64,000 nt of DNA from Cellulosimicrobium arenosum (GTDB taxonomy: Bacteria > Actinomycetota > Actinomycetes > Actinomycetales > Cellulomonadaceae). Positions within the stretch are counted from its first letter, which is position 1. Each line of letters starts with the position of its first letter. The notes below the pieces were generated by a model, which was not told where the DNA came from, made no database searches, and worked only from the letters and a program-made list of their open reading frames with translations. A program made the position numbers and the translations under genes. The DNA lies in contig NZ_JACYHB010000012.1 of assembly GCF_014837295.1 (NCBI RefSeq), positions 62,001 to 126,000 of the forward strand, in the 5' to 3' direction. This document shows positions 1 through 64,000 of the stretch, in pieces.

Positions 1-114
1 GATCAGCGAGCGGGCGGTGGCCGACTCTTGCTGCCGACGCCGGTCCAGCTCGCGTTGCTGGACCTCGGCGGCCTCGGTGCGCTGCTGCCGCCACTCCTCG
101 TGGTGGGACGACAC
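1..114 (-). CDS. Unidentified protein, N-terminal 38 codons only (truncated by window edge)
   Basis: A GTG at 112-114 lies 5 nt beyond the stop of the DivIVA-like gene and opens a frame that stays open to base 1. It begins VSSHHEEWRQQRTEAAEVQQ and is strongly charged and Gln/Arg/Glu-rich, as expected of an amphipathic helix. The tight spacing suggests co-transcription and perhaps translational coupling with the upstream gene. There is no strong ribosome binding site, because the upstream sequence is the end of the preceding gene. I do not recognise the family from so short a piece. Confidence 0.55.
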   Translation of the reverse strand, partial: MSSHHEEWRQQRTEAAEVQQRELDRRRQQESATARSLI

Positions 115-119
115 GGTGC

Positions 120-1643
120 TCAGGTCCGGGCGCTCGCGTCGCCCTTGCTCGCGGCGACCGGAGCCTCCTGGTCCGCGGCGTCCTGCGCGTCGTCGTCCGG
201 CTCCTCGACCGGCTCCTCGGACTGCTTGTCGGACGCCTCGACCGTGCTGCCCGTGGACGTGCTCGTCGCGGGCGGGGCCGGCGGCGCAGGCACGGTCTGG
301 ACGGGAGTGGCCTCGTCCTCGGGTGCAGGGGCATCGGCGGTCTGCAGCATGGCGGCGCGGGCCTTCTGCGCCCGCGTGCCCGACGGCGCGGCGGTCGACT
401 CCTGCGTCTTCTCCTTGGCCGGTGCGTCCGGGTCACCCAGCAGTCCGCGCAGCTCGTCGAGGTAGGTGTTGATCGAGTCGTGCTGGCGCGTGAGGTCCTC
501 GAGCTGACGCTGCGCCTGGGCGCGCTGCTGCTCCGCCTCGATCGTCGCGTCGTTGACCGTCTGGTCCGCGAACTCGCGCGCCTCGGCCGTGACACGGTCG
601 GCGTTGCGACGCGCCGTGGCCATGAGCTCCTTGACGTACGCGTCCGACTCGGAGCGGACCTTCTCCGCCTGCTCGAGCGCGAGCGCGACGCGCTTCTCCG
701 CCTCGGCGGCGTGCTCCTCGGCCGTGGCGACGAGCTTCTCGGTGGCTGCCTTCGCGGCCCCGTGCCGCTCCGCGTTGTCCTGCTCCGCCTGCTCCCGGCG
801 ACGGACGACCTCGAGCTCGGCGTCGGCGAGCGCGGTCCGAGCCTGGTCTCGCAGCTCCTCCATCTCGGAGGTGACCGCATTCGCCGCCTCGGACGCCTGG
901 CGCTGCGCCTCGTCGACCTGGCGCTGCGCCTCGCGGCGCGCGTTCTCGAGCAGCTCCGCGGACTCGCGCTCGGCGCTCTCGCGCTGAGCCGCGGTCTCGG
1001 CGGCGACCCGCGCGCGCAGCTCCGCGGTCTCGCGCTCGGTACCGACCCGCAGCTCGGTCGTCTCGCGCTCGACCTGCGCCCGCAGCGTGCCGAGCTCGCG
1101 CTCGAGCGACGAGCGCCGCTCGCTCTCCTCGGTGGACAGGGCGCTCTGGATGCGAGCCGCCTCGCGCTCCGCGGACCCGACGAGCTCCTCGGCCCGCCGC
1201 TGCGCGCTGACGAGCGTGCCCTCGGCCTCGCTCGCCGTCGTCGAACGGATCTCCTCCGCCTCGTAGCGCGCGCTCGCCAGGAGCTCACCCACCTCGTTCT
1301 CCGCGCGCGAGCGGACCTGTCCGGCCGCGAGCTTTGCGCGCGCCATGCTGTCTGCCGCCTGGGAGTTGGCCTGGGACAGGATGTCTGCGGACTGCTCCTC
1401 CGCAGACCGCAGGAGCTGCTCCATGCGGGAGCCGAGCCCCGAGTAGGAGGGACGGTCCATCTCGCGCAGCTGGCGCCTGGTGTCCGAGAGCTCGGCCTCG
1501 AGCTGCATGGACCGGGCGTCCGAGCCCTCGAGCCGGTTGCGCGCCTCCTCGAGCGCCTTCTCCAGCCGAGCGAGCTGTGCCTCGACCTGGGCGCGGTCGT
1601 AGCCGCGCATGGTGATGGGGAAGAGCGTGCGCTCGTCGGACAC
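120..1643 (-). CDS. DivIVA-like coiled-coil protein
   Basis: This 507-residue protein starts with a DivIVA-type N-terminus (FPITMRGYDRAQVEAQLARL, about residues 8-27). About 350 residues of nearly uninterrupted Ala/Glu/Arg-rich heptads follow, and the tail after about residue 400 is low-complexity Pro/Ala/Thr/Asp. DivIVA/Wag31 proteins mark curved membrane at poles and septa and organise growth machinery; this one is much longer than the usual 160-300 residues, so a cytoskeletal or polarity scaffold role is likely but inferred. The start is GTG, chosen because GGAGG sits 8 nt upstream on this strand. A truncated gene follows 5 nt after the stop. The divergent neighbour encodes a membrane protein. 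Confidence 0.8.
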   Translation of the reverse strand: MSDERTLFPITMRGYDRAQVEAQLARLEKALEEARNRLEGSDARSMQLEAELSDTRRQLREMDRPSYSGLGSRMEQLLRSAEEQSADILSQANSQAADSMARAKLAAGQVRSRAENEVGELLASARYEAEEIRSTTASEAEGTLVSAQRRAEELVGSAEREAARIQSALSTEESERRSSLERELGTLRAQVERETTELRVGTERETAELRARVAAETAAQRESAERESAELLENARREAQRQVDEAQRQASEAANAVTSEMEELRDQARTALADAELEVVRRREQAEQDNAERHGAAKAATEKLVATAEEHAAEAEKRVALALEQAEKVRSESDAYVKELMATARRNADRVTAEAREFADQTVNDATIEAEQQRAQAQRQLEDLTRQHDSINTYLDELRGLLGDPDAPAKEKTQESTAAPSGTRAQKARAAMLQTADAPAPEDEATPVQTVPAPPAPPATSTSTGSTVEASDKQSEEPVEEPDDDAQDAADQEAPVAASKGDASART

Positions 1644-1984
1644 GTGGATGACCTCCGGTGCTGTGGGACGTGGGGCGAGCGCGCTGGCGGCGGCTCGTGG
1701 TCGCTGGTCCGGGGGTGCCGGTGGGTGACACGACCCCCCGGTGGGTCTCGGTCCAGGATACGGTGCGAGACGTGTCCTGAATACCCGCTAGGTACCGAGT
1801 CGGCCACGGCGCCGACGGTCGCGTCGTGCCTGGTACGGCAGGGCTCACGGCCCTGTCGGCGGGCCTGGTCGTGGCTCGGTGGGACGAGAACGCGCGTGTT
1901 CCGTGAACGGTTCGTGAGGATCGTCGCTGCTCGGCGCACGTGTGCTGGACCGGCGCGTCCGCACCTATTCTGGGAGGTCGATCG
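1644..1984. promoter_or_regulatory. Divergent intergenic region, 341 bp
   Basis: No gene was found here. It separates the DivIVA-like gene (left, minus) from the membrane-protein gene (right, plus). Candidate -10 boxes are TATTCT at 1966-1971 for the rightward gene, followed by GGGAGG at 1972-1977 and the ATG at 1985, and TATCCT read leftward at 1760-1755. No convincing -35 hexamers accompany them. A small interrupted palindrome (GAACGGTTC) lies near 1907 and may be chance. Confidence 0.35.
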
Positions 1985-3268
1985 ATGAAGGGAAGTTCGG
2001 TGCTGCAACGAATCATCGCCGCCGTCCTGCTCGTTGCGGGGCTCGTGGGCGTCGGCCTCGGCGTCGCGTCGGCCACGGTGTGGCGCGACAGCGACACCGT
2101 CGTGGCGACGACGTCCTACGCCGGTGACGGCACGATGCTCGTGACGGAGCCCGGCGTGCTGGACCTCGTGGACGACGACGTGACGATCCGCGCGACCACG
2201 CCGGACGACCAGGTGGTCACGCTCGTGGTCGGCCGCGACGTCGACGTCGCGGGCTGGGTGGGCGACGATCCTCACGGCGTCGTCGACGGCCTCGCCGACT
2301 GGGACGCGCTGTCCACGGCTCCCTTCGTGCCTGAGCCCGAGCAGGACCCGTCCGCGGACGAGTCACCCGGGACCGACGAGAGCCCGAGCGAGGACGCGAC
2401 GGACGACTCCGCCGCGGACGCGACGGACGACTCCGCGGCTGACGCGGCGGACGAGACCACCGAGGACCCGGCCGACGACGCGTCGAGCGAGTCCTCGGAG
2501 GACGGCACCGAGGCGCCCGCCGCCGGCGTGGACCCGGCCGGTTCCGACATGTGGCTCGCCGAGGCGACGGGTGAGGGCTCGGCGACGCTGCGCTGGTCCG
2601 ACCAGCCCGGACGCTGGCGTGTGCTCGCGGCCGGGGTGGGCGAGGGCGCGACGGCACCGACCCTCGAGCTGTCGTGGCCCCGCGAGGTCTCCACCCCGTG
2701 GCTGTGGCCGGGCGTCATCGGTGGGGCCGTGCTCATCCTGCTCGGTCTGTTCGTCGGCATGACCGGGCTGCGCTCCGGGCGGCGCAAGACGTCGGGCCGG
2801 CGCGGTACGACCGCGGCGACCCCCGTCGTGGCGGGACCGGGAGATCAGGGCTCCGACGGGCCCGGCGCTGCGTCGTCGGGCACGGACGAGCCGGGCTCGG
2901 CCACCTCGACCCCGGTCCCGGGTCGGTCGTCCTCCGGGGACGTCCCCCCGACGGTGACCCGGCGCGAGCTGCGTGAACGGGACGAGGCCGAGCGGCTCGC
3001 CGCCCAGCAGGCGCGCGGCCAGCGGCCGCGCCGTGCCTGGCTCACCGGTCAGATCCCGATCGTGTCCAAGGACCGCCGGCCGAGGACGGCCGCGCAGCCC
3101 GTGGTCGAGCCGGTCGTGCCCGAACCGCAGGACAACGGGACGACCCGCGCGGACGCGTGGCGGCGGACCTGGGGCTTCGCCCCGACGCCGGGCCCCGCCC
3201 CGACGGACGAGCCGACGACGAGCGGCCCCGACGAGACGACGGACGACACGAAGGACGGCACGCCATGA
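1985..3268 (+). CDS. Two-TM membrane protein with acidic extracytoplasmic linker (function unknown)
   Basis: The protein has 427 residues. A first membrane helix spans about residues 8-31 and a second about 238-260. The segment between them is a presumably external domain containing a highly acidic Ser/Asp/Glu stretch (about 115-180) with near-perfect repeats of DATDDSAADA. The C-terminal third is a cytoplasmic, Pro/Arg/Thr-rich low-complexity tail. The start is the ATG at 1985, preceded by GGGAGG at 7 nt; the frame is open further upstream but without a ribosome site. Its stop overlaps the start of the next gene (ATGA), so the two are an operon. I do not recognise a family. Confidence 0.75.
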   Translation: MKGSSVLQRIIAAVLLVAGLVGVGLGVASATVWRDSDTVVATTSYAGDGTMLVTEPGVLDLVDDDVTIRATTPDDQVVTLVVGRDVDVAGWVGDDPHGVVDGLADWDALSTAPFVPEPEQDPSADESPGTDESPSEDATDDSAADATDDSAADAADETTEDPADDASSESSEDGTEAPAAGVDPAGSDMWLAEATGEGSATLRWSDQPGRWRVLAAGVGEGATAPTLELSWPREVSTPWLWPGVIGGAVLILLGLFVGMTGLRSGRRKTSGRRGTTAATPVVAGPGDQGSDGPGAASSGTDEPGSATSTPVPGRSSSGDVPPTVTRRELRERDEAERLAAQQARGQRPRRAWLTGQIPIVSKDRRPRTAAQPVVEPVVPEPQDNGTTRADAWRRTWGFAPTPGPAPTDEPTTSGPDETTDDTKDGTP

Positions 3269-4296
3269 CGCTCACCCGACACGCGCACCCGTCGAGCCGG
3301 TCGCCGCGCGGCCTGCTCCGCGTCAGCGCGCTCGCCGCAGGCGCCGCGCTGCTCGCAGGGTGCGCCGCGCCCCTGCCCACGCCCGACCCGGAGGGCGAGC
3401 CGGACCCGGCCCCGCCAGTGCTGACGGAGGCCCAGGAGGCAGAGGTGCTGACCGCCGTCGGCACGGCGCTGGAGGAGGCCGACGCCGAGACCGACCCGGA
3501 GCTGCTGGAAGGACGCGTCACCGGTCCTGCTCTGCGGATCCGGACGAGCCAGCTCGAGGTCGCCGCGAAGCGCAAGAAGGCGGACCTCGTCACGGAGCTG
3601 CCCACCGACGTCCAGGGGGTGGTGGTCCCGACCACCCAGACCTGGCCGCGCACGTCCTACGCGGTGAGCGAGCAGCCGGAGAACCTGCAGTCGCCGCGGT
3701 TGATCGCGCTCGACCAGGACTCGGCGCGCGACCAGTACGAGCTGTGGGGCTGGGTCCAGCTGCTGCCGGGCATCGAGATGCCGAGCTTCGCCGACCCCGC
3801 GCTCGGCTCCGAGGCGGTGGCCGCTGACGACGACTCCCTCCTGGTCACTCCGCAGGACGCCGTCGCGCAGTACGTGGACGTCCTCAACCTCGCGTCGAAG
3901 TCGGACTACGCCGACACCTTCGAGGACGACCCGTTCCGCACGTTCCTCGCGAGCGAGGCGAAGCGCCAGGGCAAGGCGCTGAAGGCCGCCGACGGCAAGC
4001 GCAGCATGTCGTTCGAGACGCTGGACGAGCCCGTGCACGCCGTCCGGACCGCCGACGGCGGTGCCATGGTCATGTCGTCGCTCACCTCGTTGGAGACGCT
4101 GCGGGTCGAGGAGGGCGGCAAGGTCAGCCCTGCGACCGAGACGCAGAAGTCGTTGTTCGGCGACGCCGATCCCACCAACGCGCTCAAGATCCGCTACGAC
4201 GATCTCGTCGCGCTGTACGTCCCGCCGGCCGAGTCCGACGAGCAGGTGCGCCTGCTGGGGTACACCCACGTCGCGACGGCCGCACGCACCGACTGA
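3265..4296 (+). CDS. Secreted lipoprotein of unknown function
   Basis: The protein has 343 residues. It has an arginine-containing signal peptide, a hydrophobic core and a lipobox LLAGC with the lipidated Cys at residue 33, then a short Pro/Asp/Glu-rich spacer. The mature part is mixed alpha/beta and soluble-looking, without a motif I can name. The start ATG overlaps the stop of the preceding membrane-protein gene by 4 nt, so the two are very likely co-translated and may act together at the outer face of the membrane. The next gene has its own promoter. Confidence 0.75.
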   Translation: MTLTRHAHPSSRSPRGLLRVSALAAGAALLAGCAAPLPTPDPEGEPDPAPPVLTEAQEAEVLTAVGTALEEADAETDPELLEGRVTGPALRIRTSQLEVAAKRKKADLVTELPTDVQGVVVPTTQTWPRTSYAVSEQPENLQSPRLIALDQDSARDQYELWGWVQLLPGIEMPSFADPALGSEAVAADDDSLLVTPQDAVAQYVDVLNLASKSDYADTFEDDPFRTFLASEAKRQGKALKAADGKRSMSFETLDEPVHAVRTADGGAMVMSSLTSLETLRVEEGGKVSPATETQKSLFGDADPTNALKIRYDDLVALYVPPAESDEQVRLLGYTHVATAARTD

Positions 4297-4303
4297 CCCT
4301 CCG

Positions 4304-4309
4304 TAGGAT
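4304..4309 (+). promoter_or_regulatory. -10 box of a leaderless promoter (TAGGAT)
   Basis: TAGGAT fits the actinobacterial TANNNT -10 consensus and ends 6 nt before the ATG at 4316. That spacing puts the transcription start at or next to the start codon. No Shine-Dalgarno sequence is present, which supports leaderless expression of the thioredoxin/TPR gene. Confidence 0.55.
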
Positions 4310-4315
4310 TGACCC

Positions 4316-5266
4316 ATGAGCGAACCCACGCAGCAGCCCACGTTCGACGTGCGCGGAGCGGTCGACCTGTCCGCGCTCAACCGGCCGCAGGCGCCGCCCC
4401 CCGGTGCGGACGGGGGCGCGCCCGCCGCGGGCGGCTACGTCGTCGACGTGACCGAGGAGACGTTCCCCCAGGTCGTCCAGGACTCGTCGACCTACCCCGT
4501 GGTGGTCCTCCTGTGGATCCCGACCGACCAGGCCAACGCCCAGCTCGGCACCGACCTGGGCACCCTCGCCGACGAGTACGCGGGCAGGTTCCTGCTCGCC
4601 CGCGTCGACGCGCAGGCCTACCCCCAGGTCGCCGCGGCGTTCCAGGTGCAGGGTGTGCCGACGGTCGTCGCCGTCCTGCAGGGTCAGCCCGTGCCGCTGT
4701 TCCAGGGCGCGGCGCCGGTCGAGCAGATGCGCGAGGTGCTCGACCAGGTGCTGCAGGCCGCGGAGTCGAACGGGGTCAGCGGACGTGCGCCCGCGCAGGG
4801 CGGCGACGTCGACGAGGCCCCGGCAGCGCCGGAGCCGGAGCCGGAGCCCGAGCTTCCGCCGCTGCACCAGGAGGCGTACGACGCCATCGAGAACGACGAC
4901 CTGGACTCCGCGGTCGCCGCGTACGAGAAGGCGATCAAGCAGGACCCGAAGGACGCGCTCGCCGTCGCGGGCCTCGCCCAGGTGAAGCTGCTCCGGCGCA
5001 CGCGCGACGCGGACCTGGCGGCGGTGCGGTCGGCGGCCGCAGACGCGCCCACCGACGTCGACGCCCAGCTCGCGGTGGCCGACCTCGACATGCTCGGCGG
5101 CAAGGTCGAGGACTCGCTCGCCCGCCTGCTCGACCTCTTGCCGGGTGCCGATGCCGACGGCAAGGAAGCGCTGCGCGTCCGGCTGCTCGACTACTTCGAG
5201 ATCGTCGGCCCGACCGACCCGCGCATCGGCAAGGCCCGCCAGCGTCTGGCCATCAGCCTCTACTGA
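4316..5266 (+). CDS. Thioredoxin-like/TPR protein, YbbN (CnoX) family
   Basis: The protein has 316 residues. Residues about 40-150 form a thioredoxin fold: a core beta strand PVVVLLWIP, then a helix, then the cis-Pro strand GVPTVVAVLQGQP. The active-site CxxC is absent, the usual WCGPC being WIPTD, so it cannot act as a dithiol oxidoreductase. Residues about 180-316 are TPR-like helices (EAYDAIENDDLDSAVAAYEK and following repeats). This architecture is that of YbbN/CnoX co-chaperones, which hold chlorine- or heat-stressed proteins for the chaperones. A TPR-thioredoxin fusion lacking cysteines is common in Actinobacteria. It appears monocistronic and leaderless, and a strong hairpin follows it. 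Confidence 0.85.
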   Translation: MSEPTQQPTFDVRGAVDLSALNRPQAPPPGADGGAPAAGGYVVDVTEETFPQVVQDSSTYPVVVLLWIPTDQANAQLGTDLGTLADEYAGRFLLARVDAQAYPQVAAAFQVQGVPTVVAVLQGQPVPLFQGAAPVEQMREVLDQVLQAAESNGVSGRAPAQGGDVDEAPAAPEPEPEPELPPLHQEAYDAIENDDLDSAVAAYEKAIKQDPKDALAVAGLAQVKLLRRTRDADLAAVRSAAADAPTDVDAQLAVADLDMLGGKVEDSLARLLDLLPGADADGKEALRVRLLDYFEIVGPTDPRIGKARQRLAISLY

Positions 5267-5307
5267 CCTCCACCTGGGCCGGCGGCACGACACCCCGGAC
5301 CGGGACG

Positions 5308-5339
5308 GGCGGGTGGGGTGCGCCCGCACCCCACCCGTC
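5308..5339. terminator. Bidirectional hairpin terminator
   Basis: A perfect 13-bp inverted repeat (CGGGTGGGGTGCG at 5310-5322 with its complement at 5325-5337) lies between the converging thioredoxin/TPR gene and glgB. There is no U-tract, which is usual in GC-rich actinomycetes. Confidence 0.7.
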
Positions 5340-5368
5340 GGACCTGGCCCGGCCGCGACTCCCGGCTG

Positions 5369-7609
5369 TCAGCCGTGCGAGGTCGGCACGAGGAACAACG
5401 CCGCGAGCGGCGGCACGCGCAGCTCGACGGAGTGCGCGCGCCCGTTCCACGGCACCGGCTGCGCCTCGACCCCACCCAGGTTCCCGACGCCCGACCCGCC
5501 GTAGACCTCGGCGTCCGTGTTGAGCGCCTCCTGCCACGTGCCGCCGCCGGGCAGGGCGAGCCGGAACCCCTCGTGGGGCGTCCCGGCGAAGTTCACGACG
5601 ACGGCCACCTGGCTGCCGTCCCGCGCCCGGCGCACGTAGGCGAGGAGGTTGTGGTCGGCGGCGTCGGCGTCGAGCCACTCGAACCCCGCAGGGTCGTGGT
5701 CGAGCTCCCACATCGCGGGGGTGTCGCGGTAGAAGGCGTTGAGGTCCCGCACGACTCGCTGGACACCGGCCCGCCCGGGGTCGGCCGAGAGACCGTCCCA
5801 GTCGAGCGAGCGGCCCTCGTTCCACTCGGTGTGCTGGCCGATCTCGCTGCCCATGAACAGCAGCTGCTTGCCGGGGTGCGACCACTGGTAGGCGAGGAAT
5901 GCCCGCACGCCGGCCCGCTTCTGCCAGTCGTCGCCGGGCATCTTGCCGTAGAGCGAGCCCTTGCCGTGCACGACCTCGTCGTGGCTGATGGGCAGGACGA
6001 ACTGCTCCGAGTACGCGTAGACCATCGAGAACGTGATCTCGTGGTGGTGGTAGCGCCGGTTGATGGGCTCCTCCGCCATGTAGCGCAACGAGTCGTTCAT
6101 CCAGCCCATGTTCCACTTGAGCCCGAACCCGAGGCCGTCCGCGGACGTGGGCCTCGTGACGCCGGGCCACGCGGTCGACTCCTCGGCGATCATCATCACG
6201 CCCGGCGTGCGGCGGTACGCGGTCGCGTTCGCCTCCTGGAGGAACGAGATCGCCTCGAGGTTCTCGCGACCGCCGTGCACGTTGGGGTGCCACTGCCCCG
6301 GGTTGCGCGAGTAGTCGAGGTAGAGCATCGAGGCGACGGCGTCGACGCGCAGGGCGTCGACGTGGAACTCCTCGAACCAGTAGGTCGCGTTGGCCACGAG
6401 GAAGTTGCGCACCTCGTTGCGGCCGAAGTCGAACACGTACGTGCCCCAGTCGGGCTGCTCGCCACGCAACGGGTCGGCGTGCTCGTAGAGCGGAGTCCCG
6501 TCGAACCGTGCGAGAGCCCACTCGTCGCGGGGGAAGTGCGCGGGGACCCAGTCGACGATCACGCCGATGCCGGCCGAGTGCAGCGCGTCCACGAGGTGGC
6601 GGAAGTCGTCCGGGTGGCCGAACCGTGACGTCGGTGCGTAGTAGCCGGAGACCTGGTAGCCCCACGACCCGCCGAACGGGTGCTCGGCCACGGGCATGAG
6701 CTCGACGTGCGTGAAGCCCTGCTCCACGACGTAGGCGGTGAGCTGGTCGGCGAGGTCGCGGTAGGACAGCCCTTGCCGCCAGGATCCGAGGTGCACCTCG
6801 TACACGCTCAGCGGACCGTTGTGCGGGTCGCGCTGCTCACGCTCGGCGAGCCACGCGTCGTCGGACCACGAGTAGTCCGACTCGACGACGACGCTCGCCG
6901 TGGCGGGGGGAGTCTCCGCGCTCTTGGCGAGCGGGTCGGCCTTCTGGCGCCACGAGCCGTCGGGCCCGAGGATCTCGAACTTGTAGCGGTCGCCGCCCTG
7001 CACGCCGGGCACGAACAGCTCCCACACGCCGGTCGAGCCGAGCGAGCGCATGGGATGGGTGGAGCCCCACCCGTTGAAGTCACCGATGACGCGCACGGCG
7101 CGCGCGTTGGGCGCCCACACGGCGAACCCGGTGCCCGTCGTCGCGCCGAGGACGCTGGGGAACGTGCGTACGTTGGCGCCGAGCACGGTCCAGAGCTGCT
7201 CGTGGCGCCCCTCGCGGATGAGGTGCTGGTCCACCTCGCCCACCGTGGGCAGGAAGCGGTACGGGTCGTCCGACGTCGTGACGTGGTCTCCGTAGCGTGC
7301 GCGGACCCGGTAGTCCGGCGCGTGCCGGACGGTGTCGCCAGCGCCGTCGTCCTGGACCGGGACGGGTACGACGGCGACCCACACGCCGTCCTGCTCGTGC
7401 GTCGCCGGGTGGTCCCCGTCGATCGTCACGACGACGACCTCGTCCGCCAACGGCCGCAGGACGCGCACGACGGCGCGGGGGTCGTCGGCGTCGGGGGCGA
7501 GGTGCGGGCCGAGGACGGCGTGCGGGTCGAACGTGCGACCGCTCGCTGCGGCGGCGAGCGCCTCGGGCGGTACGACGACGGGCGGGGGGGAGAGCGAGGA
7601 GCCGGTCAT
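5369..7609 (-). CDS. glgB: 1,4-alpha-glucan branching enzyme GlgB (GH13)
   Basis: The protein has 746 residues, normal for actinobacterial GlgB. It cuts alpha-1,4 chains of glycogen and rejoins them as alpha-1,6 branches in the cytoplasm. The N-terminal CBM48 region (about 1-240) includes the conserved stretch [20 protein letters not shown]. The GH13 barrel follows, with DWVPAHFP, the nucleophile Asp423 in LRVDAVASM, the acid/base Glu476 in MIAEEST, and the transition-state stabiliser in [10 protein letters not shown] beta-sandwich domain ends the protein. It is transcribed alone here but belongs to the glucan set at 26-42 kb. No clear ribosome site precedes the ATG. Confidence 0.96.
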
Positions 7610-7655
7610 GGCTCAACCATTCCACGTCCGCGTGTCGCGCACATGACGACGAGCG

Positions 7656-7694
7656 CGTCGGACGGCCGCGAGGGGCGCTCGCAGCCGTCCGACG
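7656..7694 (-). terminator. Hairpin terminator after the GH26 mannanase gene
   Basis: CGTCGGACGGC at 7656-7666 pairs perfectly with 7684-7694 across a 17-nt loop. It lies between the stop of the upstream mannanase gene and the start of glgB on the same strand, which argues that they are separate transcripts. A second small stem (CGCCTG/CAGGCG, 7711-7727) overlaps the mannanase stop codon. Confidence 0.6.
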
Positions 7695-7720
7695 AGCCGG
7701 TCCAGGGGACCGCCTGCCGA

Positions 7721-9259
7721 TCAGGCGGGCAGGGACCAGCGCTGGTTGGCGTTGCCGCTGCAGTCCCAGACCTGCAGGCGGGCCCCGTCCGCCGTCGACC
7801 GGCCGGTGACGTCGAGGCACCGACCCGACTGCGGGTTGCGCAACGTCTGCGTGGCAGACGAGTGCACCCACTGCTGGGCTCCGGAACCGTTGCAGGCCCA
7901 GAGCTGGACCCGGGTGCCGTTGGCCGTGCCCTGGCCGGTGACGTCGAGGCACTTGTCCGCGTTCGGGTTGCGGATGCTGCCGTCGGTGCGCACCTCCCAC
8001 GTCTGCGCGACCCCGGGCGAGCACGTGTACAGCTGCACCGCGGTCCCGTTCGCCGTGCCCGACGCCGCGACGTCGACGCACTTTCCCGCGAGCCCGGTGA
8101 TCGGCCCGGTCCGGTCCGTCGGACCGGGCGACGGGGTCGTCGGTGTCCCGTCCCCGAGCTGCACCTCGCCCTGGTTGAGCACGCGGGGGTGGAAGTACGC
8201 GGACTGGATCTCCGCGTTCGAGTTGTTCCCGCGCAGCTGCTCCGACCACACCATGAAGTAGCTCCAGCGCGGCTGGCTCGTCAGGAGCGAGTCGTTCGGG
8301 ACCTTGCCCATCTCGGCGAGCGCGATCGGCTTGCCTGCGGCGATCGACTGGATCTGCTGGTAGTCGCCCTGGCTGGGGTGGTTCTTGTACCAGACGTCGA
8401 GGCTCACGACGTCGACGTACGAGCTCCCGGGGTAGTAGCCGGCCCAGCTCGCGTTCGGGTTGTCCTGGACGTTCCACACCCAGACGAGGTTGTCGAGGCC
8501 CTGAGAGTCGAAGTAGTCCTTCATCTGCTGGTAGATCTTGGCGCCACCGTTGGTGCCGGGGCGCCCGCCCCACCAGTTCCACGTCTCGTTCATCTCGTGG
8601 AAGGGGCGCCACAGGACCGGGACGCCCGCGTCCTTGAGCTGACGCAGGTACGGCACGACCTCGGCCATCCGGGCGCGCCACGTCTGGTTCAGCGAGGTGC
8701 CGCCGGTGACGACCTGGTCGAACTGGGCCTGGCTGATCTGCGTCTTGACGCCGCCCTCGAACTCGCACGTGGAGGGGCCGGTGGGGGAGCAGGCGTGCCA
8801 GGTGAGGGCGACGAGCGAGCCGTTCGCCCACTCGGCCTTCGCCTGGTCGACGACGCGCTGCCGGTTCGCCGCGTCCTGGCCGCGGAACATCAGGTCGCCA
8901 CCCCACAGCCCGGGGTACTGGCCCGTGATGTCGTGGACCTGCTGCGTGTACTGGCCGGGCTGGTCCGCAGGTTCCTTGTTGTGCTGCCCGGAGACGACCG
9001 ACGTCCCGGTGATGGAGCGCAGGTAGTCGATCACGGCCTGCTTGTCCCGGGCGGGGAAGGCCTGGGCGGACGGCGCGGTCACCGGGGACAGCGACGTGAC
9101 GATCAGGGCCGTGAGCCCGGCGGCGAGCGCCACGACGAGGGTGCGCCGGGTTCGGGTCGTGGGCACTGCGCGGGCCGGTCCGCCGGCTGCTCGTCCGCTC
9201 GTGGTCATCGTCGACGGGCCCGCCGACGGTATCGGAGCTGCTGGGTCGTGGTGTCTCAT
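7721..9259 (-). CDS. Secreted GH26 beta-mannanase with C-terminal ricin-type CBM13
   Basis: The protein has 512 residues. It has an unusually long basic n-region, then a hydrophobic core (about 40-60) and a likely cleavage after SAQA at 67. The GH26 domain spans about 70-365, with the acid/base Glu222 in WRPFHEMNETWNWWGG and the nucleophile Glu316 in PIALAEMG. The family hydrolyses internal beta-1,4-mannosidic bonds. After a Pro/Thr linker, about 386-512 is a beta-trefoil CBM13 with three repeats, each with a Cys-Leu/Val-Asp-Val start and a Q-x-W-like end. The start is the ATG with GGAGGA 4 nt upstream; the frame extends much further upstream without signals. It is divergent from the GH5 mannanase gene across a promoter region with two operator-like palindromes. 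Confidence 0.93.
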   Translation of the reverse strand: MRHHDPAAPIPSAGPSTMTTSGRAAGGPARAVPTTRTRRTLVVALAAGLTALIVTSLSPVTAPSAQAFPARDKQAVIDYLRSITGTSVVSGQHNKEPADQPGQYTQQVHDITGQYPGLWGGDLMFRGQDAANRQRVVDQAKAEWANGSLVALTWHACSPTGPSTCEFEGGVKTQISQAQFDQVVTGGTSLNQTWRARMAEVVPYLRQLKDAGVPVLWRPFHEMNETWNWWGGRPGTNGGAKIYQQMKDYFDSQGLDNLVWVWNVQDNPNASWAGYYPGSSYVDVVSLDVWYKNHPSQGDYQQIQSIAAGKPIALAEMGKVPNDSLLTSQPRWSYFMVWSEQLRGNNSNAEIQSAYFHPRVLNQGEVQLGDGTPTTPSPGPTDRTGPITGLAGKCVDVAASGTANGTAVQLYTCSPGVAQTWEVRTDGSIRNPNADKCLDVTGQGTANGTRVQLWACNGSGAQQWVHSSATQTLRNPQSGRCLDVTGRSTADGARLQVWDCSGNANQRWSLPA

Positions 9260-9339
9260 GCGTCCTCCGCGTCGTTGCGTGAGTGGTGCCTGACGCGGCC
9301 ACGGTAGTCCTTCCCGAGCTAACGTGTCTACCGTTGTCA

Positions 9340-9351
9340 TGAACCGCTTAA
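9340..9351. promoter_or_regulatory. LacI-type operator candidate (TGAACCGCTTAA)
   Basis: This 12-bp near-palindrome differs by one central base from the TGAAGCGCTTAA site in the importer promoter. It lies 81 bp upstream of the GH26 mannanase start, in the shared divergent region. It probably links that gene to the same LacI regulator as the importer. Confidence 0.45.
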
Positions 9352-9394
9352 CATGTTGCAAACAATTGATCGGGTCGATCTGGTACCTCATCTG

Positions 9395-9432
9395 TGACAG
9401 CGTTGACAAGCGGCACGTCCGCGATCTACGGT
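9395..9432 (+). promoter_or_regulatory. GH5 mannanase promoter with overlapping operator
   Basis: A consensus -35 TTGACA (9403-9408) is followed after 18 bp by TACGGT (9427-9432). The -35 box is the right half of the palindrome TGACAGCGTTGACA (9395-9408). The same palindrome, with one base changed, sits at the -35 of the GH26-esterase gene at 17331-17344, also with an 18-bp spacer. A repressor bound here would directly block RNA polymerase. Confidence 0.65.
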
Positions 9433-9479
9433 CACGGTGCGCCGTCCGGCGGCGCACCACCGACGCGAAGGAGCGGACG

Positions 9480-12400
9480 ATGCACCCACGGCAGGAGCGC
9501 GCGGCGAGAGGCCGCGCGGCGCGACCAGTCAACCCACCCGATCGTCAGGCGACCGTCGCGCGCCGTGCGCTCGCCGTCGCGACCGCCGTCGGGATCGCGA
9601 TCGCCGGTACGGTCGTACCGGCCGGTGCCGCCGCCGGCACCGGCCCCGTCACCCCGACCCAGGAGAGCCCGAGCGCCGTGCCCACGACCTCCGTCGGCGA
9701 GAGCCGCAACACGTCGTTCGTCGAGCGCGACGGCTCGCGCCTCGTGCTCGACGGCGAGACGTTCCGCTTCAGCGGGACGAACATCTACTGGCTCGGGCTC
9801 GACGAGAACGTGCCGCCCGGCGTCGTCGACTACCCGACGTCGTTCCGCATCCGCGACGCTCTCGACACGGCCGCGAACCTCGGCGTGTCGGTCGTGCGCT
9901 CCCACATGCTCGCCTCCACCGGGACCGAGCTCGCGATCCTGCCCGCCCCGGAGGAGGGGTACGACGCCGAGGCGTTCGCGAGCATCGACTACGCGATCGC
10001 CTACGCCGGGTCGAAGGGCATCCGGCTGGTCCTGCCGCTCACCGACGAGTGGGCGTACTACCACGGCGGGCATCGTGACTTCGCGGCCCCGCACGGGTAC
10101 TGCACACCGATCGACATGTTCACGCCGTGCCCGCAGTTCTACTCCGACCCGGCCGTGGTCGCGGACTTCACCGACTACGTCCACCACGTCATGGACCACG
10201 TGAACCCGTACACGGGCCTCGCGCTCAAGGACGACCCGACGATCCTCGCGTGGGAGCTCGGCAACGAGCTCGAGGGCACGACGCCCGACTGGATCGAGCA
10301 CGTCGCGACCGAGATCTCCGAGCGCGCACCGCAGCAGCTCGTCGCGGCGGGGCGCCGGTTCTCCATCGACGAGGACACGCTCGCCTCCCCGCTGGTCGAC
10401 ATCGTCGACGTGCACTACTACCCGCCGACGGTCGCGAGCGTGCGGGCCGACGCCGCGAGGATCACCGACGCCGGGAAGGTGTACATCGCGGGGGAGTACG
10501 CCTCGACCGCCGCGACGCCGGAGCTCCTCGAGCCGCTCGCGGCCGAGCCCGACGTCACGGGCATGATGTTCTGGTCGCTCTTCGGGCACGACGACGCGTC
10601 CGGCCTCGTCCCGCACGACGACGGCTTCACGCTCCACTACCCGGGTACCGACGAGCGCATGCGCGGCAACGTCGCGGCGGTCCGCGCCTACTCGGCGGCG
10701 CTCGCGGGCGCGGGGATCCCGGTCGAGGTGGAGCAGCCGCTCGTCACGCGGGTGGGCAGCACGTACGGGTTCCACGAGGTCTCGTGGCGTGGCGCGGCGG
10801 GTGCGGCGACGTACCGGCTCGAGGGCGCGGACGTCGCCGCCGGCCAGCCGGCGGGCAGGTGGTCCGTCGTGGCCGACGGCCTGACCGACACGGGCGAGGC
10901 ATACCTCGACACCGCGACGGGCGGGGACGCGGCCTACCGGGTCGTGCCCGTCGGCGCGGACGGGACCGACGGGCCGGTGTCCGAGCCGGTCGTGGTCGCC
11001 GGCGGCGAGGACGTGCTCGTGGACCCGCTCGAGACGCAGCGCCCGCTCGCGGACCACGCCGGGCTGCGCGTGGTGCCCGACGGCGACGTCGCCCTCCTGG
11101 GCAGGTCCGACACCGGTGCCGGTGACGGCGCGGCGTACGCGGTGTGGGAGAACGTCGGCCTGCACCGCGCCGAGCTGCGCGTGCGCGCGGCCAGCGCAGA
11201 GCAGGCCGGGTCGCTCGTCCTGGCCACCAGCGTGGACGGCGAGACGTGGACGACGGCGCAGGCCGCCGTCGGACCGCAGGTGGACGGGACGTTCCGGGTC
11301 GGCGTCGAGGCCCCCGAGGCCACGCGGTTCCTTCGTGTGACCTGGCCCGACGGTGCGTCCGCGCGCCTCGAGCGCGTCACGCTGCGCTCGGCGCAGGACC
11401 TGCCGGTCGTCGACGACGCGCTCGCCGACCTCTCGCGAGCGAGCGCCGACGGGCCGGTCGGCCTGGACGCCGGCAGCCCGGAGCTGTTCGGCGGGGACAC
11501 GTCGCGGGCCAAGCGCGAGGCGCCGGGTGCGGCGTCGCTCACGTGGGAGGCGGCGGACCTCACGCGGCTGGAGGCGACCGGCTGGTACTGGCCGGACGCG
11601 GACCCCGCGCACGTGGCCTTCGAGGCCCGGGTGGACGGCGCGTGGCAGGCCGTCCAGGTCGAGGTGTCCGGTGCGCCCGGGACCGTCGGCGGGGCGTGGG
11701 GACGGTTCGCGTACGCGGCGCCGCTCCCGCCGGGGGCCGACGCCGTGCGGGTCGTCTGGCCCGCGGACGCGGCGCCCGAGTGGGCGCAGCAGCTCGGCGA
11801 CGTCCGGCTGTACGGGGCGGGCGGCGTGCTCGCCGCGCCCGGCGCGTTCGCGGCGCTCGCGCCCGAGGATGGCGCATCCGGTCTGCGCGGCACGCCGACG
11901 CTGCGGTGGGAGCCAGCCGCGCAGGCCGCGGCGTACCGCCTGACGCTCGCACCGGCCTCCGACCCCGGCACGCCGATCGTGTCCGCCGAGGTGCGCGGCG
12001 TGAGCCTGGCGCCCGACGTCGAGCTCGACCCCGCGACGTCGTACACGTGGCACGTCGAGGCGGTCAACGGCGCCGGGACCACCGGCATGACCGGCGGCGC
12101 GCGCTCCTTCCGGACGGAGGCGCTGCCGGACGAGCCGCTCGTCGTCGAGGACTACGAGGGCTTCGCCGACGACACCGCGCTCACCTCAGCGCACCGCGCG
12201 AACGCCGGGGGAGACGCCGTCACGACGACGCTCGTCGCCGGGCCTGACGGCGGTCAGGCGATGCACGTCGCCAGCACGCTCGCGTCGTCCGGCTACGCGG
12301 GTGTGACGCGGACGTTCGACGAGCCGCAGTCCTGGTGGGGCTACGAGGGCCTCGACCTGTGGCTCGACCGCTCCGGTCTCGGGGCCGGGCAGAACGTGAC

Positions 12401-12911
12401 CGTGCAGGTCGTGGCCGGCGGGCAGTACTGGGAGACCGTGCTGCCCGGTACCGGGCCGCAGCCCGCGGGGACCGTGCACGTGGCGTTCGACGACCTCGAG
12501 CTGCCGCCGTGGGCAGGCGGCGGCGGCCGTGCGGACCTGTCCACCGTCACGGAGCTGTCGTTCTACCTCGGCGGCAGCGGCCCGGCCGTGCTCGTCGTCG
12601 ACGACGTCCGCACGGCGGTCGCCGCGGCGGGAGCGCCGGAGGTGGCAGCGGAGGCGTCGGCCCGGTGCATGGCCGGGAAGGCGTACGTCGCCGTCCGGGC
12701 GACGAACGAGGGGGACGACCCTGTCTCCGTCACGCTCGCCACGTCGTACGGCACCAAGGCGTTCGCCGCGGTGGCCCCCGGGAAGAGCGCGTACCAGTCG
12801 TTCGCGGTGCGCCAGACGTCCGTGGCGGCGGGCACGGCGGTGGTGACCGTCGGCTCCGGCGCCGGAGCGGTCGACATCGACGCCGGCTACGCGGCGCTCG
12901 ACTGCGGCTGA
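9480..12911 (+). CDS. Secreted multidomain GH5 beta-mannanase
   Basis: The protein has 1143 residues. The signal peptide ends near residue 52 (VPAGAAA). The GH5-type catalytic barrel, residues about 75-410, has the acid/base Glu263 in ILAWELGNELEG, HYYPP at about 312, and the nucleophile Glu339 in VYIAGEYAST. This fits the GH5_7-like endo-mannanase/mannosidase group, but the exact linkage is not certain. Downstream are beta-sandwich modules of Fn3 and discoidin-like appearance (about 415-885). A jelly-roll carbohydrate-binding module of CBM11/CBM23 type follows (about 889-1050, opening DYEGFADD). An 85-residue C-terminal module (about 1059-1143) recurs in the GH26-esterase protein. The start ATG follows AAGGAG by 7 nt. 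No sortase or S-layer anchor is visible. Confidence 0.88.
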   Translation: MHPRQERAARGRAARPVNPPDRQATVARRALAVATAVGIAIAGTVVPAGAAAGTGPVTPTQESPSAVPTTSVGESRNTSFVERDGSRLVLDGETFRFSGTNIYWLGLDENVPPGVVDYPTSFRIRDALDTAANLGVSVVRSHMLASTGTELAILPAPEEGYDAEAFASIDYAIAYAGSKGIRLVLPLTDEWAYYHGGHRDFAAPHGYCTPIDMFTPCPQFYSDPAVVADFTDYVHHVMDHVNPYTGLALKDDPTILAWELGNELEGTTPDWIEHVATEISERAPQQLVAAGRRFSIDEDTLASPLVDIVDVHYYPPTVASVRADAARITDAGKVYIAGEYASTAATPELLEPLAAEPDVTGMMFWSLFGHDDASGLVPHDDGFTLHYPGTDERMRGNVAAVRAYSAALAGAGIPVEVEQPLVTRVGSTYGFHEVSWRGAAGAATYRLEGADVAAGQPAGRWSVVADGLTDTGEAYLDTATGGDAAYRVVPVGADGTDGPVSEPVVVAGGEDVLVDPLETQRPLADHAGLRVVPDGDVALLGRSDTGAGDGAAYAVWENVGLHRAELRVRAASAEQAGSLVLATSVDGETWTTAQAAVGPQVDGTFRVGVEAPEATRFLRVTWPDGASARLERVTLRSAQDLPVVDDALADLSRASADGPVGLDAGSPELFGGDTSRAKREAPGAASLTWEAADLTRLEATGWYWPDADPAHVAFEARVDGAWQAVQVEVSGAPGTVGGAWGRFAYAAPLPPGADAVRVVWPADAAPEWAQQLGDVRLYGAGGVLAAPGAFAALAPEDGASGLRGTPTLRWEPAAQAAAYRLTLAPASDPGTPIVSAEVRGVSLAPDVELDPATSYTWHVEAVNGAGTTGMTGGARSFRTEALPDEPLVVEDYEGFADDTALTSAHRANAGGDAVTTTLVAGPDGGQAMHVASTLASSGYAGVTRTFDEPQSWWGYEGLDLWLDRSGLGAGQNVTVQVVAGGQYWETVLPGTGPQPAGTVHVAFDDLELPPWAGGGGRADLSTVTELSFYLGGSGPAVLVVDDVRTAVAAAGAPEVAAEASARCMAGKAYVAVRATNEGDDPVSVTLATSYGTKAFAAVAPGKSAYQSFAVRQTSVAAGTAVVTVGSGAGAVDIDAGYAALDCG

Positions 12912-12939
12912 CGACTCCGCACCGGGGCTCCGCCCCGGG

Positions 12940-12971
12940 CGATGCCCCCGTCCGTCCGGACGGGGGCATCG
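12940..12971. terminator. Hairpin terminator after the GH5 mannanase gene
   Basis: GATGCCCCCGTCC at 12941-12953 pairs perfectly with 12958-12970, extended by one more C-G pair outward. It stands between the mannanase stop and the leaderless promoter of the exporter gene. Confidence 0.75.
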
Positions 12972-12988
12972 TCGTGCCCGGTCGGGCC

Positions 12989-12994
12989 TATCCT
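12989..12994 (+). promoter_or_regulatory. -10 box of a leaderless promoter (TATCCT)
   Basis: TATCCT ends 7 nt before the ATG at 13002 and no ribosome binding site intervenes. This also fixes the start of the exporter, since the longer upstream reading runs into the terminator hairpin. Confidence 0.6.
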
Positions 12995-13001
12995 GTGGAC
13001 C

Positions 13002-13625
13002 ATGGCGTGGTCGGTCTGGACGACCCTGGCGGCCGCCGGGGTGCTCGTCTCGCTCACGCCGGGCGCCGGCGCGGTCAACACGATGTCCAACTCGATCGGT
13101 GTCGGGTGGGCGCGCTCGATCTGGGGGATCCTCGGCCAGCAGCTCGCCCTCGTGGTGCACGTCCTCGTCGTGGCGGCCGGTGTCGGCGTGCTGGTCGCGG
13201 GCTCTCCGGTCCTGTTCGCGGTCGTCCGCTACGCCGGTGCCGGCTACCTCGTCTACCTCGGGATCCGGCAGTGGCGAGCGCGCCCGCGGGACGACGGCGG
13301 TGCTGACGTCGCGCGCAGGACCGAGTCGCGTCTGTCGATGGTGCGCCGCGGTCTTCTCGTGAACCTCACGAACCCGAAGGCGGTCGTCTTCTTCCTCGCG
13401 TTCATCCCGCAGTTCGTCCGACCGGACCGCCCGCTGCTGCCGCAGTACGTCGTGCTCGGGGTGACCGTCGTCGTGATCGACGTCCTCGTCATGTGGTTCT
13501 TCTTCGCCACGGCCGCCACGGGCCTGCGGCGGCTGACCCGCGAACCGCGCGGGCAGCGCGCGGTCGACAGGCTCTTCGGGAGCCTCTTCGTCGGGGTGGG
13601 CGTGCTCCTCGCGGCGGTGCACTGA
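13002..13625 (+). CDS. LysE/RhtB-family amino-acid exporter
   Basis: The protein has 207 residues, the standard size for RhtB-type exporters. Five to six hydrophobic segments are visible. The family N-terminal motif appears as LVSLTPGAGAVNTMSNSIGVG, where the conserved Pro-Gly pair in the first helix is typical. The middle has GYLVYLGIRQWRAR and LLVNLTNPKAVVFFLAFIPQF, the latter being the most conserved LysE/RhtB segment. The family exports amino acids such as threonine or homoserine; the substrate cannot be read from sequence. It sits between mannanase genes, but its leaderless promoter and flanking terminators suggest an independent unit. Confidence 0.87.
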   Translation: MAWSVWTTLAAAGVLVSLTPGAGAVNTMSNSIGVGWARSIWGILGQQLALVVHVLVVAAGVGVLVAGSPVLFAVVRYAGAGYLVYLGIRQWRARPRDDGGADVARRTESRLSMVRRGLLVNLTNPKAVVFFLAFIPQFVRPDRPLLPQYVVLGVTVVVIDVLVMWFFFATAATGLRRLTREPRGQRAVDRLFGSLFVGVGVLLAAVH

Positions 13626-13630
13626 CGCGA

Positions 13631-13668
13631 CGACGCCCCCACCGCCCGGGTGGGCGGCGGGGGCGTCG
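13631..13668. terminator. Bidirectional hairpin terminator
   Basis: A 17-bp stem with a single A-C mismatch and a GGGT loop (13631-13647 with 13652-13668) lies between the converging exporter and GH26-esterase genes. Confidence 0.78.
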
Positions 13669-13718
13669 GCGTCATTGCGCGACGGCAGGTCGTGCGCGAC
13701 GTGCGGGAAGGTCGGACG

Positions 13719-16700
13719 CTACCCGCAGGTCACCGCGCCGTAGTCGGCCTCGACCACCACCTCGTCGTGGGGGCCGGTCGAGGTGCCGGTCGCCGTGACG
13801 GTCGCTGCGCCGTCGGGCACGGAGGACGCGCGGACGGCGAACGACTGGTACGCGTTCTGCCCCGGGGCGACGCCCGTGAACGTCCTGCTCCCGTACGGCG
13901 TGGTGAGCGTGACGTCCACGGCCGAGTCGCCCGCGTTGGTCGCCCGGACGGCGACGTACGCCTTCCCGGCCAGGCAGCGGGCCGACGCGTCGACCTCGAC
14001 CTCCGGCGCCGGTGCCCCGGCGTCGCGCGACTGGTCGAACAGCCAGTCGAGCACGACCGGGTTGGAGTACGTCGGGATCCACGACGAGTGCGGGTACGCG
14101 AGCCGGTCCGGCGTGCCGGTCGTGCCCGGCGTGTACGCGGTGTGGAGCACCTCGCTGCCTGCCGCTCGCGCCTCGTCCCACAGGGCCTGCGCCTCGGCCG
14201 ACGCCTCGTCGCGCGGGAGGTTGCCCGCCCACTCGCCGCGCGTCACGACGGCGCCTGCCCGCTCGAGCCCGTCGAGCGCGGTGAGCGTGAGGCCGTACGG
14301 CGCCGTCGGGTCGTCGATCGCATGGTGCACCCAGACCGGCAGGTCCTCGATCTGCGCGGTGAGGTCCGCGGACTCGCCGCCCGCCACGAGCAGCGCGCCC
14401 GCGAACAGGTCCGGATTCTCGGCGAGCAGCGGCCAGCTCGCGCGCGAGCCGCGCGAGAGCCCGGTGAGGTAGACGCGGTCGGGGTCGACGGGATACCTGT
14501 CGATCATGTCCTCGACCATCCCGACGAGCGCCTGCCGCCCGCTCGGGGTCAGCCAGTCCTGGTCGGGCGCGCGCTGCGGCGACAGGACGAACGCGGGGTC
14601 GTCGCCCTGTCGCGCCGGGTCCGCGAACGCGACCGAGAGCTGGTTCCCGACGAGCTGGGCCGTGTTGTCCGTCCCCGTCTCGCCCGTCCCGTGCAGGGTC
14701 AGCACGAGGGGGTAGAGCTCGTCCGTGGCCGGGTCCTCCCGCACCGCCTCCGGCGTGAAGAGCCGGTACCGGAACGTGTCGCCCGGTCCGTCCCAGCGGT
14801 CCGCCGTGTACTCGTCCACGACCGGGGAGATCACCGCCGACGCGTCCGCGGCCCCACCGCCCGCGACCGTCACGTCGCCGAGCGTCACCCCACCGACCTG
14901 GCGCACCGAGTACGCGTCGGTGAGGTCGTAGAGCTGCGTGGTGCCCTCGTAGAACGTCCCCGCCGCGTTCGCGTCGGACGTGTCGAGCTCCAGCACGACC
15001 CACTCGCCGGCGCTCGGTCCGGCCCCGGGGGCGGCGTCGGGCACGTCGCTCGTCACCGCTCGCACGACGGTGCGCGGCCCGTCCGACGTCGTGCCCGGCG
15101 TCGGGCCGTCGAGGTCGGCCCGGACGGCGAAGGCCGCGGGGTCGAGCTCGCTCGCGGGCAGCTCCTGCGAGTACCGCACGGCCAGCGCGCTCACCTCGTA
15201 GCCGTGCGGGTTCACGACGCCGACGACGCGCGCGTCCACGATCTCGGGTCCGGCGTCCCCGCCGTCGCCCCGTGACGCGAAGCGCGGCATCCCGGCCGCG
15301 CCGATGCTGTGCGCGTAGAACTCCTCCATCGCCTGCGGCGTGTTGTAGTTCCACGTCCGCGCGCCCCACGGCATCGCGAGCGACCAGTCGGGCTGGGCCG
15401 CGACCTCGTCCTGCGTCGGGAAGACGAACGTCTCCCCGATCATCATCGGCTTGCCGTCGCGCTGGGCGATCTGCTGCGCCTGCTCGTAGTGGCGCGGCTG
15501 GTAGCCCTCGACGTCGTAGAAGTCGACCGAGAGCACGTCGTAGTAGTCGGCGCCCGGGCTGAAGCTCGACCAGTCGTTCGCGTCGTACTCGGCGAGACCG
15601 CCGTCGAGGCCCTCGTAGCGGTCGAACTTCGCGTCGCCGTCGGCGAACCCGTAGTCGTCCGGCAGGTCCTGGACGTTCCAGACCCACACGATGTTGGACA
15701 GGCCCTTGTCCTGCTCGAGGTAGTCGTGGAACATCCGGTAGAGCCCCGCGCTGCCGTCGGTGCCGGGACGCCCGCCCCACCAGAACACGTGCTGGTTCAT
15801 CTCGTGGAACGGGCGGAGCATGACCGTCACCCCGCGGTCCTCGAGCTGCTGGAGGTAGCGCGCGTACTCGTCCATGCGCTCCTTCCAGCTCTCGTTCAGC
15901 GGCGTGCCGTAGGTCATGAGCTCGTCCCACTGGTCCGCGTACAGGTACGAGTAGATGCGGTTGGGGCTCGGCAGCGTCTCGTGCGCCTGGTCGCCGCCCC
16001 AGCCGCCCTCGGCCTCCTGGGCGACCGTGTACTGCGGGGGCGAGACGTGGAACATGATCTGCACGAGGTTCCCCTCGTCCCACTGCCGCGCGACCTCGTC
16101 GATCATCTGCTGGCGGTACGGGACCGTCTGGCCGGTGAGGAAGTCCGCGCTGTACAGCGCCGGGTACACGCCGAACTCGTTCGCGACGCGCTGGTGCAGC
16201 GAGTCCTGCGCGCTCGCGTACGACTGGTCGTGGTGCATCGCGGACAGCATGCCGGTACCCGTGATCTGGTCCAGGTAGTCGACGACGTCGACCGGCGCGG
16301 GCAGGTCGGTGACGGTCACGTCGAGGTGGGTGCCGACGTCGACGGTGAACGTCGTGCCGACCCCGCCGTCGGGCGCGGGGGCGAAGAGCCGCACCTCGTG
16401 GAGGTCGACGCCGACCGTCCCGGTGGCCCGGAAGTCGCCCTTGGGCACGGGGCGGGTCGCGTCGTGCAGGACCGCCTGGTCGTCCGAGGCCCACATGGCC
16501 TGCACGATCCGCGCTCCGGCGGGGAGCGTCGCGTGCTCGTTCAGCACGGTGAGCAGGTTCGTCGCGCCGTCGGTGCTCAGGTCGGTCTGCGGGAAGGAGA
16601 CGGCGGGTGCCTCCGGGAGCTCGTCGAGGAGCAGGTCGATCTCGTCGACCACGATGGTGCCTCCGCTCTGGCCGGGCGCACCGGCGACCTGGTTGACGTA

Positions 16701-17270
16701 GAGCGCGAACGACGCGATGCCGCTCGTGCGCAGCGTGCCGGTGCCGGACTTGGGCCGGAAGTCCTCGATCGGGACGGTGACGTGCTGGGGTTCGGTCGAC
16801 GTGGCGTCGAAGCCGTCGACGTCGTTCAGGTGCGCCTCGTACGACGCGCCGTCGCTGAGCTGGAGCAGCACGTCCTGACCCGGTGTGCCGTTCGTGATCC
16901 ACAGCTCGAGCGCCTGCAGCCCCGGCCAGTAGCCGTCGACCGCGCGCGAGCGGCCGGAGTAGCCGCTCGTGAACGAGTAGTCGAACCGCATCGCGGAGCC
17001 GGTGGCGGTGCCGTCGGTGCCGTCGGCCGGGAACGGCGAGTCGACGAGCGTCGCCGTGCTCGCCCCGCCGTTGGAGTTGCGCACGTACGTGGCACCGAGC
17101 GCGGCATCGTCGGCGTAGCCCTCGAAGTCGTCGAGGCTCAGCCGGGCGGGCTCGGCCGTGGCCGCCGGGCCGTCGTCCGGCGCGGCGGCGTGCGCGGGCG
17201 CCGCCGTGAGGGTGGCCGTCGCCAGGAGGGCCAGGGCCGCGAGCGCGGCCGGTGGTCGTCGTCGGGACAT
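13719..17270 (-). CDS. Secreted bifunctional GH26 mannanase - serine esterase
   Basis: The protein has 1183 residues with a clear signal peptide (cleavage near AHA, 28). In order it has: a jelly-roll CBM of CBM11/23 type, about 45-220, opening LDDFEGYADD; a GH26 domain, about 325-660, with acid/base Glu490 in LRPFHEMNQHVFWWGG and nucleophile Glu613 in MMIGETF; and a beta-rich Ig-like segment, about 675-815. An alpha/beta-hydrolase follows, about 825-1085: YPLVLTLHGTGE, nucleophile Ser939 in YLTGLSRGS, a probable acid at Asp986/987 and His1061 in YPHSSW. This resembles the esterase-PHB/CE1-like group. The last 85 residues repeat the C-terminal module of the GH5 mannanase. A combined endo-mannanase and deacetylase is the natural reading. 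The start is supported by AAGGAG 7 nt upstream. Confidence 0.88.
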   Translation of the reverse strand: MSRRRPPAALAALALLATATLTAAPAHAAAPDDGPAATAEPARLSLDDFEGYADDAALGATYVRNSNGGASTATLVDSPFPADGTDGTATGSAMRFDYSFTSGYSGRSRAVDGYWPGLQALELWITNGTPGQDVLLQLSDGASYEAHLNDVDGFDATSTEPQHVTVPIEDFRPKSGTGTLRTSGIASFALYVNQVAGAPGQSGGTIVVDEIDLLLDELPEAPAVSFPQTDLSTDGATNLLTVLNEHATLPAGARIVQAMWASDDQAVLHDATRPVPKGDFRATGTVGVDLHEVRLFAPAPDGGVGTTFTVDVGTHLDVTVTDLPAPVDVVDYLDQITGTGMLSAMHHDQSYASAQDSLHQRVANEFGVYPALYSADFLTGQTVPYRQQMIDEVARQWDEGNLVQIMFHVSPPQYTVAQEAEGGWGGDQAHETLPSPNRIYSYLYADQWDELMTYGTPLNESWKERMDEYARYLQQLEDRGVTVMLRPFHEMNQHVFWWGGRPGTDGSAGLYRMFHDYLEQDKGLSNIVWVWNVQDLPDDYGFADGDAKFDRYEGLDGGLAEYDANDWSSFSPGADYYDVLSVDFYDVEGYQPRHYEQAQQIAQRDGKPMMIGETFVFPTQDEVAAQPDWSLAMPWGARTWNYNTPQAMEEFYAHSIGAAGMPRFASRGDGGDAGPEIVDARVVGVVNPHGYEVSALAVRYSQELPASELDPAAFAVRADLDGPTPGTTSDGPRTVVRAVTSDVPDAAPGAGPSAGEWVVLELDTSDANAAGTFYEGTTQLYDLTDAYSVRQVGGVTLGDVTVAGGGAADASAVISPVVDEYTADRWDGPGDTFRYRLFTPEAVREDPATDELYPLVLTLHGTGETGTDNTAQLVGNQLSVAFADPARQGDDPAFVLSPQRAPDQDWLTPSGRQALVGMVEDMIDRYPVDPDRVYLTGLSRGSRASWPLLAENPDLFAGALLVAGGESADLTAQIEDLPVWVHHAIDDPTAPYGLTLTALDGLERAGAVVTRGEWAGNLPRDEASAEAQALWDEARAAGSEVLHTAYTPGTTGTPDRLAYPHSSWIPTYSNPVVLDWLFDQSRDAGAPAPEVEVDASARCLAGKAYVAVRATNAGDSAVDVTLTTPYGSRTFTGVAPGQNAYQSFAVRASSVPDGAATVTATGTSTGPHDEVVVEADYGAVTCG

Positions 17271-17307
17271 GCGGGACTCCTTCGTCCGAGGGTTCTGGTC
17301 GTCCGGA

Positions 17308-17344
17308 CGCTACGGCCGTCGATGACCATGTGTCAACGCTGACA
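17308..17344 (-). promoter_or_regulatory. GH26-esterase promoter with overlapping operator
   Basis: Read leftward, TTGACA (17336-17331) is followed after 18 bp by TAGCGT (17312-17307). The -35 is one half of the palindrome TGTCAACGCTGACA (17331-17344). Its architecture matches the GH5 mannanase promoter at 9395-9432, so the two genes are probably repressed by the same LacI-type protein. Confidence 0.65.
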
Positions 17345-17760
17345 TGATGATTCGTCGAGTAGACAAACTGGACTCTCGAAGTTCTCTGCTCTCGGAGCTC
17401 ACAGCCAGAGAATGCGGCCATGACAACGTCCGACACGGTGGGGCCGCTTCGCGAGGTAGTACCGCAGTCCGCCGAAGTAGTACCGCAGCCCGGCGAGGTA
17501 GTACCTGGATCCGCGGAAGGAGTCCGTGGTCGGTCGCACGGGCGAGCGGCGCGTGTCGCGCCCTGCATCCGCGCGTGTGCCCGACGCCGCGGGCCCGCCT
17601 CGTCGGAACGTGGCGGCCGGCGTCGGGCCGGGTCGATGTCGACGGCGTTCGCTCGCCATCTCCCTGGCGCAGCGACACCACGTCGCGGGGCTGCGGTACT
17701 ACTTCGCGGTATCGGGCTGTTGCTTCGCGGGCTGCGGTACTACGTCGGCGGACTGCGGTA
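17345..17760. other. Intergenic region carrying two repeat arrays, no supported gene
   Basis: This is the gap between the GH26-esterase gene and the lacI gene that ends at 17761. It contains two arrays of the 21-bp repeat in opposite orientation (17453-17505 and 17695-17767), separated by about 190 bp with no recognisable content. An open frame from 17420 passes through both arrays and into antisense of lacI. It encodes only repeat-derived heptads (EVVPQSA) and Arg/Pro-rich shadow sequence, so I do not call it a gene. Confidence 0.6.
17453..17505 (+). repeat. 21-bp-period tandem repeat array A (3 units)
   Basis: Cores at 17453-17463 (GAGGTAGTACC), 17474-17484 (GAAGTAGTACC) and 17495-17505 (GAGGTAGTACC) are spaced exactly 21 bp apart; spacers resemble GCAGTCCGCC. 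This is the only array not directly 3' of a same-strand gene. It is inverted relative to array B. Confidence 0.85.
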
Positions 17761-17767
17761 CTACTTC
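17695..17767 (-). repeat. 21-bp-period tandem repeat array B (3 clear units plus 1 degenerate)
   Basis: Inverted cores (GGTACTACYTC type) lie at 17757-17767, 17736-17746 and 17695-17705. A decayed unit around 17716-17726 fills the 41-bp gap. On the minus strand the array starts inside the end of lacI: the TAG stop at 17763-17761 is part of the first core. Confidence 0.85.
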
Positions 17768-18771
17768 GGCGGGGGGCGTTCGCCGGAGCCGCGGGGGACG
17801 AGGTGGGTGGGCATGCGGACGTGGACCGGTGCGCCGGCAGGGTCGTCGAGGCGGGCGAGCACGCGGCGGGCGACCATGCGGCCGAGCTCGACGGTGTCGT
17901 AGGCGACGACGCTGAAGCCGATCGCGTCGGCCAGGTCGAAGTCGTCGAAGCCGACGTAGGCGAGATCGTCGCGCATCGGCCCGAGCGCCCGGACGAGCGC
18001 GGCGCTGGCCTTGTTGTTGCCGGTGACGATCGCCGTCGGAGGCTCGGCCATGTCCATGAGGCCGAGGATCGACGCCTCGGTGCCCTGCCCGGGCGGGTCG
18101 TCGAGGCGCTCCCAGGCGCTCGTGTCCTCGACCCCCGCCTCGCGCAGCGCCTCGCGGTAGCCGGCGAGCCGCTCAACGTGCGTGTACAGGTGTGCCGGGT
18201 CGCACACGAACGCGATGCGGCGGTGCCCCAGTCGGGTCAGGGCGCGGACCGCCTCGGCCGTCCCCTCACGGTCGTCGAGCAGGACGGAGTCGGCGAGGAG
18301 GTTGCGCGCCGGCCGGTCGACCGTCACCACCGGGGTGCCGAGGCCACGCTCGCGCTCGAGGTAGGACTGGTCGTCCGCGATGGGGACGAGCGCGAGCGCA
18401 CGCACGCGCTGAGCGAGGAACGTCCCGACGACGCGATGCTCCTCCGCGGGGTCGTCCTCCGTCGCGCCGAGGACCATGGTCAGGCCGCTGCGCGAGAGCT
18501 CGCGCTCCATGCCCGCGGCGACCTTGACGTAGAACGGGTTGGTCAGGTCGCCGAGGACGAAGCCGACGGCAGTCGAGACCCCGCCGTGCCGCAGGCTGCG
18601 CGCGAGGAGGTTGGGCCGGAAGTGCAGGCGCTCCGCGGCGTCCTCGATGCGGCGCCGCGTGTCGGGCGAGACGTTCGTGCTCCCGTCGTAGACCCTGGAC
18701 ACGGTCTTGGCGCTGACCCCGGCGAGCCGGGCGACGTCCGCCAGGGTGGCGCGCTGCGGCGGCTTGTGCAC
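17761..18771 (-). CDS. LacI-family transcriptional regulator
   Basis: The protein has 336 residues, the usual LacI length. The N-terminal helix-turn-helix reads TLADVARLAGVSAKTVSRVY (about 9-28), followed by the hinge helix FRPNLLARSLRHG. The periplasmic-binding-protein-like effector domain (GFVLGDLTNPFYVKVAAGME) runs to the end. It probably senses a mannan-derived sugar and controls one of the two operator families nearby. I place the start at the GTG at 18771 because the HTH then starts at the normal position and TAGGGT ends 7 nt upstream, as in a leaderless promoter; the frame stays open to 18954 without support. Its TAG stop lies inside a 21-bp repeat. It is divergent from a second LacI gene. 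Confidence 0.9.
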   Translation of the reverse strand: MHKPPQRATLADVARLAGVSAKTVSRVYDGSTNVSPDTRRRIEDAAERLHFRPNLLARSLRHGGVSTAVGFVLGDLTNPFYVKVAAGMERELSRSGLTMVLGATEDDPAEEHRVVGTFLAQRVRALALVPIADDQSYLERERGLGTPVVTVDRPARNLLADSVLLDDREGTAEAVRALTRLGHRRIAFVCDPAHLYTHVERLAGYREALREAGVEDTSAWERLDDPPGQGTEASILGLMDMAEPPTAIVTGNNKASAALVRALGPMRDDLAYVGFDDFDLADAIGFSVVAYDTVELGRMVARRVLARLDDPAGAPVHVRMPTHLVPRGSGERPPPK

Positions 18772-18778
18772 AAGCGCG

Positions 18779-18784
18779 ACCCTA
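18779..18784 (-). promoter_or_regulatory. -10 box of a probable leaderless promoter (TAGGGT)
   Basis: Read leftward, TAGGGT ends 7 nt before the GTG start of the lacI gene at 18771. No Shine-Dalgarno sequence is present. Confidence 0.45.
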
Positions 18785-18822
18785 GCAGCGACGCCGATCG
18801 CGCCGGGCCCGCGCGAGGCGAG

Positions 18823-18851
18823 TTGACAGGTGAAGCGCTTCAGTGCACGGT
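18823..18851 (+). promoter_or_regulatory. Promoter/operator of the second lacI gene (TGAAGCGCTTCA)
   Basis: TTGACA at 18823-18828 is a consensus -35, and 17 bp later lies a weak -10 (CACGGT, 18846-18851). A perfect 12-bp palindrome TGAAGCGCTTCA (18831-18842) fills the spacer, which is the classical LacI/GalR operator form. Its position predicts autorepression of the rightward gene, and it may also affect the leftward lacI. Confidence 0.6.
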
Positions 18852-18928
18852 GTGCTCCGGTGGGTGCGCGCGGTCGCTGGACGTGCCCGTCGACGGCACG
18901 GCACAACGGGGAGAGGTGGGGAGAGGTC

Positions 18929-19948
18929 ATGGCGCGCATCACGATCGCCGACATCGCACGCCGCGCGGGCGTCTCGACGGGCGCGGTCTCCTACGCGCTC
19001 AACGACCGGCCCGGCGTGTCCGCCGCGACCCGTGAGCGCATCCTGGGCGTCGCCGCCGAGCTGGGCTGGGCGCCGAGCTCGGCCGCACGCTCGCTCTCGG
19101 GCGCGCGGACCGAGACCGTCGGCCTCGTGCTCGCCCGCGACCCGAGCACCCTCGGCTTCGAGTCGTTCTACATGCAGTTCATCGCGGGGATCGAGTCCGA
19201 GCTCGCGACGCGCTCGTACGGCCTGCTGCTCCAGGTCGTCCCGGATCTCGACGCGGAGATGCGGGCCTACCGCAAGTGGCGAGCCGCGCGGCGGGTCGAC
19301 GGCGTCGTCACGGTCGACCTCCGCCTCGACGACCCGCGCGTCGCATGGCTCTCGGAACCCGACGCCATCCCCGCCGTCGTGGTCGGCGACCCGGCCCTCG
19401 CCGGGGGAGTGACCAACGTCTGGACCGACGACGCGGCCGCCATGCGAGAGTCCGTGCGGTATCTCGCGACCGCCGGGCACCGACGGATCGCCCGTGTCTC
19501 GGGCGTCCAGAGCTTCGGCCACACCCACATCCGTGACGACGCGTTCCGCGAGGAGATCCGTCGTCTCGCCGTGCACGGGGAGATCGCCCGGACCGACTAC
19601 ACCGCCGACCAGGGGGCGACGGCGACCCGCGGTCTGCTGACCGGGATCGAGCGACCGTCCGCCGTGATCTACGACAACGACGTCATGGCGCTGGCGGGTC
19701 TCGGCGTCGCCCGCGAGCTCGGCGTGCGCGTCCCGGAGGAGCTCTCCGTCATCGCGTGGGACGACTCCCCGCTGTGCGAGGCGACCTTTCCCCGGCTGTC
19801 TGCCCTGAGCCACGACGTCACCCGGTTCGGTGCGCACGTCGCGCGCCGGCTCTTCGACCGTATCGACGGGACCGTGGGTGGCAGCTTCCTGGACTCCACG
19901 CCCACGCTGCGGCCGCGTGGTACCACGGCGCGGCACGCCGGCGCCTGA
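18929..19948 (+). CDS. LacI-family transcriptional regulator (second)
   Basis: The protein has 339 residues. The HTH is ITIADIARRAGVSTGAVSYA (about 4-23), then LNDRPGVSAATRERI, the hinge SSAARSLSG, and a ligand domain with the usual conserved C-terminal lines (LSVIAWDDSPLCEATFPRLS). The ATG at 18929 follows GGAGAGG by 3-4 nt and gives normal length. It reads away from the other lacI and toward the importer, so it is the best candidate for repressing the importer operon by way of the TGAAGCGCTTMA sites. The recognition residues (GAVSYALN) differ from the neighbour's (KTVSRVYD), so the two should bind different operators. Which binds which is inferred, not shown. Confidence 0.9.
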   Translation: MARITIADIARRAGVSTGAVSYALNDRPGVSAATRERILGVAAELGWAPSSAARSLSGARTETVGLVLARDPSTLGFESFYMQFIAGIESELATRSYGLLLQVVPDLDAEMRAYRKWRAARRVDGVVTVDLRLDDPRVAWLSEPDAIPAVVVGDPALAGGVTNVWTDDAAAMRESVRYLATAGHRRIARVSGVQSFGHTHIRDDAFREEIRRLAVHGEIARTDYTADQGATATRGLLTGIERPSAVIYDNDVMALAGLGVARELGVRVPEELSVIAWDDSPLCEATFPRLSALSHDVTRFGAHVARRLFDRIDGTVGGSFLDSTPTLRPRGTTARHAGA

Positions 19949-20124
19949 CGTCCGGACACCGGCCCGCGAGCCGGTCGGCCCAGCGCGGTCACCCGGCGGC
20001 CCGTGCGAGACCTGGCGATGCGACCTGGCCGCTCGATCTGACACCGTGGCCTGTCGCTGCAGCCCGGCACCGCAGCCGGTGCGTGCCGCCCCAGTCGTCG
20101 AGACCGAACCGTGATCAGCGATCG

Positions 20125-20154
20125 TTGACTTACACGAACTGAAGCGCTTAATCT
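20125..20154 (+). promoter_or_regulatory. Importer promoter with LacI-type operator (TGAAGCGCTTAA)
   Basis: -35 TTGACT (20125-20130), 18-bp spacer, -10 TAATCT (20149-20154). The palindrome TGAAGCGCTTAA at 20140-20151 occupies the spacer and runs into the -10, so a bound repressor would occlude the promoter. Confidence 0.65.
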
Positions 20155-20207
20155 CTGCCTATCGGCAATGGAGCAACGCTCGCGACGAGGTGATGCTGCC
20201 TCGAGGC

Positions 20208-20219
20208 TTAAGCGCTGCA
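20208..20219. promoter_or_regulatory. Second LacI-type operator in the importer leader (TTAAGCGCTGCA)
   Basis: Read on the other strand this is TGCAGCGCTTAA, 11 of 12 bases matching the upstream operator. The two centres are 68 bp apart. It lies in the leader, about 80 bp before the binding-protein start. Confidence 0.5.
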
Positions 20220-20299
20220 GAGCGGAGCTCCGTGCACGCGCTCGGTCAGCGATCACGCACCCGGGCACGAGTCAACGACGACGAGAGCGAGAGATCGAG

Positions 20300-21619
20300 A
20301 TGGCGAAGAGGCACATCCTGAGCGTGACGAGCGTGACGAGCGTGGCCGCTGCCACGGCGCTCCTGCTGGGGGCCTGCTCCGGCGGGTCGGACGACGGAGC
20401 GGGCGACGGCGACGAGCCGTCGGGGAGCATCACCGTGCTCACGAACCGCACGGACATCGTGGACACGGTCCTGCAGGACTACGTGGCCGAGTTCCAGCAG
20501 ACCTACCCGGACGTCGACGTCGAGTTCGAGGCGATCACCGACTACGAGGGCGACATGACCGTCCGGCTGAACTCGGGCGACTACGGCGACGTCCTGCTCG
20601 TCCCCAACACCGTGGACGCGGACCAGCTCTCGACCTTCTTCGAGCCTCTCGGCACCGTGGACGAGCTCGGGGAGAAGTACCGGTTCATCCACGAGAAGTC
20701 GTACGACGGCCAGGTGTACGGTCTCGCGACCTTCGGTACCGCCCTCGGCTACGTGCTGAACAAGCCGGTCTGGGAGAAGGCCGGCGTCACCGAGCCCCCG
20801 ACCACGCCCCAGGACTTCGTCGCGGCGCTCGAGGCGATCAAGGACACCTCGCCCGACGCCACCCCCTACTACACGAACTACGCCGACGGCTGGCCGTTGA
20901 CCCAGTGGCAGTCCAACCAGGGCTCGATCGACGGCCCCGAGGCCGTCAACATGCGCACCGAGCAGGACGCACCGTGGACGGAGGGCGAGGAGCAGTACGC
21001 GATCGACTCGCTGCTGTTCGACGTCGTCGCCGCAGGGGTCAGCGAGAAGGACCCCACCACGACCAACTGGGAAGAGTCCAAGAACCTCATCGGCAGCGGC
21101 CAGGTCGGTTCCATGGTGCTCGGCTCGTGGGCCGTGACCCAGATGCAGGACGCCGCCGAGGCGGCGGGTGCGGCGCGCGAGGACATCGGCTTCTGGCCGA
21201 TGCCGTGGCAGACCGACGGCGCCTTCCACAGCACGGTCAGCGGCGACTACAAGATCGCGGTCTCGAAGAACTCGGAGAACAAGGAGGCCGCGGAGGCGTG
21301 GCTGTACTGGTTCCTCGACGAGTCCGGCTTCGCCGCGAGCCAGGGCGGCATCGCGCCGCAGGTCGACGGCCAGACGCCCGAGACGCTCGCAGACTTCGAG
21401 ACCTATGGCGTCGAGGAGGTCGAGATCGCCCCGGCACCGGAGGGCGAGGAGAGCCTGCTCTCGGACATCTACAACGCTGCAGAGATCGACCTCAACGGTG
21501 ACCAGTTCCGCCGCGAGTACGTCGACATCGCCCGCGGAGCCGCGGACGGCAGCAAGGAGTCGTACTTCGCCGACCTCAACGCGCGCTGGGCAGAGGCCCG
21601 GGCCGAGGTCGTCGGCTGA
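20300..21619 (+). CDS. Sugar ABC transporter substrate-binding lipoprotein
   Basis: The protein has 439 residues. It has a short signal peptide with lipobox LLLGAC (lipidated Cys26), then a Gly/Asp-rich tether and a family-1 extracellular solute-binding fold (ITVLTNRTDIVDTVLQDYVAEFQQTYPDVDVEF at the start of the mature domain). It captures oligosaccharides at the cell surface for the two permeases downstream. Its place between mannanase and mannosidase genes suggests manno-oligosaccharides. No ATPase gene is present in the operon; a shared MsiK/MsmK-type ATPase elsewhere is the usual actinobacterial solution. The ATG at 20300 gives a normal signal peptide, but the ribosome site is weak. Confidence 0.9.
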   Translation: MAKRHILSVTSVTSVAAATALLLGACSGGSDDGAGDGDEPSGSITVLTNRTDIVDTVLQDYVAEFQQTYPDVDVEFEAITDYEGDMTVRLNSGDYGDVLLVPNTVDADQLSTFFEPLGTVDELGEKYRFIHEKSYDGQVYGLATFGTALGYVLNKPVWEKAGVTEPPTTPQDFVAALEAIKDTSPDATPYYTNYADGWPLTQWQSNQGSIDGPEAVNMRTEQDAPWTEGEEQYAIDSLLFDVVAAGVSEKDPTTTNWEESKNLIGSGQVGSMVLGSWAVTQMQDAAEAAGAAREDIGFWPMPWQTDGAFHSTVSGDYKIAVSKNSENKEAAEAWLYWFLDESGFAASQGGIAPQVDGQTPETLADFETYGVEEVEIAPAPEGEESLLSDIYNAAEIDLNGDQFRREYVDIARGAADGSKESYFADLNARWAEARAEVVG

Positions 21620-21626
21620 CGCGACG

Positions 21627-21656
21627 CGCCCGGCCCGCCCCACGGCGGGCCGGGCG
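21627..21656 (+). terminator. Intra-operon hairpin between binding-protein and permease genes
   Basis: A perfect 13-bp stem CGCCCGGCCCGCC/GGCGGGCCGGGCG with a 4-nt loop directly follows the binding-protein stop. In ABC sugar operons such stems usually attenuate or protect the upstream message, so that the binding protein is made in excess over the permeases. Confidence 0.65.
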
Positions 21657-21698
21657 TCCGTCAGCACCGACCCACGACAGACGAAGGAGGCGACTGCG

Positions 21699-22655
21699 AT
21701 GGCCGCGGTCACCGGACCTGCCGGCGCGCTCCGCACGAAGCCGCCGACCCCCCCGCGAGGGCGACGAGGACACCGGACGGACGCGCTCGGCTCGAGCGGC
21801 CGGCGCATCACGCCGTGGCTGTTCCTGCTCGCTCCGGTCGGGCTGCTGCTGGTCTTCACCTACGTGCCGGTCGCGAACATGGTGTGGTACAGCTTCACGT
21901 CCTGGGACGGGCTGGACCCCGTCAAGGAGCCGGTCGGCTGGCAGAACTACGTCGAGATCTTCACGAGGCCGGAGATCTTCCGTGTCTTCCTCGTCAGCCT
22001 CTACTACCTCGCCGGCGCGATGCTCCAGCTCGTGCTCGCGCTGTACTTCGCGACCGTGCTCAGCTTCAACACGCGGTTCCGGACCTGGTTCAAGGGGATC
22101 ATCTTCTTCCCGTACCTGATCAACGGCGTGGCCATCGGGCTGGTCTTCCTGTACTTCTTCCGCCCCGGCGGAACCCTCGACGCGCTGCTCGCGACGCTCG
22201 GGGTGGCCGAGCCGCCGCTGTGGCTCGGCGACCCGTCGATCGTGAACGTCTCGCTCGCCGCGACGAGCGTCTGGCGGTACATGGGGCTCAACTTCGTGCT
22301 GTTCCTCGGGGCGATCCAGTCCATCCCCAGCGAGCTGTACGAGGCGGCGGACCTCGACGGGGCGAACGCGTGGCAGAAGTTCCGGTTCATCATCGCGCCG
22401 GGCATCAAGCGCATCACCGGGCTGTCCGTCGTCCTCGCGGTCGCCGGCGCGCTCTCGGCGTTCGAGATCCCGTTCGTCATGACCGGGGGAGCGAACGGGT
22501 CGGAGACCTTCGTCATCCAGACCATCAACACGGCCTTCACGTTCTCCAAGGTGGGCCTCGCGTCCGCGATGGCGCTCGTGCTGCTCGTGATCGTCCTGAT
22601 CATCTCGTGGGTCCAGCGACGCCTGTTCCCCGACGACGGAGGTGAGCTCGTATGA
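21699..22655 (+). CDS. Sugar ABC transporter permease (MalF/UgpA type)
   Basis: The protein has 318 residues. An N-terminal basic cytoplasmic tail is followed by six predicted membrane helices starting at WLFLLAPVGLLLVFTYVP. The EAA loop that contacts the ATPase is present as EAADLDGANAWQKFRFIIAP. It forms the heterodimeric channel with the next gene product. AAGGAGG lies 9 nt before the ATG. Its TGA overlaps the next gene's ATG (ATGA), so translation is coupled. Confidence 0.93.
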   Translation: MAAVTGPAGALRTKPPTPPRGRRGHRTDALGSSGRRITPWLFLLAPVGLLLVFTYVPVANMVWYSFTSWDGLDPVKEPVGWQNYVEIFTRPEIFRVFLVSLYYLAGAMLQLVLALYFATVLSFNTRFRTWFKGIIFFPYLINGVAIGLVFLYFFRPGGTLDALLATLGVAEPPLWLGDPSIVNVSLAATSVWRYMGLNFVLFLGAIQSIPSELYEAADLDGANAWQKFRFIIAPGIKRITGLSVVLAVAGALSAFEIPFVMTGGANGSETFVIQTINTAFTFSKVGLASAMALVLLVIVLIISWVQRRLFPDDGGELV

Positions 22656-23653
22656 GCACGACGCCGACCCGCACCGGCGTGACCCCGACCGAGGCGTCGG
22701 CAGCGCGACCGGTGCCCAGCACGGACGGCGCCTCCTCCGCCGCGGCGGACCGTGGACCCGCGCCACGCGTCACCGGGACCGACCGGGTCCGGATGTCCGC
22801 CGCCGCGCTCACCCGAGGTGCGGGCCCGCTCCTCGGCCCGCTCGGCAAGGCGCTCAAGTACGCGTCCCTCGTCGCGGCCTGCGTGGTCGCGATCCTCCCC
22901 CTCGTCACCGTGTTCCTCGCGTCGTTCAAGACGCAGGACGAGTTCCGCGAGACGGGGCCCCTCGACGCGCCCGAGAGCTGGACCAACCTCGACAACTTCG
23001 TCACCGCGTTCACCAGGGGCGGGATGCTGCAAGGCTTCCTCAACACGACCATCATCCTCGTCGTGGCGCTCGCGGGGACGATCCTCATCGGCACGATGAC
23101 CGCCTACGCGATCGATCGGTTCGACTTCCGCGGACGCGGCCTCGTCGTCGGCGCCTTCCTGCTGGCGACGCTCGTCCCTGCCGTCACGACCCAGGTCGCG
23201 ACCTTCCAGATCGTCAGCGGTCTCGGTCTGTTCAACACGCGATGGGCCGCGATCGTCCTGTTCATGGGGACCGACATCATCTCCATCTACATCTTCCTGC
23301 AGTTCATGCGGTCGATCCCGCGGTCCCTCGACGAGGCGGCGATGCTCGACGGCGCGAACCGCCTCACGATCTACGCCCGGATCGTCTTCCCGCTGCTCAG
23401 GCCGGCGATCGCCACGGTCGTGATCATCAAGGGCATCGCCATCTACAACGAGTTCTACCTGCCGTGGCTCTACATGCCGAGCCGCGACCTCGGCGTCATC
23501 TCGACGTCGCTGTTCCGCTTCAAGGGCCCGTTCGGGGCCCAGTGGGAGGTGATCTCGGCCGGGGCGGTGCTCGTCATCATCCCGACGCTGGTCGCGTTCC
23601 TGCTGCTGCAGCGCTACATCTACAACGGACTAGTCTCAGGAGCCACCAAGTGA
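22652..23653 (+). CDS. Sugar ABC transporter permease (MalG/UgpE type)
   Basis: The protein has 333 residues, with about 70 residues of N-terminal hydrophilic extension (longer than usual for MalG-type permeases) before six membrane helices. The EAA loop is DEAAMLDGANRLTIYARIVFP. It pairs with the upstream permease. Its GGAGG lies within the upstream coding end, the start overlaps the upstream stop by 4 nt, and its own stop overlaps the mannosidase GTG. The binding protein, two permeases and mannosidase therefore form one operon. Confidence 0.93.
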   Translation: MSTTPTRTGVTPTEASAARPVPSTDGASSAAADRGPAPRVTGTDRVRMSAAALTRGAGPLLGPLGKALKYASLVAACVVAILPLVTVFLASFKTQDEFRETGPLDAPESWTNLDNFVTAFTRGGMLQGFLNTTIILVVALAGTILIGTMTAYAIDRFDFRGRGLVVGAFLLATLVPAVTTQVATFQIVSGLGLFNTRWAAIVLFMGTDIISIYIFLQFMRSIPRSLDEAAMLDGANRLTIYARIVFPLLRPAIATVVIIKGIAIYNEFYLPWLYMPSRDLGVISTSLFRFKGPFGAQWEVISAGAVLVIIPTLVAFLLLQRYIYNGLVSGATK

Positions 23654-26358
23654 CCAGCACGACGACGTCGACCTCTCCGTCCGCACCGGGTGTCGCAGGC
23701 GCGGCGACCGCGACCGTCGCGGCGGCGATCCTCCGGCGCGAGCTCCACGACGGCTGGACGGCGTGCGCCCTGCGCGGTCCCGTCGGGCACGGGTGCGACG
23801 GCGTCGCAGTCCCGGCCGGCGTCCCGGGATCGATCCACACCGACCTCCTCGCGGCCGGCCTGATCCCGGACCCCTACCTCGACGACAACGAGAACCTCGT
23901 CGCGTGGATCGGCCGGTGCGACTGGGAGTACCGGACCAGGTTCTCCTGGTCGTCGCGGGACGCGCCCGGGCTGGACCGTCACGACCTGGTGTTCGACGGG
24001 CTCGACACCGTGGCCACCGTCCTGCTCAACGACGTCGAGGTCGCCCGTACCCGCAACCAGCACCGCACCTATCGGTTCTCGGTGGCGGACCTCCTGGTCG
24101 AGGGCGACAACGAGCTCGTCGTGCGGTTCGCCTCTCCCGTCCGCCACGCGGACCGCGAGTCGCTCGCGCTCGGTTACCGACCCCAGGTCAACAAGCACCC
24201 GTTCAACGCGATGCGCAAGTCCGCGTGCAGCTTCGGGTGGGACTGGGGGATCGACGCTCCCTCCGTCGGGATCTGGCGCGCCGTGCGCCTCGAGTCGTGG
24301 ACCGGTGCACGCCTCGCGTCGGTGCGGCCGCTCGCGAGCGTCTCGCTGCCCGCTCACCCCGGCCCTGACGGCGAGGCAGGTCCTGGGCCCACCCGCGCGC
24401 CGGGTCGGCTCGACGTCCACGTGGACGTCGAGCGGGCAGCGGGCGCCGACGGCGCGCTCGCCGTCGAGGTGGTCCTGCGGTCACCGCTCGGCGACGGATC
24501 ACGTCCGGTCGAGCACCGCGCCGAGGTCGGGCTCGCCGCGGGGTCGAGCTCCGCCGTCGTGCACGTGGACGTGCCGGACGCTTCGCTGTGGTGGCCGCGC
24601 GGCTACGGGGACCAGCCGCTCTACGACGTCCGGGTGTCGGTGGGCCCGGCGCAGCCGGTCGACGGCGTGGCCGGGACCGGGCCGGCGGCGTGGACCGACG
24701 AGTGGACCGGGCGGACGGGGTTCCGTGAGGCGCGGCTCGACATGTCGCCCGACGAGCACGGGACGTCGTTCACCGTCGTCGTCAACGGGCGCCCGGTGTG
24801 GGTCAAGGGCGCCAACTGGATCCCGGACGACGTGTTCGTGCACCGCGTCACGCGGGCGCGCTACGCGGCGCGTCTCGACCAGGCGGAACAGGCCGGTATG
24901 AACCTCCTGCGCGTGTGGGGCGGGGGCATCTACGAGGCGGACGACTTCTTCGAGCTGTGCGACGAGCGGGGGATCCTCACCTGGCAGGACTTCGCGTTCG
25001 CGTGCGCGGCGTACTCCGAGGACGAGCCGCTGCGCTCCGAGATCGAGGCCGAGGCCCGCGACAACGTGACACGGCTCGTGGCGCACCCGAGCCTCGTGCT
25101 GTGGAACGGCAGCAACGAGAACATCTGGGGCTTCGACGAGTGGGGCTGGCAGCTCCGCCTCGAGGGCAAGTCCTGGGGGCTCGGCTACTACACCGAGCTG
25201 CTGCCCGCGGTCGTGGAGGAGCTGGACGGGACGCGCCCCTACACGCCGTCGAGCCCGTGGTCGGGGAGCCTCGACATCCCCGCGAACGATCGGGACCACG
25301 GCTCGATGCACTCGTGGGAGCTGTGGAACCGGCAGGACTGGTCGCGGTATCGCGACGACGTCCCGCGCTTCATGGCGGAGTTCGGGTGGCAGGGCCCCCC
25401 GACGTGGTCGACGCTCACGCGGTCGGTCCGGGACGAGCCGTTGACCCCGGAGTCGCCCGGCATGCTCGTGCACCAGAAGGCCGCGGAGGGGAACGACAAG
25501 CTCACCGACGGTCTGGTGCGCCACGTACCGCTGCCCGACGACATGGGCGACTGGCACTGGGCCATGTCCTGGAACCAGGCGGTCGCCGTCCGGACCGCCG
25601 TCGAGCACCTGCGGTCGTGGGCTCCCCGGAGCATGGGATCCGTCGTCTGGCAGCTCAACGACTGCTGGCCCGTGACGTCCTGGTCCGCCGTCGACGGCGA
25701 CGGGCGGCCGAAACCGCTCCTCCACGCGCTCGCTCACGCGCACGCCGACCGCCTCGTCACGGTCCAGCCACGGTCCGCGGACGGCGGGCCACCCCAGGGC
25801 GCACCCGCGGACCGCCTCGTCGTCGTCGTCGGGAACGACACGGACGAGCGGTGGACCGGGGACGTCGAGGTGCGCCGTCTCTCGTTCGACGGGACCGGGC
25901 TCGCCGCGACGACCCTCCCGGTCGGTGTCGCCGCGCGAGGCAGCGCGACGCTCGAGATCCCCTCCGACGTCGCGGCGGCCGACGACCTCGCCGGCGAGCT
26001 GCTCGTCGTGTCCCTCGACGGGGTGCGCGCCCTCTGGTTCTTCGCCGAGCCGCGGGACTCGGAGCTCGCGGCGCCGCGCCTCGTGACCGAGGCGTCGCGA
26101 GAGGCCGGGGGGTGGGCCGTGCGCGTCACCGCCGAGAACCTCGTGCGCGACGTCACCATGCTCGTCGACAAGGTGCACCCCGACCTGCGGGTCGACGACA
26201 TGCTCGTCACGCTGCTGCCGGGAGAGGCGGTCACGTTCCACGTGACCGGTCCGGCGACGGCGCTCGCGGAGGCCGACGCATCGGCGCTCGTCGGCCCCCG
26301 CGTGCTGCGGTCGACCAACCAGCTCGTCACGGGCCGGGCGAGGCGCCGGGAGCGGTGA
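23650..26358 (+). CDS. Beta-mannosidase (GH2)
   Basis: The protein has 902 residues with no signal peptide, hence cytoplasmic. It removes terminal beta-mannosyl units from imported manno-oligosaccharides. The N-terminal sugar-binding jelly roll (about 25-230) includes VPGSIHTDLL and CDWEYRTRFSW. The catalytic barrel has the acid/base Glu490 in LWNGSNENIWGF and the nucleophile Glu577 in FMAEFGWQGPP, both standard for GH2 mannosidases; MSWNQAVAVRTAVEHLRSW and WQLNDCWPVTSWS follow. The start is the GTG at 23650, overlapping the permease stop (GTGA) with AGGAG upstream; the longer upstream reading is a shadow of the permease gene. Confidence 0.94.
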   Translation: MTSTTTSTSPSAPGVAGAATATVAAAILRRELHDGWTACALRGPVGHGCDGVAVPAGVPGSIHTDLLAAGLIPDPYLDDNENLVAWIGRCDWEYRTRFSWSSRDAPGLDRHDLVFDGLDTVATVLLNDVEVARTRNQHRTYRFSVADLLVEGDNELVVRFASPVRHADRESLALGYRPQVNKHPFNAMRKSACSFGWDWGIDAPSVGIWRAVRLESWTGARLASVRPLASVSLPAHPGPDGEAGPGPTRAPGRLDVHVDVERAAGADGALAVEVVLRSPLGDGSRPVEHRAEVGLAAGSSSAVVHVDVPDASLWWPRGYGDQPLYDVRVSVGPAQPVDGVAGTGPAAWTDEWTGRTGFREARLDMSPDEHGTSFTVVVNGRPVWVKGANWIPDDVFVHRVTRARYAARLDQAEQAGMNLLRVWGGGIYEADDFFELCDERGILTWQDFAFACAAYSEDEPLRSEIEAEARDNVTRLVAHPSLVLWNGSNENIWGFDEWGWQLRLEGKSWGLGYYTELLPAVVEELDGTRPYTPSSPWSGSLDIPANDRDHGSMHSWELWNRQDWSRYRDDVPRFMAEFGWQGPPTWSTLTRSVRDEPLTPESPGMLVHQKAAEGNDKLTDGLVRHVPLPDDMGDWHWAMSWNQAVAVRTAVEHLRSWAPRSMGSVVWQLNDCWPVTSWSAVDGDGRPKPLLHALAHAHADRLVTVQPRSADGGPPQGAPADRLVVVVGNDTDERWTGDVEVRRLSFDGTGLAATTLPVGVAARGSATLEIPSDVAAADDLAGELLVVSLDGVRALWFFAEPRDSELAAPRLVTEASREAGGWAVRVTAENLVRDVTMLVDKVHPDLRVDDMLVTLLPGEAVTFHVTGPATALAEADASALVGPRVLRSTNQLVTGRARRRER

Positions 26359-26363
26359 CCCTC

Positions 26364-26401
26364 CTGCTCGCGGTCGGCCGTCAGCCGTCGGCCGCGAGCA
26401 G
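26364..26401. terminator. Bidirectional hairpin terminator
   Basis: CTGCTCGCGG at 26364-26373 pairs perfectly with 26392-26401. It lies between the converging mannosidase and maltokinase genes and includes the last codons and stop of the latter. Confidence 0.6.
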
Positions 26402-27886
26402 TCGGTCGACGGCGTCGAGGGGGATGGGCTCCCAGTCGGGCCGGTTGCGCGACTCGTAGACGACCTCGTAGAGCGCCTTGTCGAGCGTGAGGGCGCGCAC
26501 GAGCGTCGCCGACGTCTCGTGGTCGGTCCCCGCGGAGTCGGCGCGCTCGTAGGCGTCGAGGAACGCCGCGCGCGCGTGCAGCGCCCACGCGGGGTCGTGC
26601 GCCTGCCCCACGGCGGCCGCGTAGTCGAACGAGCGCACGATCCCGGCGACGTCGCGCAGCGCCAGGTCGGGCCGGGTGCGCTCGGCGACAGGTCGCAGCG
26701 GTTCGCCCTCGAAGTCGAGCACCTTCCACCCGAACCGGCGCGCGTGCAGCACCTGACCGAGGTGGAGGTCGCCGTGCACCGCCTGGAGCCGGGGCAGCGC
26801 GTCGGGCACGTCCGCGACCTCGGCGAGGCGGGACCCGGTACGGTCCCAGAAGGCTCCGATCGCGTCGGCGCGACGTGCGAGGGCACGCGACGACGCCACC
26901 GCCTCGTCGGAGCGTCGTCGCAGGTCGGCCACGAGCCACGTCGCGTCGACCGGGGCACCCACGCCGAACGCACGGCGCAGCGCCGCGTGCAGGTCGGCGA
27001 GGACGCGGCCCAGCTCGGCGCCGAGGTCGGTGAAGGGCTCGCCCTGACCGGCGTAGGCGCACGCGAGGTCGAACCCGTCGCGCGCACCCTCGACGAACTC
27101 GGCCAGGATCGCCAGGTGCGCGGTGCGGGGCGCCTCGTCGGCCTGCGCGGCGCGGCCCGTCGCGGACCCCGGGAGGGCCACGTCGTCGGGCTCCCACCCG
27201 ACCTCGAGCCACGCGAGCGGCCGCGGCACGCCGCCCCAGCCCTCGGCGGCGAGACCGCGCGGGATCGTGACGTCGGGGTTGGGGCCGATCGCGATCGCGC
27301 GGAGCACCTTGAGCATGGTCCCCCCGGCGGTCGCCGGCAGGAGGATCGAGCTGTTGGACTGCTCCAGGGACAGGGCACGCCCACCGGTGAGATCGAGGTC
27401 CGGCGCGTTCCGGGACGTCTTCGAACCGTCCTCGCCCGTGCGGTCGGGCACGAGCCCGTCCTCCCACTGCGCCACCGTGAGGAGCGCCGCCCAGCACGCG
27501 GGGTGCGCGGCGCCGTCGTGCACGACCCACGTCTGCCCGTCCTCCTCGAGCTCCCCGAGCGGGACGGCGGGCCGGTGCTCGGCCGCCGGGACGGCCGGGG
27601 CGGCGACGAGGACGAGGGGTACCTGCACGACGAGGTCGACGCCGTCCCCGACGAGCCGGACCAGGTGCAGCGTGACCCGCACGTCGGTCCAGGCGTCATC
27701 GGGCAGCCCCACGTCCTGCGGCGCCGGCACGTCGAGCGCGTAGGACAGCCACGGCTCGTGCCTCACCTCGACGCCCTTGACGGGGTACCAGCGGCGCGCG
27801 GGCAGCCACGCGTCGAGCAGCCTCATGAGACCGCGCGATGGCGGTGCCGTCCGTCGGATCGCAAGGTCGCGTGTCATCGACCCCAT
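26381..27886 (-). CDS. mak: Maltokinase Mak (Pep2)
   Basis: The protein has 501 residues. It phosphorylates maltose to alpha-maltose-1-phosphate with ATP, feeding GlgE. It has an N-terminal cap domain (about 20-110) with the family's LPARRWYPVKG, then a kinase fold with the catalytic loop LQAVHGDLHLGQVLHA and the metal-binding KVLDFEGEP, both diagnostic for actinobacterial maltokinases. The C-terminal helices contain RSFDYAA and ALYEVVYESRNRP. The start is uncertain: ATG 27886, ATG 27877 and an internal ATG before LLDAWLP are all possible and none has a clear ribosome site. It lies beside, but is divergent from, the unit leading to glgE-treS. Confidence 0.93.
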   Translation of the reverse strand: MGSMTRDLAIRRTAPPSRGLMRLLDAWLPARRWYPVKGVEVRHEPWLSYALDVPAPQDVGLPDDAWTDVRVTLHLVRLVGDGVDLVVQVPLVLVAAPAVPAAEHRPAVPLGELEEDGQTWVVHDGAAHPACWAALLTVAQWEDGLVPDRTGEDGSKTSRNAPDLDLTGGRALSLEQSNSSILLPATAGGTMLKVLRAIAIGPNPDVTIPRGLAAEGWGGVPRPLAWLEVGWEPDDVALPGSATGRAAQADEAPRTAHLAILAEFVEGARDGFDLACAYAGQGEPFTDLGAELGRVLADLHAALRRAFGVGAPVDATWLVADLRRRSDEAVASSRALARRADAIGAFWDRTGSRLAEVADVPDALPRLQAVHGDLHLGQVLHARRFGWKVLDFEGEPLRPVAERTRPDLALRDVAGIVRSFDYAAAVGQAHDPAWALHARAAFLDAYERADSAGTDHETSATLVRALTLDKALYEVVYESRNRPDWEPIPLDAVDRLLAADG

Positions 27887-27929
27887 GCCATCACGTCCGG
27901 CAGCGGTTTGCCGTGTGGGACGCCGTGGC

Positions 27930-27935
27930 TATCGT
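27930..27935 (+). promoter_or_regulatory. -10 box of a leaderless promoter (TATCGT)
   Basis: TATCGT ends 6 nt before the ATG at 27942, in the 55-bp gap between the divergent mak and cyclase-like genes. No ribosome site is present. Confidence 0.55.
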
Positions 27936-27941
27936 CGATCC

Positions 27942-28964
27942 ATGGTTGACGACGCGGCGAGCGACCCGGCCGACCGGCTGCTCGGCTGGCTGCTCGACTC
28001 GGACCCGACGCTGCGGTGGCAGGTCGAGCGTGACCTCCAGCACGCGCCACCCGCGGTCTGGGAGGCGACGCGGGCGCGCATCGCGACCGAGGGCTTCGGA
28101 GCGCGGCTCCTCGCGCTCCAGGACCCGGACGGGCAGTGGGCCGGCGGGGCGTTCTTCCCCGCGGGCTTCGACTTCGACGGTCCGGAGGCCGCCGCGGGCG
28201 CCGGGCAGCCGTGGACCGCGACGACCTGGGTGCTCAATTCCCTGCGCGAGTGGGGCATGGACCCGGGCGTGCTGCGCGAGGGGCGCACCGCCGAGCTCAT
28301 CGACCGCAACAGCCGGTGGGAGTACGACGACCTCCCGTACTGGGGCGGCGAGGTCGACTGCTGCATCAACGCGTTCACGCTCGCGAACGGTGCGTGGCTC
28401 GGCGCGGACGTCAACGGCCTCGTCGGCTGGTTCGCCGAGCACCGGCTGCCGGACGGCGGGTGGAACTGCGAGTGGGTCGAGGGTTCCACCCGCTCGTCGT
28501 TCCACTCGACGCTCAACGTGGTCAAGGGGCTGCTGGCGTACGAGGAGATCACGGGAGCGGGCGCCGGTGAGCTGCAGCGGCTGCGGGAGCTGCGACACAG
28601 CGGCGAGGAGTACCTGCTGCGGCGCGGGCTCCTGCGCCGGCTCTCCACGGGGGAGCAGGTCGCGCCCTGGGCGACCCGGTTCGCCTACCCCTTCCGGTGG
28701 ACCTTCAGCGTGCTTAACGCGACGGACCACCTGCGCCGCGCCGGCGCGCGCGACGGCACGCCACCGGACCCTCGTGCCGGCGAGGCGGTCGAGGTGGTCC
28801 GCGCGGCGCGGCAGCCCGACGGCACCTGGGTCCAGGAGCGTCGCCACCCCGGCCGGGTCTGGTTCGAGGTGGACGTCCCCACCGGGGAGCCTTCGCCGTG
28901 GCTGACCTTCTACGCGCTGCGCGTGCTCGCGTGGTGGGACGCGTCGTCCACGACGAGCCAGTAG
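27942..28964 (+). CDS. Prenyltransferase/squalene-cyclase-like repeat protein
   Basis: The protein has 340 residues, soluble, with no signal peptide. It is built of repeated helical units with QW-like motifs such as [30 protein letters not shown] and [16 protein letters not shown], typical of alpha/alpha toroids of the terpene-cyclase/prenyltransferase type. The DxDD catalytic motif of squalene-hopene cyclases was not found, so cyclase activity is doubtful. It may be a binding or lyase-like toroid. The ATG is chosen by its leaderless promoter; the frame is open 165 bp further upstream. Its last 55 bp overlap the 3' end of treS on the other strand. Confidence 0.7.
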
Positions 28965-30700
28965 AAGTCGCGCGAGCCGCACGTGACCGCGACCTCGCCG
29001 GCGGTCGACACCGACGGGAACGGCGCGCCGCCGAACATGTCGTTCAGGTGCGAACCCGCGTACCCCGGGACCGTGATCGTGGCCGAGCGCGCGGTCGCGG
29101 ACAGGTTGGCCACGCACAGGATCGTCTCGTCCGCGGTGCGGCGCAGGTAGGCGAGGATCGAGTCGTTGTCGCAGTCGAGGGCGACGAAGTCCCCGGTGCC
29201 GAACGCCGGGTGCCCACGGCGGACCTTGAGCATGCCGTGCACCCAGTGCAGGAGGGACGTCGGCTGCTCGAGCTGCGACTCGACGTTGACGTGCCCGTAG
29301 TTGTGCACGAGCGACTGGATGAGCGGCAGGTAGAGCTTGCCGGGGTCGGCGGTCGAGAAGCCCGCGTTGCGGTCGGGCGTCCACTGCATGGGGGTGCGCA
29401 CCGCGTCGCGGTCGGGCAGCCAGATGTTGTCGCCCATCCCGATCTCGTCGCCGTAGTACAGGCACGGGCTCCCTGGCAGGGACAGCAGGAGCGCGTGGGC
29501 GAGCTCGACCTCCTTGCGCGAGTTGTCGAGCAGGGTCGCGAGCCGACGCCGGATCCCCACGTTCGCCCGCATGCGCGGGTCGTGGGCGTACCACCCGTAC
29601 ATCGACGCGCGCTCCTCGGTGGAGACCATCTCGAGCGTGAGCTCGTCGTGGTTGCGCAGGAACGTGCTCCACTGGGCGCCCGCGGGGATGTCGGGCGTGT
29701 CGGCGAGGATCTCGCGGATCTGGTTGGCGCGCTGGTCACGGATCGCGTAGTAGATGCGCGGCATCACGGGGAAGTGGAAGCACATGTGGCACTCCGGCTC
29801 CTCCGCGGTGCCGAAGTAGTCCACGACGTCGCGCGGCCACTGGTTCGCCTCCGCGAGCAGGATCCGGCCCGGGAACTCGTCGTCGACCATCCGCCGGACG
29901 CTGCGCAGGAAGTCGTGCGTGCGCGGCAGGTTCTCGCAGTTCGTGCCCTCCTCCTCGAAGAGGTACGGCACGGCGTCGAGCCGGAACCCGTCGACACCCA
30001 TCCGCAGCCAGAACCGTGCGACGTCGAGCATCGTCTCGGCGACGCGCGGGTTCTCGAAGTTGAGGTCCGGCTGGTGGGAGAAGAACCGGTGCCAGAAGTA
30101 CTGGCGCCGCACCGGGTCGAAGGTCCAGTTCGACGTCTCGGTGTCGACGAAGATGATGCGCGCGTCCTCGTACCGCGTGTTGTCGTCGCTCCACACGTAG
30201 AAGTCGCCGTAGGGGCCCTCGGGGTCCGCGCGCGACGCCTGGAACCACGGGTGCTGGTCCGACGTGTGGTTCATGACGAGGTCGACGACGACCCGGATGC
30301 CGCGCGCGTGCGCCTCGGCGACGAGCTCGCCGAAGTCCGCCGTCGTGCCGTACTGCGAGGCGATCGCGGTGAAGTCCGCGACGTCGTACCCGCCGTCCCG
30401 CAGCGGTGACGGGAAGAACGGGGGCAGCCACAACGCGTCGATGCCGAGCCACTGCAGGTAGTCGAGGCGGTCGATGAGCCCGCGCAGGTCGCCCGTGCCG
30501 GTGCCGTCCGAGTCGGAGAACGCGCGCACGAGCACCTCGTAGAACACCGCGGTGCGGTACCAGTCCGGGTCGTCGGACAGCCCGGGACGCGAGTCGGCCG
30601 GGGGGACGGGCTGGCGGCGCGGGGGAAGGGCCGCGACCGGCACGGGGGCGGTCGGGGGATGCCCGTGCGCGGGTCCCGGGGCGGGACGGGGCGTGCTCAT
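28910..30700 (-). CDS. treS: Trehalose synthase TreS (maltose alpha-D-glucosyltransferase, GH13)
   Basis: The protein has 596 residues, the normal TreS length. It interconverts trehalose and maltose, so trehalose can feed maltokinase and GlgE. After a Pro-rich N-terminal 45 residues come [32 protein letters not shown], the nucleophile region [14 protein letters not shown], the acid/base LLAEANQWP, and [13 protein letters not shown], all characteristic of TreS. No fused maltokinase domain is present; mak is a separate gene 1 kb away. AAGGAGG precedes the ATG. The start overlaps the glgE stop by 4 nt, so glgE-treS is an operon. Confidence 0.96.
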
Positions 30701-32820
30701 GGCGCCTCCTTCTCGTGCACGACGTGGACGACGTGCGCGACCTGGCCCCACGGCTCGAGCCGCACGTAGACGTTCGAGCCCCAGCCGTAGCTCGTGCCGG
30801 ACAGCTCGTCGTGCGCGACGAACGTCGGCGCCCACGGGTCGTCGTCCGGCTGCGGGGCGGGGAGCCCCAGCGCCACGAGGTCGAGCTCGACGTTCGACTC
30901 CTGCGCCGAGTGCGGGTCGAGGTTCACGACGACGACGACCGTGTCCGCCAGCCCGGTCGGGGAGTGCTCGGCCGGCAGGTGGCGCGAGAACGCGAGCACC
31001 TGGTCGTTCGTCGTGGGGTGCACGGTGAGGTTGCGCAGCTGACGCAGCGCAGGGTGGTCGCGGCGGATCTCGTTGAGCCGGGTGAGCAGCGTCGAGATCC
31101 CGATCTCCTCGGCGGCCGCCCAGTCGCGCGGCTTGTACTCGTACTTCTCGTTGTCGATCTGCTCCTCCACGCCGGGCCGTGGCACGTTCTCCACGAGCTC
31201 GTACCCCGAGTAGATGCCCCACGTCGGGGAGCCGAGGGCGGCGAGCACCGCCCGGATCGCGAACCCCGCCACCCCGCCGTGCTGCAGGTAGGGCGGCAGG
31301 ATGTCGTGCGTCGTCGGCCAGAAGCTCGGCCGCATGTACGCGCCGCCGGGTCCGGAGACCTCCTCCAGGTACTCCGCGAGCTCCTCGCGCGTGTTGCGCC
31401 AGGTGAAGTACGTGTACGACTGGTGGAACCCGATACGCGCCAGCGTGTGCATCATCGCGGGCTTGGTGAACGCCTCCGACAGGAAGACCACCTCGGGGTT
31501 CGTCCGCCGCACCTCGGCGAGCAGCCACTCCCAGAACTCGAGCGGCTTGGTGTGCGGGTTGTCCACGCGGAACGCGGTCACGCCCCGCGCGATCCACACG
31601 CGCACGACCCGCAGGACCTCGGCATAGATGCCCTGCGGGTCGTCGTCGAAGTTCAGCGGGTAGATGTCCTGGTACTTCTTCGGCGGGTTCTCCGCGTACG
31701 CGATCGACCCGTCGACGCGCGTCGTGAACCACTCGGGGTGCTCGGCGACCCAGGGGTGGTCGGGCGAGCACTGCAGAGCGAGGTCGAGCGCGACCTCGAG
31801 CCCGTTGCGCCGGGCCTCCTTGACGAACGCCTTGAACGTGCGCTCGCTGCCCAGCTCCGGGTGGAACGCGTCGTGACCACCGTCCGTCGAGCCGATCGCG
31901 TACGGGCTGCCCGGGTCGCCGGGGAGCGCGGTGAGCGAGTTGTTGCGGCCCTTGCGGTGGGTCGTCCCGATCGGGTGGACGGGCGTGAGGTAGACGACGT
32001 CGAAGCCCATCGCCGCGATCGCCGGCAGGCGACGGGCCGCGCTCGTGAACGTGCCCGAGCGCCACCGCCCGTCCTTGAGCTGCCGCGCACCCTCGGACCG
32101 CGGGAACATCGCGTACCACGAGCCCGCGAGCGCGAGCGTGCGCTCGACCCGCAGCGGGTAGGTGGCCGACGCGCTGACGTGCTCGCGCAGCGGAGCGCGG
32201 TCCAGGGCGTCGCGCACCTCGGGGGACGTCGCCGCGGCGAGGCGGACCAGTGCCGGGCGACCCGGGTCGGCGAGGGCCGTCGCGGCGTCGGCGAGGGTCC
32301 GGGCGTCGTCGGGCCGGCGGGCCGGCACCGACGCGTCGCCGAGGACGCGCTCGAAGAGCCGGACGCCCTCGGCCAGCATGAGGTCGACGTCGACGCCCGC
32401 CTCGACCTTGATCGTCGCGTCGTGCGCCCACGTGGCGTACGGGTCGCCCCACGCCTCGACGCGCAGCGACCACTCGCCCTCGACGTCGGGGTGGAGCGCC
32501 GCGCGGAACCGGTCGAGGCCGGGGGCGACGTCGACCATCGGCGCCGTGTGCTCCGTGCCGTCCGGGGCGACGAGGACCGCGGTCGCGGCGACCGCGTCGT
32601 GGCCCTCGCGGAAGACCGTCGCCTCGACCGGGACCATCTCCCCGACGACGGCCTTGGCCGGCCACCGGCCGCCCTCGACGACCGGGGACACGTCCAGCAC
32701 CGGGATGCGTCCGATCGGCGCGGGCGGTGCGGGTGCGGGTGCGGGTACGACGGGGACGGGGCGCACGGGGTCCGGGACGGAGGAGGACAGCGGCGCTCGG
32801 GCCGCTCGGGTCGACGTCAC
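30697..32820 (-). CDS. glgE: Alpha-1,4-glucan:maltose-1-phosphate maltosyltransferase GlgE
   Basis: The protein has 707 residues. It extends alpha-glucan chains with maltosyl units from maltose-1-phosphate, the actinobacterial alternative to GlgA. Its features are [20 protein letters not shown] at the start of the conserved region, [18 protein letters not shown], the nucleophile Asp in [17 protein letters not shown], the acid/base Glu in [10 protein letters not shown], and [10 protein letters not shown]. The N-terminal 30 residues are Pro/Val-rich. The GTG at 32820 is favoured because TACGTT ends 6 nt upstream as a leaderless -10. It is the first gene of glgE-treS and is divergent from glgP. 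Confidence 0.96.
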
Positions 32821-32826
32821 CCCCAC

Positions 32827-32832
32827 AACGTA
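32827..32832 (-). promoter_or_regulatory. -10 box of the leaderless glgE promoter (TACGTT)
   Basis: Read leftward, TACGTT ends 6 nt before the GTG at 32820. The divergent glgP promoter lies about 110 bp away, so both directions of the glucan pathway start from one short region. Confidence 0.55.
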
Positions 32833-32938
32833 TCCAGGGAGAGGGGTGCGTGGCACGCGGGACGCCCTGCTCCTCAACATTCATCAGAGCGTTACAGGCC
32901 CGGAACACGACCTGTCGCCCGACGTCGGCCGAGGTGCG

Positions 32939-32944
32939 TACGCT
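32939..32944 (+). promoter_or_regulatory. -10 box of the leaderless glgP promoter (TACGCT)
   Basis: TACGCT ends 7 nt before the GTG at 32952, with no ribosome site between. It mirrors the glgE promoter on the other strand. Confidence 0.55.
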
Positions 32945-32951
32945 CGTCCCC

Positions 32952-35570
32952 GTGAGAGCGATCCGACGGTTCACCGTCCGCACCCTGCTTCCTGCCGAGC
33001 TGCGCGACCTCGACGAGCTGGCCCACAACCTGCGCTGGTCGTGGCACGCCCCCTCGCGCGAGATCTTCGCCGGTATCGACCCCGACCTGTGGGCCGAGGT
33101 CCACGGGGACCCCGTCGCGCTGCTCGGCGCGCTGGGCCCCGAGCGCCTCGGCGTGCTCGCCGCCGACGGCGCGTTCGTCGAGCGCGTGCGCGTGGCCGTG
33201 ACGGACCTGCACCACTACCTGCAGGACGACCTGTGGTACCAGCGCCGGGCGTCGTCGGGCGTCGGCACCGCCGACGCGCTGCCGAGCGCGATCGCGTACT
33301 TCTCGCCCGAGTTCGGCATCACGTCCGTGCTCCCGCAGTACTCCGGTGGCCTCGGCATCCTGGCCGGGGACCACCTGAAGAGTGCGAGCGACCTGGGCGT
33401 GCCGATCGTCGGGGTCGGGCTGCTGTACGGCGCCGGGTACTTCAAGCAGTCCCTCACGCGCGACGGCTGGCAGGTCGAGACGTACCCGCTGCTCGACCCG
33501 GACGGGCTGCCCCTCACCCTGCTGCGCGACGACGACGGCACCCCCGCCCGCGTCTCGCTCGACCTGCCCGGCGGGCGCGTCCTGCACGCGCACGTGTGGG
33601 CCGCGGCCGTCGGCCGCGTGCCGCTGCTGCTCCTGGACACCGACGTGCCGGGGAACGACGAGGCCGCCCGGAAGGTGACCGACCGGCTCTACGGGGGCGG
33701 CGGTGAGCACCGCCTGCAGCAGGAGCTGCTGCTCGGCGTCGGCGGTGTGCGCGCGCTGCGGCTGTGGTCGCGGGTGACGGGGGCGCCCGTGCCCGAGGTC
33801 TACCACATGAACGAGGGCCACGCGGGCTTCCTCGGGGTCGAGCGCATCCGTGAGCTCGTGACGCAGGGACTGACCTTCGACGAGGCGCTCGAGGCCGTGC
33901 GCGCCGCGACCGTCTTCACCACGCACACGCCCGTGCCCGCCGGGATCGACCGGTTCGGTCGCGACCTGATCGGACAGTACTTCGGCGGCGACATGGCGGT
34001 GGACGGGCTCCCCGTCGACCGGATCCTGGCGATGGGCGCCGAGGACTACGACGGCGGCGACCCCACCGTGTTCAACATGGCCGTCATGGGCCTGCGGCTC
34101 GGCGGACGCGCCAACGGGGTCTCGCTCCTGCACGGCCAGGTGTCGCGCGGCATGTTCGAGGGGCTGTGGCCCGGGTTCGACGCCCGCGAGGTCCCCATCA
34201 CGTCCGTGACCAACGGCGTGCACTCGCCCACGTGGGTCGACCCGGCGTTCGCCGCGCTCGCGGCCGAGCGGCTCGGGCTCGACGAGCTGACGGCCGACGA
34301 CGCGTCGTCGGGCTGGCTCCGCACGGGGCGCGAGGGCGCCGGCGACGGCCCCGCGGTGAGCGACGGCGAGCTGTGGGCGATCCGGCGCGAGATGCGCGGC
34401 CGGCTCGTCGACGAGGCCCGACGCCGCGTCCACCGGTCCTGGCGCGAGCGCGGGGCGAGCCCGGCCGAGACCGGCTGGATCGACGACATCCTCTCGCCCG
34501 ACGTCCTGACCATCGGGTTCGCGCGTCGGGTCCCCACCTACAAGCGGCTCACCCTCATGCTGCGCGACCCGGACCGGCTCAAGGCGCTCCTGCTGCACCC
34601 CGAGCGGCCCGTGCAGCTCGTGGTCGCCGGCAAGTCGCACCCGGCGGACGACCAGGGCAAGCGCCTCATCCAGCAGCTCGTGCGGTTCACGGACGACCCG
34701 GAGGTGCGCCACCGGATCGTGTTCCTGCCCAACTACGACATCGCGATGGCGCAGGCGCTGTACCCGGGCTGCGACGTGTGGCTCAACAACCCGCTGCGCC
34801 CCCTGGAGGCGTCGGGGACCTCGGGCATGAAGTCCGCGCTCAACGGCGGGCTCAACCTGTCCATCCTGGACGGGTGGTGGGACGAGTGGTTCGACGGCGA
34901 GAACGGCTGGGCCATCCCGACCGCGGACGGGGTCGAGGACCCGGACCGCCGCGACGACCTCGAGGCGGCCGCGCTGTACGACCTCGTCGAGCAGGAGGTC
35001 GCGCCGCGCTTCTACGGCCGTGACGCCGACGGTGCCCCCGGTCGCTGGCTCGAGATGGTCCGGCACACGCTCGCGACGCTCGGGCCCAAGGTGCAGGCGA
35101 CGCGGATGGTCGGCGAGTACGTCACGCGCCTCTACGCCCCCGCCGCCGTCGCGGGCCGTGCGCTCGCGGGCGACGGGCTGGAGCCGGCGCGCGAGCTCGC
35201 GCACTGGAAGCGGTCGGTGCGCGACGGGTGGGACCGGGTGCGGGTCGACCACGTCGACTCGAGCGGTGTGGGGGAGGTTCCCCAGGTCGGGGACCTGCTC
35301 ACCGTCCGCGCGTACGTCTCGCTCGGTGAGCTGCAGCCCGGCGACGTCGAGGTGCAGGTGGTGCACGGCCACGTCACCGAGGAGGACGTCATCGACGCGT
35401 ACACGACGCGCCCCCTGGCGCTCGCCGAGACGTTCGAGGCGGGTCGCTACGCGTTCGCGGGCGAGGTCGCGCTCGAGGCGTCGGGCCCGTTCGGCTACAC
35501 GGTCCGCATCGTGCCGCGACACGCCGGCCTGCCGAGCCCCGCGGAGCTGGGCCTGGTCGCCAACGCCTGA
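32952..35570 (+). CDS. glgP: Alpha-glucan (maltodextrin/glycogen) phosphorylase GlgP
   Basis: The protein has 872 residues, the actinobacterial-type GlgP with the extended N-terminal domain ([20 protein letters not shown]). It releases glucose-1-phosphate from the ends of alpha-1,4-glucans. It has [28 protein letters not shown] in the N-terminal domain, [17 protein letters not shown], and the PLP-binding Lys627 in [17 protein letters not shown], followed by ILDGWWDEW. The start is a GTG read from a leaderless promoter. A 21-bp repeat array with a 16-bp hairpin follows within 12 bp of the stop. Confidence 0.95.
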
Positions 35571-35581
35571 CACCTCTCGCC

Positions 35582-35660
35582 GAGGTAGTACCGCTGCGGG
35601 TCGAGGTAGTACCGCGGTGCGCCGAGGTAGTACGCCGGTCCGGTGCCGGCGTACTACCTC
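35582..35660 (+). repeat. 21-bp-period tandem repeat array C (3 forward units, 1 inverted)
   Basis: Forward cores at 35582-35592, 35603-35613 and 35624-35634 are exactly 21 bp apart and begin 11 bp after the glgP stop. The inverted core at 35650-35660 pairs with the third forward unit. The array lies on the sense strand of glgP. Confidence 0.88.
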
Positions 35661-35661
35661 G
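35623..35661. terminator. 16-bp hairpin built from two repeat units
   Basis: 35623-35638 and 35646-35661 are perfectly complementary around a 7-nt loop (TCCGGTG). The arms are a forward and an inverted copy of the 21-bp repeat core. Its position just after glgP fits a terminator or 3'-end stabiliser. Confidence 0.7.
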
Positions 35662-35809
35662 CGCGCCGTCGTGCCCGACGGCGCGTGCTTGGCCCGACGA
35701 CGCGAGTGCGGCGCCGTGGCGGGAGCCGGGCTCGACCACAGGCAGGCCGTCGTCCACAAGCGTGCGCAGCGACGTCCTACGCCCTCGTCGGTCGCGCCAC
35801 CCTGCTGGC

Positions 35810-36871
35810 ATGACGGATACCGACTCTCCCCACGAGCCCCCGACCGACCCACCGGACGGACCCGCGGCCCGTCCGACGTCGGGCCGGACGACCCGTTCGC
35901 GGCGGGGCGCGTCCGGTTCCCGGCCGCGCGGGCGCCTCACCGCCGACAACCGCGGTCCGCGTCGGGTCCCGAGCGCGGTCCCGTACGCTCCTGAACGGCG
36001 CGGTGAGCTCGCTGAACGTGCGCGCGAAGGCTCGCTGACGAGGGTCCGTCGCGGCGTGTACCTCGAGTCGCAGGACGTCGACGTGCGGGTTCGCGAAGAG
36101 CTCCTGCTCGCCGAGGTCCGCGGCGTCGTGGACACGACCACCGCACCGTTCTGGGTGAGCCACGACACCGCCGCGCTGATCTGGGGGTGCTGGACCCGGC
36201 ACCTGCCGCCGTTCGTCCACGTGACGCAGCTCGTGAACCCGCGCGTCGAGCGCGTACGTCAGCCGGCGCTGCGGCGGCACTGGACCGACCTGCCGGACCG
36301 TGACCGCGCCCGTGTCGGCGACGTCCCGGTGACGGGCCTGGAGCGGACCGTCGTCGACTGCGCGCGGTCGTTGCCGCCGGAACGCAGTCTCGTCGTCGTC
36401 GACTCCGCGCTGCGCATGGGCGCCGACCGACGGATCATCGACCAGATCCTGCTCGAGTCCGCGGGCAAGCGGGGAGTGGTGCGGGCCCGGCGTGCCCTGG
36501 AGCTCGCGGACGCGCGCTCGGAGTCGCCGGGCGAGACGCTGGTCCGGCTCGCCGCGACCTTGGGCGGGATCCCGACCCCCGAGCCGCAGATCGCGGTCCC
36601 GACGCCGCTCGGTGCGTACGTCGTCGACCTGGCGTGGCCGGAGCTGCGCATCGCGATCGAGTTCGACGGCGCGGTGAAGTACTCCGGCGGCGGGGACGGC
36701 GACCCCGCGCAGGTGCGGTACGACGAGCGCGCCAGAGAGCGCGCGCTGGTCGCGGCGGGATGGACGGTGGTCCGCTTCACCTGGGACGAGCTCGGCGACC
36801 CCGTCGCCGTCGGTCAGCGGCTGGCAGAGGTGCGCATCGAGGTGTCGATGCAGCGCCGTCCGCCGAGGTAG
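35810..36871 (+). CDS. DUF559-type nuclease-fold protein with AbiEi-like N-terminal domain
   Basis: The protein has 353 residues. The first 55 or so are Pro/Arg-rich and disordered. A winged-helix region follows that resembles the N-terminus of AbiEi-type antitoxins (LAERAREGSLTRVRRGVYLE, then FWVSHDTAALIWGC). The C-terminal 110 residues look like the DUF559/very-short-patch-repair endonuclease fold: LAWPELRIAIEFDGAVKYSG with a central Glu-Phe-Asp-Gly, then RYDERARERALVAAGWTVVRF. Such proteins are common lone genes in actinomycetes and their function is not established. No toxin partner adjoins it. The TAG stop lies within a 21-bp repeat core and a second array precedes the gene. ATG 35810 is the first start beyond the repeat region. 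Confidence 0.72.
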   Translation: MTDTDSPHEPPTDPPDGPAARPTSGRTTRSRRGASGSRPRGRLTADNRGPRRVPSAVPYAPERRGELAERAREGSLTRVRRGVYLESQDVDVRVREELLLAEVRGVVDTTTAPFWVSHDTAALIWGCWTRHLPPFVHVTQLVNPRVERVRQPALRRHWTDLPDRDRARVGDVPVTGLERTVVDCARSLPPERSLVVVDSALRMGADRRIIDQILLESAGKRGVVRARRALELADARSESPGETLVRLAATLGGIPTPEPQIAVPTPLGAYVVDLAWPELRIAIEFDGAVKYSGGGDGDPAQVRYDERARERALVAAGWTVVRFTWDELGDPVAVGQRLAEVRIEVSMQRRPPR

Positions 36872-36940
36872 CACGCCTGTCCGCCGAGGTAGTACCTCGG
36901 TCCACGGTGGCACTACCTCGGCCCACGGCGGTACTACCCC
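36865..36940. repeat. 21-bp-period tandem repeat array D (2 forward, 2 inverted units)
   Basis: Forward cores lie at 36865-36875 and 36886-36896, inverted cores at 36909-36919 and 36930-36940; both pairs are spaced exactly 21 bp. The first forward core supplies the TAG stop of the nuclease-like gene (36869-36871) and the last inverted core supplies the TAG stop of the convergent membrane-protein gene (36936-36934). The two middle units form a near-perfect 14-bp hairpin. Confidence 0.9.
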
Positions 36941-38100
36941 GGCTGGGCGAGGAGGTCGAGGTAGCGGGAGCGGGTCCGGACGACGTCGGCGAGCTGGGCC
37001 TGGATCCCGTCGACGAACTCCTCGCGGTAGACGGCGTCCACCTGGACGGAGATGGCGTAGTAGAGACCGGTGAACGTCGCGATCGCCACGGACACGCGCA
37101 GCAGCGTCTGCGTGACGACGAGGTCCGCGCCGCCGACGACGCCACCGCCCGCGAGCGAGATGGTGCGCTCCCACGTGCCGCCGTCGACGTCCCACAGCGC
37201 CATGACCTCCGGCGTCACGGTGAGCGTCCCGAGCGCCATGAAGAACAGCCCCATCCCGAGGCTCACGACGAGCACCTGGAGCAGCTGGCTCGTCGCGATC
37301 ATCGCGGCGAGGTTCGCGCGCTGCGGCCGGGTGAAGCGGGTGGCGCGCTCGTGCTCGGGCAGCGCGGTGGCGGTCGCCGCGAGGGCCTCGCGCGCCTCGC
37401 CGGGGACGCGCAGCGCCACGAAGACGACGACGAGCAGCGCGAAGAACGCGCCCAGCACGACGTCCGCGACGCCGTGCGTCCGGTCGAAGACCTGCCACAC
37501 CTCGGCGTTGTAGAACAGCACGAGCGAGAACACGAGCAGCAACGGGAGGAGCCGCACGAGCCGCAGGAGCGACGCGCCCAGCTCGTCGACCACCCGCGCG
37601 AGCCCCCACCAGAGCGACGACAGGATCCCGTACCCGACGACCACGCGCACCGCTCCCAGCAGCACGAGGTTCCCGACGACCGTGAGCAGCGCGTCCGCCC
37701 ACTGCCCCCCGAACACGAGCGGCAGGAGCGCGGGCACGAGGACGAAGAACGCGAGCTCGGGCAGCCCGACGGACTGCGGCAGCGTCGACCACCGCCGGCC
37801 GCGGAGCACGTTGAGGCCGGCGTACGCGGCGGCGACGATCCCGGCGCCGCCGAGCAGCGCGAGCACGTTCGCCCACGCGGGCCAGCCGGACCGCACTGCG
37901 CCGGTGAGCTCGGCGAGCAGGACGACCAGCAGGAACGGCGCCGAGCGGCCGAACACGTCGCGGTCGAGCGAGTGGCCCTCCACCAGGAGCGGCAGCCCGT
38001 TGCGCCGGAACTCACGTTCGCACCCGGCGACGTCGAGCGCGGGGCCCACGGGCACGGTGAGGTCGCGCGCTGGCGGGGACGCGTCGTCGGGCACGGTCAT
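36934..38100 (-). CDS. Polytopic membrane protein of unknown function
   Basis: The protein has 388 residues with about seven to eight hydrophobic segments, the first after a 55-residue cytoplasmic N-terminus (FLLVVLLAELTGAV) and the last near VSVAIATFTGLYYAISV. A hydrophilic loop in the middle (VPGEAREALAATATALPEHE) separates two membrane blocks. No transporter or enzyme motif was recognised. The ATG is supported by TAGGGT 8 nt upstream. Its stop lies inside a repeat core, and another array lies just upstream of the gene. Confidence 0.75.
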   Translation of the reverse strand: MTVPDDASPPARDLTVPVGPALDVAGCEREFRRNGLPLLVEGHSLDRDVFGRSAPFLLVVLLAELTGAVRSGWPAWANVLALLGGAGIVAAAYAGLNVLRGRRWSTLPQSVGLPELAFFVLVPALLPLVFGGQWADALLTVVGNLVLLGAVRVVVGYGILSSLWWGLARVVDELGASLLRLVRLLPLLLVFSLVLFYNAEVWQVFDRTHGVADVVLGAFFALLVVVFVALRVPGEAREALAATATALPEHERATRFTRPQRANLAAMIATSQLLQVLVVSLGMGLFFMALGTLTVTPEVMALWDVDGGTWERTISLAGGGVVGGADLVVTQTLLRVSVAIATFTGLYYAISVQVDAVYREEFVDGIQAQLADVVRTRSRYLDLLAQPG

Positions 38101-38108
38101 GACCGGTG

Positions 38109-38114
38109 ACCCTA
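38109..38114 (-). promoter_or_regulatory. -10 box of a probable leaderless promoter (TAGGGT)
   Basis: Read leftward, TAGGGT ends 8 nt before the ATG at 38100 of the membrane-protein gene. The repeat array E begins 13 bp further upstream, where a -35 would lie. Confidence 0.5.
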
Positions 38115-38126
38115 CCGGCCGGCCGG

Positions 38127-38179
38127 GGTACTACCTCGGCCCACTGCGGTACTACCTCGGTCCACTGCGGTACTACCTC
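38127..38179 (-). repeat. 21-bp-period tandem repeat array E (3 units)
   Basis: Inverted cores GGTACTACCTC at 38127-38137, 38148-38158 and 38169-38179 are identical and exactly 21 bp apart, with spacers of the form GGCCCACTGC. On the minus strand the array lies 33 bp after the stop of the FAD dehydrogenase gene. Confidence 0.9.
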
Positions 38180-38212
38180 GGCTCACCGGAGTGCCGCAGG
38201 AGCCGGGCGGGT

Positions 38213-39955
38213 TCAGGAGAGCTCCGCCGCGAGCGCTCGGCCCGCGACGCGGCCGGAGAACAGGCACCCGCCGAGGAACGTGCCCTCCAGCGCGCGGTGC
38301 CCGTGCACGCCGCCGCCGCCGAAGCCGGCCGCCTCGCCCGCGGCCCACAGCCCGGGCAGCACGGAACCGTCCTCGCGCAGGACGCGCGCCGACGCGTCGG
38401 TCCAGAGCCCGCCCAGCGTCTTGCGGGTGAGCACCGAGAGGCGCACCGCGAGCAGCGGGCCGTCCTTCGGTGTCGTGAGCGGGCGCGGGGGAGAGACCCG
38501 GATGAGGCGGTCGACGCGGTAGCGGCGCGCCATCGCGGTCGCGACGACCTGCGGGTCCTTGCCGAGCCCGGTGCGCACCTGCTCGTCGCGCAGGTGGACC
38601 AGCCGGGCCAGGACGTGCGCGTCGACGTGACCCTGCGAGCCCGGCGTCGCCGCGACCAGCGCGTTCATCCGCCCCGCCAGCTCTTCGGGCGTGTCCGCCC
38701 ACACGAACTCGGGCGACTGCTCGGCGAACCGAGCGACCGGGCCCACGGCGCCCGGCAGCACCCGCTGCGCCAGCAGCCGCACGTCCTTGCCGGTGAGGTC
38801 AGGGTTCTGCTCGGACCCCGACAGCGCGAACTCGCTCTCCATGATCGCCTTGTTGAGCACGAACCAGGAGTGGTCGTCGCCGCGCTCGGTGATGTGCTGG
38901 AGCGCCCCGAGCGCGTCGAAGCCGGGGAACAGGGGCGCGGGGAGCCGGTTGCCGTCGGCGTCGAGCCACAGGGAGCTCGGGCCGGGCAGGATGCGGATGC
39001 CGTGGTCGGTCCACACCGGTGAGTGGTTGGCGATCCCCTCGGGGTAGTGCCACATGCGGTCCTCGTGCACGAGCGCCGCGCCCGCGTCGGCGGCGACGCC
39101 GATCATCAGCCCGTCCGTGGAGTCCGGCACGCCGGAGAGCATCCGCGCCGGCAGCGTCCCGGCGGTCCGTGGCCACCGCGACCGGACGAGCTCGTGGTTC
39201 GCCCCGATCCCCCCGGACGTCACGACGACCGCGGCCGCCGCGATCTCGACCTGCCCGACGACGTCCCGGGACGACGGCGCGCCGCGCTCGGCGTCGGACG
39301 GGGCGAGGACCTCGGCGCGCACGCCCGTGACCGCGCCGTCGGTCTCGACGAGGGACGTGACGCGGTGCCGGAACCGGACGTCGAGGAGGCCGGCGGCGCG
39401 CGCGTCGAGAGCGGCGCGCACGAACGGCTCGAGCACGCCGGGGCCGGTGCCCCACGTGACGTGGAAGCGCGGGACGGAGTTGCCGTGCGCACCCGGGGCC
39501 CCGCCGTCGGCGCCCGAGCGGACGGGGTAGCCGCCGCGCTCGGCCCACTGCACGAGCGGGAACCACCGCACGCCCTTGTCGTGCAGCCACGACCTCATGT
39601 CGCCTGCGGCGAAGTCGACGAACGCCCGCGCCCACGCGTACCCGTGCCGGTCCGGACCCTCGCCGCGGTCTGCTCCCGGGGCGAACTGCGCCGATCCGAG
39701 CCAGTCGTCGAACGCGAGCTCGGCCGAGTCGGTGACGCCCATGCGACGCTGCTCGGGCGACCCGACGAGGAACAGCCCGCCGAAGGACCACCACGCCTGG
39801 CCGCCGAGGCTCGCGGCCGGCTCCTGGTCGAGCAGCACGACCCGTCGCCCCGTGGCGGTGAGCTCCGTCGCGGCGACCAGGCCCGCGAGGCCAGCCCCCA
39901 CGACGACCACGTCCGGGGAGCCGACGGTGCGGGAGACGACGTCGCTGTCACTCAT
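38213..39955 (-). CDS. FAD-binding dehydrogenase (3-ketosteroid dehydrogenase/fumarate reductase-like)
   Basis: The protein has 580 residues. The N-terminal FAD-binding Rossmann motif is VVVVGAGLAGLVAATELTATGRRVVLLDQE. The next conserved line, GGQAWWSFGGLFLVGSPEQRR, is typical of the 'FAD-binding dehydrogenase' branch of the KstD/fumarate-reductase flavoprotein family. The C-terminal FAD site is LPGLWAAGEAAGFGGGGVHG, with RALEGTFLGGCLFSGR. The substrate cannot be assigned. No signal peptide is present, so it is cytoplasmic. TAGTCT ends 6 nt before the ATG as a leaderless -10. It is followed downstream by array E. Confidence 0.88.
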   Translation of the reverse strand: MSDSDVVSRTVGSPDVVVVGAGLAGLVAATELTATGRRVVLLDQEPAASLGGQAWWSFGGLFLVGSPEQRRMGVTDSAELAFDDWLGSAQFAPGADRGEGPDRHGYAWARAFVDFAAGDMRSWLHDKGVRWFPLVQWAERGGYPVRSGADGGAPGAHGNSVPRFHVTWGTGPGVLEPFVRAALDARAAGLLDVRFRHRVTSLVETDGAVTGVRAEVLAPSDAERGAPSSRDVVGQVEIAAAAVVVTSGGIGANHELVRSRWPRTAGTLPARMLSGVPDSTDGLMIGVAADAGAALVHEDRMWHYPEGIANHSPVWTDHGIRILPGPSSLWLDADGNRLPAPLFPGFDALGALQHITERGDDHSWFVLNKAIMESEFALSGSEQNPDLTGKDVRLLAQRVLPGAVGPVARFAEQSPEFVWADTPEELAGRMNALVAATPGSQGHVDAHVLARLVHLRDEQVRTGLGKDPQVVATAMARRYRVDRLIRVSPPRPLTTPKDGPLLAVRLSVLTRKTLGGLWTDASARVLREDGSVLPGLWAAGEAAGFGGGGVHGHRALEGTFLGGCLFSGRVAGRALAAELS

Positions 39956-39961
39956 GCGGGA

Positions 39962-39967
39962 AGACTA
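39962..39967 (-). promoter_or_regulatory. -10 box of a leaderless promoter (TAGTCT)
   Basis: Read leftward, TAGTCT ends 6 nt before the ATG of the FAD dehydrogenase gene, within the short gap after glgX. Confidence 0.55.
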
Positions 39968-39983
39968 GATCACGCGGATCGAC

Positions 39984-42344
39984 CTACGCGTGGCGGACGC
40001 CGTCGGTCGGCGGGGCGGGGGAGACGTAGACCTGCAGGCTCAGGGGCTCCAGCCCGACGACGCTGCCCGCCCGTACGCTCCCCTCGCCGTTCGTCCGGTC
40101 CCGGTCGGCCGGGTGCTCCCAGTCGGAGTCCCAGGCCAGCTCCCAGCTCTCGGGCTCGTCGCCGGCGACGGCCCGCACCCCGGGGAGCGTGACGTCCACC
40201 GGGTCGAGCGCCCCGGCGAGGACGACGAGCACGTCGCGCGCGCCGGGTCCGCCCGCCGTCCGCAGCATCTGCAGCGTGCGGACCCGGGGGTCGTGCCACG
40301 ACTCGTGGTCGAGGAGCTGGCCGTCGGCGTCGAACCAGACGAGGTCCGGGACGCCCGGCACGTCCGACCCGGGCACGGGACGCCCCGTGAAGAACGTGTC
40401 CGGGCGCAGCGCCGGGTGCTCGGCGCGCAGGGCGAGCAGGTAGCGCGCGGTCGCGAGCAGGTCCTTGCGCCACGGCGACAGGTCCCACGAGACCCAGAAC
40501 GCCTCGGCGTCCTGGACGTACGCGTTGTTGTTGCCGCGCTGGGTGCGACCCATCTCGTCGCCCGCGGTGAGCATGGGGGTCCCCGCCGCGAGCACGAGGG
40601 TCGCGAGCACGTTGCGGATCGAGCGACGGCGCAGGGGCGCGATCTCCACCCCGGGGGAGAGCGGGCTCGCGCCGTCGACGTCGCCCGCCGTCGCGACCGG
40701 ACCCTCGAGCCCGTGGTTCCACGAGCGGTTGTCGCTCGTGCCGTCGCGGTTGTCCTCACCGTTGTCCTGGTTGTGCTTGTGGTCGTACGCCACGAGGTCC
40801 GCGAGCGTGAACCCGTCGTGCGCCGTGACGTAGTTGACCGACGCGACCGGCCCGCGCACGAGCGGCGGGTCGCCGTGGCCGAACAGGTCGGCGGAACCGG
40901 CGAGCCGTGTCGCGAGGTCGCGCACGCCGTGACCGGCGCGGCCGTGGGACGCCTCGCGCGCGTCGGCGAGCCAGAACTGCCGCACCGCGTCCCGGAACCG
41001 GTCGTTCCACTCGCCGAACGGTGGGGGGAACTGGCCGGTGCGCCACCCGCCCGGTCCCACGTCCCACGGCTCGGCCACGAGCTTGAGCCGCGACAGCACG
41101 GGGTCGGTCTGCAGCCCGACGAGGAAGGGGTGGTCGGGGTCGAACCCGTCCGGCCCGCGGCCGAGCGTCACGGCGAGGTCGAACCGGAACCCGTCGACCC
41201 CGACGACCTCGGCCCAGTACCGCAGCGAGTCGAGCGCGGCGCGCACCACGGCAGGGCGGCGGAAGTCGAGCGTGTTGCCCGTCCCCGTCACGTCGGCGAG
41301 CCGCGCGGGCGTCGTGCCGTCGTGCAGGTAGTACCCGGGGCTGTCCAGCCCGCGCCACGACAGGTGGTGACCGTCCGCGCCGCCCTCGCAGGTGTGGTTG
41401 TGGACGACGTCGAGCAGCACCTCGATCCCCGCCTCGTGCAGCAGGTGCACCGCGCCCCGCACCTCGTCGAGCACCGCTGCGGCACCCGCCTCCTGCGCCG
41501 CACGGGTGGCGTACGCGGCGTGCGGGGCGAAGAACCCCAGGGTCGAGTAGCCCCAGTAGTTGGTGCGCCCGCTCGCGAGCAGGTGCGGCTCCGGAGCGGA
41601 CGCGTGGATCGGCAGCAGCTCGAGGGTCGTCACGCCGAGGGCGCGCAGGTGGTCGATCGTCACCGGGTGCGCGAGGCCTGCATACGTGCCGCGCAGGTGC
41701 TCCGGCAGGGCCTCGAGCCGACCTGTCAGCCCGCGCACGTGCGCCTCGTAGACGACCGTGTCCCGCCACGGGACGTGCGGCCGCGGCGCGAGCGGGCCGG
41801 CGGGCGGCGCGACGACCACCGAGTGCGGGACGAACGGCAGCGAGTCGCGCTCGTCCGCGGTGCCGTACGGGTCGTCGCCCGCATGGCCGCGGACGGCGGG
41901 GTCGTCGACCAGGTCGCCGACGAGGCCGCGCGCGTACGGGTCGACCAGGAGCTTCGCGGGGTTGTGCCGCAGCCCGGCGTCAGGGTCCCACGGACCGTGG
42001 ACGCGGAACCCGTACCGTTGCCCCGGCCGCACGCCGGGGACGTGTCCCCGCCAGACGCCGTACGCCGGTCCTTGCAGCGCCACACGCCGTTCCGTCCACC
42101 GGTCGCCCTCCTCGGACCGGTCGACCAGGCACAGCTCGACCGCCGTCGCGTGCGCCGCGAGCACCGCGACGTCGACGCCGTCCCCGCACGGGTGGACGCC
42201 CAGCGGTGGTACCGCCGCGTGCCGGTCGGTCGGGTCCAGGTGCTGCTCGCACGCGCTCGCAGAGCCGGTCGCAGAGCCGGTCGCGGGGCCGGTCGGAGAG
42301 CCGGTCGGGGTGGCGGACGGCGTGGGGTCGGGTCGCTCGTGCAC
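39984..42344 (-). CDS. glgX: Glycogen debranching enzyme GlgX (GH13)
   Basis: The protein has 786 residues. It hydrolyses alpha-1,6 branch points of phosphorylase-trimmed glucan, complementing GlgP. The CBM48 region contains LGVHPCGDGVDVAVLAAHAT and YGFRVHGPWDP. The barrel has VVYEAHVRGLT, EVLLDVVHNHTCEG, the nucleophile in VVGVDGFRFDLAV, the acid/base in KLVAEPWDVG, YVTAHDGFTLADL and GNNNAYVQD. Residues about 9-30 are a Thr-Gly-Ser/Pro tandem from a 12-bp DNA repeat. The GTG at 42344 is favoured by CACAAT 6 nt upstream; the frame is open to 42467 without support. Confidence 0.94.
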   Translation of the reverse strand: MHERPDPTPSATPTGSPTGPATGSATGSASACEQHLDPTDRHAAVPPLGVHPCGDGVDVAVLAAHATAVELCLVDRSEEGDRWTERRVALQGPAYGVWRGHVPGVRPGQRYGFRVHGPWDPDAGLRHNPAKLLVDPYARGLVGDLVDDPAVRGHAGDDPYGTADERDSLPFVPHSVVVAPPAGPLAPRPHVPWRDTVVYEAHVRGLTGRLEALPEHLRGTYAGLAHPVTIDHLRALGVTTLELLPIHASAPEPHLLASGRTNYWGYSTLGFFAPHAAYATRAAQEAGAAAVLDEVRGAVHLLHEAGIEVLLDVVHNHTCEGGADGHHLSWRGLDSPGYYLHDGTTPARLADVTGTGNTLDFRRPAVVRAALDSLRYWAEVVGVDGFRFDLAVTLGRGPDGFDPDHPFLVGLQTDPVLSRLKLVAEPWDVGPGGWRTGQFPPPFGEWNDRFRDAVRQFWLADAREASHGRAGHGVRDLATRLAGSADLFGHGDPPLVRGPVASVNYVTAHDGFTLADLVAYDHKHNQDNGEDNRDGTSDNRSWNHGLEGPVATAGDVDGASPLSPGVEIAPLRRRSIRNVLATLVLAAGTPMLTAGDEMGRTQRGNNNAYVQDAEAFWVSWDLSPWRKDLLATARYLLALRAEHPALRPDTFFTGRPVPGSDVPGVPDLVWFDADGQLLDHESWHDPRVRTLQMLRTAGGPGARDVLVVLAGALDPVDVTLPGVRAVAGDEPESWELAWDSDWEHPADRDRTNGEGSVRAGSVVGLEPLSLQVYVSPAPPTDGVRHA

Positions 42345-42350
42345 GTGTCC

Positions 42351-42356
42351 ATTGTG
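42351..42356 (-). promoter_or_regulatory. Possible -10 box of glgX (CACAAT)
   Basis: Read leftward, CACAAT matches four of six bases of TATAAT and ends 6 nt before the GTG at 42344. This would make glgX leaderless, but the box is weaker than the others. Confidence 0.35.
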
Positions 42357-42466
42357 GCGGGTGCCGCCGACCTGCCGGGACACGCGCCGGTACGCTTCCG
42401 TGTGCGGACGGGTGACGACACCCGGCCGCCTGCCCACCGGATGGCCCAGCACAGGGAGCGAGCTCA

Positions 42467-43282
42467 ATGCGGATCGTCGTCGCCGTCAAGTACGTACCGG
42501 ACATCCACGCCGACCGCGGGTTCGAGGGCGGGCGGGTGGTCCGCCGTCCCGAGGAGGGCACGCTCAACGAGCTCGACGAGAACGCGGTCGAGGCCGCGCT
42601 GCGCCTCGTCGAGTCGCTGCCCGACGACGAGCGCGCCGCCAGCGAGGTCGTCGTCGTGACCGTCGCGGGAGCGGCGGCCGACTCGGCCGTGCGCAAGACG
42701 TACCAGCTCGGGGTGGACCGCGGGGTGCGCGTGAGCGACGACGCGATCGCCGGCTCCGACTACTTCGGCACCGTGCGTGTGCTCGCCGCTGCCGTGCGCC
42801 GCCTCGCGGACGAGGCCCCCGTCGACCTCGTCGTGACGGGCATGGCCGCGCTCGACGGTCTCGGTTCCGTGGTGCCGACCCTCCTGTCCGCCGAGCTCGG
42901 GCTGCCCCAGCTCACCCTCGCCGGCGCGGTCGAGGTCGTGGGCGAGCCGGGTGCACGCACCGCGCGGGTCACGCGCGAGCTGGACGGCGTCGACGAGGTG
43001 CTCGAGGCTCCGCTGCCGGCCGTCGTGAGCGTGACGGACCACGCGAACGAGCCACGTTTCCCGAACTTCAAGCTCATCATGGCGGCACGCACCAAGCCGG
43101 TCGAGGCCTGGTCGCTCGCCGACCTCGGGGTGGCGCCCGGCGACGTCGGCGACGCGGCAGCCCGCTCACGGGTGCTGGCGGCCTCGCCGCGTCCGCCCCG
43201 ACCCGAGGTCGAGCTCGTCGTCGACAAGGGCGAGGGCGGGCGTGCGCTCGCCGAGTACCTCATCCGCAACGAGCTGGTCTGA
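42467..43282 (+). CDS. etfB: Electron transfer flavoprotein beta subunit
   Basis: The protein has 271 residues. With EtfA it carries electrons from acyl-CoA and related dehydrogenases to the membrane quinone pool. It starts MRIVVAVKYVPD and has NELDENAVEAALRL, VDLVVTGMAALDG (AMP/FAD contact region) and the family signature near VVSVTDHANEPRFPNFKLIM. AGGGAG precedes the ATG. etfA follows after 13 bp, an operon conserved across Actinobacteria. Confidence 0.95.
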   Translation: MRIVVAVKYVPDIHADRGFEGGRVVRRPEEGTLNELDENAVEAALRLVESLPDDERAASEVVVVTVAGAAADSAVRKTYQLGVDRGVRVSDDAIAGSDYFGTVRVLAAAVRRLADEAPVDLVVTGMAALDGLGSVVPTLLSAELGLPQLTLAGAVEVVGEPGARTARVTRELDGVDEVLEAPLPAVVSVTDHANEPRFPNFKLIMAARTKPVEAWSLADLGVAPGDVGDAAARSRVLAASPRPPRPEVELVVDKGEGGRALAEYLIRNELV

Positions 43283-43295
43283 GAGGACGCGAGAC

Positions 43296-44354
43296 ATGAG
43301 CACCACCGACACCACCGGGCCTGCGGGCCCCACCGGCAACCGCACCGTCCTCGTCCTGCTCGACACCCCGGGGGTCGAGCTGCGCTCGCCGGTGCTCGAG
43401 CTGATCACGCTCGCGCGCCGCGTCGGGCGCGTCGAGGCCGTGGCGCTCGAGTCCCCGAGCATCGAGACCCTCGCCCAGCTCGGCGCCCACGGCGTCGAGA
43501 CCGTCCGTCAGGCCGAGCTCTCCGCCGACGGCCACGGGGTCGCCGGCGACGTGACGCACCTGACCCCCGTCCTGGCCGAGGCCCTCGCGGCCGCGGCGCG
43601 CGGGAGCGACGCGGACGTCGTCCTGCTGACGTCGTCCTTCCCGAACAAGGAGGCGGCCGCGCGGCTCGCGTTCCTCGCCGGTGCCGGCCTGGTCGTCGAC
43701 GCGACCGGGCTCGACATCGCCGACGCGTCCGGCGAGGGGGACGCCGCGGGCGTCGTCGTCGCGGACAAGAGCGTCTTCGCGGGGTCCTGGGACGTGCGCA
43801 GCGCGGTGACGACGGACCTCGCGGTCGTCGTGGTCCGGGCGAACTCCGTGCTGCCCGAGCCGGTCGCCGAGGCCGTCAAGACCGACGTCGTCGGGTTCGC
43901 GGTCGAGCTGTCCGCCGGCGCCACGGCGACGCGCGTCGTGTCTCGCACGGTGCGCGAGTCGTCGTCGAGCGGGCGACCCGCGCTCGGGGAGGCGGCGGTC
44001 GTCGTGACGGGCGGCCGCGGGACCAACGGCGACTTCGCGCCCGTGGTCGAGCTGGCCGAGGCGCTCGGCGCGGCGGTGGGTGCGACGCGCGACGCGGTCT
44101 ACGAGGGCTGGCACGACCAGTTCGTCGGGCAGACCGGGGTCACGGTCGCGCCGCGGCTGTATGTCGGCGCAGGCGTCTCCGGCGCGCCCCACCACCGGGG
44201 TGGGATGCAGGCGTCGCAGGTGATCGTGGCCGTGAACAGCGACCCGGAGTGCCCGCTGTTCGAGATCTCCGACTTCGCCGTGGTCGGCGACCTCGCCGAC
44301 GTGCTGCCGCAGGCTGCCGCCGTGATCCGGGAGCACCGCGAGTCCCAGGGCTGA
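43296..44354 (+). CDS. etfA: Electron transfer flavoprotein alpha subunit
   Basis: The protein has 352 residues. Its N-terminal domain pairs with EtfB. The C-terminal FAD-binding domain carries RGTNGDFAPVVELAEALGAAVG, GQTGVTVAPRLYVGAGVSGAPHH, and ASQVIVAVNSDPECPLFEISDFAVVGDL, the EtfA signature. The ATG at 43296 follows GAGAGG; an upstream in-frame ATG lies inside etfB and is not used. It converges on the phosphotransferase gene with 11 bp between stops. Confidence 0.95.
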   Translation: MSTTDTTGPAGPTGNRTVLVLLDTPGVELRSPVLELITLARRVGRVEAVALESPSIETLAQLGAHGVETVRQAELSADGHGVAGDVTHLTPVLAEALAAAARGSDADVVLLTSSFPNKEAAARLAFLAGAGLVVDATGLDIADASGEGDAAGVVVADKSVFAGSWDVRSAVTTDLAVVVVRANSVLPEPVAEAVKTDVVGFAVELSAGATATRVVSRTVRESSSSGRPALGEAAVVVTGGRGTNGDFAPVVELAEALGAAVGATRDAVYEGWHDQFVGQTGVTVAPRLYVGAGVSGAPHHRGGMQASQVIVAVNSDPECPLFEISDFAVVGDLADVLPQAAAVIREHRESQG

Positions 44355-44365
44355 GGGCCTGTGGC

Positions 44366-45424
44366 TCAGAGGCCGAGCTGCTCGAGCCACGCGACCGCCG
44401 CGACGCCCTGTGCACGCTGGAACCTGCGCAGGTCGGCGATCGTCGGCGGCTCCGGCCGTCGTGCCGCGTTGAGGAAGTAGCCGGCGAGGCCGGCGACCAC
44501 GGCGCGCAGGTCCGCCGGGTGCACGTCGCGGCCGAGCGGGTGGGCCTCGAAGGTCGCGGCCGCCCAGGCGCCTCCGCGCGCACGGTGGCCGGGGTCGGTC
44601 CGGACCGTCACGGGGTCGACCACGTCCGTGACCCCCTGCATGACGACGCTCGGGAGGAACATCGCGAGGTCGAGCCACTGCGCGCCCCGCGACGCGTAGG
44701 GCCAGTCGACGAGCTGCACGGTCGTCGGGGTGAGGAGCACGTTGTCGGCGCGCAGGTCCCCGTGGACGAACGACTCTCCCTCGCACGCGACCAGGGCGCC
44801 GCGCTCCGCCTCGACGAGGTCGTGGACGTGGGCCGCCGCCCACGGGCTGACGGCGGACAGCCGCGGGTCGCGGTCTCCGCGCAGCGCGCGCCAGCCGGTC
44901 GCCTGCTCGGCGAAGTCCGGGCCCGTGGGCGGCAGGCGGAGCTCGCGCGCGCCCGGTACCGACGCGAGGTCGGTGAGCGTCGCGAGCACGCGGTCGAGCT
45001 CGTCGGGGTCCCAGGGCGTGCGCGGGGTGCTCCCCGCGACGGCGTCGAACGCGAGCACGATCCAGTCCCCGTCCCCGTGGCCCCAGGCGAACCGGGGGGC
45101 CGAGATCTCCTGCGGGAGGCGCGCGGCGATGCGTCCCTCGGTCCGGTGCAGGTCGGCCGTCGCCGGCTCGTCCGCCGTCCTGACGGCCTTGACGAACAGC
45201 TGCTGCGCGTCGTCGAACGTCAGGACCGACGCCATGCCCGGGCTGAAGCCGGTGGCGCGCGAGGACTCGCCGACGACCCGTGCCCCGGCGGTCGCCTCGA
45301 GCTCCTCGCGCAGGCCGGACGGGAGGTCGCTCCAGCGCAGGCGTGCGCCGCCGGAGGCCGGTGGCGCGTCGTCGGTCACGTCAACTGCGGAGGACATGAC
45401 GTCGTCGAGCATGTCGTCGGGCAT
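44366..45424 (-). CDS. Aminoglycoside/choline-kinase-like phosphotransferase
   Basis: The protein has 352 residues with a protein-kinase-like fold. The catalytic loop is SFVHGDLRADNVLLTP and the metal-binding line is VQLVDWPYASRGAQWLDLAMFLP. The N-lobe has LRWSDLPSGLREELEATAG and SVLTFDDAQQLFVKAV, with the ATP-contacting Lys. APH-family proteins of this kind phosphorylate small hydroxylated compounds; the actual substrate is unknown and antibiotic resistance should not be assumed. The start is uncertain among ATGs at 45424, 45412 and slightly downstream; the longest has GGGAG about 12 nt upstream. Confidence 0.82.
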   Translation of the reverse strand: MPDDMLDDVMSSAVDVTDDAPPASGGARLRWSDLPSGLREELEATAGARVVGESSRATGFSPGMASVLTFDDAQQLFVKAVRTADEPATADLHRTEGRIAARLPQEISAPRFAWGHGDGDWIVLAFDAVAGSTPRTPWDPDELDRVLATLTDLASVPGARELRLPPTGPDFAEQATGWRALRGDRDPRLSAVSPWAAAHVHDLVEAERGALVACEGESFVHGDLRADNVLLTPTTVQLVDWPYASRGAQWLDLAMFLPSVVMQGVTDVVDPVTVRTDPGHRARGGAWAAATFEAHPLGRDVHPADLRAVVAGLAGYFLNAARRPEPPTIADLRRFQRAQGVAAVAWLEQLGL

Positions 45425-45576
45425 CGAGATGCCATCTCCCGGTTCAGGAGTCTCGTCGGAGCACGGAGTCTGGTCGAGCGTCTGGTTCGTGGGCACAGAC
45501 CTTGTCAATGTAGTCCGCGGCCGCAGCATGTCCAGTGGCGGTCCGTTCCGTGGACGCGCCGGTGCCCTGCGCTCCG

Positions 45577-45582
45577 TAGACT
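45577..45582 (+). promoter_or_regulatory. -10 box of a leaderless promoter (TAGACT)
   Basis: TAGACT ends 8 nt before the GTG at 45591 of the cysteine desulfurase gene. No ribosome site is present. Confidence 0.5.
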
Positions 45583-45590
45583 GGTCGATC

Positions 45591-46841
45591 GTGACCACCA
45601 CTCCCGGTGCGGCGTACCTCGACCACGCCGCGACGACGCCCCTGTCGCCCGCCGCGTCCGCGGCGTTCGTCGAGGAGCTCTCGCGCACGGGCAACCCGTC
45701 CTCCCTGCACGCGGCGGGACGGGCTGCGCGCCGCACCGTCGAGGAGGCTCGTGAGTCCGTCGCGGCGTCGCTCGGCGCGCGGCCCAGCGAGGTCGTCTTC
45801 ACCGCCGGCGGCACCGAGGCCGACAACCTGGCGATCAAGGGGCTCTTCTGGGGCCGACGGACGACCGACCCGCGCCGGCGGCGGATCGTGGTCTCCGCCG
45901 TCGAGCACCACGCCGTGCTGGACCCAGCGTTCTGGATGGCGGAGCACGCGGGTGCCGAGATCGTGCTCCTGCCCGTCGACGAGGTCGGCCGGGTCGACCT
46001 CGAGGCGTTGCGGACCGAGATCGCCCAGCACGCGGAGGAGATCGCGCTGATCTCCGTGATGTGGGCGAACAACGAGGTCGGCACGCTGCAGCCGGTGGAG
46101 GACGTCGTCCGGCTCGCTCGGCCCCACGGCATCCCCGTGCACTCCGACGCCGTCCAGGCCGTCGGGCAGGTTCCCGTCGACTTCGCCGCCAGCGGGCTCG
46201 ACGCGATGACCGTCTCGGGCCACAAGCTCGGGGGGCCCGTGGGCGTCGGAGCGCTCGTCGCGCGCCGCGACGCTCCGCTCACCCCGGTGCTGCACGGCGG
46301 GGGGCAGGAGCGCGGGGTGCGGTCGGGCACGCTCGACACGCCCGCGATCCGCGCGTTCGGGGTCGCCGTCACCGAGGCCGTGGCCGACCGGGCAGGACGG
46401 GCCGGACGGTTCGCCGCGCTGCGCGACGAGCTCGTCGCCGGCGTGCAGCGCCTCGTGCCCGAGGCCGTCCTGTCCGGTCCCGTGCCCGGGCCGGGACGGC
46501 TGCCGGGCAACGCGCACTTCACGTTCCACGGTGCCGAGGGCGACTCGCTGCTCTACCTCCTCGACTCGGTGGGGGTGCAGGCCTCGACCGGGTCGGCGTG
46601 CCAGGCCGGCGTGCCGCAGCCCTCCCACGTCCTGCTCGCCATGGGGGTGGGCGAGACGGACGCGCGCGGCGCACTCCGGTTCTCCCTCGGGGCGACCTCG
46701 ACGCCCGACGACGTCGCCCGTCTCCTCGACGTGCTCCCCGCCGTCGTGGGCCGGGCACAGGCGGCGGGACTCGCGTCGTCGGGCGGGCACGTGTCCGCGG
46801 GCGGCGTGCGGCGGACCGCGGCGGCCGGGGGTGCGGCATGA
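45591..46841 (+). CDS. Cysteine desulfurase (IscS/NifS family)
   Basis: The protein has 416 residues. This PLP enzyme takes sulfur from cysteine as a protein persulfide. It starts [20 protein letters not shown], has [27 protein letters not shown], the PLP-binding Lys212 in [12 protein letters not shown], and the catalytic Cys337 in [19 protein letters not shown]. Its stop overlaps the mnmA start, so it most likely supplies the sulfur for tRNA 2-thiouridine made by MnmA; this pairing is conserved in Actinobacteria. GTG 45591 is chosen from the leaderless -10. The frame is open far upstream, antisense to the phosphotransferase gene. Confidence 0.94.
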
Positions 46842-47977
46842 GGGTCCTGGCCGCCATGTCCGGCGGGGTCGACTCGGCGGTCGCCGCGGCGCTCGCCGTG
46901 GACGCGGGCCACGACGTCGTCGGCGTGCACATGGCCCTGTCGCGCAACCGTGACCAGTTCCGCACCGGTTCGCGCGGCTGCTGCTCGATCGAGGACGCGG
47001 GCGACGCGCGCCGCGCGGCGGACGTCCTCGGTATCCCGTACTACGTGTGGGACCTGTCCGAGCGGTTCGAGGACACCGTCGTCGCGGACTTCCTCGCCGA
47101 GTACGAGGCGGGCCGCACGCCCAACCCGTGCGTGCGCTGCAACGAGCACATCAAGTTCGAGGCGCTGCTGGACAAGGCGACCGCCCTGGGGTTCGACGCC
47201 GTCGCGACCGGTCACTACGCGCGCGTCGTGACCGGCGCGGTCCCCGAGCTGCACCGCTCGCCGAACGACGCGAAGGACCAGTCCTACGTCCTGGCGGTCA
47301 TGGGCCCGGAGCGGCTCGCCCGGGCGATGTTCCCGCTCGGCGGGTTCGCGACCAAGGACGAGGTGCGCGCCGAGGCCGCGCGGCGCGGACTCTCGGTCTC
47401 CGCGAAGCCCGACTCGTACGACATCTGCTTCGTGGCCGACGGTGACACGCAGGGGTTCCTGCGCGAGCGGCTGGGCTCCCGACCGGGCGAGGTCGTCGAC
47501 GCCGACGGACGAGTGCTCGGCGAGCACGAGGGCGCCTACGCCTACACCGTCGGCCAGCGCAAGGGGCTCGGGATCGACCGTCCCGCACCCGACGGGCGGC
47601 CCCGGTACGTCCTGGACGTCCAGCCGACCACGAACCGGGTGGTCGTCGGACCCGCCGAGCTGCTGAGCGTCGACCGGGTCGAGGCCGGTGGTGCGCTGTG
47701 GTTCGACGGCGTGCTCGAGGGTCCCGGCGCGCGTGCGCGCCCGGGCGAGGTGTTCGACGCCGAGGTGCAGGTCCGCGCCCACGGCGCGCCGGTCCCCGCG
47801 CGGGTCCGGGCCACGACGGCTGCGGCGGGGGGGAGCGCGATGGAGGTCGAGCTGACCGGCACGCCGCTGCGCGGCGTCGCGGCGGGCCAGTCGCTCGTCG
47901 TGTACGCGGGGACGCGCGTGCTCGGGCAGGGGACCGTGGACCGGGCCTACCGCGCGAGCGCCGGGGCGGTCTCGTGA
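46838..47977 (+). CDS. mnmA: tRNA-specific 2-thiouridylase MnmA
   Basis: The protein has 379 residues. It thiolates U34 of Lys, Glu and Gln tRNAs. The PP-loop [13 protein letters not shown] lies at residues 7-19. The two catalytic cysteines lie in [14 protein letters not shown] and [11 protein letters not shown], and [12 protein letters not shown] marks the central domain. A C-terminal beta-barrel follows. Translation is coupled to the desulfurase (ATGA). The last 31 bp overlap the convergent SnoaL-like gene. Confidence 0.96.
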
Positions 47978-48393
47978 ACGAGCGCGCGCAGCAGCGCCGC
48001 CTCGTCGCGCACGCACCAGTGCTCCGCCTCGTGCCCGTCCGCGAACCGCAGCATGTGCATCTCCCGCACGACGACGCGCCGACCCGTGGGCGGGACGCCG
48101 TGGAAGTAGCCGGTGTGCCGCGCGCTCGTCTCCAGGTGCAGCGCGACGACGTCGCCCTCCGCGACGGCGTGCAGCACCCGCACGCGCTGGTCCTCGAACG
48201 CGTCGCCGAAGACGTGCATCCGCGCCAGGAGGGTCGACGCGCCGTCGGCGCCCGGCCGGCAGTCGCTGCCGAACGCCCCGTCGTGGCTGACGAAGCCCGG
48301 GGCGAGGAACGCCGCGAGCGTCCCCGCGTGACCTCCCGGCAACGCCTGCGTGTGGACGGCGACCGCCGTCGCCTTGTTCTCTCTCGTTCCCAT
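47947..48393 (-). CDS. SnoaL-like (NTF2-fold) ester-cyclase family protein
   Basis: The protein has 148 residues. It has the short cone-shaped NTF2/SnoaL fold pattern: a helix pair ending [14 protein letters not shown], then [70 protein letters not shown]. It resembles the 'ester cyclase' subgroup, whose members are mostly uncharacterised. ATG 48393 gives the normal family length with GAGGA upstream; the frame continues 100 bp upstream without homologous-looking sequence. Its 3' end overlaps mnmA by 31 bp on the opposite strand. Confidence 0.8.
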
Positions 48394-48542
48394 GTCGTCC
48401 TCGTCCGTGAGCGCCGGGCACCCCACCAGACCCCCTCGTGCCACCAGGAGAGAGGGCACCGGACCAGGGTTCGTGACGACCGAGCGGGTCGACACCTGGA
48501 CGCCGGCGCCCCGGCGCCCCTCGCACGGGACGGGGCCGGGCG

Positions 48543-49586
48543 ATGACCGCCGTCAGCGGGCGCGGCCCGTGGCCCGGGACCGCGGGCGTCCTGGACGCCC
48601 AGCTCACCGTGCTCGGCGACCTCGCGGAGCTGCCCACGGGCGTCGACGCGGTGCCCTTCCTGGTGCAGCTGGCCGGTCGTGGGCCGGGGGCCGACCCCGT
48701 GGGCCGCACGGCCGCGACGATGTCCGGGCCGCCGGTGGAGCTGGGGGTGCACGGCTGGAAGATCGCCGACCACGCGGGCGCCGACCTGCGCCGTGCCCGC
48801 GCGCTGCTGCACGAGGACCTCGAGTCACTGGCCGTCGCCGGTCTCGGGTACACCGGACCGCTGGCCGTGAGCGTGCTCGGTCCGTGGACGCTCGCCGCCG
48901 AGCTCTACCTCGCGCGCGGCGACCGGGTGCTGTCCGACCGCGGCGCGGTGCGCGACCTGGTGGCGGCGCTCGCGGACGCCGTCGCCGAGCACGTCGCCGA
49001 GGTCCGCCGCAGGGTCGGGGGTGCGGACGTCGTCGTGCAGCTCGACGAGCCGCTGCTCGCCCAGGTCGGTGCGGGCGTGCTGCCCACGTTCTCCGGCTAC
49101 TCGCGGCTGCGCGCGGTCGCAGGGCCGGACCTGGTGGAAGGGCTGCAGACCGTGCTCGACGCGGCTCGTGCCGCCGACGCGCGCAGCGTCGTCCACGTCG
49201 GGTCGTCGCGGGGCGCGGTCGAGCCGGTCGTCGGCGCGGGTGCCGACGCCGTCGGGCTGGATCTCGGGACGTGGGACGAGGCGACCTGGGAGACGATCGC
49301 GCGTGCCGTCGAGCGGGGTGCGCGGCTCTGGGCGGGACTGCCGCCCGCGCGCGTGTCGCAGTGCGCCGGTCCGGCCCTGGGCGAGCTCGCGGACCTCGTG
49401 AGCGTCGGGTGGCGACGCGTCGGGCTGCCCGCCGGGCGGCTCGACGAGGTCACGGTCGTCGGGGCGTCGAGCCGTGGCCGGCGGGGTCCGGGCGGGGGCG
49501 TGGCCGGGACCCCGGACGCGCACCGCGCCCTGCTCGCCAACCTGGGCCGGGTCGCCGCGGTCCTGGCGGAGCGGGCGCACGCCTGA
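48543..49586 (+). CDS. MetE C-terminal-domain-like TIM-barrel protein
   Basis: The protein has 347 residues. It has the UROD/MetE-like barrel pattern of cobalamin-independent methionine synthases: VLDAQLTVLGDLAELPTGVDAVPFLVQLAG, then GPLAVSVLGPWTLAAELYL, VVVQLDEPLLAQVGAGVLPT, and a strand ending LDLGTWDEATWE. It is half the length of true MetE and lacks its N-terminal domain. A conserved actinobacterial homologue sits at the same place between mnmA and ligA (for example the Mycobacterium tuberculosis ligA neighbourhood). The activity is unknown. A single Cys late in the barrel (RVSQCAGPAL) could bind metal. Confidence 0.75.
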   Translation: MTAVSGRGPWPGTAGVLDAQLTVLGDLAELPTGVDAVPFLVQLAGRGPGADPVGRTAATMSGPPVELGVHGWKIADHAGADLRRARALLHEDLESLAVAGLGYTGPLAVSVLGPWTLAAELYLARGDRVLSDRGAVRDLVAALADAVAEHVAEVRRRVGGADVVVQLDEPLLAQVGAGVLPTFSGYSRLRAVAGPDLVEGLQTVLDAARAADARSVVHVGSSRGAVEPVVGAGADAVGLDLGTWDEATWETIARAVERGARLWAGLPPARVSQCAGPALGELADLVSVGWRRVGLPAGRLDEVTVVGASSRGRRGPGGGVAGTPDAHRALLANLGRVAAVLAERAHA

Positions 49587-49785
49587 CCCGGCGTGTCGGG
49601 CGGATATCGGCGCGATGACGGTCGTGTGACGGACCTCGACCGGTGCGTGGCCGGCTCGGCGTGGTCGTCGTCGGCACCCGCCGAGGGTGCGTAGGCTTGG
49701 TCCTCGACGAGCAGCTCCGGTCGGCCCTGCGACCGGTCCCGCGACCTGTGCTGCTGCCGGAGACCGACGACACCGAAGGAGCTCG

Positions 49786-50532
49786 ATGCCCGCCCTGCGA
49801 GCCGTGCTGTTCGACCTGGACGGCGTGCTGACCCCCACCGCGGAGCTGCACATGCGTGCCTGGGAGCGGCTGTTCGCGCCCTTCTGCGCGGTGCGCGGAC
49901 TGACGCCCTACTCGGGCGCGGACTACTTCGCCCACATCGACGGCAAGCCGCGCTACGACGGCGTCGCGACGTTCCTGGCCTCACGCGGCGTCGAGCTGGC
50001 GTGGGGCGACGCGGCCGACGAGCCCGGCGAGGGCACGGTCTGCGCGCTCGGCAACCGCAAGGACGTCATCGTCAACGCCATGTTCACCGAGGAGGGCATC
50101 GCGCCCTACCCCGGGTCCGTGCGGTTCCTGGACGACGTGACCGCGGCGGGCGCCGAGGTCGCCGTCGTGTCGTCGTCGCGCAACACGCCGACGGTGCTGG
50201 CCGCTGCCGGGCTGGCCGACCGGTTCGCGGTCGTCGTCGACGGCAACGTCGCTGCCCGAGAGGGTCTGGCGGGCAAGCCGGATCCCGCCACCTACCTGCG
50301 TGCGGCCGAGCTCGTCGGCGTGCCGGCCGCGCGGTGCGTCGTCGTCGAGGACGCGCTCTCGGGCGTGCAGGCGGGCAGCGCCGGTGCGTTCGGCCTCGTC
50401 CTGGGCGTGGACCGCGGCGTGGGCGCGGACGCCCTGCGCGAGCACGGCGCCGACGTCGTGGTCGCCGACCTCGCCGAGCTCCGGGCCGACGTGCTCGACC
50501 GCCCGGCGCGCGTGACGGGGGCGGACGCGTGA
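49786..50532 (+). CDS. Beta-phosphoglucomutase-like HAD hydrolase
   Basis: The protein has 248 residues. HAD motif I is AVLFDLDGVLTPTAELH with the nucleophile Asp10 and acid Asp12. The cap domain follows (AWERLFAPFCAVRG). Motif II is VAVVSSSRNT, motif III includes the Lys of AGKPDPATYLRAA, and motif IV is CVVVEDALSGVQAG. These are the features of beta-phosphoglucomutase. It is translationally coupled to a GH65 phosphorylase (GTGA), which makes beta-glucose-1-phosphate, so it most likely converts that to glucose-6-phosphate. AAGGAG lies 5 nt before the ATG. Confidence 0.9.
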   Translation: MPALRAVLFDLDGVLTPTAELHMRAWERLFAPFCAVRGLTPYSGADYFAHIDGKPRYDGVATFLASRGVELAWGDAADEPGEGTVCALGNRKDVIVNAMFTEEGIAPYPGSVRFLDDVTAAGAEVAVVSSSRNTPTVLAAAGLADRFAVVVDGNVAAREGLAGKPDPATYLRAAELVGVPAARCVVVEDALSGVQAGSAGAFGLVLGVDRGVGADALREHGADVVVADLAELRADVLDRPARVTGADA

Positions 50533-53006
50533 GCCACCGCACCCGGGACGAGCGCCGCACCGTCGACCGGCTGCGCTTCCCGGCCGAGCCGTGGCGGCTC
50601 GTCGAGTCGCGCTTCTCCGACGAGGACCTCGGGGTCACCGAGACGTTGTTCGCCGTCGCCAACGGCTACCTCGGCATGCGCGGCAACGTCGAGGAGGGTC
50701 GCGAGTCCCACACGCACGGCACGTTCGTCAACGGTTTCCACGAGACGTGGCCGATCCACCACGCGGAGGAGGCGTACGGCTTCGCGCGCGTCGGCCAGAC
50801 GATCGTCAACGTCCCTGACGCCAAGGTGATCCGTCTCTACGTCGACGACGAACCGCTCCTGCTCCCCGTCGCGGACCTCGACGAGTACGAGCGCGCGCTC
50901 GACATGCGCGACGGCGTGCTGCGTCGTGAGCTGCTCTGGCAGACGCCGTCGGGCAAGCGGGTCCGGGTGCGTTCGGAGCGCATGGTCTCGTTCGTCGAGC
51001 GGCACCTCGCGATCATGACGTTCGAGGTGACCCTCCTCGACGAGGGCGCACCCGTCGCGATCTCGTCCCAGATCCTCAACCGGCAGGACGGCGAGGACGA
51101 GTACCACGTGCGCGCGGCGTCGCTGGGCGAGGGGTTCGACCCGCGCAAGACGACCGAGTTCGCCGGCCGGGTGCTCGACCCGCAGACCCACTGGGGCGAC
51201 GACGAGCGGCTCGTCCTGACGTACCGGGCGGTGAACTCGGGCATGACGCTCGCCGTGGCGGCGGACGACCTGCTGGAGACCGAGAACGAGTGGGGGGTGC
51301 GCACGCAGGTCGACGACGACCTCGCCAAGCACGTGTTCCGCGTCGACGCGCAGCCGGGCAAGCCGATCCGGCTGACCAAGGTCGTGACCTACCACACGTC
51401 GCGCGGCGTGCCGTGCCGTGAGCTCGTGGACCGCTGCCGGCGCACGCTCGACCGTGTCCGGGAGAACGGGACGGTCGTCGAGCGCGAGCGGCAGCGGGCA
51501 TGGCTCGACGACTTCTGGGCGCGGTCGGACGTCGAGGTCGTGGGCCGCCCGGAGATCCAGCAGGCGGTGCGCTGGAACATCTTCCAGCTCGCCCAGGCGA
51601 CGGCACGGGCGGAGGGCAGCGGCGTCCCCGCGAAGGGGCTGACGGGGTCCGGGTACAGCGGGCACTACTTCTGGGACATGGAGATCTACGTCCTGCCGTT
51701 CCTGACGTACACGAACCCGCGCTACGCGCGCAACGCGCTGCGGTTCCGCTACCAGATGCTCGACGCCGCCCGGCGCCGCGCGCACGACCTCTCCGCCCAG
51801 GGCGCGCTGTTCCCGTGGCGCACCATCAACGGCGAGGAGGCGTCCGCCTACTACGCGGCGGGCACGGCGCAGTTCCACATCGACGCCGACATCGCCTTCG
51901 CGCTCGTGCAGTACGCGCGGGCCACGGGTGACGTCGACTTCATGCGGACGGAGGGCGTGGACGTCCTCGTCGAGACGGCGCGGATGTGGGAGGACCTGGG
52001 GTTCTGGCGCGCGAACGGCAACGACAGCTTCCACATCCACGGCGTCACCGGGCCGGACGAGTACACGACCGTCGTGGACGACAACCTGTTCACGAACGTC
52101 ATGGCGCGCTTCAACCTGCGGGCCGCGGTGTTCGTCGTCGAGTCGATGCGCGAGGACTTCCCCGCTGACTACGACCGGATGGTCGAGCGGCTGAACCTGC
52201 GGTCGACCGAGGTCCAGGAGTGGACGCGCGCCGCGGACCACATGTGGATCCCCTACGCCGAGCACATCGGCATCCACCCCCAGGACTCGCACTTCCTCGA
52301 GCACGAGATCTGGGACCTCGCGAACACGCCGTCCACCAAGCGACCGCTCCTGCTGCACTACCACCCGCTCGTCATCTACCGCTACCAGGTGATCAAGCAG
52401 GCGGACGTCGTGCTCGCGCTCTTCCTCCAGGGCCAGCACTTCACGGCGGAGGAGAAGCTGGCGGACTTCGAGTACTACGACCCCCTGACGACGGGTGACT
52501 CGACGCTGTCTGCCGTCGTGCAGTCGATCGTCGCCTCCGAGGTCGGGTACCAGGAGCTCGCGCTCGACTACTTCGAGTCCTCGCTCTACGTCGACCTCGC
52601 GAACCTGCACGACAACGCGTCCGACGGCGTGCACGTGGCGTCCGCGGGCGGGACGTGGACGGCCCTCGTGGCGGGCTTCGGCGGGATGCGCGACCACGAC
52701 GGTCACCTCGTGTTCGACCCGCGGCTCCCGCTGGGCTGGGATGCCCTGACCTTCCGTCTCACGTGGCACGGGACGCGGCTGCGCGTGACGGTCCGGCGCG
52801 ACGAGCTCGAGCTCGCGGTCGAGGAGGGGGACGGCACCCAGGTCTCGGTACGCGGCGAGCACGTTTCGGTCCGGCCGGGGGAGCCCACGCTGGTCCCCCT
52901 CGACGGGCAGGGCCCGGTGCGTTCGGGTCGTCCGGGACTGCGCGCGCTCTCCGGCAACCGGCGTGAGGACGGGACCCTGATCCTGGCCACGGTGCCCAAG
53001 TCCTGA
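50529..53006 (+). CDS. GH65 disaccharide phosphorylase (maltose/trehalose/kojibiose-type)
   Basis: The protein has 825 residues. It cleaves an alpha-glucosyl disaccharide with phosphate and inversion to beta-glucose-1-phosphate. The N-terminal beta-sandwich contains FAVANGYLGMRGNVEEG, and the (alpha/alpha)6 barrel has KGLTGSGYSGHYFWDMEIYVLPFL and INGEEASAYYAAGTAQFHIDADIA. The general acid is Glu511 in HIHGVTGPDEYTTVVDDN. PLLLHYHPLVIYRYQVIKQADV matches phosphorylase rather than hydrolase members. The exact substrate is not readable; trehalose or maltose would fit the neighbouring pathways. It starts at a GTG overlapping the mutase stop. Confidence 0.92.
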   Translation: MSHRTRDERRTVDRLRFPAEPWRLVESRFSDEDLGVTETLFAVANGYLGMRGNVEEGRESHTHGTFVNGFHETWPIHHAEEAYGFARVGQTIVNVPDAKVIRLYVDDEPLLLPVADLDEYERALDMRDGVLRRELLWQTPSGKRVRVRSERMVSFVERHLAIMTFEVTLLDEGAPVAISSQILNRQDGEDEYHVRAASLGEGFDPRKTTEFAGRVLDPQTHWGDDERLVLTYRAVNSGMTLAVAADDLLETENEWGVRTQVDDDLAKHVFRVDAQPGKPIRLTKVVTYHTSRGVPCRELVDRCRRTLDRVRENGTVVERERQRAWLDDFWARSDVEVVGRPEIQQAVRWNIFQLAQATARAEGSGVPAKGLTGSGYSGHYFWDMEIYVLPFLTYTNPRYARNALRFRYQMLDAARRRAHDLSAQGALFPWRTINGEEASAYYAAGTAQFHIDADIAFALVQYARATGDVDFMRTEGVDVLVETARMWEDLGFWRANGNDSFHIHGVTGPDEYTTVVDDNLFTNVMARFNLRAAVFVVESMREDFPADYDRMVERLNLRSTEVQEWTRAADHMWIPYAEHIGIHPQDSHFLEHEIWDLANTPSTKRPLLLHYHPLVIYRYQVIKQADVVLALFLQGQHFTAEEKLADFEYYDPLTTGDSTLSAVVQSIVASEVGYQELALDYFESSLYVDLANLHDNASDGVHVASAGGTWTALVAGFGGMRDHDGHLVFDPRLPLGWDALTFRLTWHGTRLRVTVRRDELELAVEEGDGTQVSVRGEHVSVRPGEPTLVPLDGQGPVRSGRPGLRALSGNRREDGTLILATVPKS

Positions 53007-57767
<4,761 letters not shown>

Positions 57768-57788
57768 GAACGGCGGACGGCGGGCGCC

Positions 57789-57794
57789 TACGAT
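57789..57794 (+). promoter_or_regulatory. -10 box of a leaderless promoter (TACGAT)
   Basis: TACGAT ends 6 nt before the ATG at 57801, 21 bp after the ligA stop. The downstream gene therefore has its own promoter despite its closeness to ligA. Confidence 0.55.
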
Positions 57795-57800
57795 GCGTAG

Positions 57801-58913
57801 ATGCCTGCATCGACCCCCGCCGTGCCGCGTCTGCGTGGCGCTCACCTCGTCGGCTCCGTGAACCTGCCCACCGCCCGCGAGACGTTGCAGACCGTCGGGA
57901 ACCACCTCGGCGAGCACCTGCGGCGCATCCCCGACGGTGAGGTCGGCGAGCGCTTCCACTGGGTCCTGTTCCAGGGAGAGCGCTTCTCCGCGGTGGACGG
58001 GCTCTCCAGGGTCCCGGGCGACCCGTTCCTCGTCGCGGGCTTCGACGTGCGGCCGCACGTCGTGGACGGCGAGGTGTCGCCGACGGAGCTGCGCTTCGGC
58101 CCGCTCGGCTACGCGGAGGCGGCCGCGACGTCGTACGCGAGCTTCGTGGCGCTGCGCGAGGAGGGCGTCATCCCGGACGGGACCCGGTTCCAGGTCTGCC
58201 TGCCGTCGCCGCTCGCGGCGGTGACGACGTTCGTCGCCCCGCAGGACCGCGCCGCCGTCCACCCGGCGTACGAGGCCGCGCTCGTGCGCGAGATCGACGC
58301 GATCGTCGCGTCGGTCCCCGCGCAGGACCTGGCGATCCAGGTCGACCTCGCCACCGAGTTCGCCGTCGTCGAGGGGGCCGAACTCGGTGGGGGAGCGGCC
58401 CGGGCCTGGTTCGACCGCGGCGCCGGTGGCGACGAGGAGGTCGTGGAGGGCTGCGCCCGGCGTGCGGCCGTGGTGGCGGGCGCCGTCCCGGACGGGGTCG
58501 AGCTCGGGTTCCACCTCTGCTACGGCGACGTGGCCGAGAAGCACTTCGTCGAACCTGCGGACGCGGCCAACCTCGTGCGGATGGCGAACGCGCTCGTGCG
58601 GCACGTGGACCGCCCCGTCTCGTGGTTCCACCTGCCCGTACCGATCGAGCGCGACGACCCGGGCTTCCTGGCGCCGCTCGCAGGCCTCGAGATCGACGAC
58701 GCGACCGAGCTCTACCTCGGCGTCGTGCACCACGAGGACGGCGTCGAGGGGGCGGTGCGCCGCCTCGCGGCGGCGGTCCCGGTCCTGGGCGACCGCACCG
58801 TCGGGGTCGCGACCGAGTGCGGGTTCGGCCGCGGGCCGAGCGAGCGGACGGCCGCGTTGCTCGACCTGCACGGCGCGGTGCTCGCCGCAGGTGCCGGCGA
58901 GGCGATGGGCTAG
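57801..58913 (+). CDS. TIM-barrel protein of MetE/UROD-like type (function unknown)
   Basis: The protein has 370 residues, soluble. It opens PRLRGAHLVGSVNLPTARETLQTVGNHLGEHLRRIPDGEVGER, then has RFQVCLPSPLAAVTTFV, LAIQVDLATEFAVVEGA, GFHLCYGDVAEKHFVEP and VATECGFGRGPSERT, with regularly alternating strand and helix. The last two segments resemble the zinc-site strands (His-x-Cys, and a late Cys-Gly-Phe) of cobalamin-independent methionine synthases, so a metal-dependent methyltransferase-like enzyme is plausible. It is not obviously a close paralogue of the MetE-like protein at 48.5 kb. The substrate is unknown. Confidence 0.7.
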   Translation: MPASTPAVPRLRGAHLVGSVNLPTARETLQTVGNHLGEHLRRIPDGEVGERFHWVLFQGERFSAVDGLSRVPGDPFLVAGFDVRPHVVDGEVSPTELRFGPLGYAEAAATSYASFVALREEGVIPDGTRFQVCLPSPLAAVTTFVAPQDRAAVHPAYEAALVREIDAIVASVPAQDLAIQVDLATEFAVVEGAELGGGAARAWFDRGAGGDEEVVEGCARRAAVVAGAVPDGVELGFHLCYGDVAEKHFVEPADAANLVRMANALVRHVDRPVSWFHLPVPIERDDPGFLAPLAGLEIDDATELYLGVVHHEDGVEGAVRRLAAAVPVLGDRTVGVATECGFGRGPSERTAALLDLHGAVLAAGAGEAMG

Positions 58914-58932
58914 CCGAGCGGTCCGCGGACGG

Positions 58933-59598
58933 CTACCGGGCCGCCCACAGGAGCCCGCGCTCGACGATCGTGCGGACCGAAGGGTTCTCGAGGTCGGCGA
59001 GCTGGTGGCCGGTGGTGCTGACGAAGACCTTGCCTGCTCCCCAGCGGCGCGTCCACACCGCCGGCACCACGACGGGCTCGAGCCACGGATCGCCCTCCTG
59101 CGGCTCGATGGCGGTCGTGGCCAGGACGTCGCTGTAGGAGTCGGTCAGCACCCAGTACTGCTCCGAGCGCAGCGTGATCGGCCCGAGCCCGGCCACGATC
59201 GGGTGGTCGGCACGCTCCGGGACGACCTCTACGGTGTGGTCGACGAGGTCGTGCGCGTGCGCGGCGAACTGGCCGCCGACCATCTGCAGGTAGTCCGTCG
59301 CGAGCCGGAACGAGTCCACGACGCCGCCGTGCCAGCCGGCGAAGCCGGTGCCGTTGGCGACCGCGGTACGTAGCCCCCGGATCTCGTCCGGCAGGATCTC
59401 GCCCATCGTCCAGCACTGGACCACGAGGTCGATGCCCGCCATGAACGACGTGTCCGCATACGACTCGAGCGAGCCGTCGAGCGTCACGTCGAACCCGGAC
59501 GACTCCAGGAACGGCACGAACAGTTCCGCGGCCTCGTCGGGTGCGTGCCCGGGCCAACCGCCCCGGACGACGAGAGCTCGCCGGTCCTGCTCGGTCAT
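58933..59598 (-). CDS. ThuA-like (glutamine-amidotransferase fold) protein
   Basis: The protein has 221 residues. It has the ThuA-type sequence RALVVRGGWPGHAPDEAAELFVPFLESSGFDVTL, a WTMGEILPDEIRGL segment, GTGFAGWHGGVVDSFR (the position of the nucleophile elbow in class I amidotransferases, here without Cys), and a late SEQYWVLTDSY and TGHQLADLENP. ThuA proteins act in sugar (for example trehalose or disaccharide) utilisation, and this gene lies beside a sugar ABC importer. AAGGAGG is 5 nt upstream of the ATG. It follows the ROK regulator gene on the same strand with 78 bp between and is probably co-transcribed with it. Confidence 0.83.
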   Translation of the reverse strand: MTEQDRRALVVRGGWPGHAPDEAAELFVPFLESSGFDVTLDGSLESYADTSFMAGIDLVVQCWTMGEILPDEIRGLRTAVANGTGFAGWHGGVVDSFRLATDYLQMVGGQFAAHAHDLVDHTVEVVPERADHPIVAGLGPITLRSEQYWVLTDSYSDVLATTAIEPQEGDPWLEPVVVPAVWTRRWGAGKVFVSTTGHQLADLENPSVRTIVERGLLWAAR

Positions 59599-59676
59599 AG
59601 ATCCTCCTTGTGCTCCGTCACACGCTTCATCTCACGCACGTCGCCCGCTGTGCGGCAACGGGTACGAGGCTAGCCC

Positions 59677-60858
59677 TCACACGATCAGGGCGTCGATAGC
59701 CTGAGGCGACAGGACGTGGTCGATCGCCATCGCGCTGGCACCGAGCACACCCGCCTGTCCGCGGGCCTGGGAGGCCACGATCCGCAGGTGCTGCGTCGAC
59801 AACGGCAGGGAGCGCTGGTAGACGACCTCGCGGATGCCGGCGATCAGGTGCTCGCCGGCCTCGGCGACGATCCCGCCGATCACGATGAGCGACGGGTTGA
59901 GGATGCTCACGCACGCGGCGAGGACGGAGCCGATGTCGCGGCCTGCCTGGCGGACGGCCTGGCTGGCGTGCAGGTCTCCCGAGCGCACGAGGGCTACCAC
60001 GTCCCCGCTGGTGGAGGCGCTGAGCCCCCGGGCCTCGAGCGTGGTCGCGACGGCGAGGCCGCTGGCGACGGCCTCGAGGCAGCCGACGTTGCCGCACCGG
60101 CACGGGACGTCGCCCGCGTTCGGGACCGCGATGTGACCGATGTCGCCGGCGGCGCCCTGGGCGCCGCGGCGCAGGTCACCGTCGGCGATGATGCCCGAGC
60201 CGATACCGGTCGCGACCTTCACGAAGAGCATGTCGGTGACGTCCGGCCAGGCCGTGCGGTGCTCACCGAGCGCCATGATGTTGACGTCGTTGTCGACGAG
60301 CACGGCCGCGCGGAAGTGCCTGTTCAGTATCGCGGGGACGTCCACGTCGTCCCAGGCCGGCATGATCGGCGGGTTGATCGGGCGGCCGCTCGAGTGCTCG
60401 ACGGGTCCGGGCAGACCCACCCCGACGCTCGCCAGCTCGTCCGGGGAGCGGCCGGCCTTCTCGATGAGCTGCATGCCGTTCTCCGCGACCCACCCGAGCA
60501 CGACGTCGGGACCTTCGGCGATGGACAGCGTCGCGTCCGTCTCGGCGAGCACGTTGGAGGCGAGATCCGTGACGGCGAGCCGTGCGTGCGTCGCGCCGAG
60601 GTCGACGGCGAGGACGATCCTGGCCGCGGGGTTGAACGCGAACGTGGCCGGTGGTCGGCCGCCGGTCGAGCTCGCCTCTCCCGCGGGGGCGATGAGACCG
60701 GAGCTCATGAGGAGGTCGATCCGGGCGGCGATCGTGGACCGTGCCTGACCGGTGATGGACGCGAGGTCCGCGCGCGTGCGGGGATGGCCGTCACGGAGCA
60801 GCTGGAACATGTCCCCGGCGCCCGTGGGCCGGGGCGCGAACTTCAGCAGTTCCTCCAT
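59677..60858 (-). CDS. ROK-family transcriptional regulator
   Basis: The protein has 393 residues. The N-terminal winged helix (LLRDGHPRTRADLASITGQARSTIAARIDLLMSSGLI) binds DNA. The sugar-kinase-like ROK domain has VLAVDLGATHARLAVTD, GVGLPGPVEHSSG, VATGIGSGIIADG, and the zinc motif GHIAVPN followed by CRCGNVGCLEAVASG. The family represses sugar-uptake genes until a sugar binds. It is divergent from a sugar ABC operon, with repeated CAAAAG half-sites between. ATG 60858 is preferred; a GTG two codons upstream (60864) is also possible. Confidence 0.92.
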   Translation of the reverse strand: MEELLKFAPRPTGAGDMFQLLRDGHPRTRADLASITGQARSTIAARIDLLMSSGLIAPAGEASSTGGRPPATFAFNPAARIVLAVDLGATHARLAVTDLASNVLAETDATLSIAEGPDVVLGWVAENGMQLIEKAGRSPDELASVGVGLPGPVEHSSGRPINPPIMPAWDDVDVPAILNRHFRAAVLVDNDVNIMALGEHRTAWPDVTDMLFVKVATGIGSGIIADGDLRRGAQGAAGDIGHIAVPNAGDVPCRCGNVGCLEAVASGLAVATTLEARGLSASTSGDVVALVRSGDLHASQAVRQAGRDIGSVLAACVSILNPSLIVIGGIVAEAGEHLIAGIREVVYQRSLPLSTQHLRIVASQARGQAGVLGASAMAIDHVLSPQAIDALIV

Positions 60859-60914
60859 GGGCACAGTGAATCACGTCGTCTCTCGTCGAGCGCCCGTATC
60901 TTAGTGACGGGACG

Positions 60915-60944
60915 GCATCTTTTGCTGGGTTAGCGACAAAAGGT
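60915..60944. promoter_or_regulatory. ROK operator candidate, regulator side
   Basis: CTTTTG (60919-60924) and CAAAAG (60937-60942) form an inverted repeat with 12 bp between. Its left part GCATCTTTTGC (60915-60925) recurs inverted and exact at 61128-61138 in front of the importer. Confidence 0.5.
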
Positions 60945-61127
60945 ACCGTAGTTCGGGTCCCCAGGTCGAGAGCGGCGTGGCGAAAGGTCGTCCGGGGTGC
61001 GAGGAGCCTCGTCGTCGCGGTGCCCGAGACGTCGCCGACGGAGTGAACCGAGACGGACGCTGGTGCTCCGTCGCGGCGCTCGATCGGTCGCCCGGGGCAC
61101 TTCTGATAGTCACGATGAGGTAACAGG

Positions 61128-61166
61128 GCAAAAGATGCAGATCTTATGATTGACGCCCGTCAAAAG
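61128..61166. promoter_or_regulatory. ROK operator candidate, importer side
   Basis: GCAAAAGATGC (61128-61138) and a second CAAAAG (61161-61166) lie 32 bp apart as direct repeats, about three helical turns. The second is in the -35/-10 spacer of the importer promoter. Confidence 0.5.
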
Positions 61167-61178
61167 GTCGGCTAGGTT
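61150..61178 (+). promoter_or_regulatory. ABC importer promoter (TTGACG-17-TAGGTT), leaderless
   Basis: -35 TTGACG at 61150-61155, exact 17-bp spacer, -10 TAGGTT at 61173-61178, ending 6 nt before the ATG at 61185. No ribosome site is present, so the first gene is probably leaderless. Confidence 0.7.
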
Positions 61179-61184
61179 CGCTCC

Positions 61185-62705
61185 ATGGTCACCGCAGACC
61201 CCTCTCAGCCGCTCCTGCAGATGCAGGGCATCGTCAAGGTCTTCCCCGGCGCACGAGCCCTCGACGGCGTCGATCTCGAGATCCTCCCCGGGGAGGTCCA
61301 CTGCCTCCTCGGCCAGAACGGAGCCGGGAAGTCCACGCTCATCAAGGTCCTCGCCGGCGCGCACCAACCGACGGAGGGGCGCATCCTCCTCGACGGGGAG
61401 CCCATCAAGATCACCGACCCGGTCGCCGCGCTGGGCCACGGGGTCGCGACCATGTATCAGGAGCTCGACGTCGTCGACGGACTCACCGTCGCGGAGAACA
61501 TCTTCCTCGGGCACGAGCTGGCCACGGCCGGCTTCTCGCAGCGGCGCGAGGCGGTCCGGCGCACGCGCGACATCCTGCGCCGGCTGGGCCACTCCGAGAT
61601 CTCGCCGAACCAGGAGGTCGGGCGGCTGTCCGCTGCCGGCAAGCAGATGGTCTCGATGGCGCGGGCGCTGTCGCACGACGCGCGCGTCATCGTCATGGAC
61701 GAGCCGTCCGCGGTGCTCGACTCGGAGGAGGTCAAGAACCTCTTCCGCGTCGTCGAGGAGCTGACGTCGGCCGGCATCGCGGTCGTCTACATCTCGCACC
61801 GCCTGGAGGAGATCAGGGAGATCGGCGACCGCATCACGGTGCTCAAGGACGGTCGCACGGTCGGGCAGAACCTCCCCGTCTCCGAGACGTCCACCCAGGA
61901 GCTCATCACGCTGATGACCGGCCGCTCGGTGGAGTACGTCTTCCCCGAGACGGGCGACTCCGTGACCGACTCGCCCGTCGTGCTCGACGTGCAGGGCCTC
62001 TCGCTGCGCGGCGTGTTCGTCGAGATGGACGTGACGGTCCGGGCCGGAGAGATCGTGGGCCTCGCCGGCCTCGTCGGCTCAGGCCGGTCCGAGATCCTCG
62101 AGACCATCTACGGCGCACGCAAGGCGAACACCGGCAGCGTGCGCGTCGACGGGAAGAAGCTGCGCGCGGGCTCGGTCTCCGCCGCGGTCGGCGCCGGCAT
62201 CGGGCTCGCCCCCGAGGAACGCAAGAGCCAGGGCCTCCTGCTCGACGAGCCGGTCTACCGCAACGTGACGCTCTCGACGTTCGCCCGCTTCGCGAAGGCG
62301 GGGTTCCTCGACGAGCGTGCCGAGCGCGCTGCGGCGCTGGAGCAGGCGAGATCCCTGGACCTCCGGCCGACCGGCGTCGACCGCGACATCCGTACCCTGT
62401 CCGGCGGCAACCAGCAGAAGGCGATGCTCGCCCGGTGGCTGGTCCACGGCTGCCGCGTCCTGCTCCTCGACGAGCCGACGCGTGGCGTCGACGTGGGGGC
62501 CAGAGCCGAGATCTACGCCCTCATCCGGCGTCTTGCCGACGAGGGCGCCGCCGTCGTCGTCGTCTCCAGCGAGATCCCCGAAGTCCTCGGCCTCGCCGAC
62601 CGCGTCCTCGTCGTCTCCGAGGGCCGTGTCGTGCACGAGGGGCCATCGAGCTCGATCGACGAGCACCAGGTGCTCGACATGGTCATGGAAGGAAGTGTCG
62701 CGTGA
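61185..62705 (+). CDS. Sugar ABC transporter ATP-binding protein (RbsA/XylG type, two NBDs)
   Basis: The protein has 506 residues with duplicated nucleotide-binding domains. NBD1 has Walker A GQNGAGKST, signature LSAAGKQMVSMARAL (degenerate) and Walker B VIVMDEPSAVLD. NBD2 has the degenerate Walker A GLVGSGRSE usual for this family, signature LSGGNQQKAMLARWL and Walker B VLLLDEPTRGVD. It energises uptake of a monosaccharide through the permease encoded next. The sugar is unknown; ribose, xylose, galactose or a sugar alcohol are all possible. It is the first gene of the operon; its stop overlaps the permease GTG. Confidence 0.95.
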   Translation: MVTADPSQPLLQMQGIVKVFPGARALDGVDLEILPGEVHCLLGQNGAGKSTLIKVLAGAHQPTEGRILLDGEPIKITDPVAALGHGVATMYQELDVVDGLTVAENIFLGHELATAGFSQRREAVRRTRDILRRLGHSEISPNQEVGRLSAAGKQMVSMARALSHDARVIVMDEPSAVLDSEEVKNLFRVVEELTSAGIAVVYISHRLEEIREIGDRITVLKDGRTVGQNLPVSETSTQELITLMTGRSVEYVFPETGDSVTDSPVVLDVQGLSLRGVFVEMDVTVRAGEIVGLAGLVGSGRSEILETIYGARKANTGSVRVDGKKLRAGSVSAAVGAGIGLAPEERKSQGLLLDEPVYRNVTLSTFARFAKAGFLDERAERAAALEQARSLDLRPTGVDRDIRTLSGGNQQKAMLARWLVHGCRVLLLDEPTRGVDVGARAEIYALIRRLADEGAAVVVVSSEIPEVLGLADRVLVVSEGRVVHEGPSSSIDEHQVLDMVMEGSVA

Positions 62706-63763
62706 GCGAGCAGAAGACGTCGGGCACCGCGCCGGCGAACGATCCGGTGGAAGCCGAGTCCACCCGCGTCGAGAAGCAGGACGCCGCAGGGGGCCGTCGT
62801 GGCGGGCTCCTGTCCGGATCCGTCGGACGGAACCTGGGCCTGGTCGTCGCGCTGATCGCACTGGCGGTCGTCGGCTACGCGACCGCAGGTTCGAGATTCG
62901 CGAGCGTCGACAACCTCATGGTCATCCTCTCGCTGGCGTCGGTCATCGGCGTGGTGAGCATCGGCATGACGTTCGTCATCACGGCGGGCGGCATCGACCT
63001 GTCCGTCGGTTCCGTCCTGGGGCTCGCGTCCGTGTGGGCGACGACCCTCGCCACGCAGAACCTGGCCGACCAGTACGGCTGGATCATCATGGTCGTCTGC
63101 GCGCTCGGCGTCGGCCTCGGGGCCGGCCTCGTCAACGGCGTCCTCATCGCCTACGGCCGGGTCGTCGCGTTCATCGCGACCCTCGCGATGCTCGTCGCGG
63201 CCCGCGGCCTCGCCGAGCTCATCGCGAACCGACGTACGCAGATCGTCGACGTCGACTCGTTCTCCGACACCTTCCGGGGCGACCTGCTCGGTGTCCCGAA
63301 GATCGTGTGGATCTTCGTGGTCGTGGCCGTGGCCGGCTGGTTCCTGCTCAACCGGACCACGTTCGGTCGACGCACCGTCGCGGTCGGGGGGAACCCGGAG
63401 GCGGCCCGGCTCGCGGGCATCAAGGTCAAGCGGCACGTCATGTACCTCTACGCCCTGTGCGGACTGACCGCGGGCATCGCCGGGGCCATGATGCTCGCAC
63501 GGACCACGGCCGGTGCGTCGACGAACGGCCTGCTCTACGAGCTCGACGCGATCGCGGCCGTCGTCGTCGGCGGCACGCTCCTCGCGGGGGGCCGCGGCAC
63601 CATCGTCGGCACCGTCCTGGGCGTCCTCATCTTCGCGACGCTCACCAACCTGTTCATCCAGAACAACCTCGACAGCTCGGTCCAGTCCATCGCCAAGGGC
63701 GCGATCATCATCGTCGCCGTGCTGCTCCAGCAGCGCATCAGCTCACGGTCCTCGAGCGGCTGA
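62702..63763 (+). CDS. Sugar ABC transporter permease (RbsC type)
   Basis: The protein has 353 residues: a charged 40-residue N-terminus, then about nine to ten membrane helices. The family signature region is GMTFVITAGGIDLSVGSVLGLASV, followed by VAFIATLAMLVAARGLA, TFGRRTVAVGGNPEAARLAGI and LDAIAAVVVGGTLLAGGRGT. It forms the homodimeric channel served by the upstream ATPase. It starts at a GTG overlapping the ATPase stop by 4 nt. Confidence 0.95.
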   Translation: MSEQKTSGTAPANDPVEAESTRVEKQDAAGGRRGGLLSGSVGRNLGLVVALIALAVVGYATAGSRFASVDNLMVILSLASVIGVVSIGMTFVITAGGIDLSVGSVLGLASVWATTLATQNLADQYGWIIMVVCALGVGLGAGLVNGVLIAYGRVVAFIATLAMLVAARGLAELIANRRTQIVDVDSFSDTFRGDLLGVPKIVWIFVVVAVAGWFLLNRTTFGRRTVAVGGNPEAARLAGIKVKRHVMYLYALCGLTAGIAGAMMLARTTAGASTNGLLYELDAIAAVVVGGTLLAGGRGTIVGTVLGVLIFATLTNLFIQNNLDSSVQSIAKGAIIIVAVLLQQRISSRSSSG

Positions 63764-63818
63764 CATCAGTCCGACCCCAACCCAACAAACCCAGCAGGGC
63801 ATCGTCGAAGGAGATCTC

Positions 63819-64000
63819 ATGTCCGTCCGCACCACCATGCGCCGCCGTCTCGCGGTCGCGACCGTCACCGCCGCGTCTCTCGCGCTCGTCGCCTCGGCGT
63901 GCACGTCGAACACGCCCACCGAGACCGAGTCCGAGGGGGACGGCGGAGGCGGCGGCGGGAACACCGCCGTGTCCGACAACGACGCCCCGGGCGACGAGGT
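63819..64000 (+). CDS. Sugar ABC transporter substrate-binding lipoprotein (3' truncated by window end)
   Basis: Only the first 60 codons are present. There is an Arg-rich n-region (MSVRTTMRRRLAVAT), a hydrophobic core and a lipobox LVASAC at about residue 28, then a Thr/Glu/Gly-rich tether including GGGGGG. AAGGAG lies 7 nt before the ATG. Position after the ATPase and permease makes it the RbsB-type binding protein of the importer. No hairpin separates it from the permease gene. Confidence 0.85.
   Translation, partial: MSVRTTMRRRLAVATVTAASLALVASACTSNTPTETESEGDGGGGGGNTAVSDNDAPGDE

Follow-up and report, generated by a model that had tools for sequence, protein, structure and literature searches.

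The window (the whole 64,000-nucleotide stretch of Cellulosimicrobium arenosum DNA that was analyzed) carries five arrays of a 21-bp repeat. Based on a search allowing one mismatch, GAGGTAGTACC has 18 matches in the window, whereas shuffled sequences gave a mean of 0.28 and a maximum of 2. The match at 41325 is a lone copy outside the arrays, and those at 36886+ and 36888- are one palindromic unit scored on both strands. With the unit at 36865, which carries two mismatches to GAGGTAGTACC, the arrays comprise 17 distinct units, the number originally predicted. The arrays and associated features are as follows.

17453..17505, + strand: putative distal (inverted) arm of the composite element whose other arm is 17695-17767; 3 units
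17506..17694, no strand: interior of the composite element, with GCCCGACG/CGTCGGGC-type inverted sequence, resembling relatives' interiors by eye
17695..17767, - strand: sense arm of the composite element, on the 3' side of the LacI-family gene 17761-18771(-), whose stop is the outermost unit's TAG; 3 units are recognisable and a decayed one is seen by eye
35582..35634, + strand: sense arm, 3 units, beginning 12 bases beyond 32934-35570(+), a carbohydrate phosphorylase gene (DUF3417)
35624..35660, + strand: central hairpin GAGGTAGTACG-CCGG-loop-CCGG-CGTACTACCTC
35661..35780, no strand: possible decayed family-wide core hairpin (TGCCCGACGGCG by eye)
36865..36940, no strand: two units per arm (+ + - -), which together occupy the space separating the convergent genes 36056-36871(+) (DUF559) and 36934-38100(-), whose stops are both the outermost units' TAG
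38127..38179, - strand: sense arm on one side only, with 3 units, lying 34 bases from the end of 38213-39955(-), a FAD-binding protein gene (P0001)

The most plausible role of the 17453 array is that of distal arm in a composite element whose proximal arm is 17695-17767; in the predicted fold of 17430-17790 on the - strand (-219 kcal/mol) the two arms are paired. The conserved hairpin apex of relatives' interiors was absent from 17506..17694 at E<=1. A weak 12-base apex match (E 2.3) lies at 35717-35728, within the possible decayed core hairpin.

The unit as a hairpin arm

Each 21-bp unit makes up one arm of a hairpin at gene 3' ends. In its minimal form the element is a 17-bp hairpin, and the 21-bp arm consists of the 17 stem bases plus 4. 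Units occur in tandem as the sense arm, the antisense arm or both, and the arms flank either a short loop or an interior of 0.2-0.7 kb. Three points go beyond the original prediction: that the units are hairpin arms, that a stop codon can lie within a unit, and that elements can be composite.

Units were identified as GAGGTAGnnCC with up to one mismatch; GAGGTAG and CC are conserved across units, in part by construction because this was the search pattern. Among 90 elements from 11 Cellulosimicrobium genomes, including the window's own, 248 of 279 same-strand neighbours (<=30 bp apart) lie at 21 bp and 25 at 20 bp; the period recurs in relatives. Within the window, the exact spacing that had been claimed holds inside runs but not from 17695 to 17736, a step of 41 bp with a decayed unit between by eye. 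Neighbouring 21-base units are identical in 33 of the 248 pairs. Of 82 elements, 41 had inverted arms (+ then -), 37 were one-sided and 4 were mixed, the one-sided count being inflated in part because diverged far arms were missed and left unmerged. The opposite order, - then +, was seen in 2 elements. Arrays with one arm only lack the partner needed to make the hairpin in cis. Interiors vary in length and content among elements, and short-loop hairpins have none.

We evaluated pairing in 27 of the 28 central hairpins. The inner 4 bp pair at 3.33 of 4 positions, compared with 2.67 (sd 0.14) when partners are shuffled. The outer spacers match their mirrored partners no better than shuffled ones (0.617 and 0.610), so selection of an arm-arm stem along its full length is unsupported. 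Like intrinsic terminators, the hairpins are GC-rich and placed at gene 3' ends. A T-rich tract within 12 bases was found in 0 of the 27, in both directions, and canonical intrinsic terminators were rejected for this reason; at element edges, U-tracts occur in 1 and 1 of the 90 elements. At the 36865 site a two-tier hairpin between convergent genes is kept in six species with modest covariation, in an alignment of 6 of 17 genomes that were picked for the two-tier fold, a selection that leans towards structure. Some minimal hairpins of this kind probably act as bidirectional 3'-end or terminator hairpins that lack a U-tract.

A separate core hairpin accompanies 26 of the 90 elements, is enclosed by 8 of the 11 spaced two-armed elements, and covaries strongly. 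Its alignment used 22 of 26 non-redundant copies, leaving out L147, L156, L178 and one L213 copy, which pair less well (0.46 to 0.75); the effect is also present in all 49 copies, unselected. When eight loci were scanned with Rfam models at E<=1, only rRNA in one of them (L201) was matched and the core hairpin was not. It is a strongly covarying hairpin motif of the bacterial family that falls outside the Rfam matches in the scanned loci, and it is the older component. The tally of core contexts includes some sites twice.

Gene ends, core variants and distribution

Most arrays had been described as directly 3' of a gene and in its sense direction. This placement extends beyond the window, although the 17453 array is not itself directly 3' of a gene. 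With genes called by our own codon-usage caller rather than from annotation, 82 of the 90 elements (3 at edges and 5 intragenic were dropped) lie in 36 convergent, 42 codirectional and 4 divergent gaps, against 20, 106 and 54 among background gaps >=30 bp. Gene 3' ends are favoured (chi-square p 1.7e-10). The unit's TAG is the stop codon in 32 of 114 gene-end contacts, and 32 of 33 gene-end overlaps are at exactly -6, that is, at this TAG. U-lacking 3'-end hairpins whose stem contains a stop codon deserve flagging. The expectation that no array lies inside a gene needs amending, since units overlap the ends of 17761-18771(-), 36056-36871(+) and 36934-38100(-), and 5 of the 90 elements, all in relatives, lie within called coding sequence. 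Backup in-frame stops were rejected as the cause of the 21-bp period in downstream arrays because, of 46 sense arrays within 100 bp past the stop, 15 have the unit TAG in frame, against 17 and 14 for the two alternative frames.

The nn positions are TA (TACC) in one lineage and AG (AGCC) in most others examined. The near-palindromic core noted in the window is accordingly a property of TACC-core genomes and not of the family; the widespread AGCC variant no longer has it. The four TACC-rich genomes cluster on a one-gene tree (16 rows), which requires one change (support 68/91). G005 falls outside this group, yet it has TACC pairs at two loci. The nn counts for G000, G005, G011, G015 and G016 are biased, since the TACC pattern was used to retrieve their loci; the unbiased contrast is that between the TACC-pair search and the any-core search, the latter among the matches listed. 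Where arrays are coding, they specify heptapeptide linkers in tandem, and the reading direction is antisense to the unit. In two homologous protein pairs, in-frame array linkers occupy approximately the same place, one genome having the TACC core and the other AGCC. TACC cores in one lineage and AGCC cores in others at the same orthologous sites, coding linkers included, offer a natural experiment in concerted evolution, and make the spread and homogeneity of small repeats that have no known transposase directly testable.

The general unit pattern is present in 15 of 17 Cellulosimicrobium genomes, with up to 142 matches per genome, in 0 of 204 other genomes of the same bacterial family, and in 1 of 396 genomes of an order sample, that one being the source genome. 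Elements were selected via pattern matches, and the places in G003 and G007 are among the 18 of 21 and 18 of 51 matches listed. At one orthologous site followed through the 17 genomes, the array is present in some and absent in several species, with no clear target duplication by eye. Viral contigs gave zero unit-pattern matches, and one interior (L106) was unmatched among 72,556 plasmid records and 50,697 from phages, leaving a phage or plasmid origin unsupported. The RAYT transposase profile PF01797 (Y1_Tnp), the sole spreading-agent profile searched, matched 0 of 17 Cellulosimicrobium genomes and 5 of 14 known genomes used as a control; REP elements mobilised by RAYT were rejected on this basis. 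No publication on these repeats was found in open-licence PubMed Central.

Among matches outside Cellulosimicrobium, 12 loci were inspected, two of which, L143 and L163, represent a single Isoptericola array. Two Rhodococcus loci (L173, L175) have short GTAGTACC tandem runs that start at a called gene's TAG stop, and a Mycobacterium locus (L145) has a GTAGTACC tandem run by eye, with no called gene there. Some of the remainder (L150, L157, L165, L166, L182, L187 and L196) are AT-rich or inside a called gene.

Explanations and known systems

The three-way interpretation offered originally (protein-binding array, 3'-end RNA element or spreading repeat) is partly supported. We think it rather probable that the arrays are BOX/REP-like spreading palindromic repeats of Cellulosimicrobium that are tolerated, and in part co-opted, where genes end. 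Spreading is suggested by the scattered sites, the absence at an orthologous site in several species and the lineage-specific cores. The family would spread to gene 3' ends, which tolerate insertion, and undergo turnover there; an inserted arm could provide the TAG stop, as the position of the TAG indicates. Tandem arms may arise by slippage, given the identical neighbouring units, and repeated copying between sites would produce the likeness of cores within a genome. Some minimal hairpins, such as that at 36865, may have been retained over long periods, and the two-tier conservation together with the core-hairpin covariation may mean more function than tolerance implies.

Dedicated bidirectional terminators or mRNA 3'-end stabilisers, with a long arm-arm stem selected as RNA, are unlikely as the general explanation. 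Extra arms would then strengthen termination or supply ribosome-free pairing partners at the stop codon. The sense placement at 3' ends, the covarying central hairpins and the hairpin kept in six species fit, as does the account of Streptomyces clavuligerus, in which 353 of 535 highly structured 3' ends lack a U-tract (PMC8269248). Against this stand the missing T-rich tracts (27/27), the outer spacers that behave as shuffled ones, the one-sided elements (partly missed far arms), the species with no array at the orthologous site and the intragenic elements.

A DNA- or RNA-binding factor that reads the unit at 21-bp phasing, with the core following its specificity, would explain the steady period, the conserved GAGGTAG and CC, and a TA/AG switch that includes coding linkers and fits one gene-tree branch. 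We regard it as distinctly unlikely, since the dyad symmetry of the core, from which protein binding had been argued, is not kept, 21 bp is also seven codons and a slippage unit, and strand-specific 3'-end placement is unexpected for a plain DNA site. In-frame linkers and slippage account for the period at least as well as helical phasing. It is very doubtful that a sequence-specific factor reads the units behind genes and switched specificity once in the TACC lineage, dragging along dispersed units, linkers included. If true, the units would make up a polar 3'-end array that depends on a protein, comparable to the Sal-box/TTF-I arrays that end Pol I transcription; we know of no such array from bacteria. 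Tn7-like elements have several transposase-binding sites per end, and the arms might likewise form the termini of a non-autonomous transposon (MITE), the long forms being whole and the one-sided arrays remnants. The + then - order of 41 of the 82 elements and the same core hairpin inside 8 of 11 spaced pairs would fit; the variable interiors, short-loop hairpins with none, the negative Y1_Tnp and L106 searches and the orthologous site with no clear duplication make this highly improbable.

The preferred spreading family resembles known bacterial interspersed repeats in kind, but its build is unusual. Rickettsia palindromic elements also occur in frame inside proteins; compared by description only, the Cellulosimicrobium counterparts are tandem heptapeptide linkers antisense to the unit. 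REP/BIME sequences, associated with RAYT transposases, are described as short extragenic palindromes that are numerous and occur in either orientation (PMC2817692). Copy number, palindromy, both orientations and a GTAG tetranucleotide are shared, whereas in REP/BIME a GTAG/GGAG foot precedes an imperfect palindrome and here GTAG is inside the stem GAGGTAG, with tandem half-palindromes at 21 bp and no Y1_Tnp match. The U-lacking (I-shaped) hairpins of GC-rich bacteria are likewise GC-rich 3'-end stem-loops, but are described as a class of 3' end (PMC8269248) and not as dispersed repeats with tandem arms. SPRITE of Streptococcus pneumoniae, a terminator-like repeat with an 18-bp duplex near the 3' ends of convergent genes (PMC3049150), is similarly placed and close to the 17-bp stem in length; its duplex is followed by a U-rich tract, in contrast to 0 of our 27 hairpins.

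BOX of S. pneumoniae and S. suis is a modular interspersed repeat with a variable-number tandem sub-module; it is over-represented between convergent genes, encodes the neighbour's stop in 36 of 58 overlapping CDSs, carries open frames in its large forms, and has been read as probably parasitic (PMC3049150). Its tandem boxB lies between boxA and boxC, whereas the Cellulosimicrobium tandem units are hairpin halves outside the loop or interior and not a module between two unique flanking modules. Compared in architecture and placement rather than in sequence, the two share a tandem module, enrichment between convergent genes and a stop codon supplied by the repeat.

The 21-bp unit and its hairpin arms

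The original prediction of five intergenic 21-bp arrays between window positions 17453 and 38179 holds: the motif lies at those places at a frequency far above chance, and the arrays contain 17 distinct units, provided that a two-mismatch unit at 36865 is counted. Those at 17453 and 17695 appear to be the two arms of a single element: in the predicted minus-strand fold of 17430-17790 (-219 kcal/mol) they pair with each other.

The 21-bp unit reads GAGGTAG-nn-CC-nn-GGTC, then 4 bases; variants of its centre include the TACC and AGCC cores. Across 248 units from 11 genus genomes, conservation is at least 90% at positions 1-7 and 10-11, which belong to the search definition, and at positions 15 and 21, which do not. 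Neighbouring units are 21 bp apart in 248 of 279 cases and 20 bp apart in 25. In a hairpin, the unit supplies the 5' arm; 28 short-loop hairpins were found. In 27 of these, pairing at the four innermost positions is 3.33 of 4, versus 2.67 with shuffled partners (sd 0.14; maximum of 2000 shuffles, 3.11). Outer spacers match their mirrored partners no better than chance, aligned from outside (0.617 versus 0.610) or from inside (0.615 versus 0.596; 12.5% of shuffles equally high). This suggests that the tandem arms arose by duplication of an arm, not by co-selection of one long stem.

Distribution of the unit and its cores

Among 17 genomes of the GTDB genus containing Cellulosimicrobium, five have exact TACC pairs 21 bp apart (control, 0).

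Exact TACC-pair matches per genome
G000 (the window's own genome, 3.95 Mb): 19
G005: 3
G011: 21
G015: 55
G016: 8

The TACC-rich G000, G011, G015 and G016 form one group on a single-gene tree (16 rows; one change; 68/91); G005 lies outside it and has TACC pairs at only two loci. In most of the remaining genus genomes the unit is built alike around a different core (GAGGTAGAGCC or GAGGTAGAACC). A general unit pattern has matches in 15 of the 17 genus genomes (at most 142 per genome; control, 0) and in none of the 204 remaining family genomes; in the order sample, 1 of 396 genomes matched, the window's own. Family-wide, exact TACC pairs occur in 6 of 221 genomes, the sixth having one match and fitting Isoptericola sp. 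QY 916. One Isoptericola genome holds a complete array (L143 / L163; 5 plus and 3 minus units, mostly at 20-bp spacing, between convergent genes), perhaps acquired by transfer. Short tandem GTAGTACC runs with a 21-bp period, starting at a TAG stop codon, were seen in Rhodococcus (L173:2555, L175:2192) and, by eye, in Mycobacterium (L145:290), possibly a convergent case.

Gene ends, coding copies and turnover

Ninety elements were collected from 11 genus genomes. The 82 with called genes on either side lie in 36 convergent, 42 codirectional and 4 divergent gaps, compared with 20, 106 and 54 among element-free gaps of at least 30 bp (chi-square, p = 1.7e-10). Of 114 gene-end contacts, 84 have an outermost unit oriented in the sense of the gene, and in 32 the stop codon is the unit's TAG, with one further overlap at -27. 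TAG stops are in excess at contacts within 60 bp (41 of 89, versus 74 of 360 for all called genes; adjacent versus rest, p = 1.4e-10), largely the same fact as the stop overlap because 32 of the 41 are the unit's own TAG. The frame of sense arrays further downstream is random (15, 17, 14). By eye, the 3' ends of several genes with arrays look alike (TACGACGCCCTGGACTGC..TGA and similar; L069:4388, L069:9103, L075:4703, L120:3148, L136:3076, L141:3024); these genes are perhaps paralogues that took the array along.

Five of the 90 arrays fall within long reading frames that score as coding on either flank, as in-frame heptapeptide repeats read antisense; four lie between protein domains.

Coding arrays by locus (Pfam)
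L113, L256: heavy-metal P-type ATPase, between HMA and E1-E2_ATPase
L139, L260: xanthine dehydrogenase-like protein, between Fer2_2 and Ald_Xan_dh_C
L267: within a molybdopterin oxidoreductase domain match

The first two rows are pairs of close homologues (72% and 79% identity) in which the array occupies roughly the same position. In each pair the array peptide has GTTS (TACC core) in one protein and GSTS (AGCC core) in the other, so the core differs between lineages even where a terminator role is implausible.

The 38127 site was compared by eye across 17 genomes. TACC units are present in G000, other or decayed units in G001, G004, G005, G009, G012 and G014, and variant hairpins or units in G002 and G013. 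G003 has one decayed unit at most, the G015 gap is longer and array-free, and the gap is short and without an array in G006, G007, G008, G010, G011 and G016. At the 36865 site, a 75-base two-tier hairpin is kept in six species. Its cells are 90.1% paired, versus 35-52% when slid and 88.3% with shuffled partners (26 of 500 reach the observed value). In four pairs both bases have changed (75 of 500 shuffles equally high) and the covariation score is 0.154 versus 0.117 (sd 0.018; 10 of 500). Support from pairing and covariation is modest.

The core hairpin and known systems

A separate, older core hairpin is enclosed by 8 of 11 spaced two-armed elements, lies inside or within 300 bp of 26 of the 90 elements, and is detected as DNA in all 17 genus genomes. 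Its conserved apex reads CCATCCG-stem-CTCGTnCCTCG-stem-TCCCGCCAGrCCCrCCACGAC genus-wide (L106:3002-3190; an alignment of 22 of 26 non-redundant copies). The long stems vary in sequence among copies and stay complementary: the outer 24-base stem is 90% paired, versus 72% with shuffled partners (49 copies), and the covariation score, taken on 22 copies, is 0.476 versus 0.123 (sd 0.016; 0 of 500 shuffles equally high), with 88 double-sided changes and 5 one-sided (G-U type). With a covariance model the hairpin is detected in 41 of the 220 family genomes, which span 9 of 25 genera, and in 3 of 394 from a class sample. Of 13 loci in other genera, 8 have it about 5 to 28 bp away from the 3' end of a gene. 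Rfam gave no match at E<=1 across 8 loci scanned, five of them with the core hairpin. Another repeated hairpin, about GGCGAGCAGGTGATCTGGGCTCGTCC...CACCTGCTCGCC, was seen by eye near the core element (L207, L208, L209, L224).

Since G-U intermediates are lacking, maintenance of the core hairpin at the DNA level, for example by template switching (PMC8794818), fits the data as well as selection does. Its even orientation in codirectional gaps (15 sense, 15 antisense, some sites counted twice) argues against a simple RNA function that depends on strand. For the repeat family as a whole, we infer spread without a known agent. Minimal and long-kept copies may plausibly act as U-lacking 3'-end hairpins (PMC8269248). 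The boldest reading, binding of the units by a specific factor, is improbable.

The closest known systems are the BOX and SPRITE repeats of pneumococcus (PMC3049150), which share convergent-gene enrichment, tandem modules and repeat-supplied stop codons. The Cellulosimicrobium repeats differ from them, as described there, in build, with tandem arms outside and a loop or hairpin inside.
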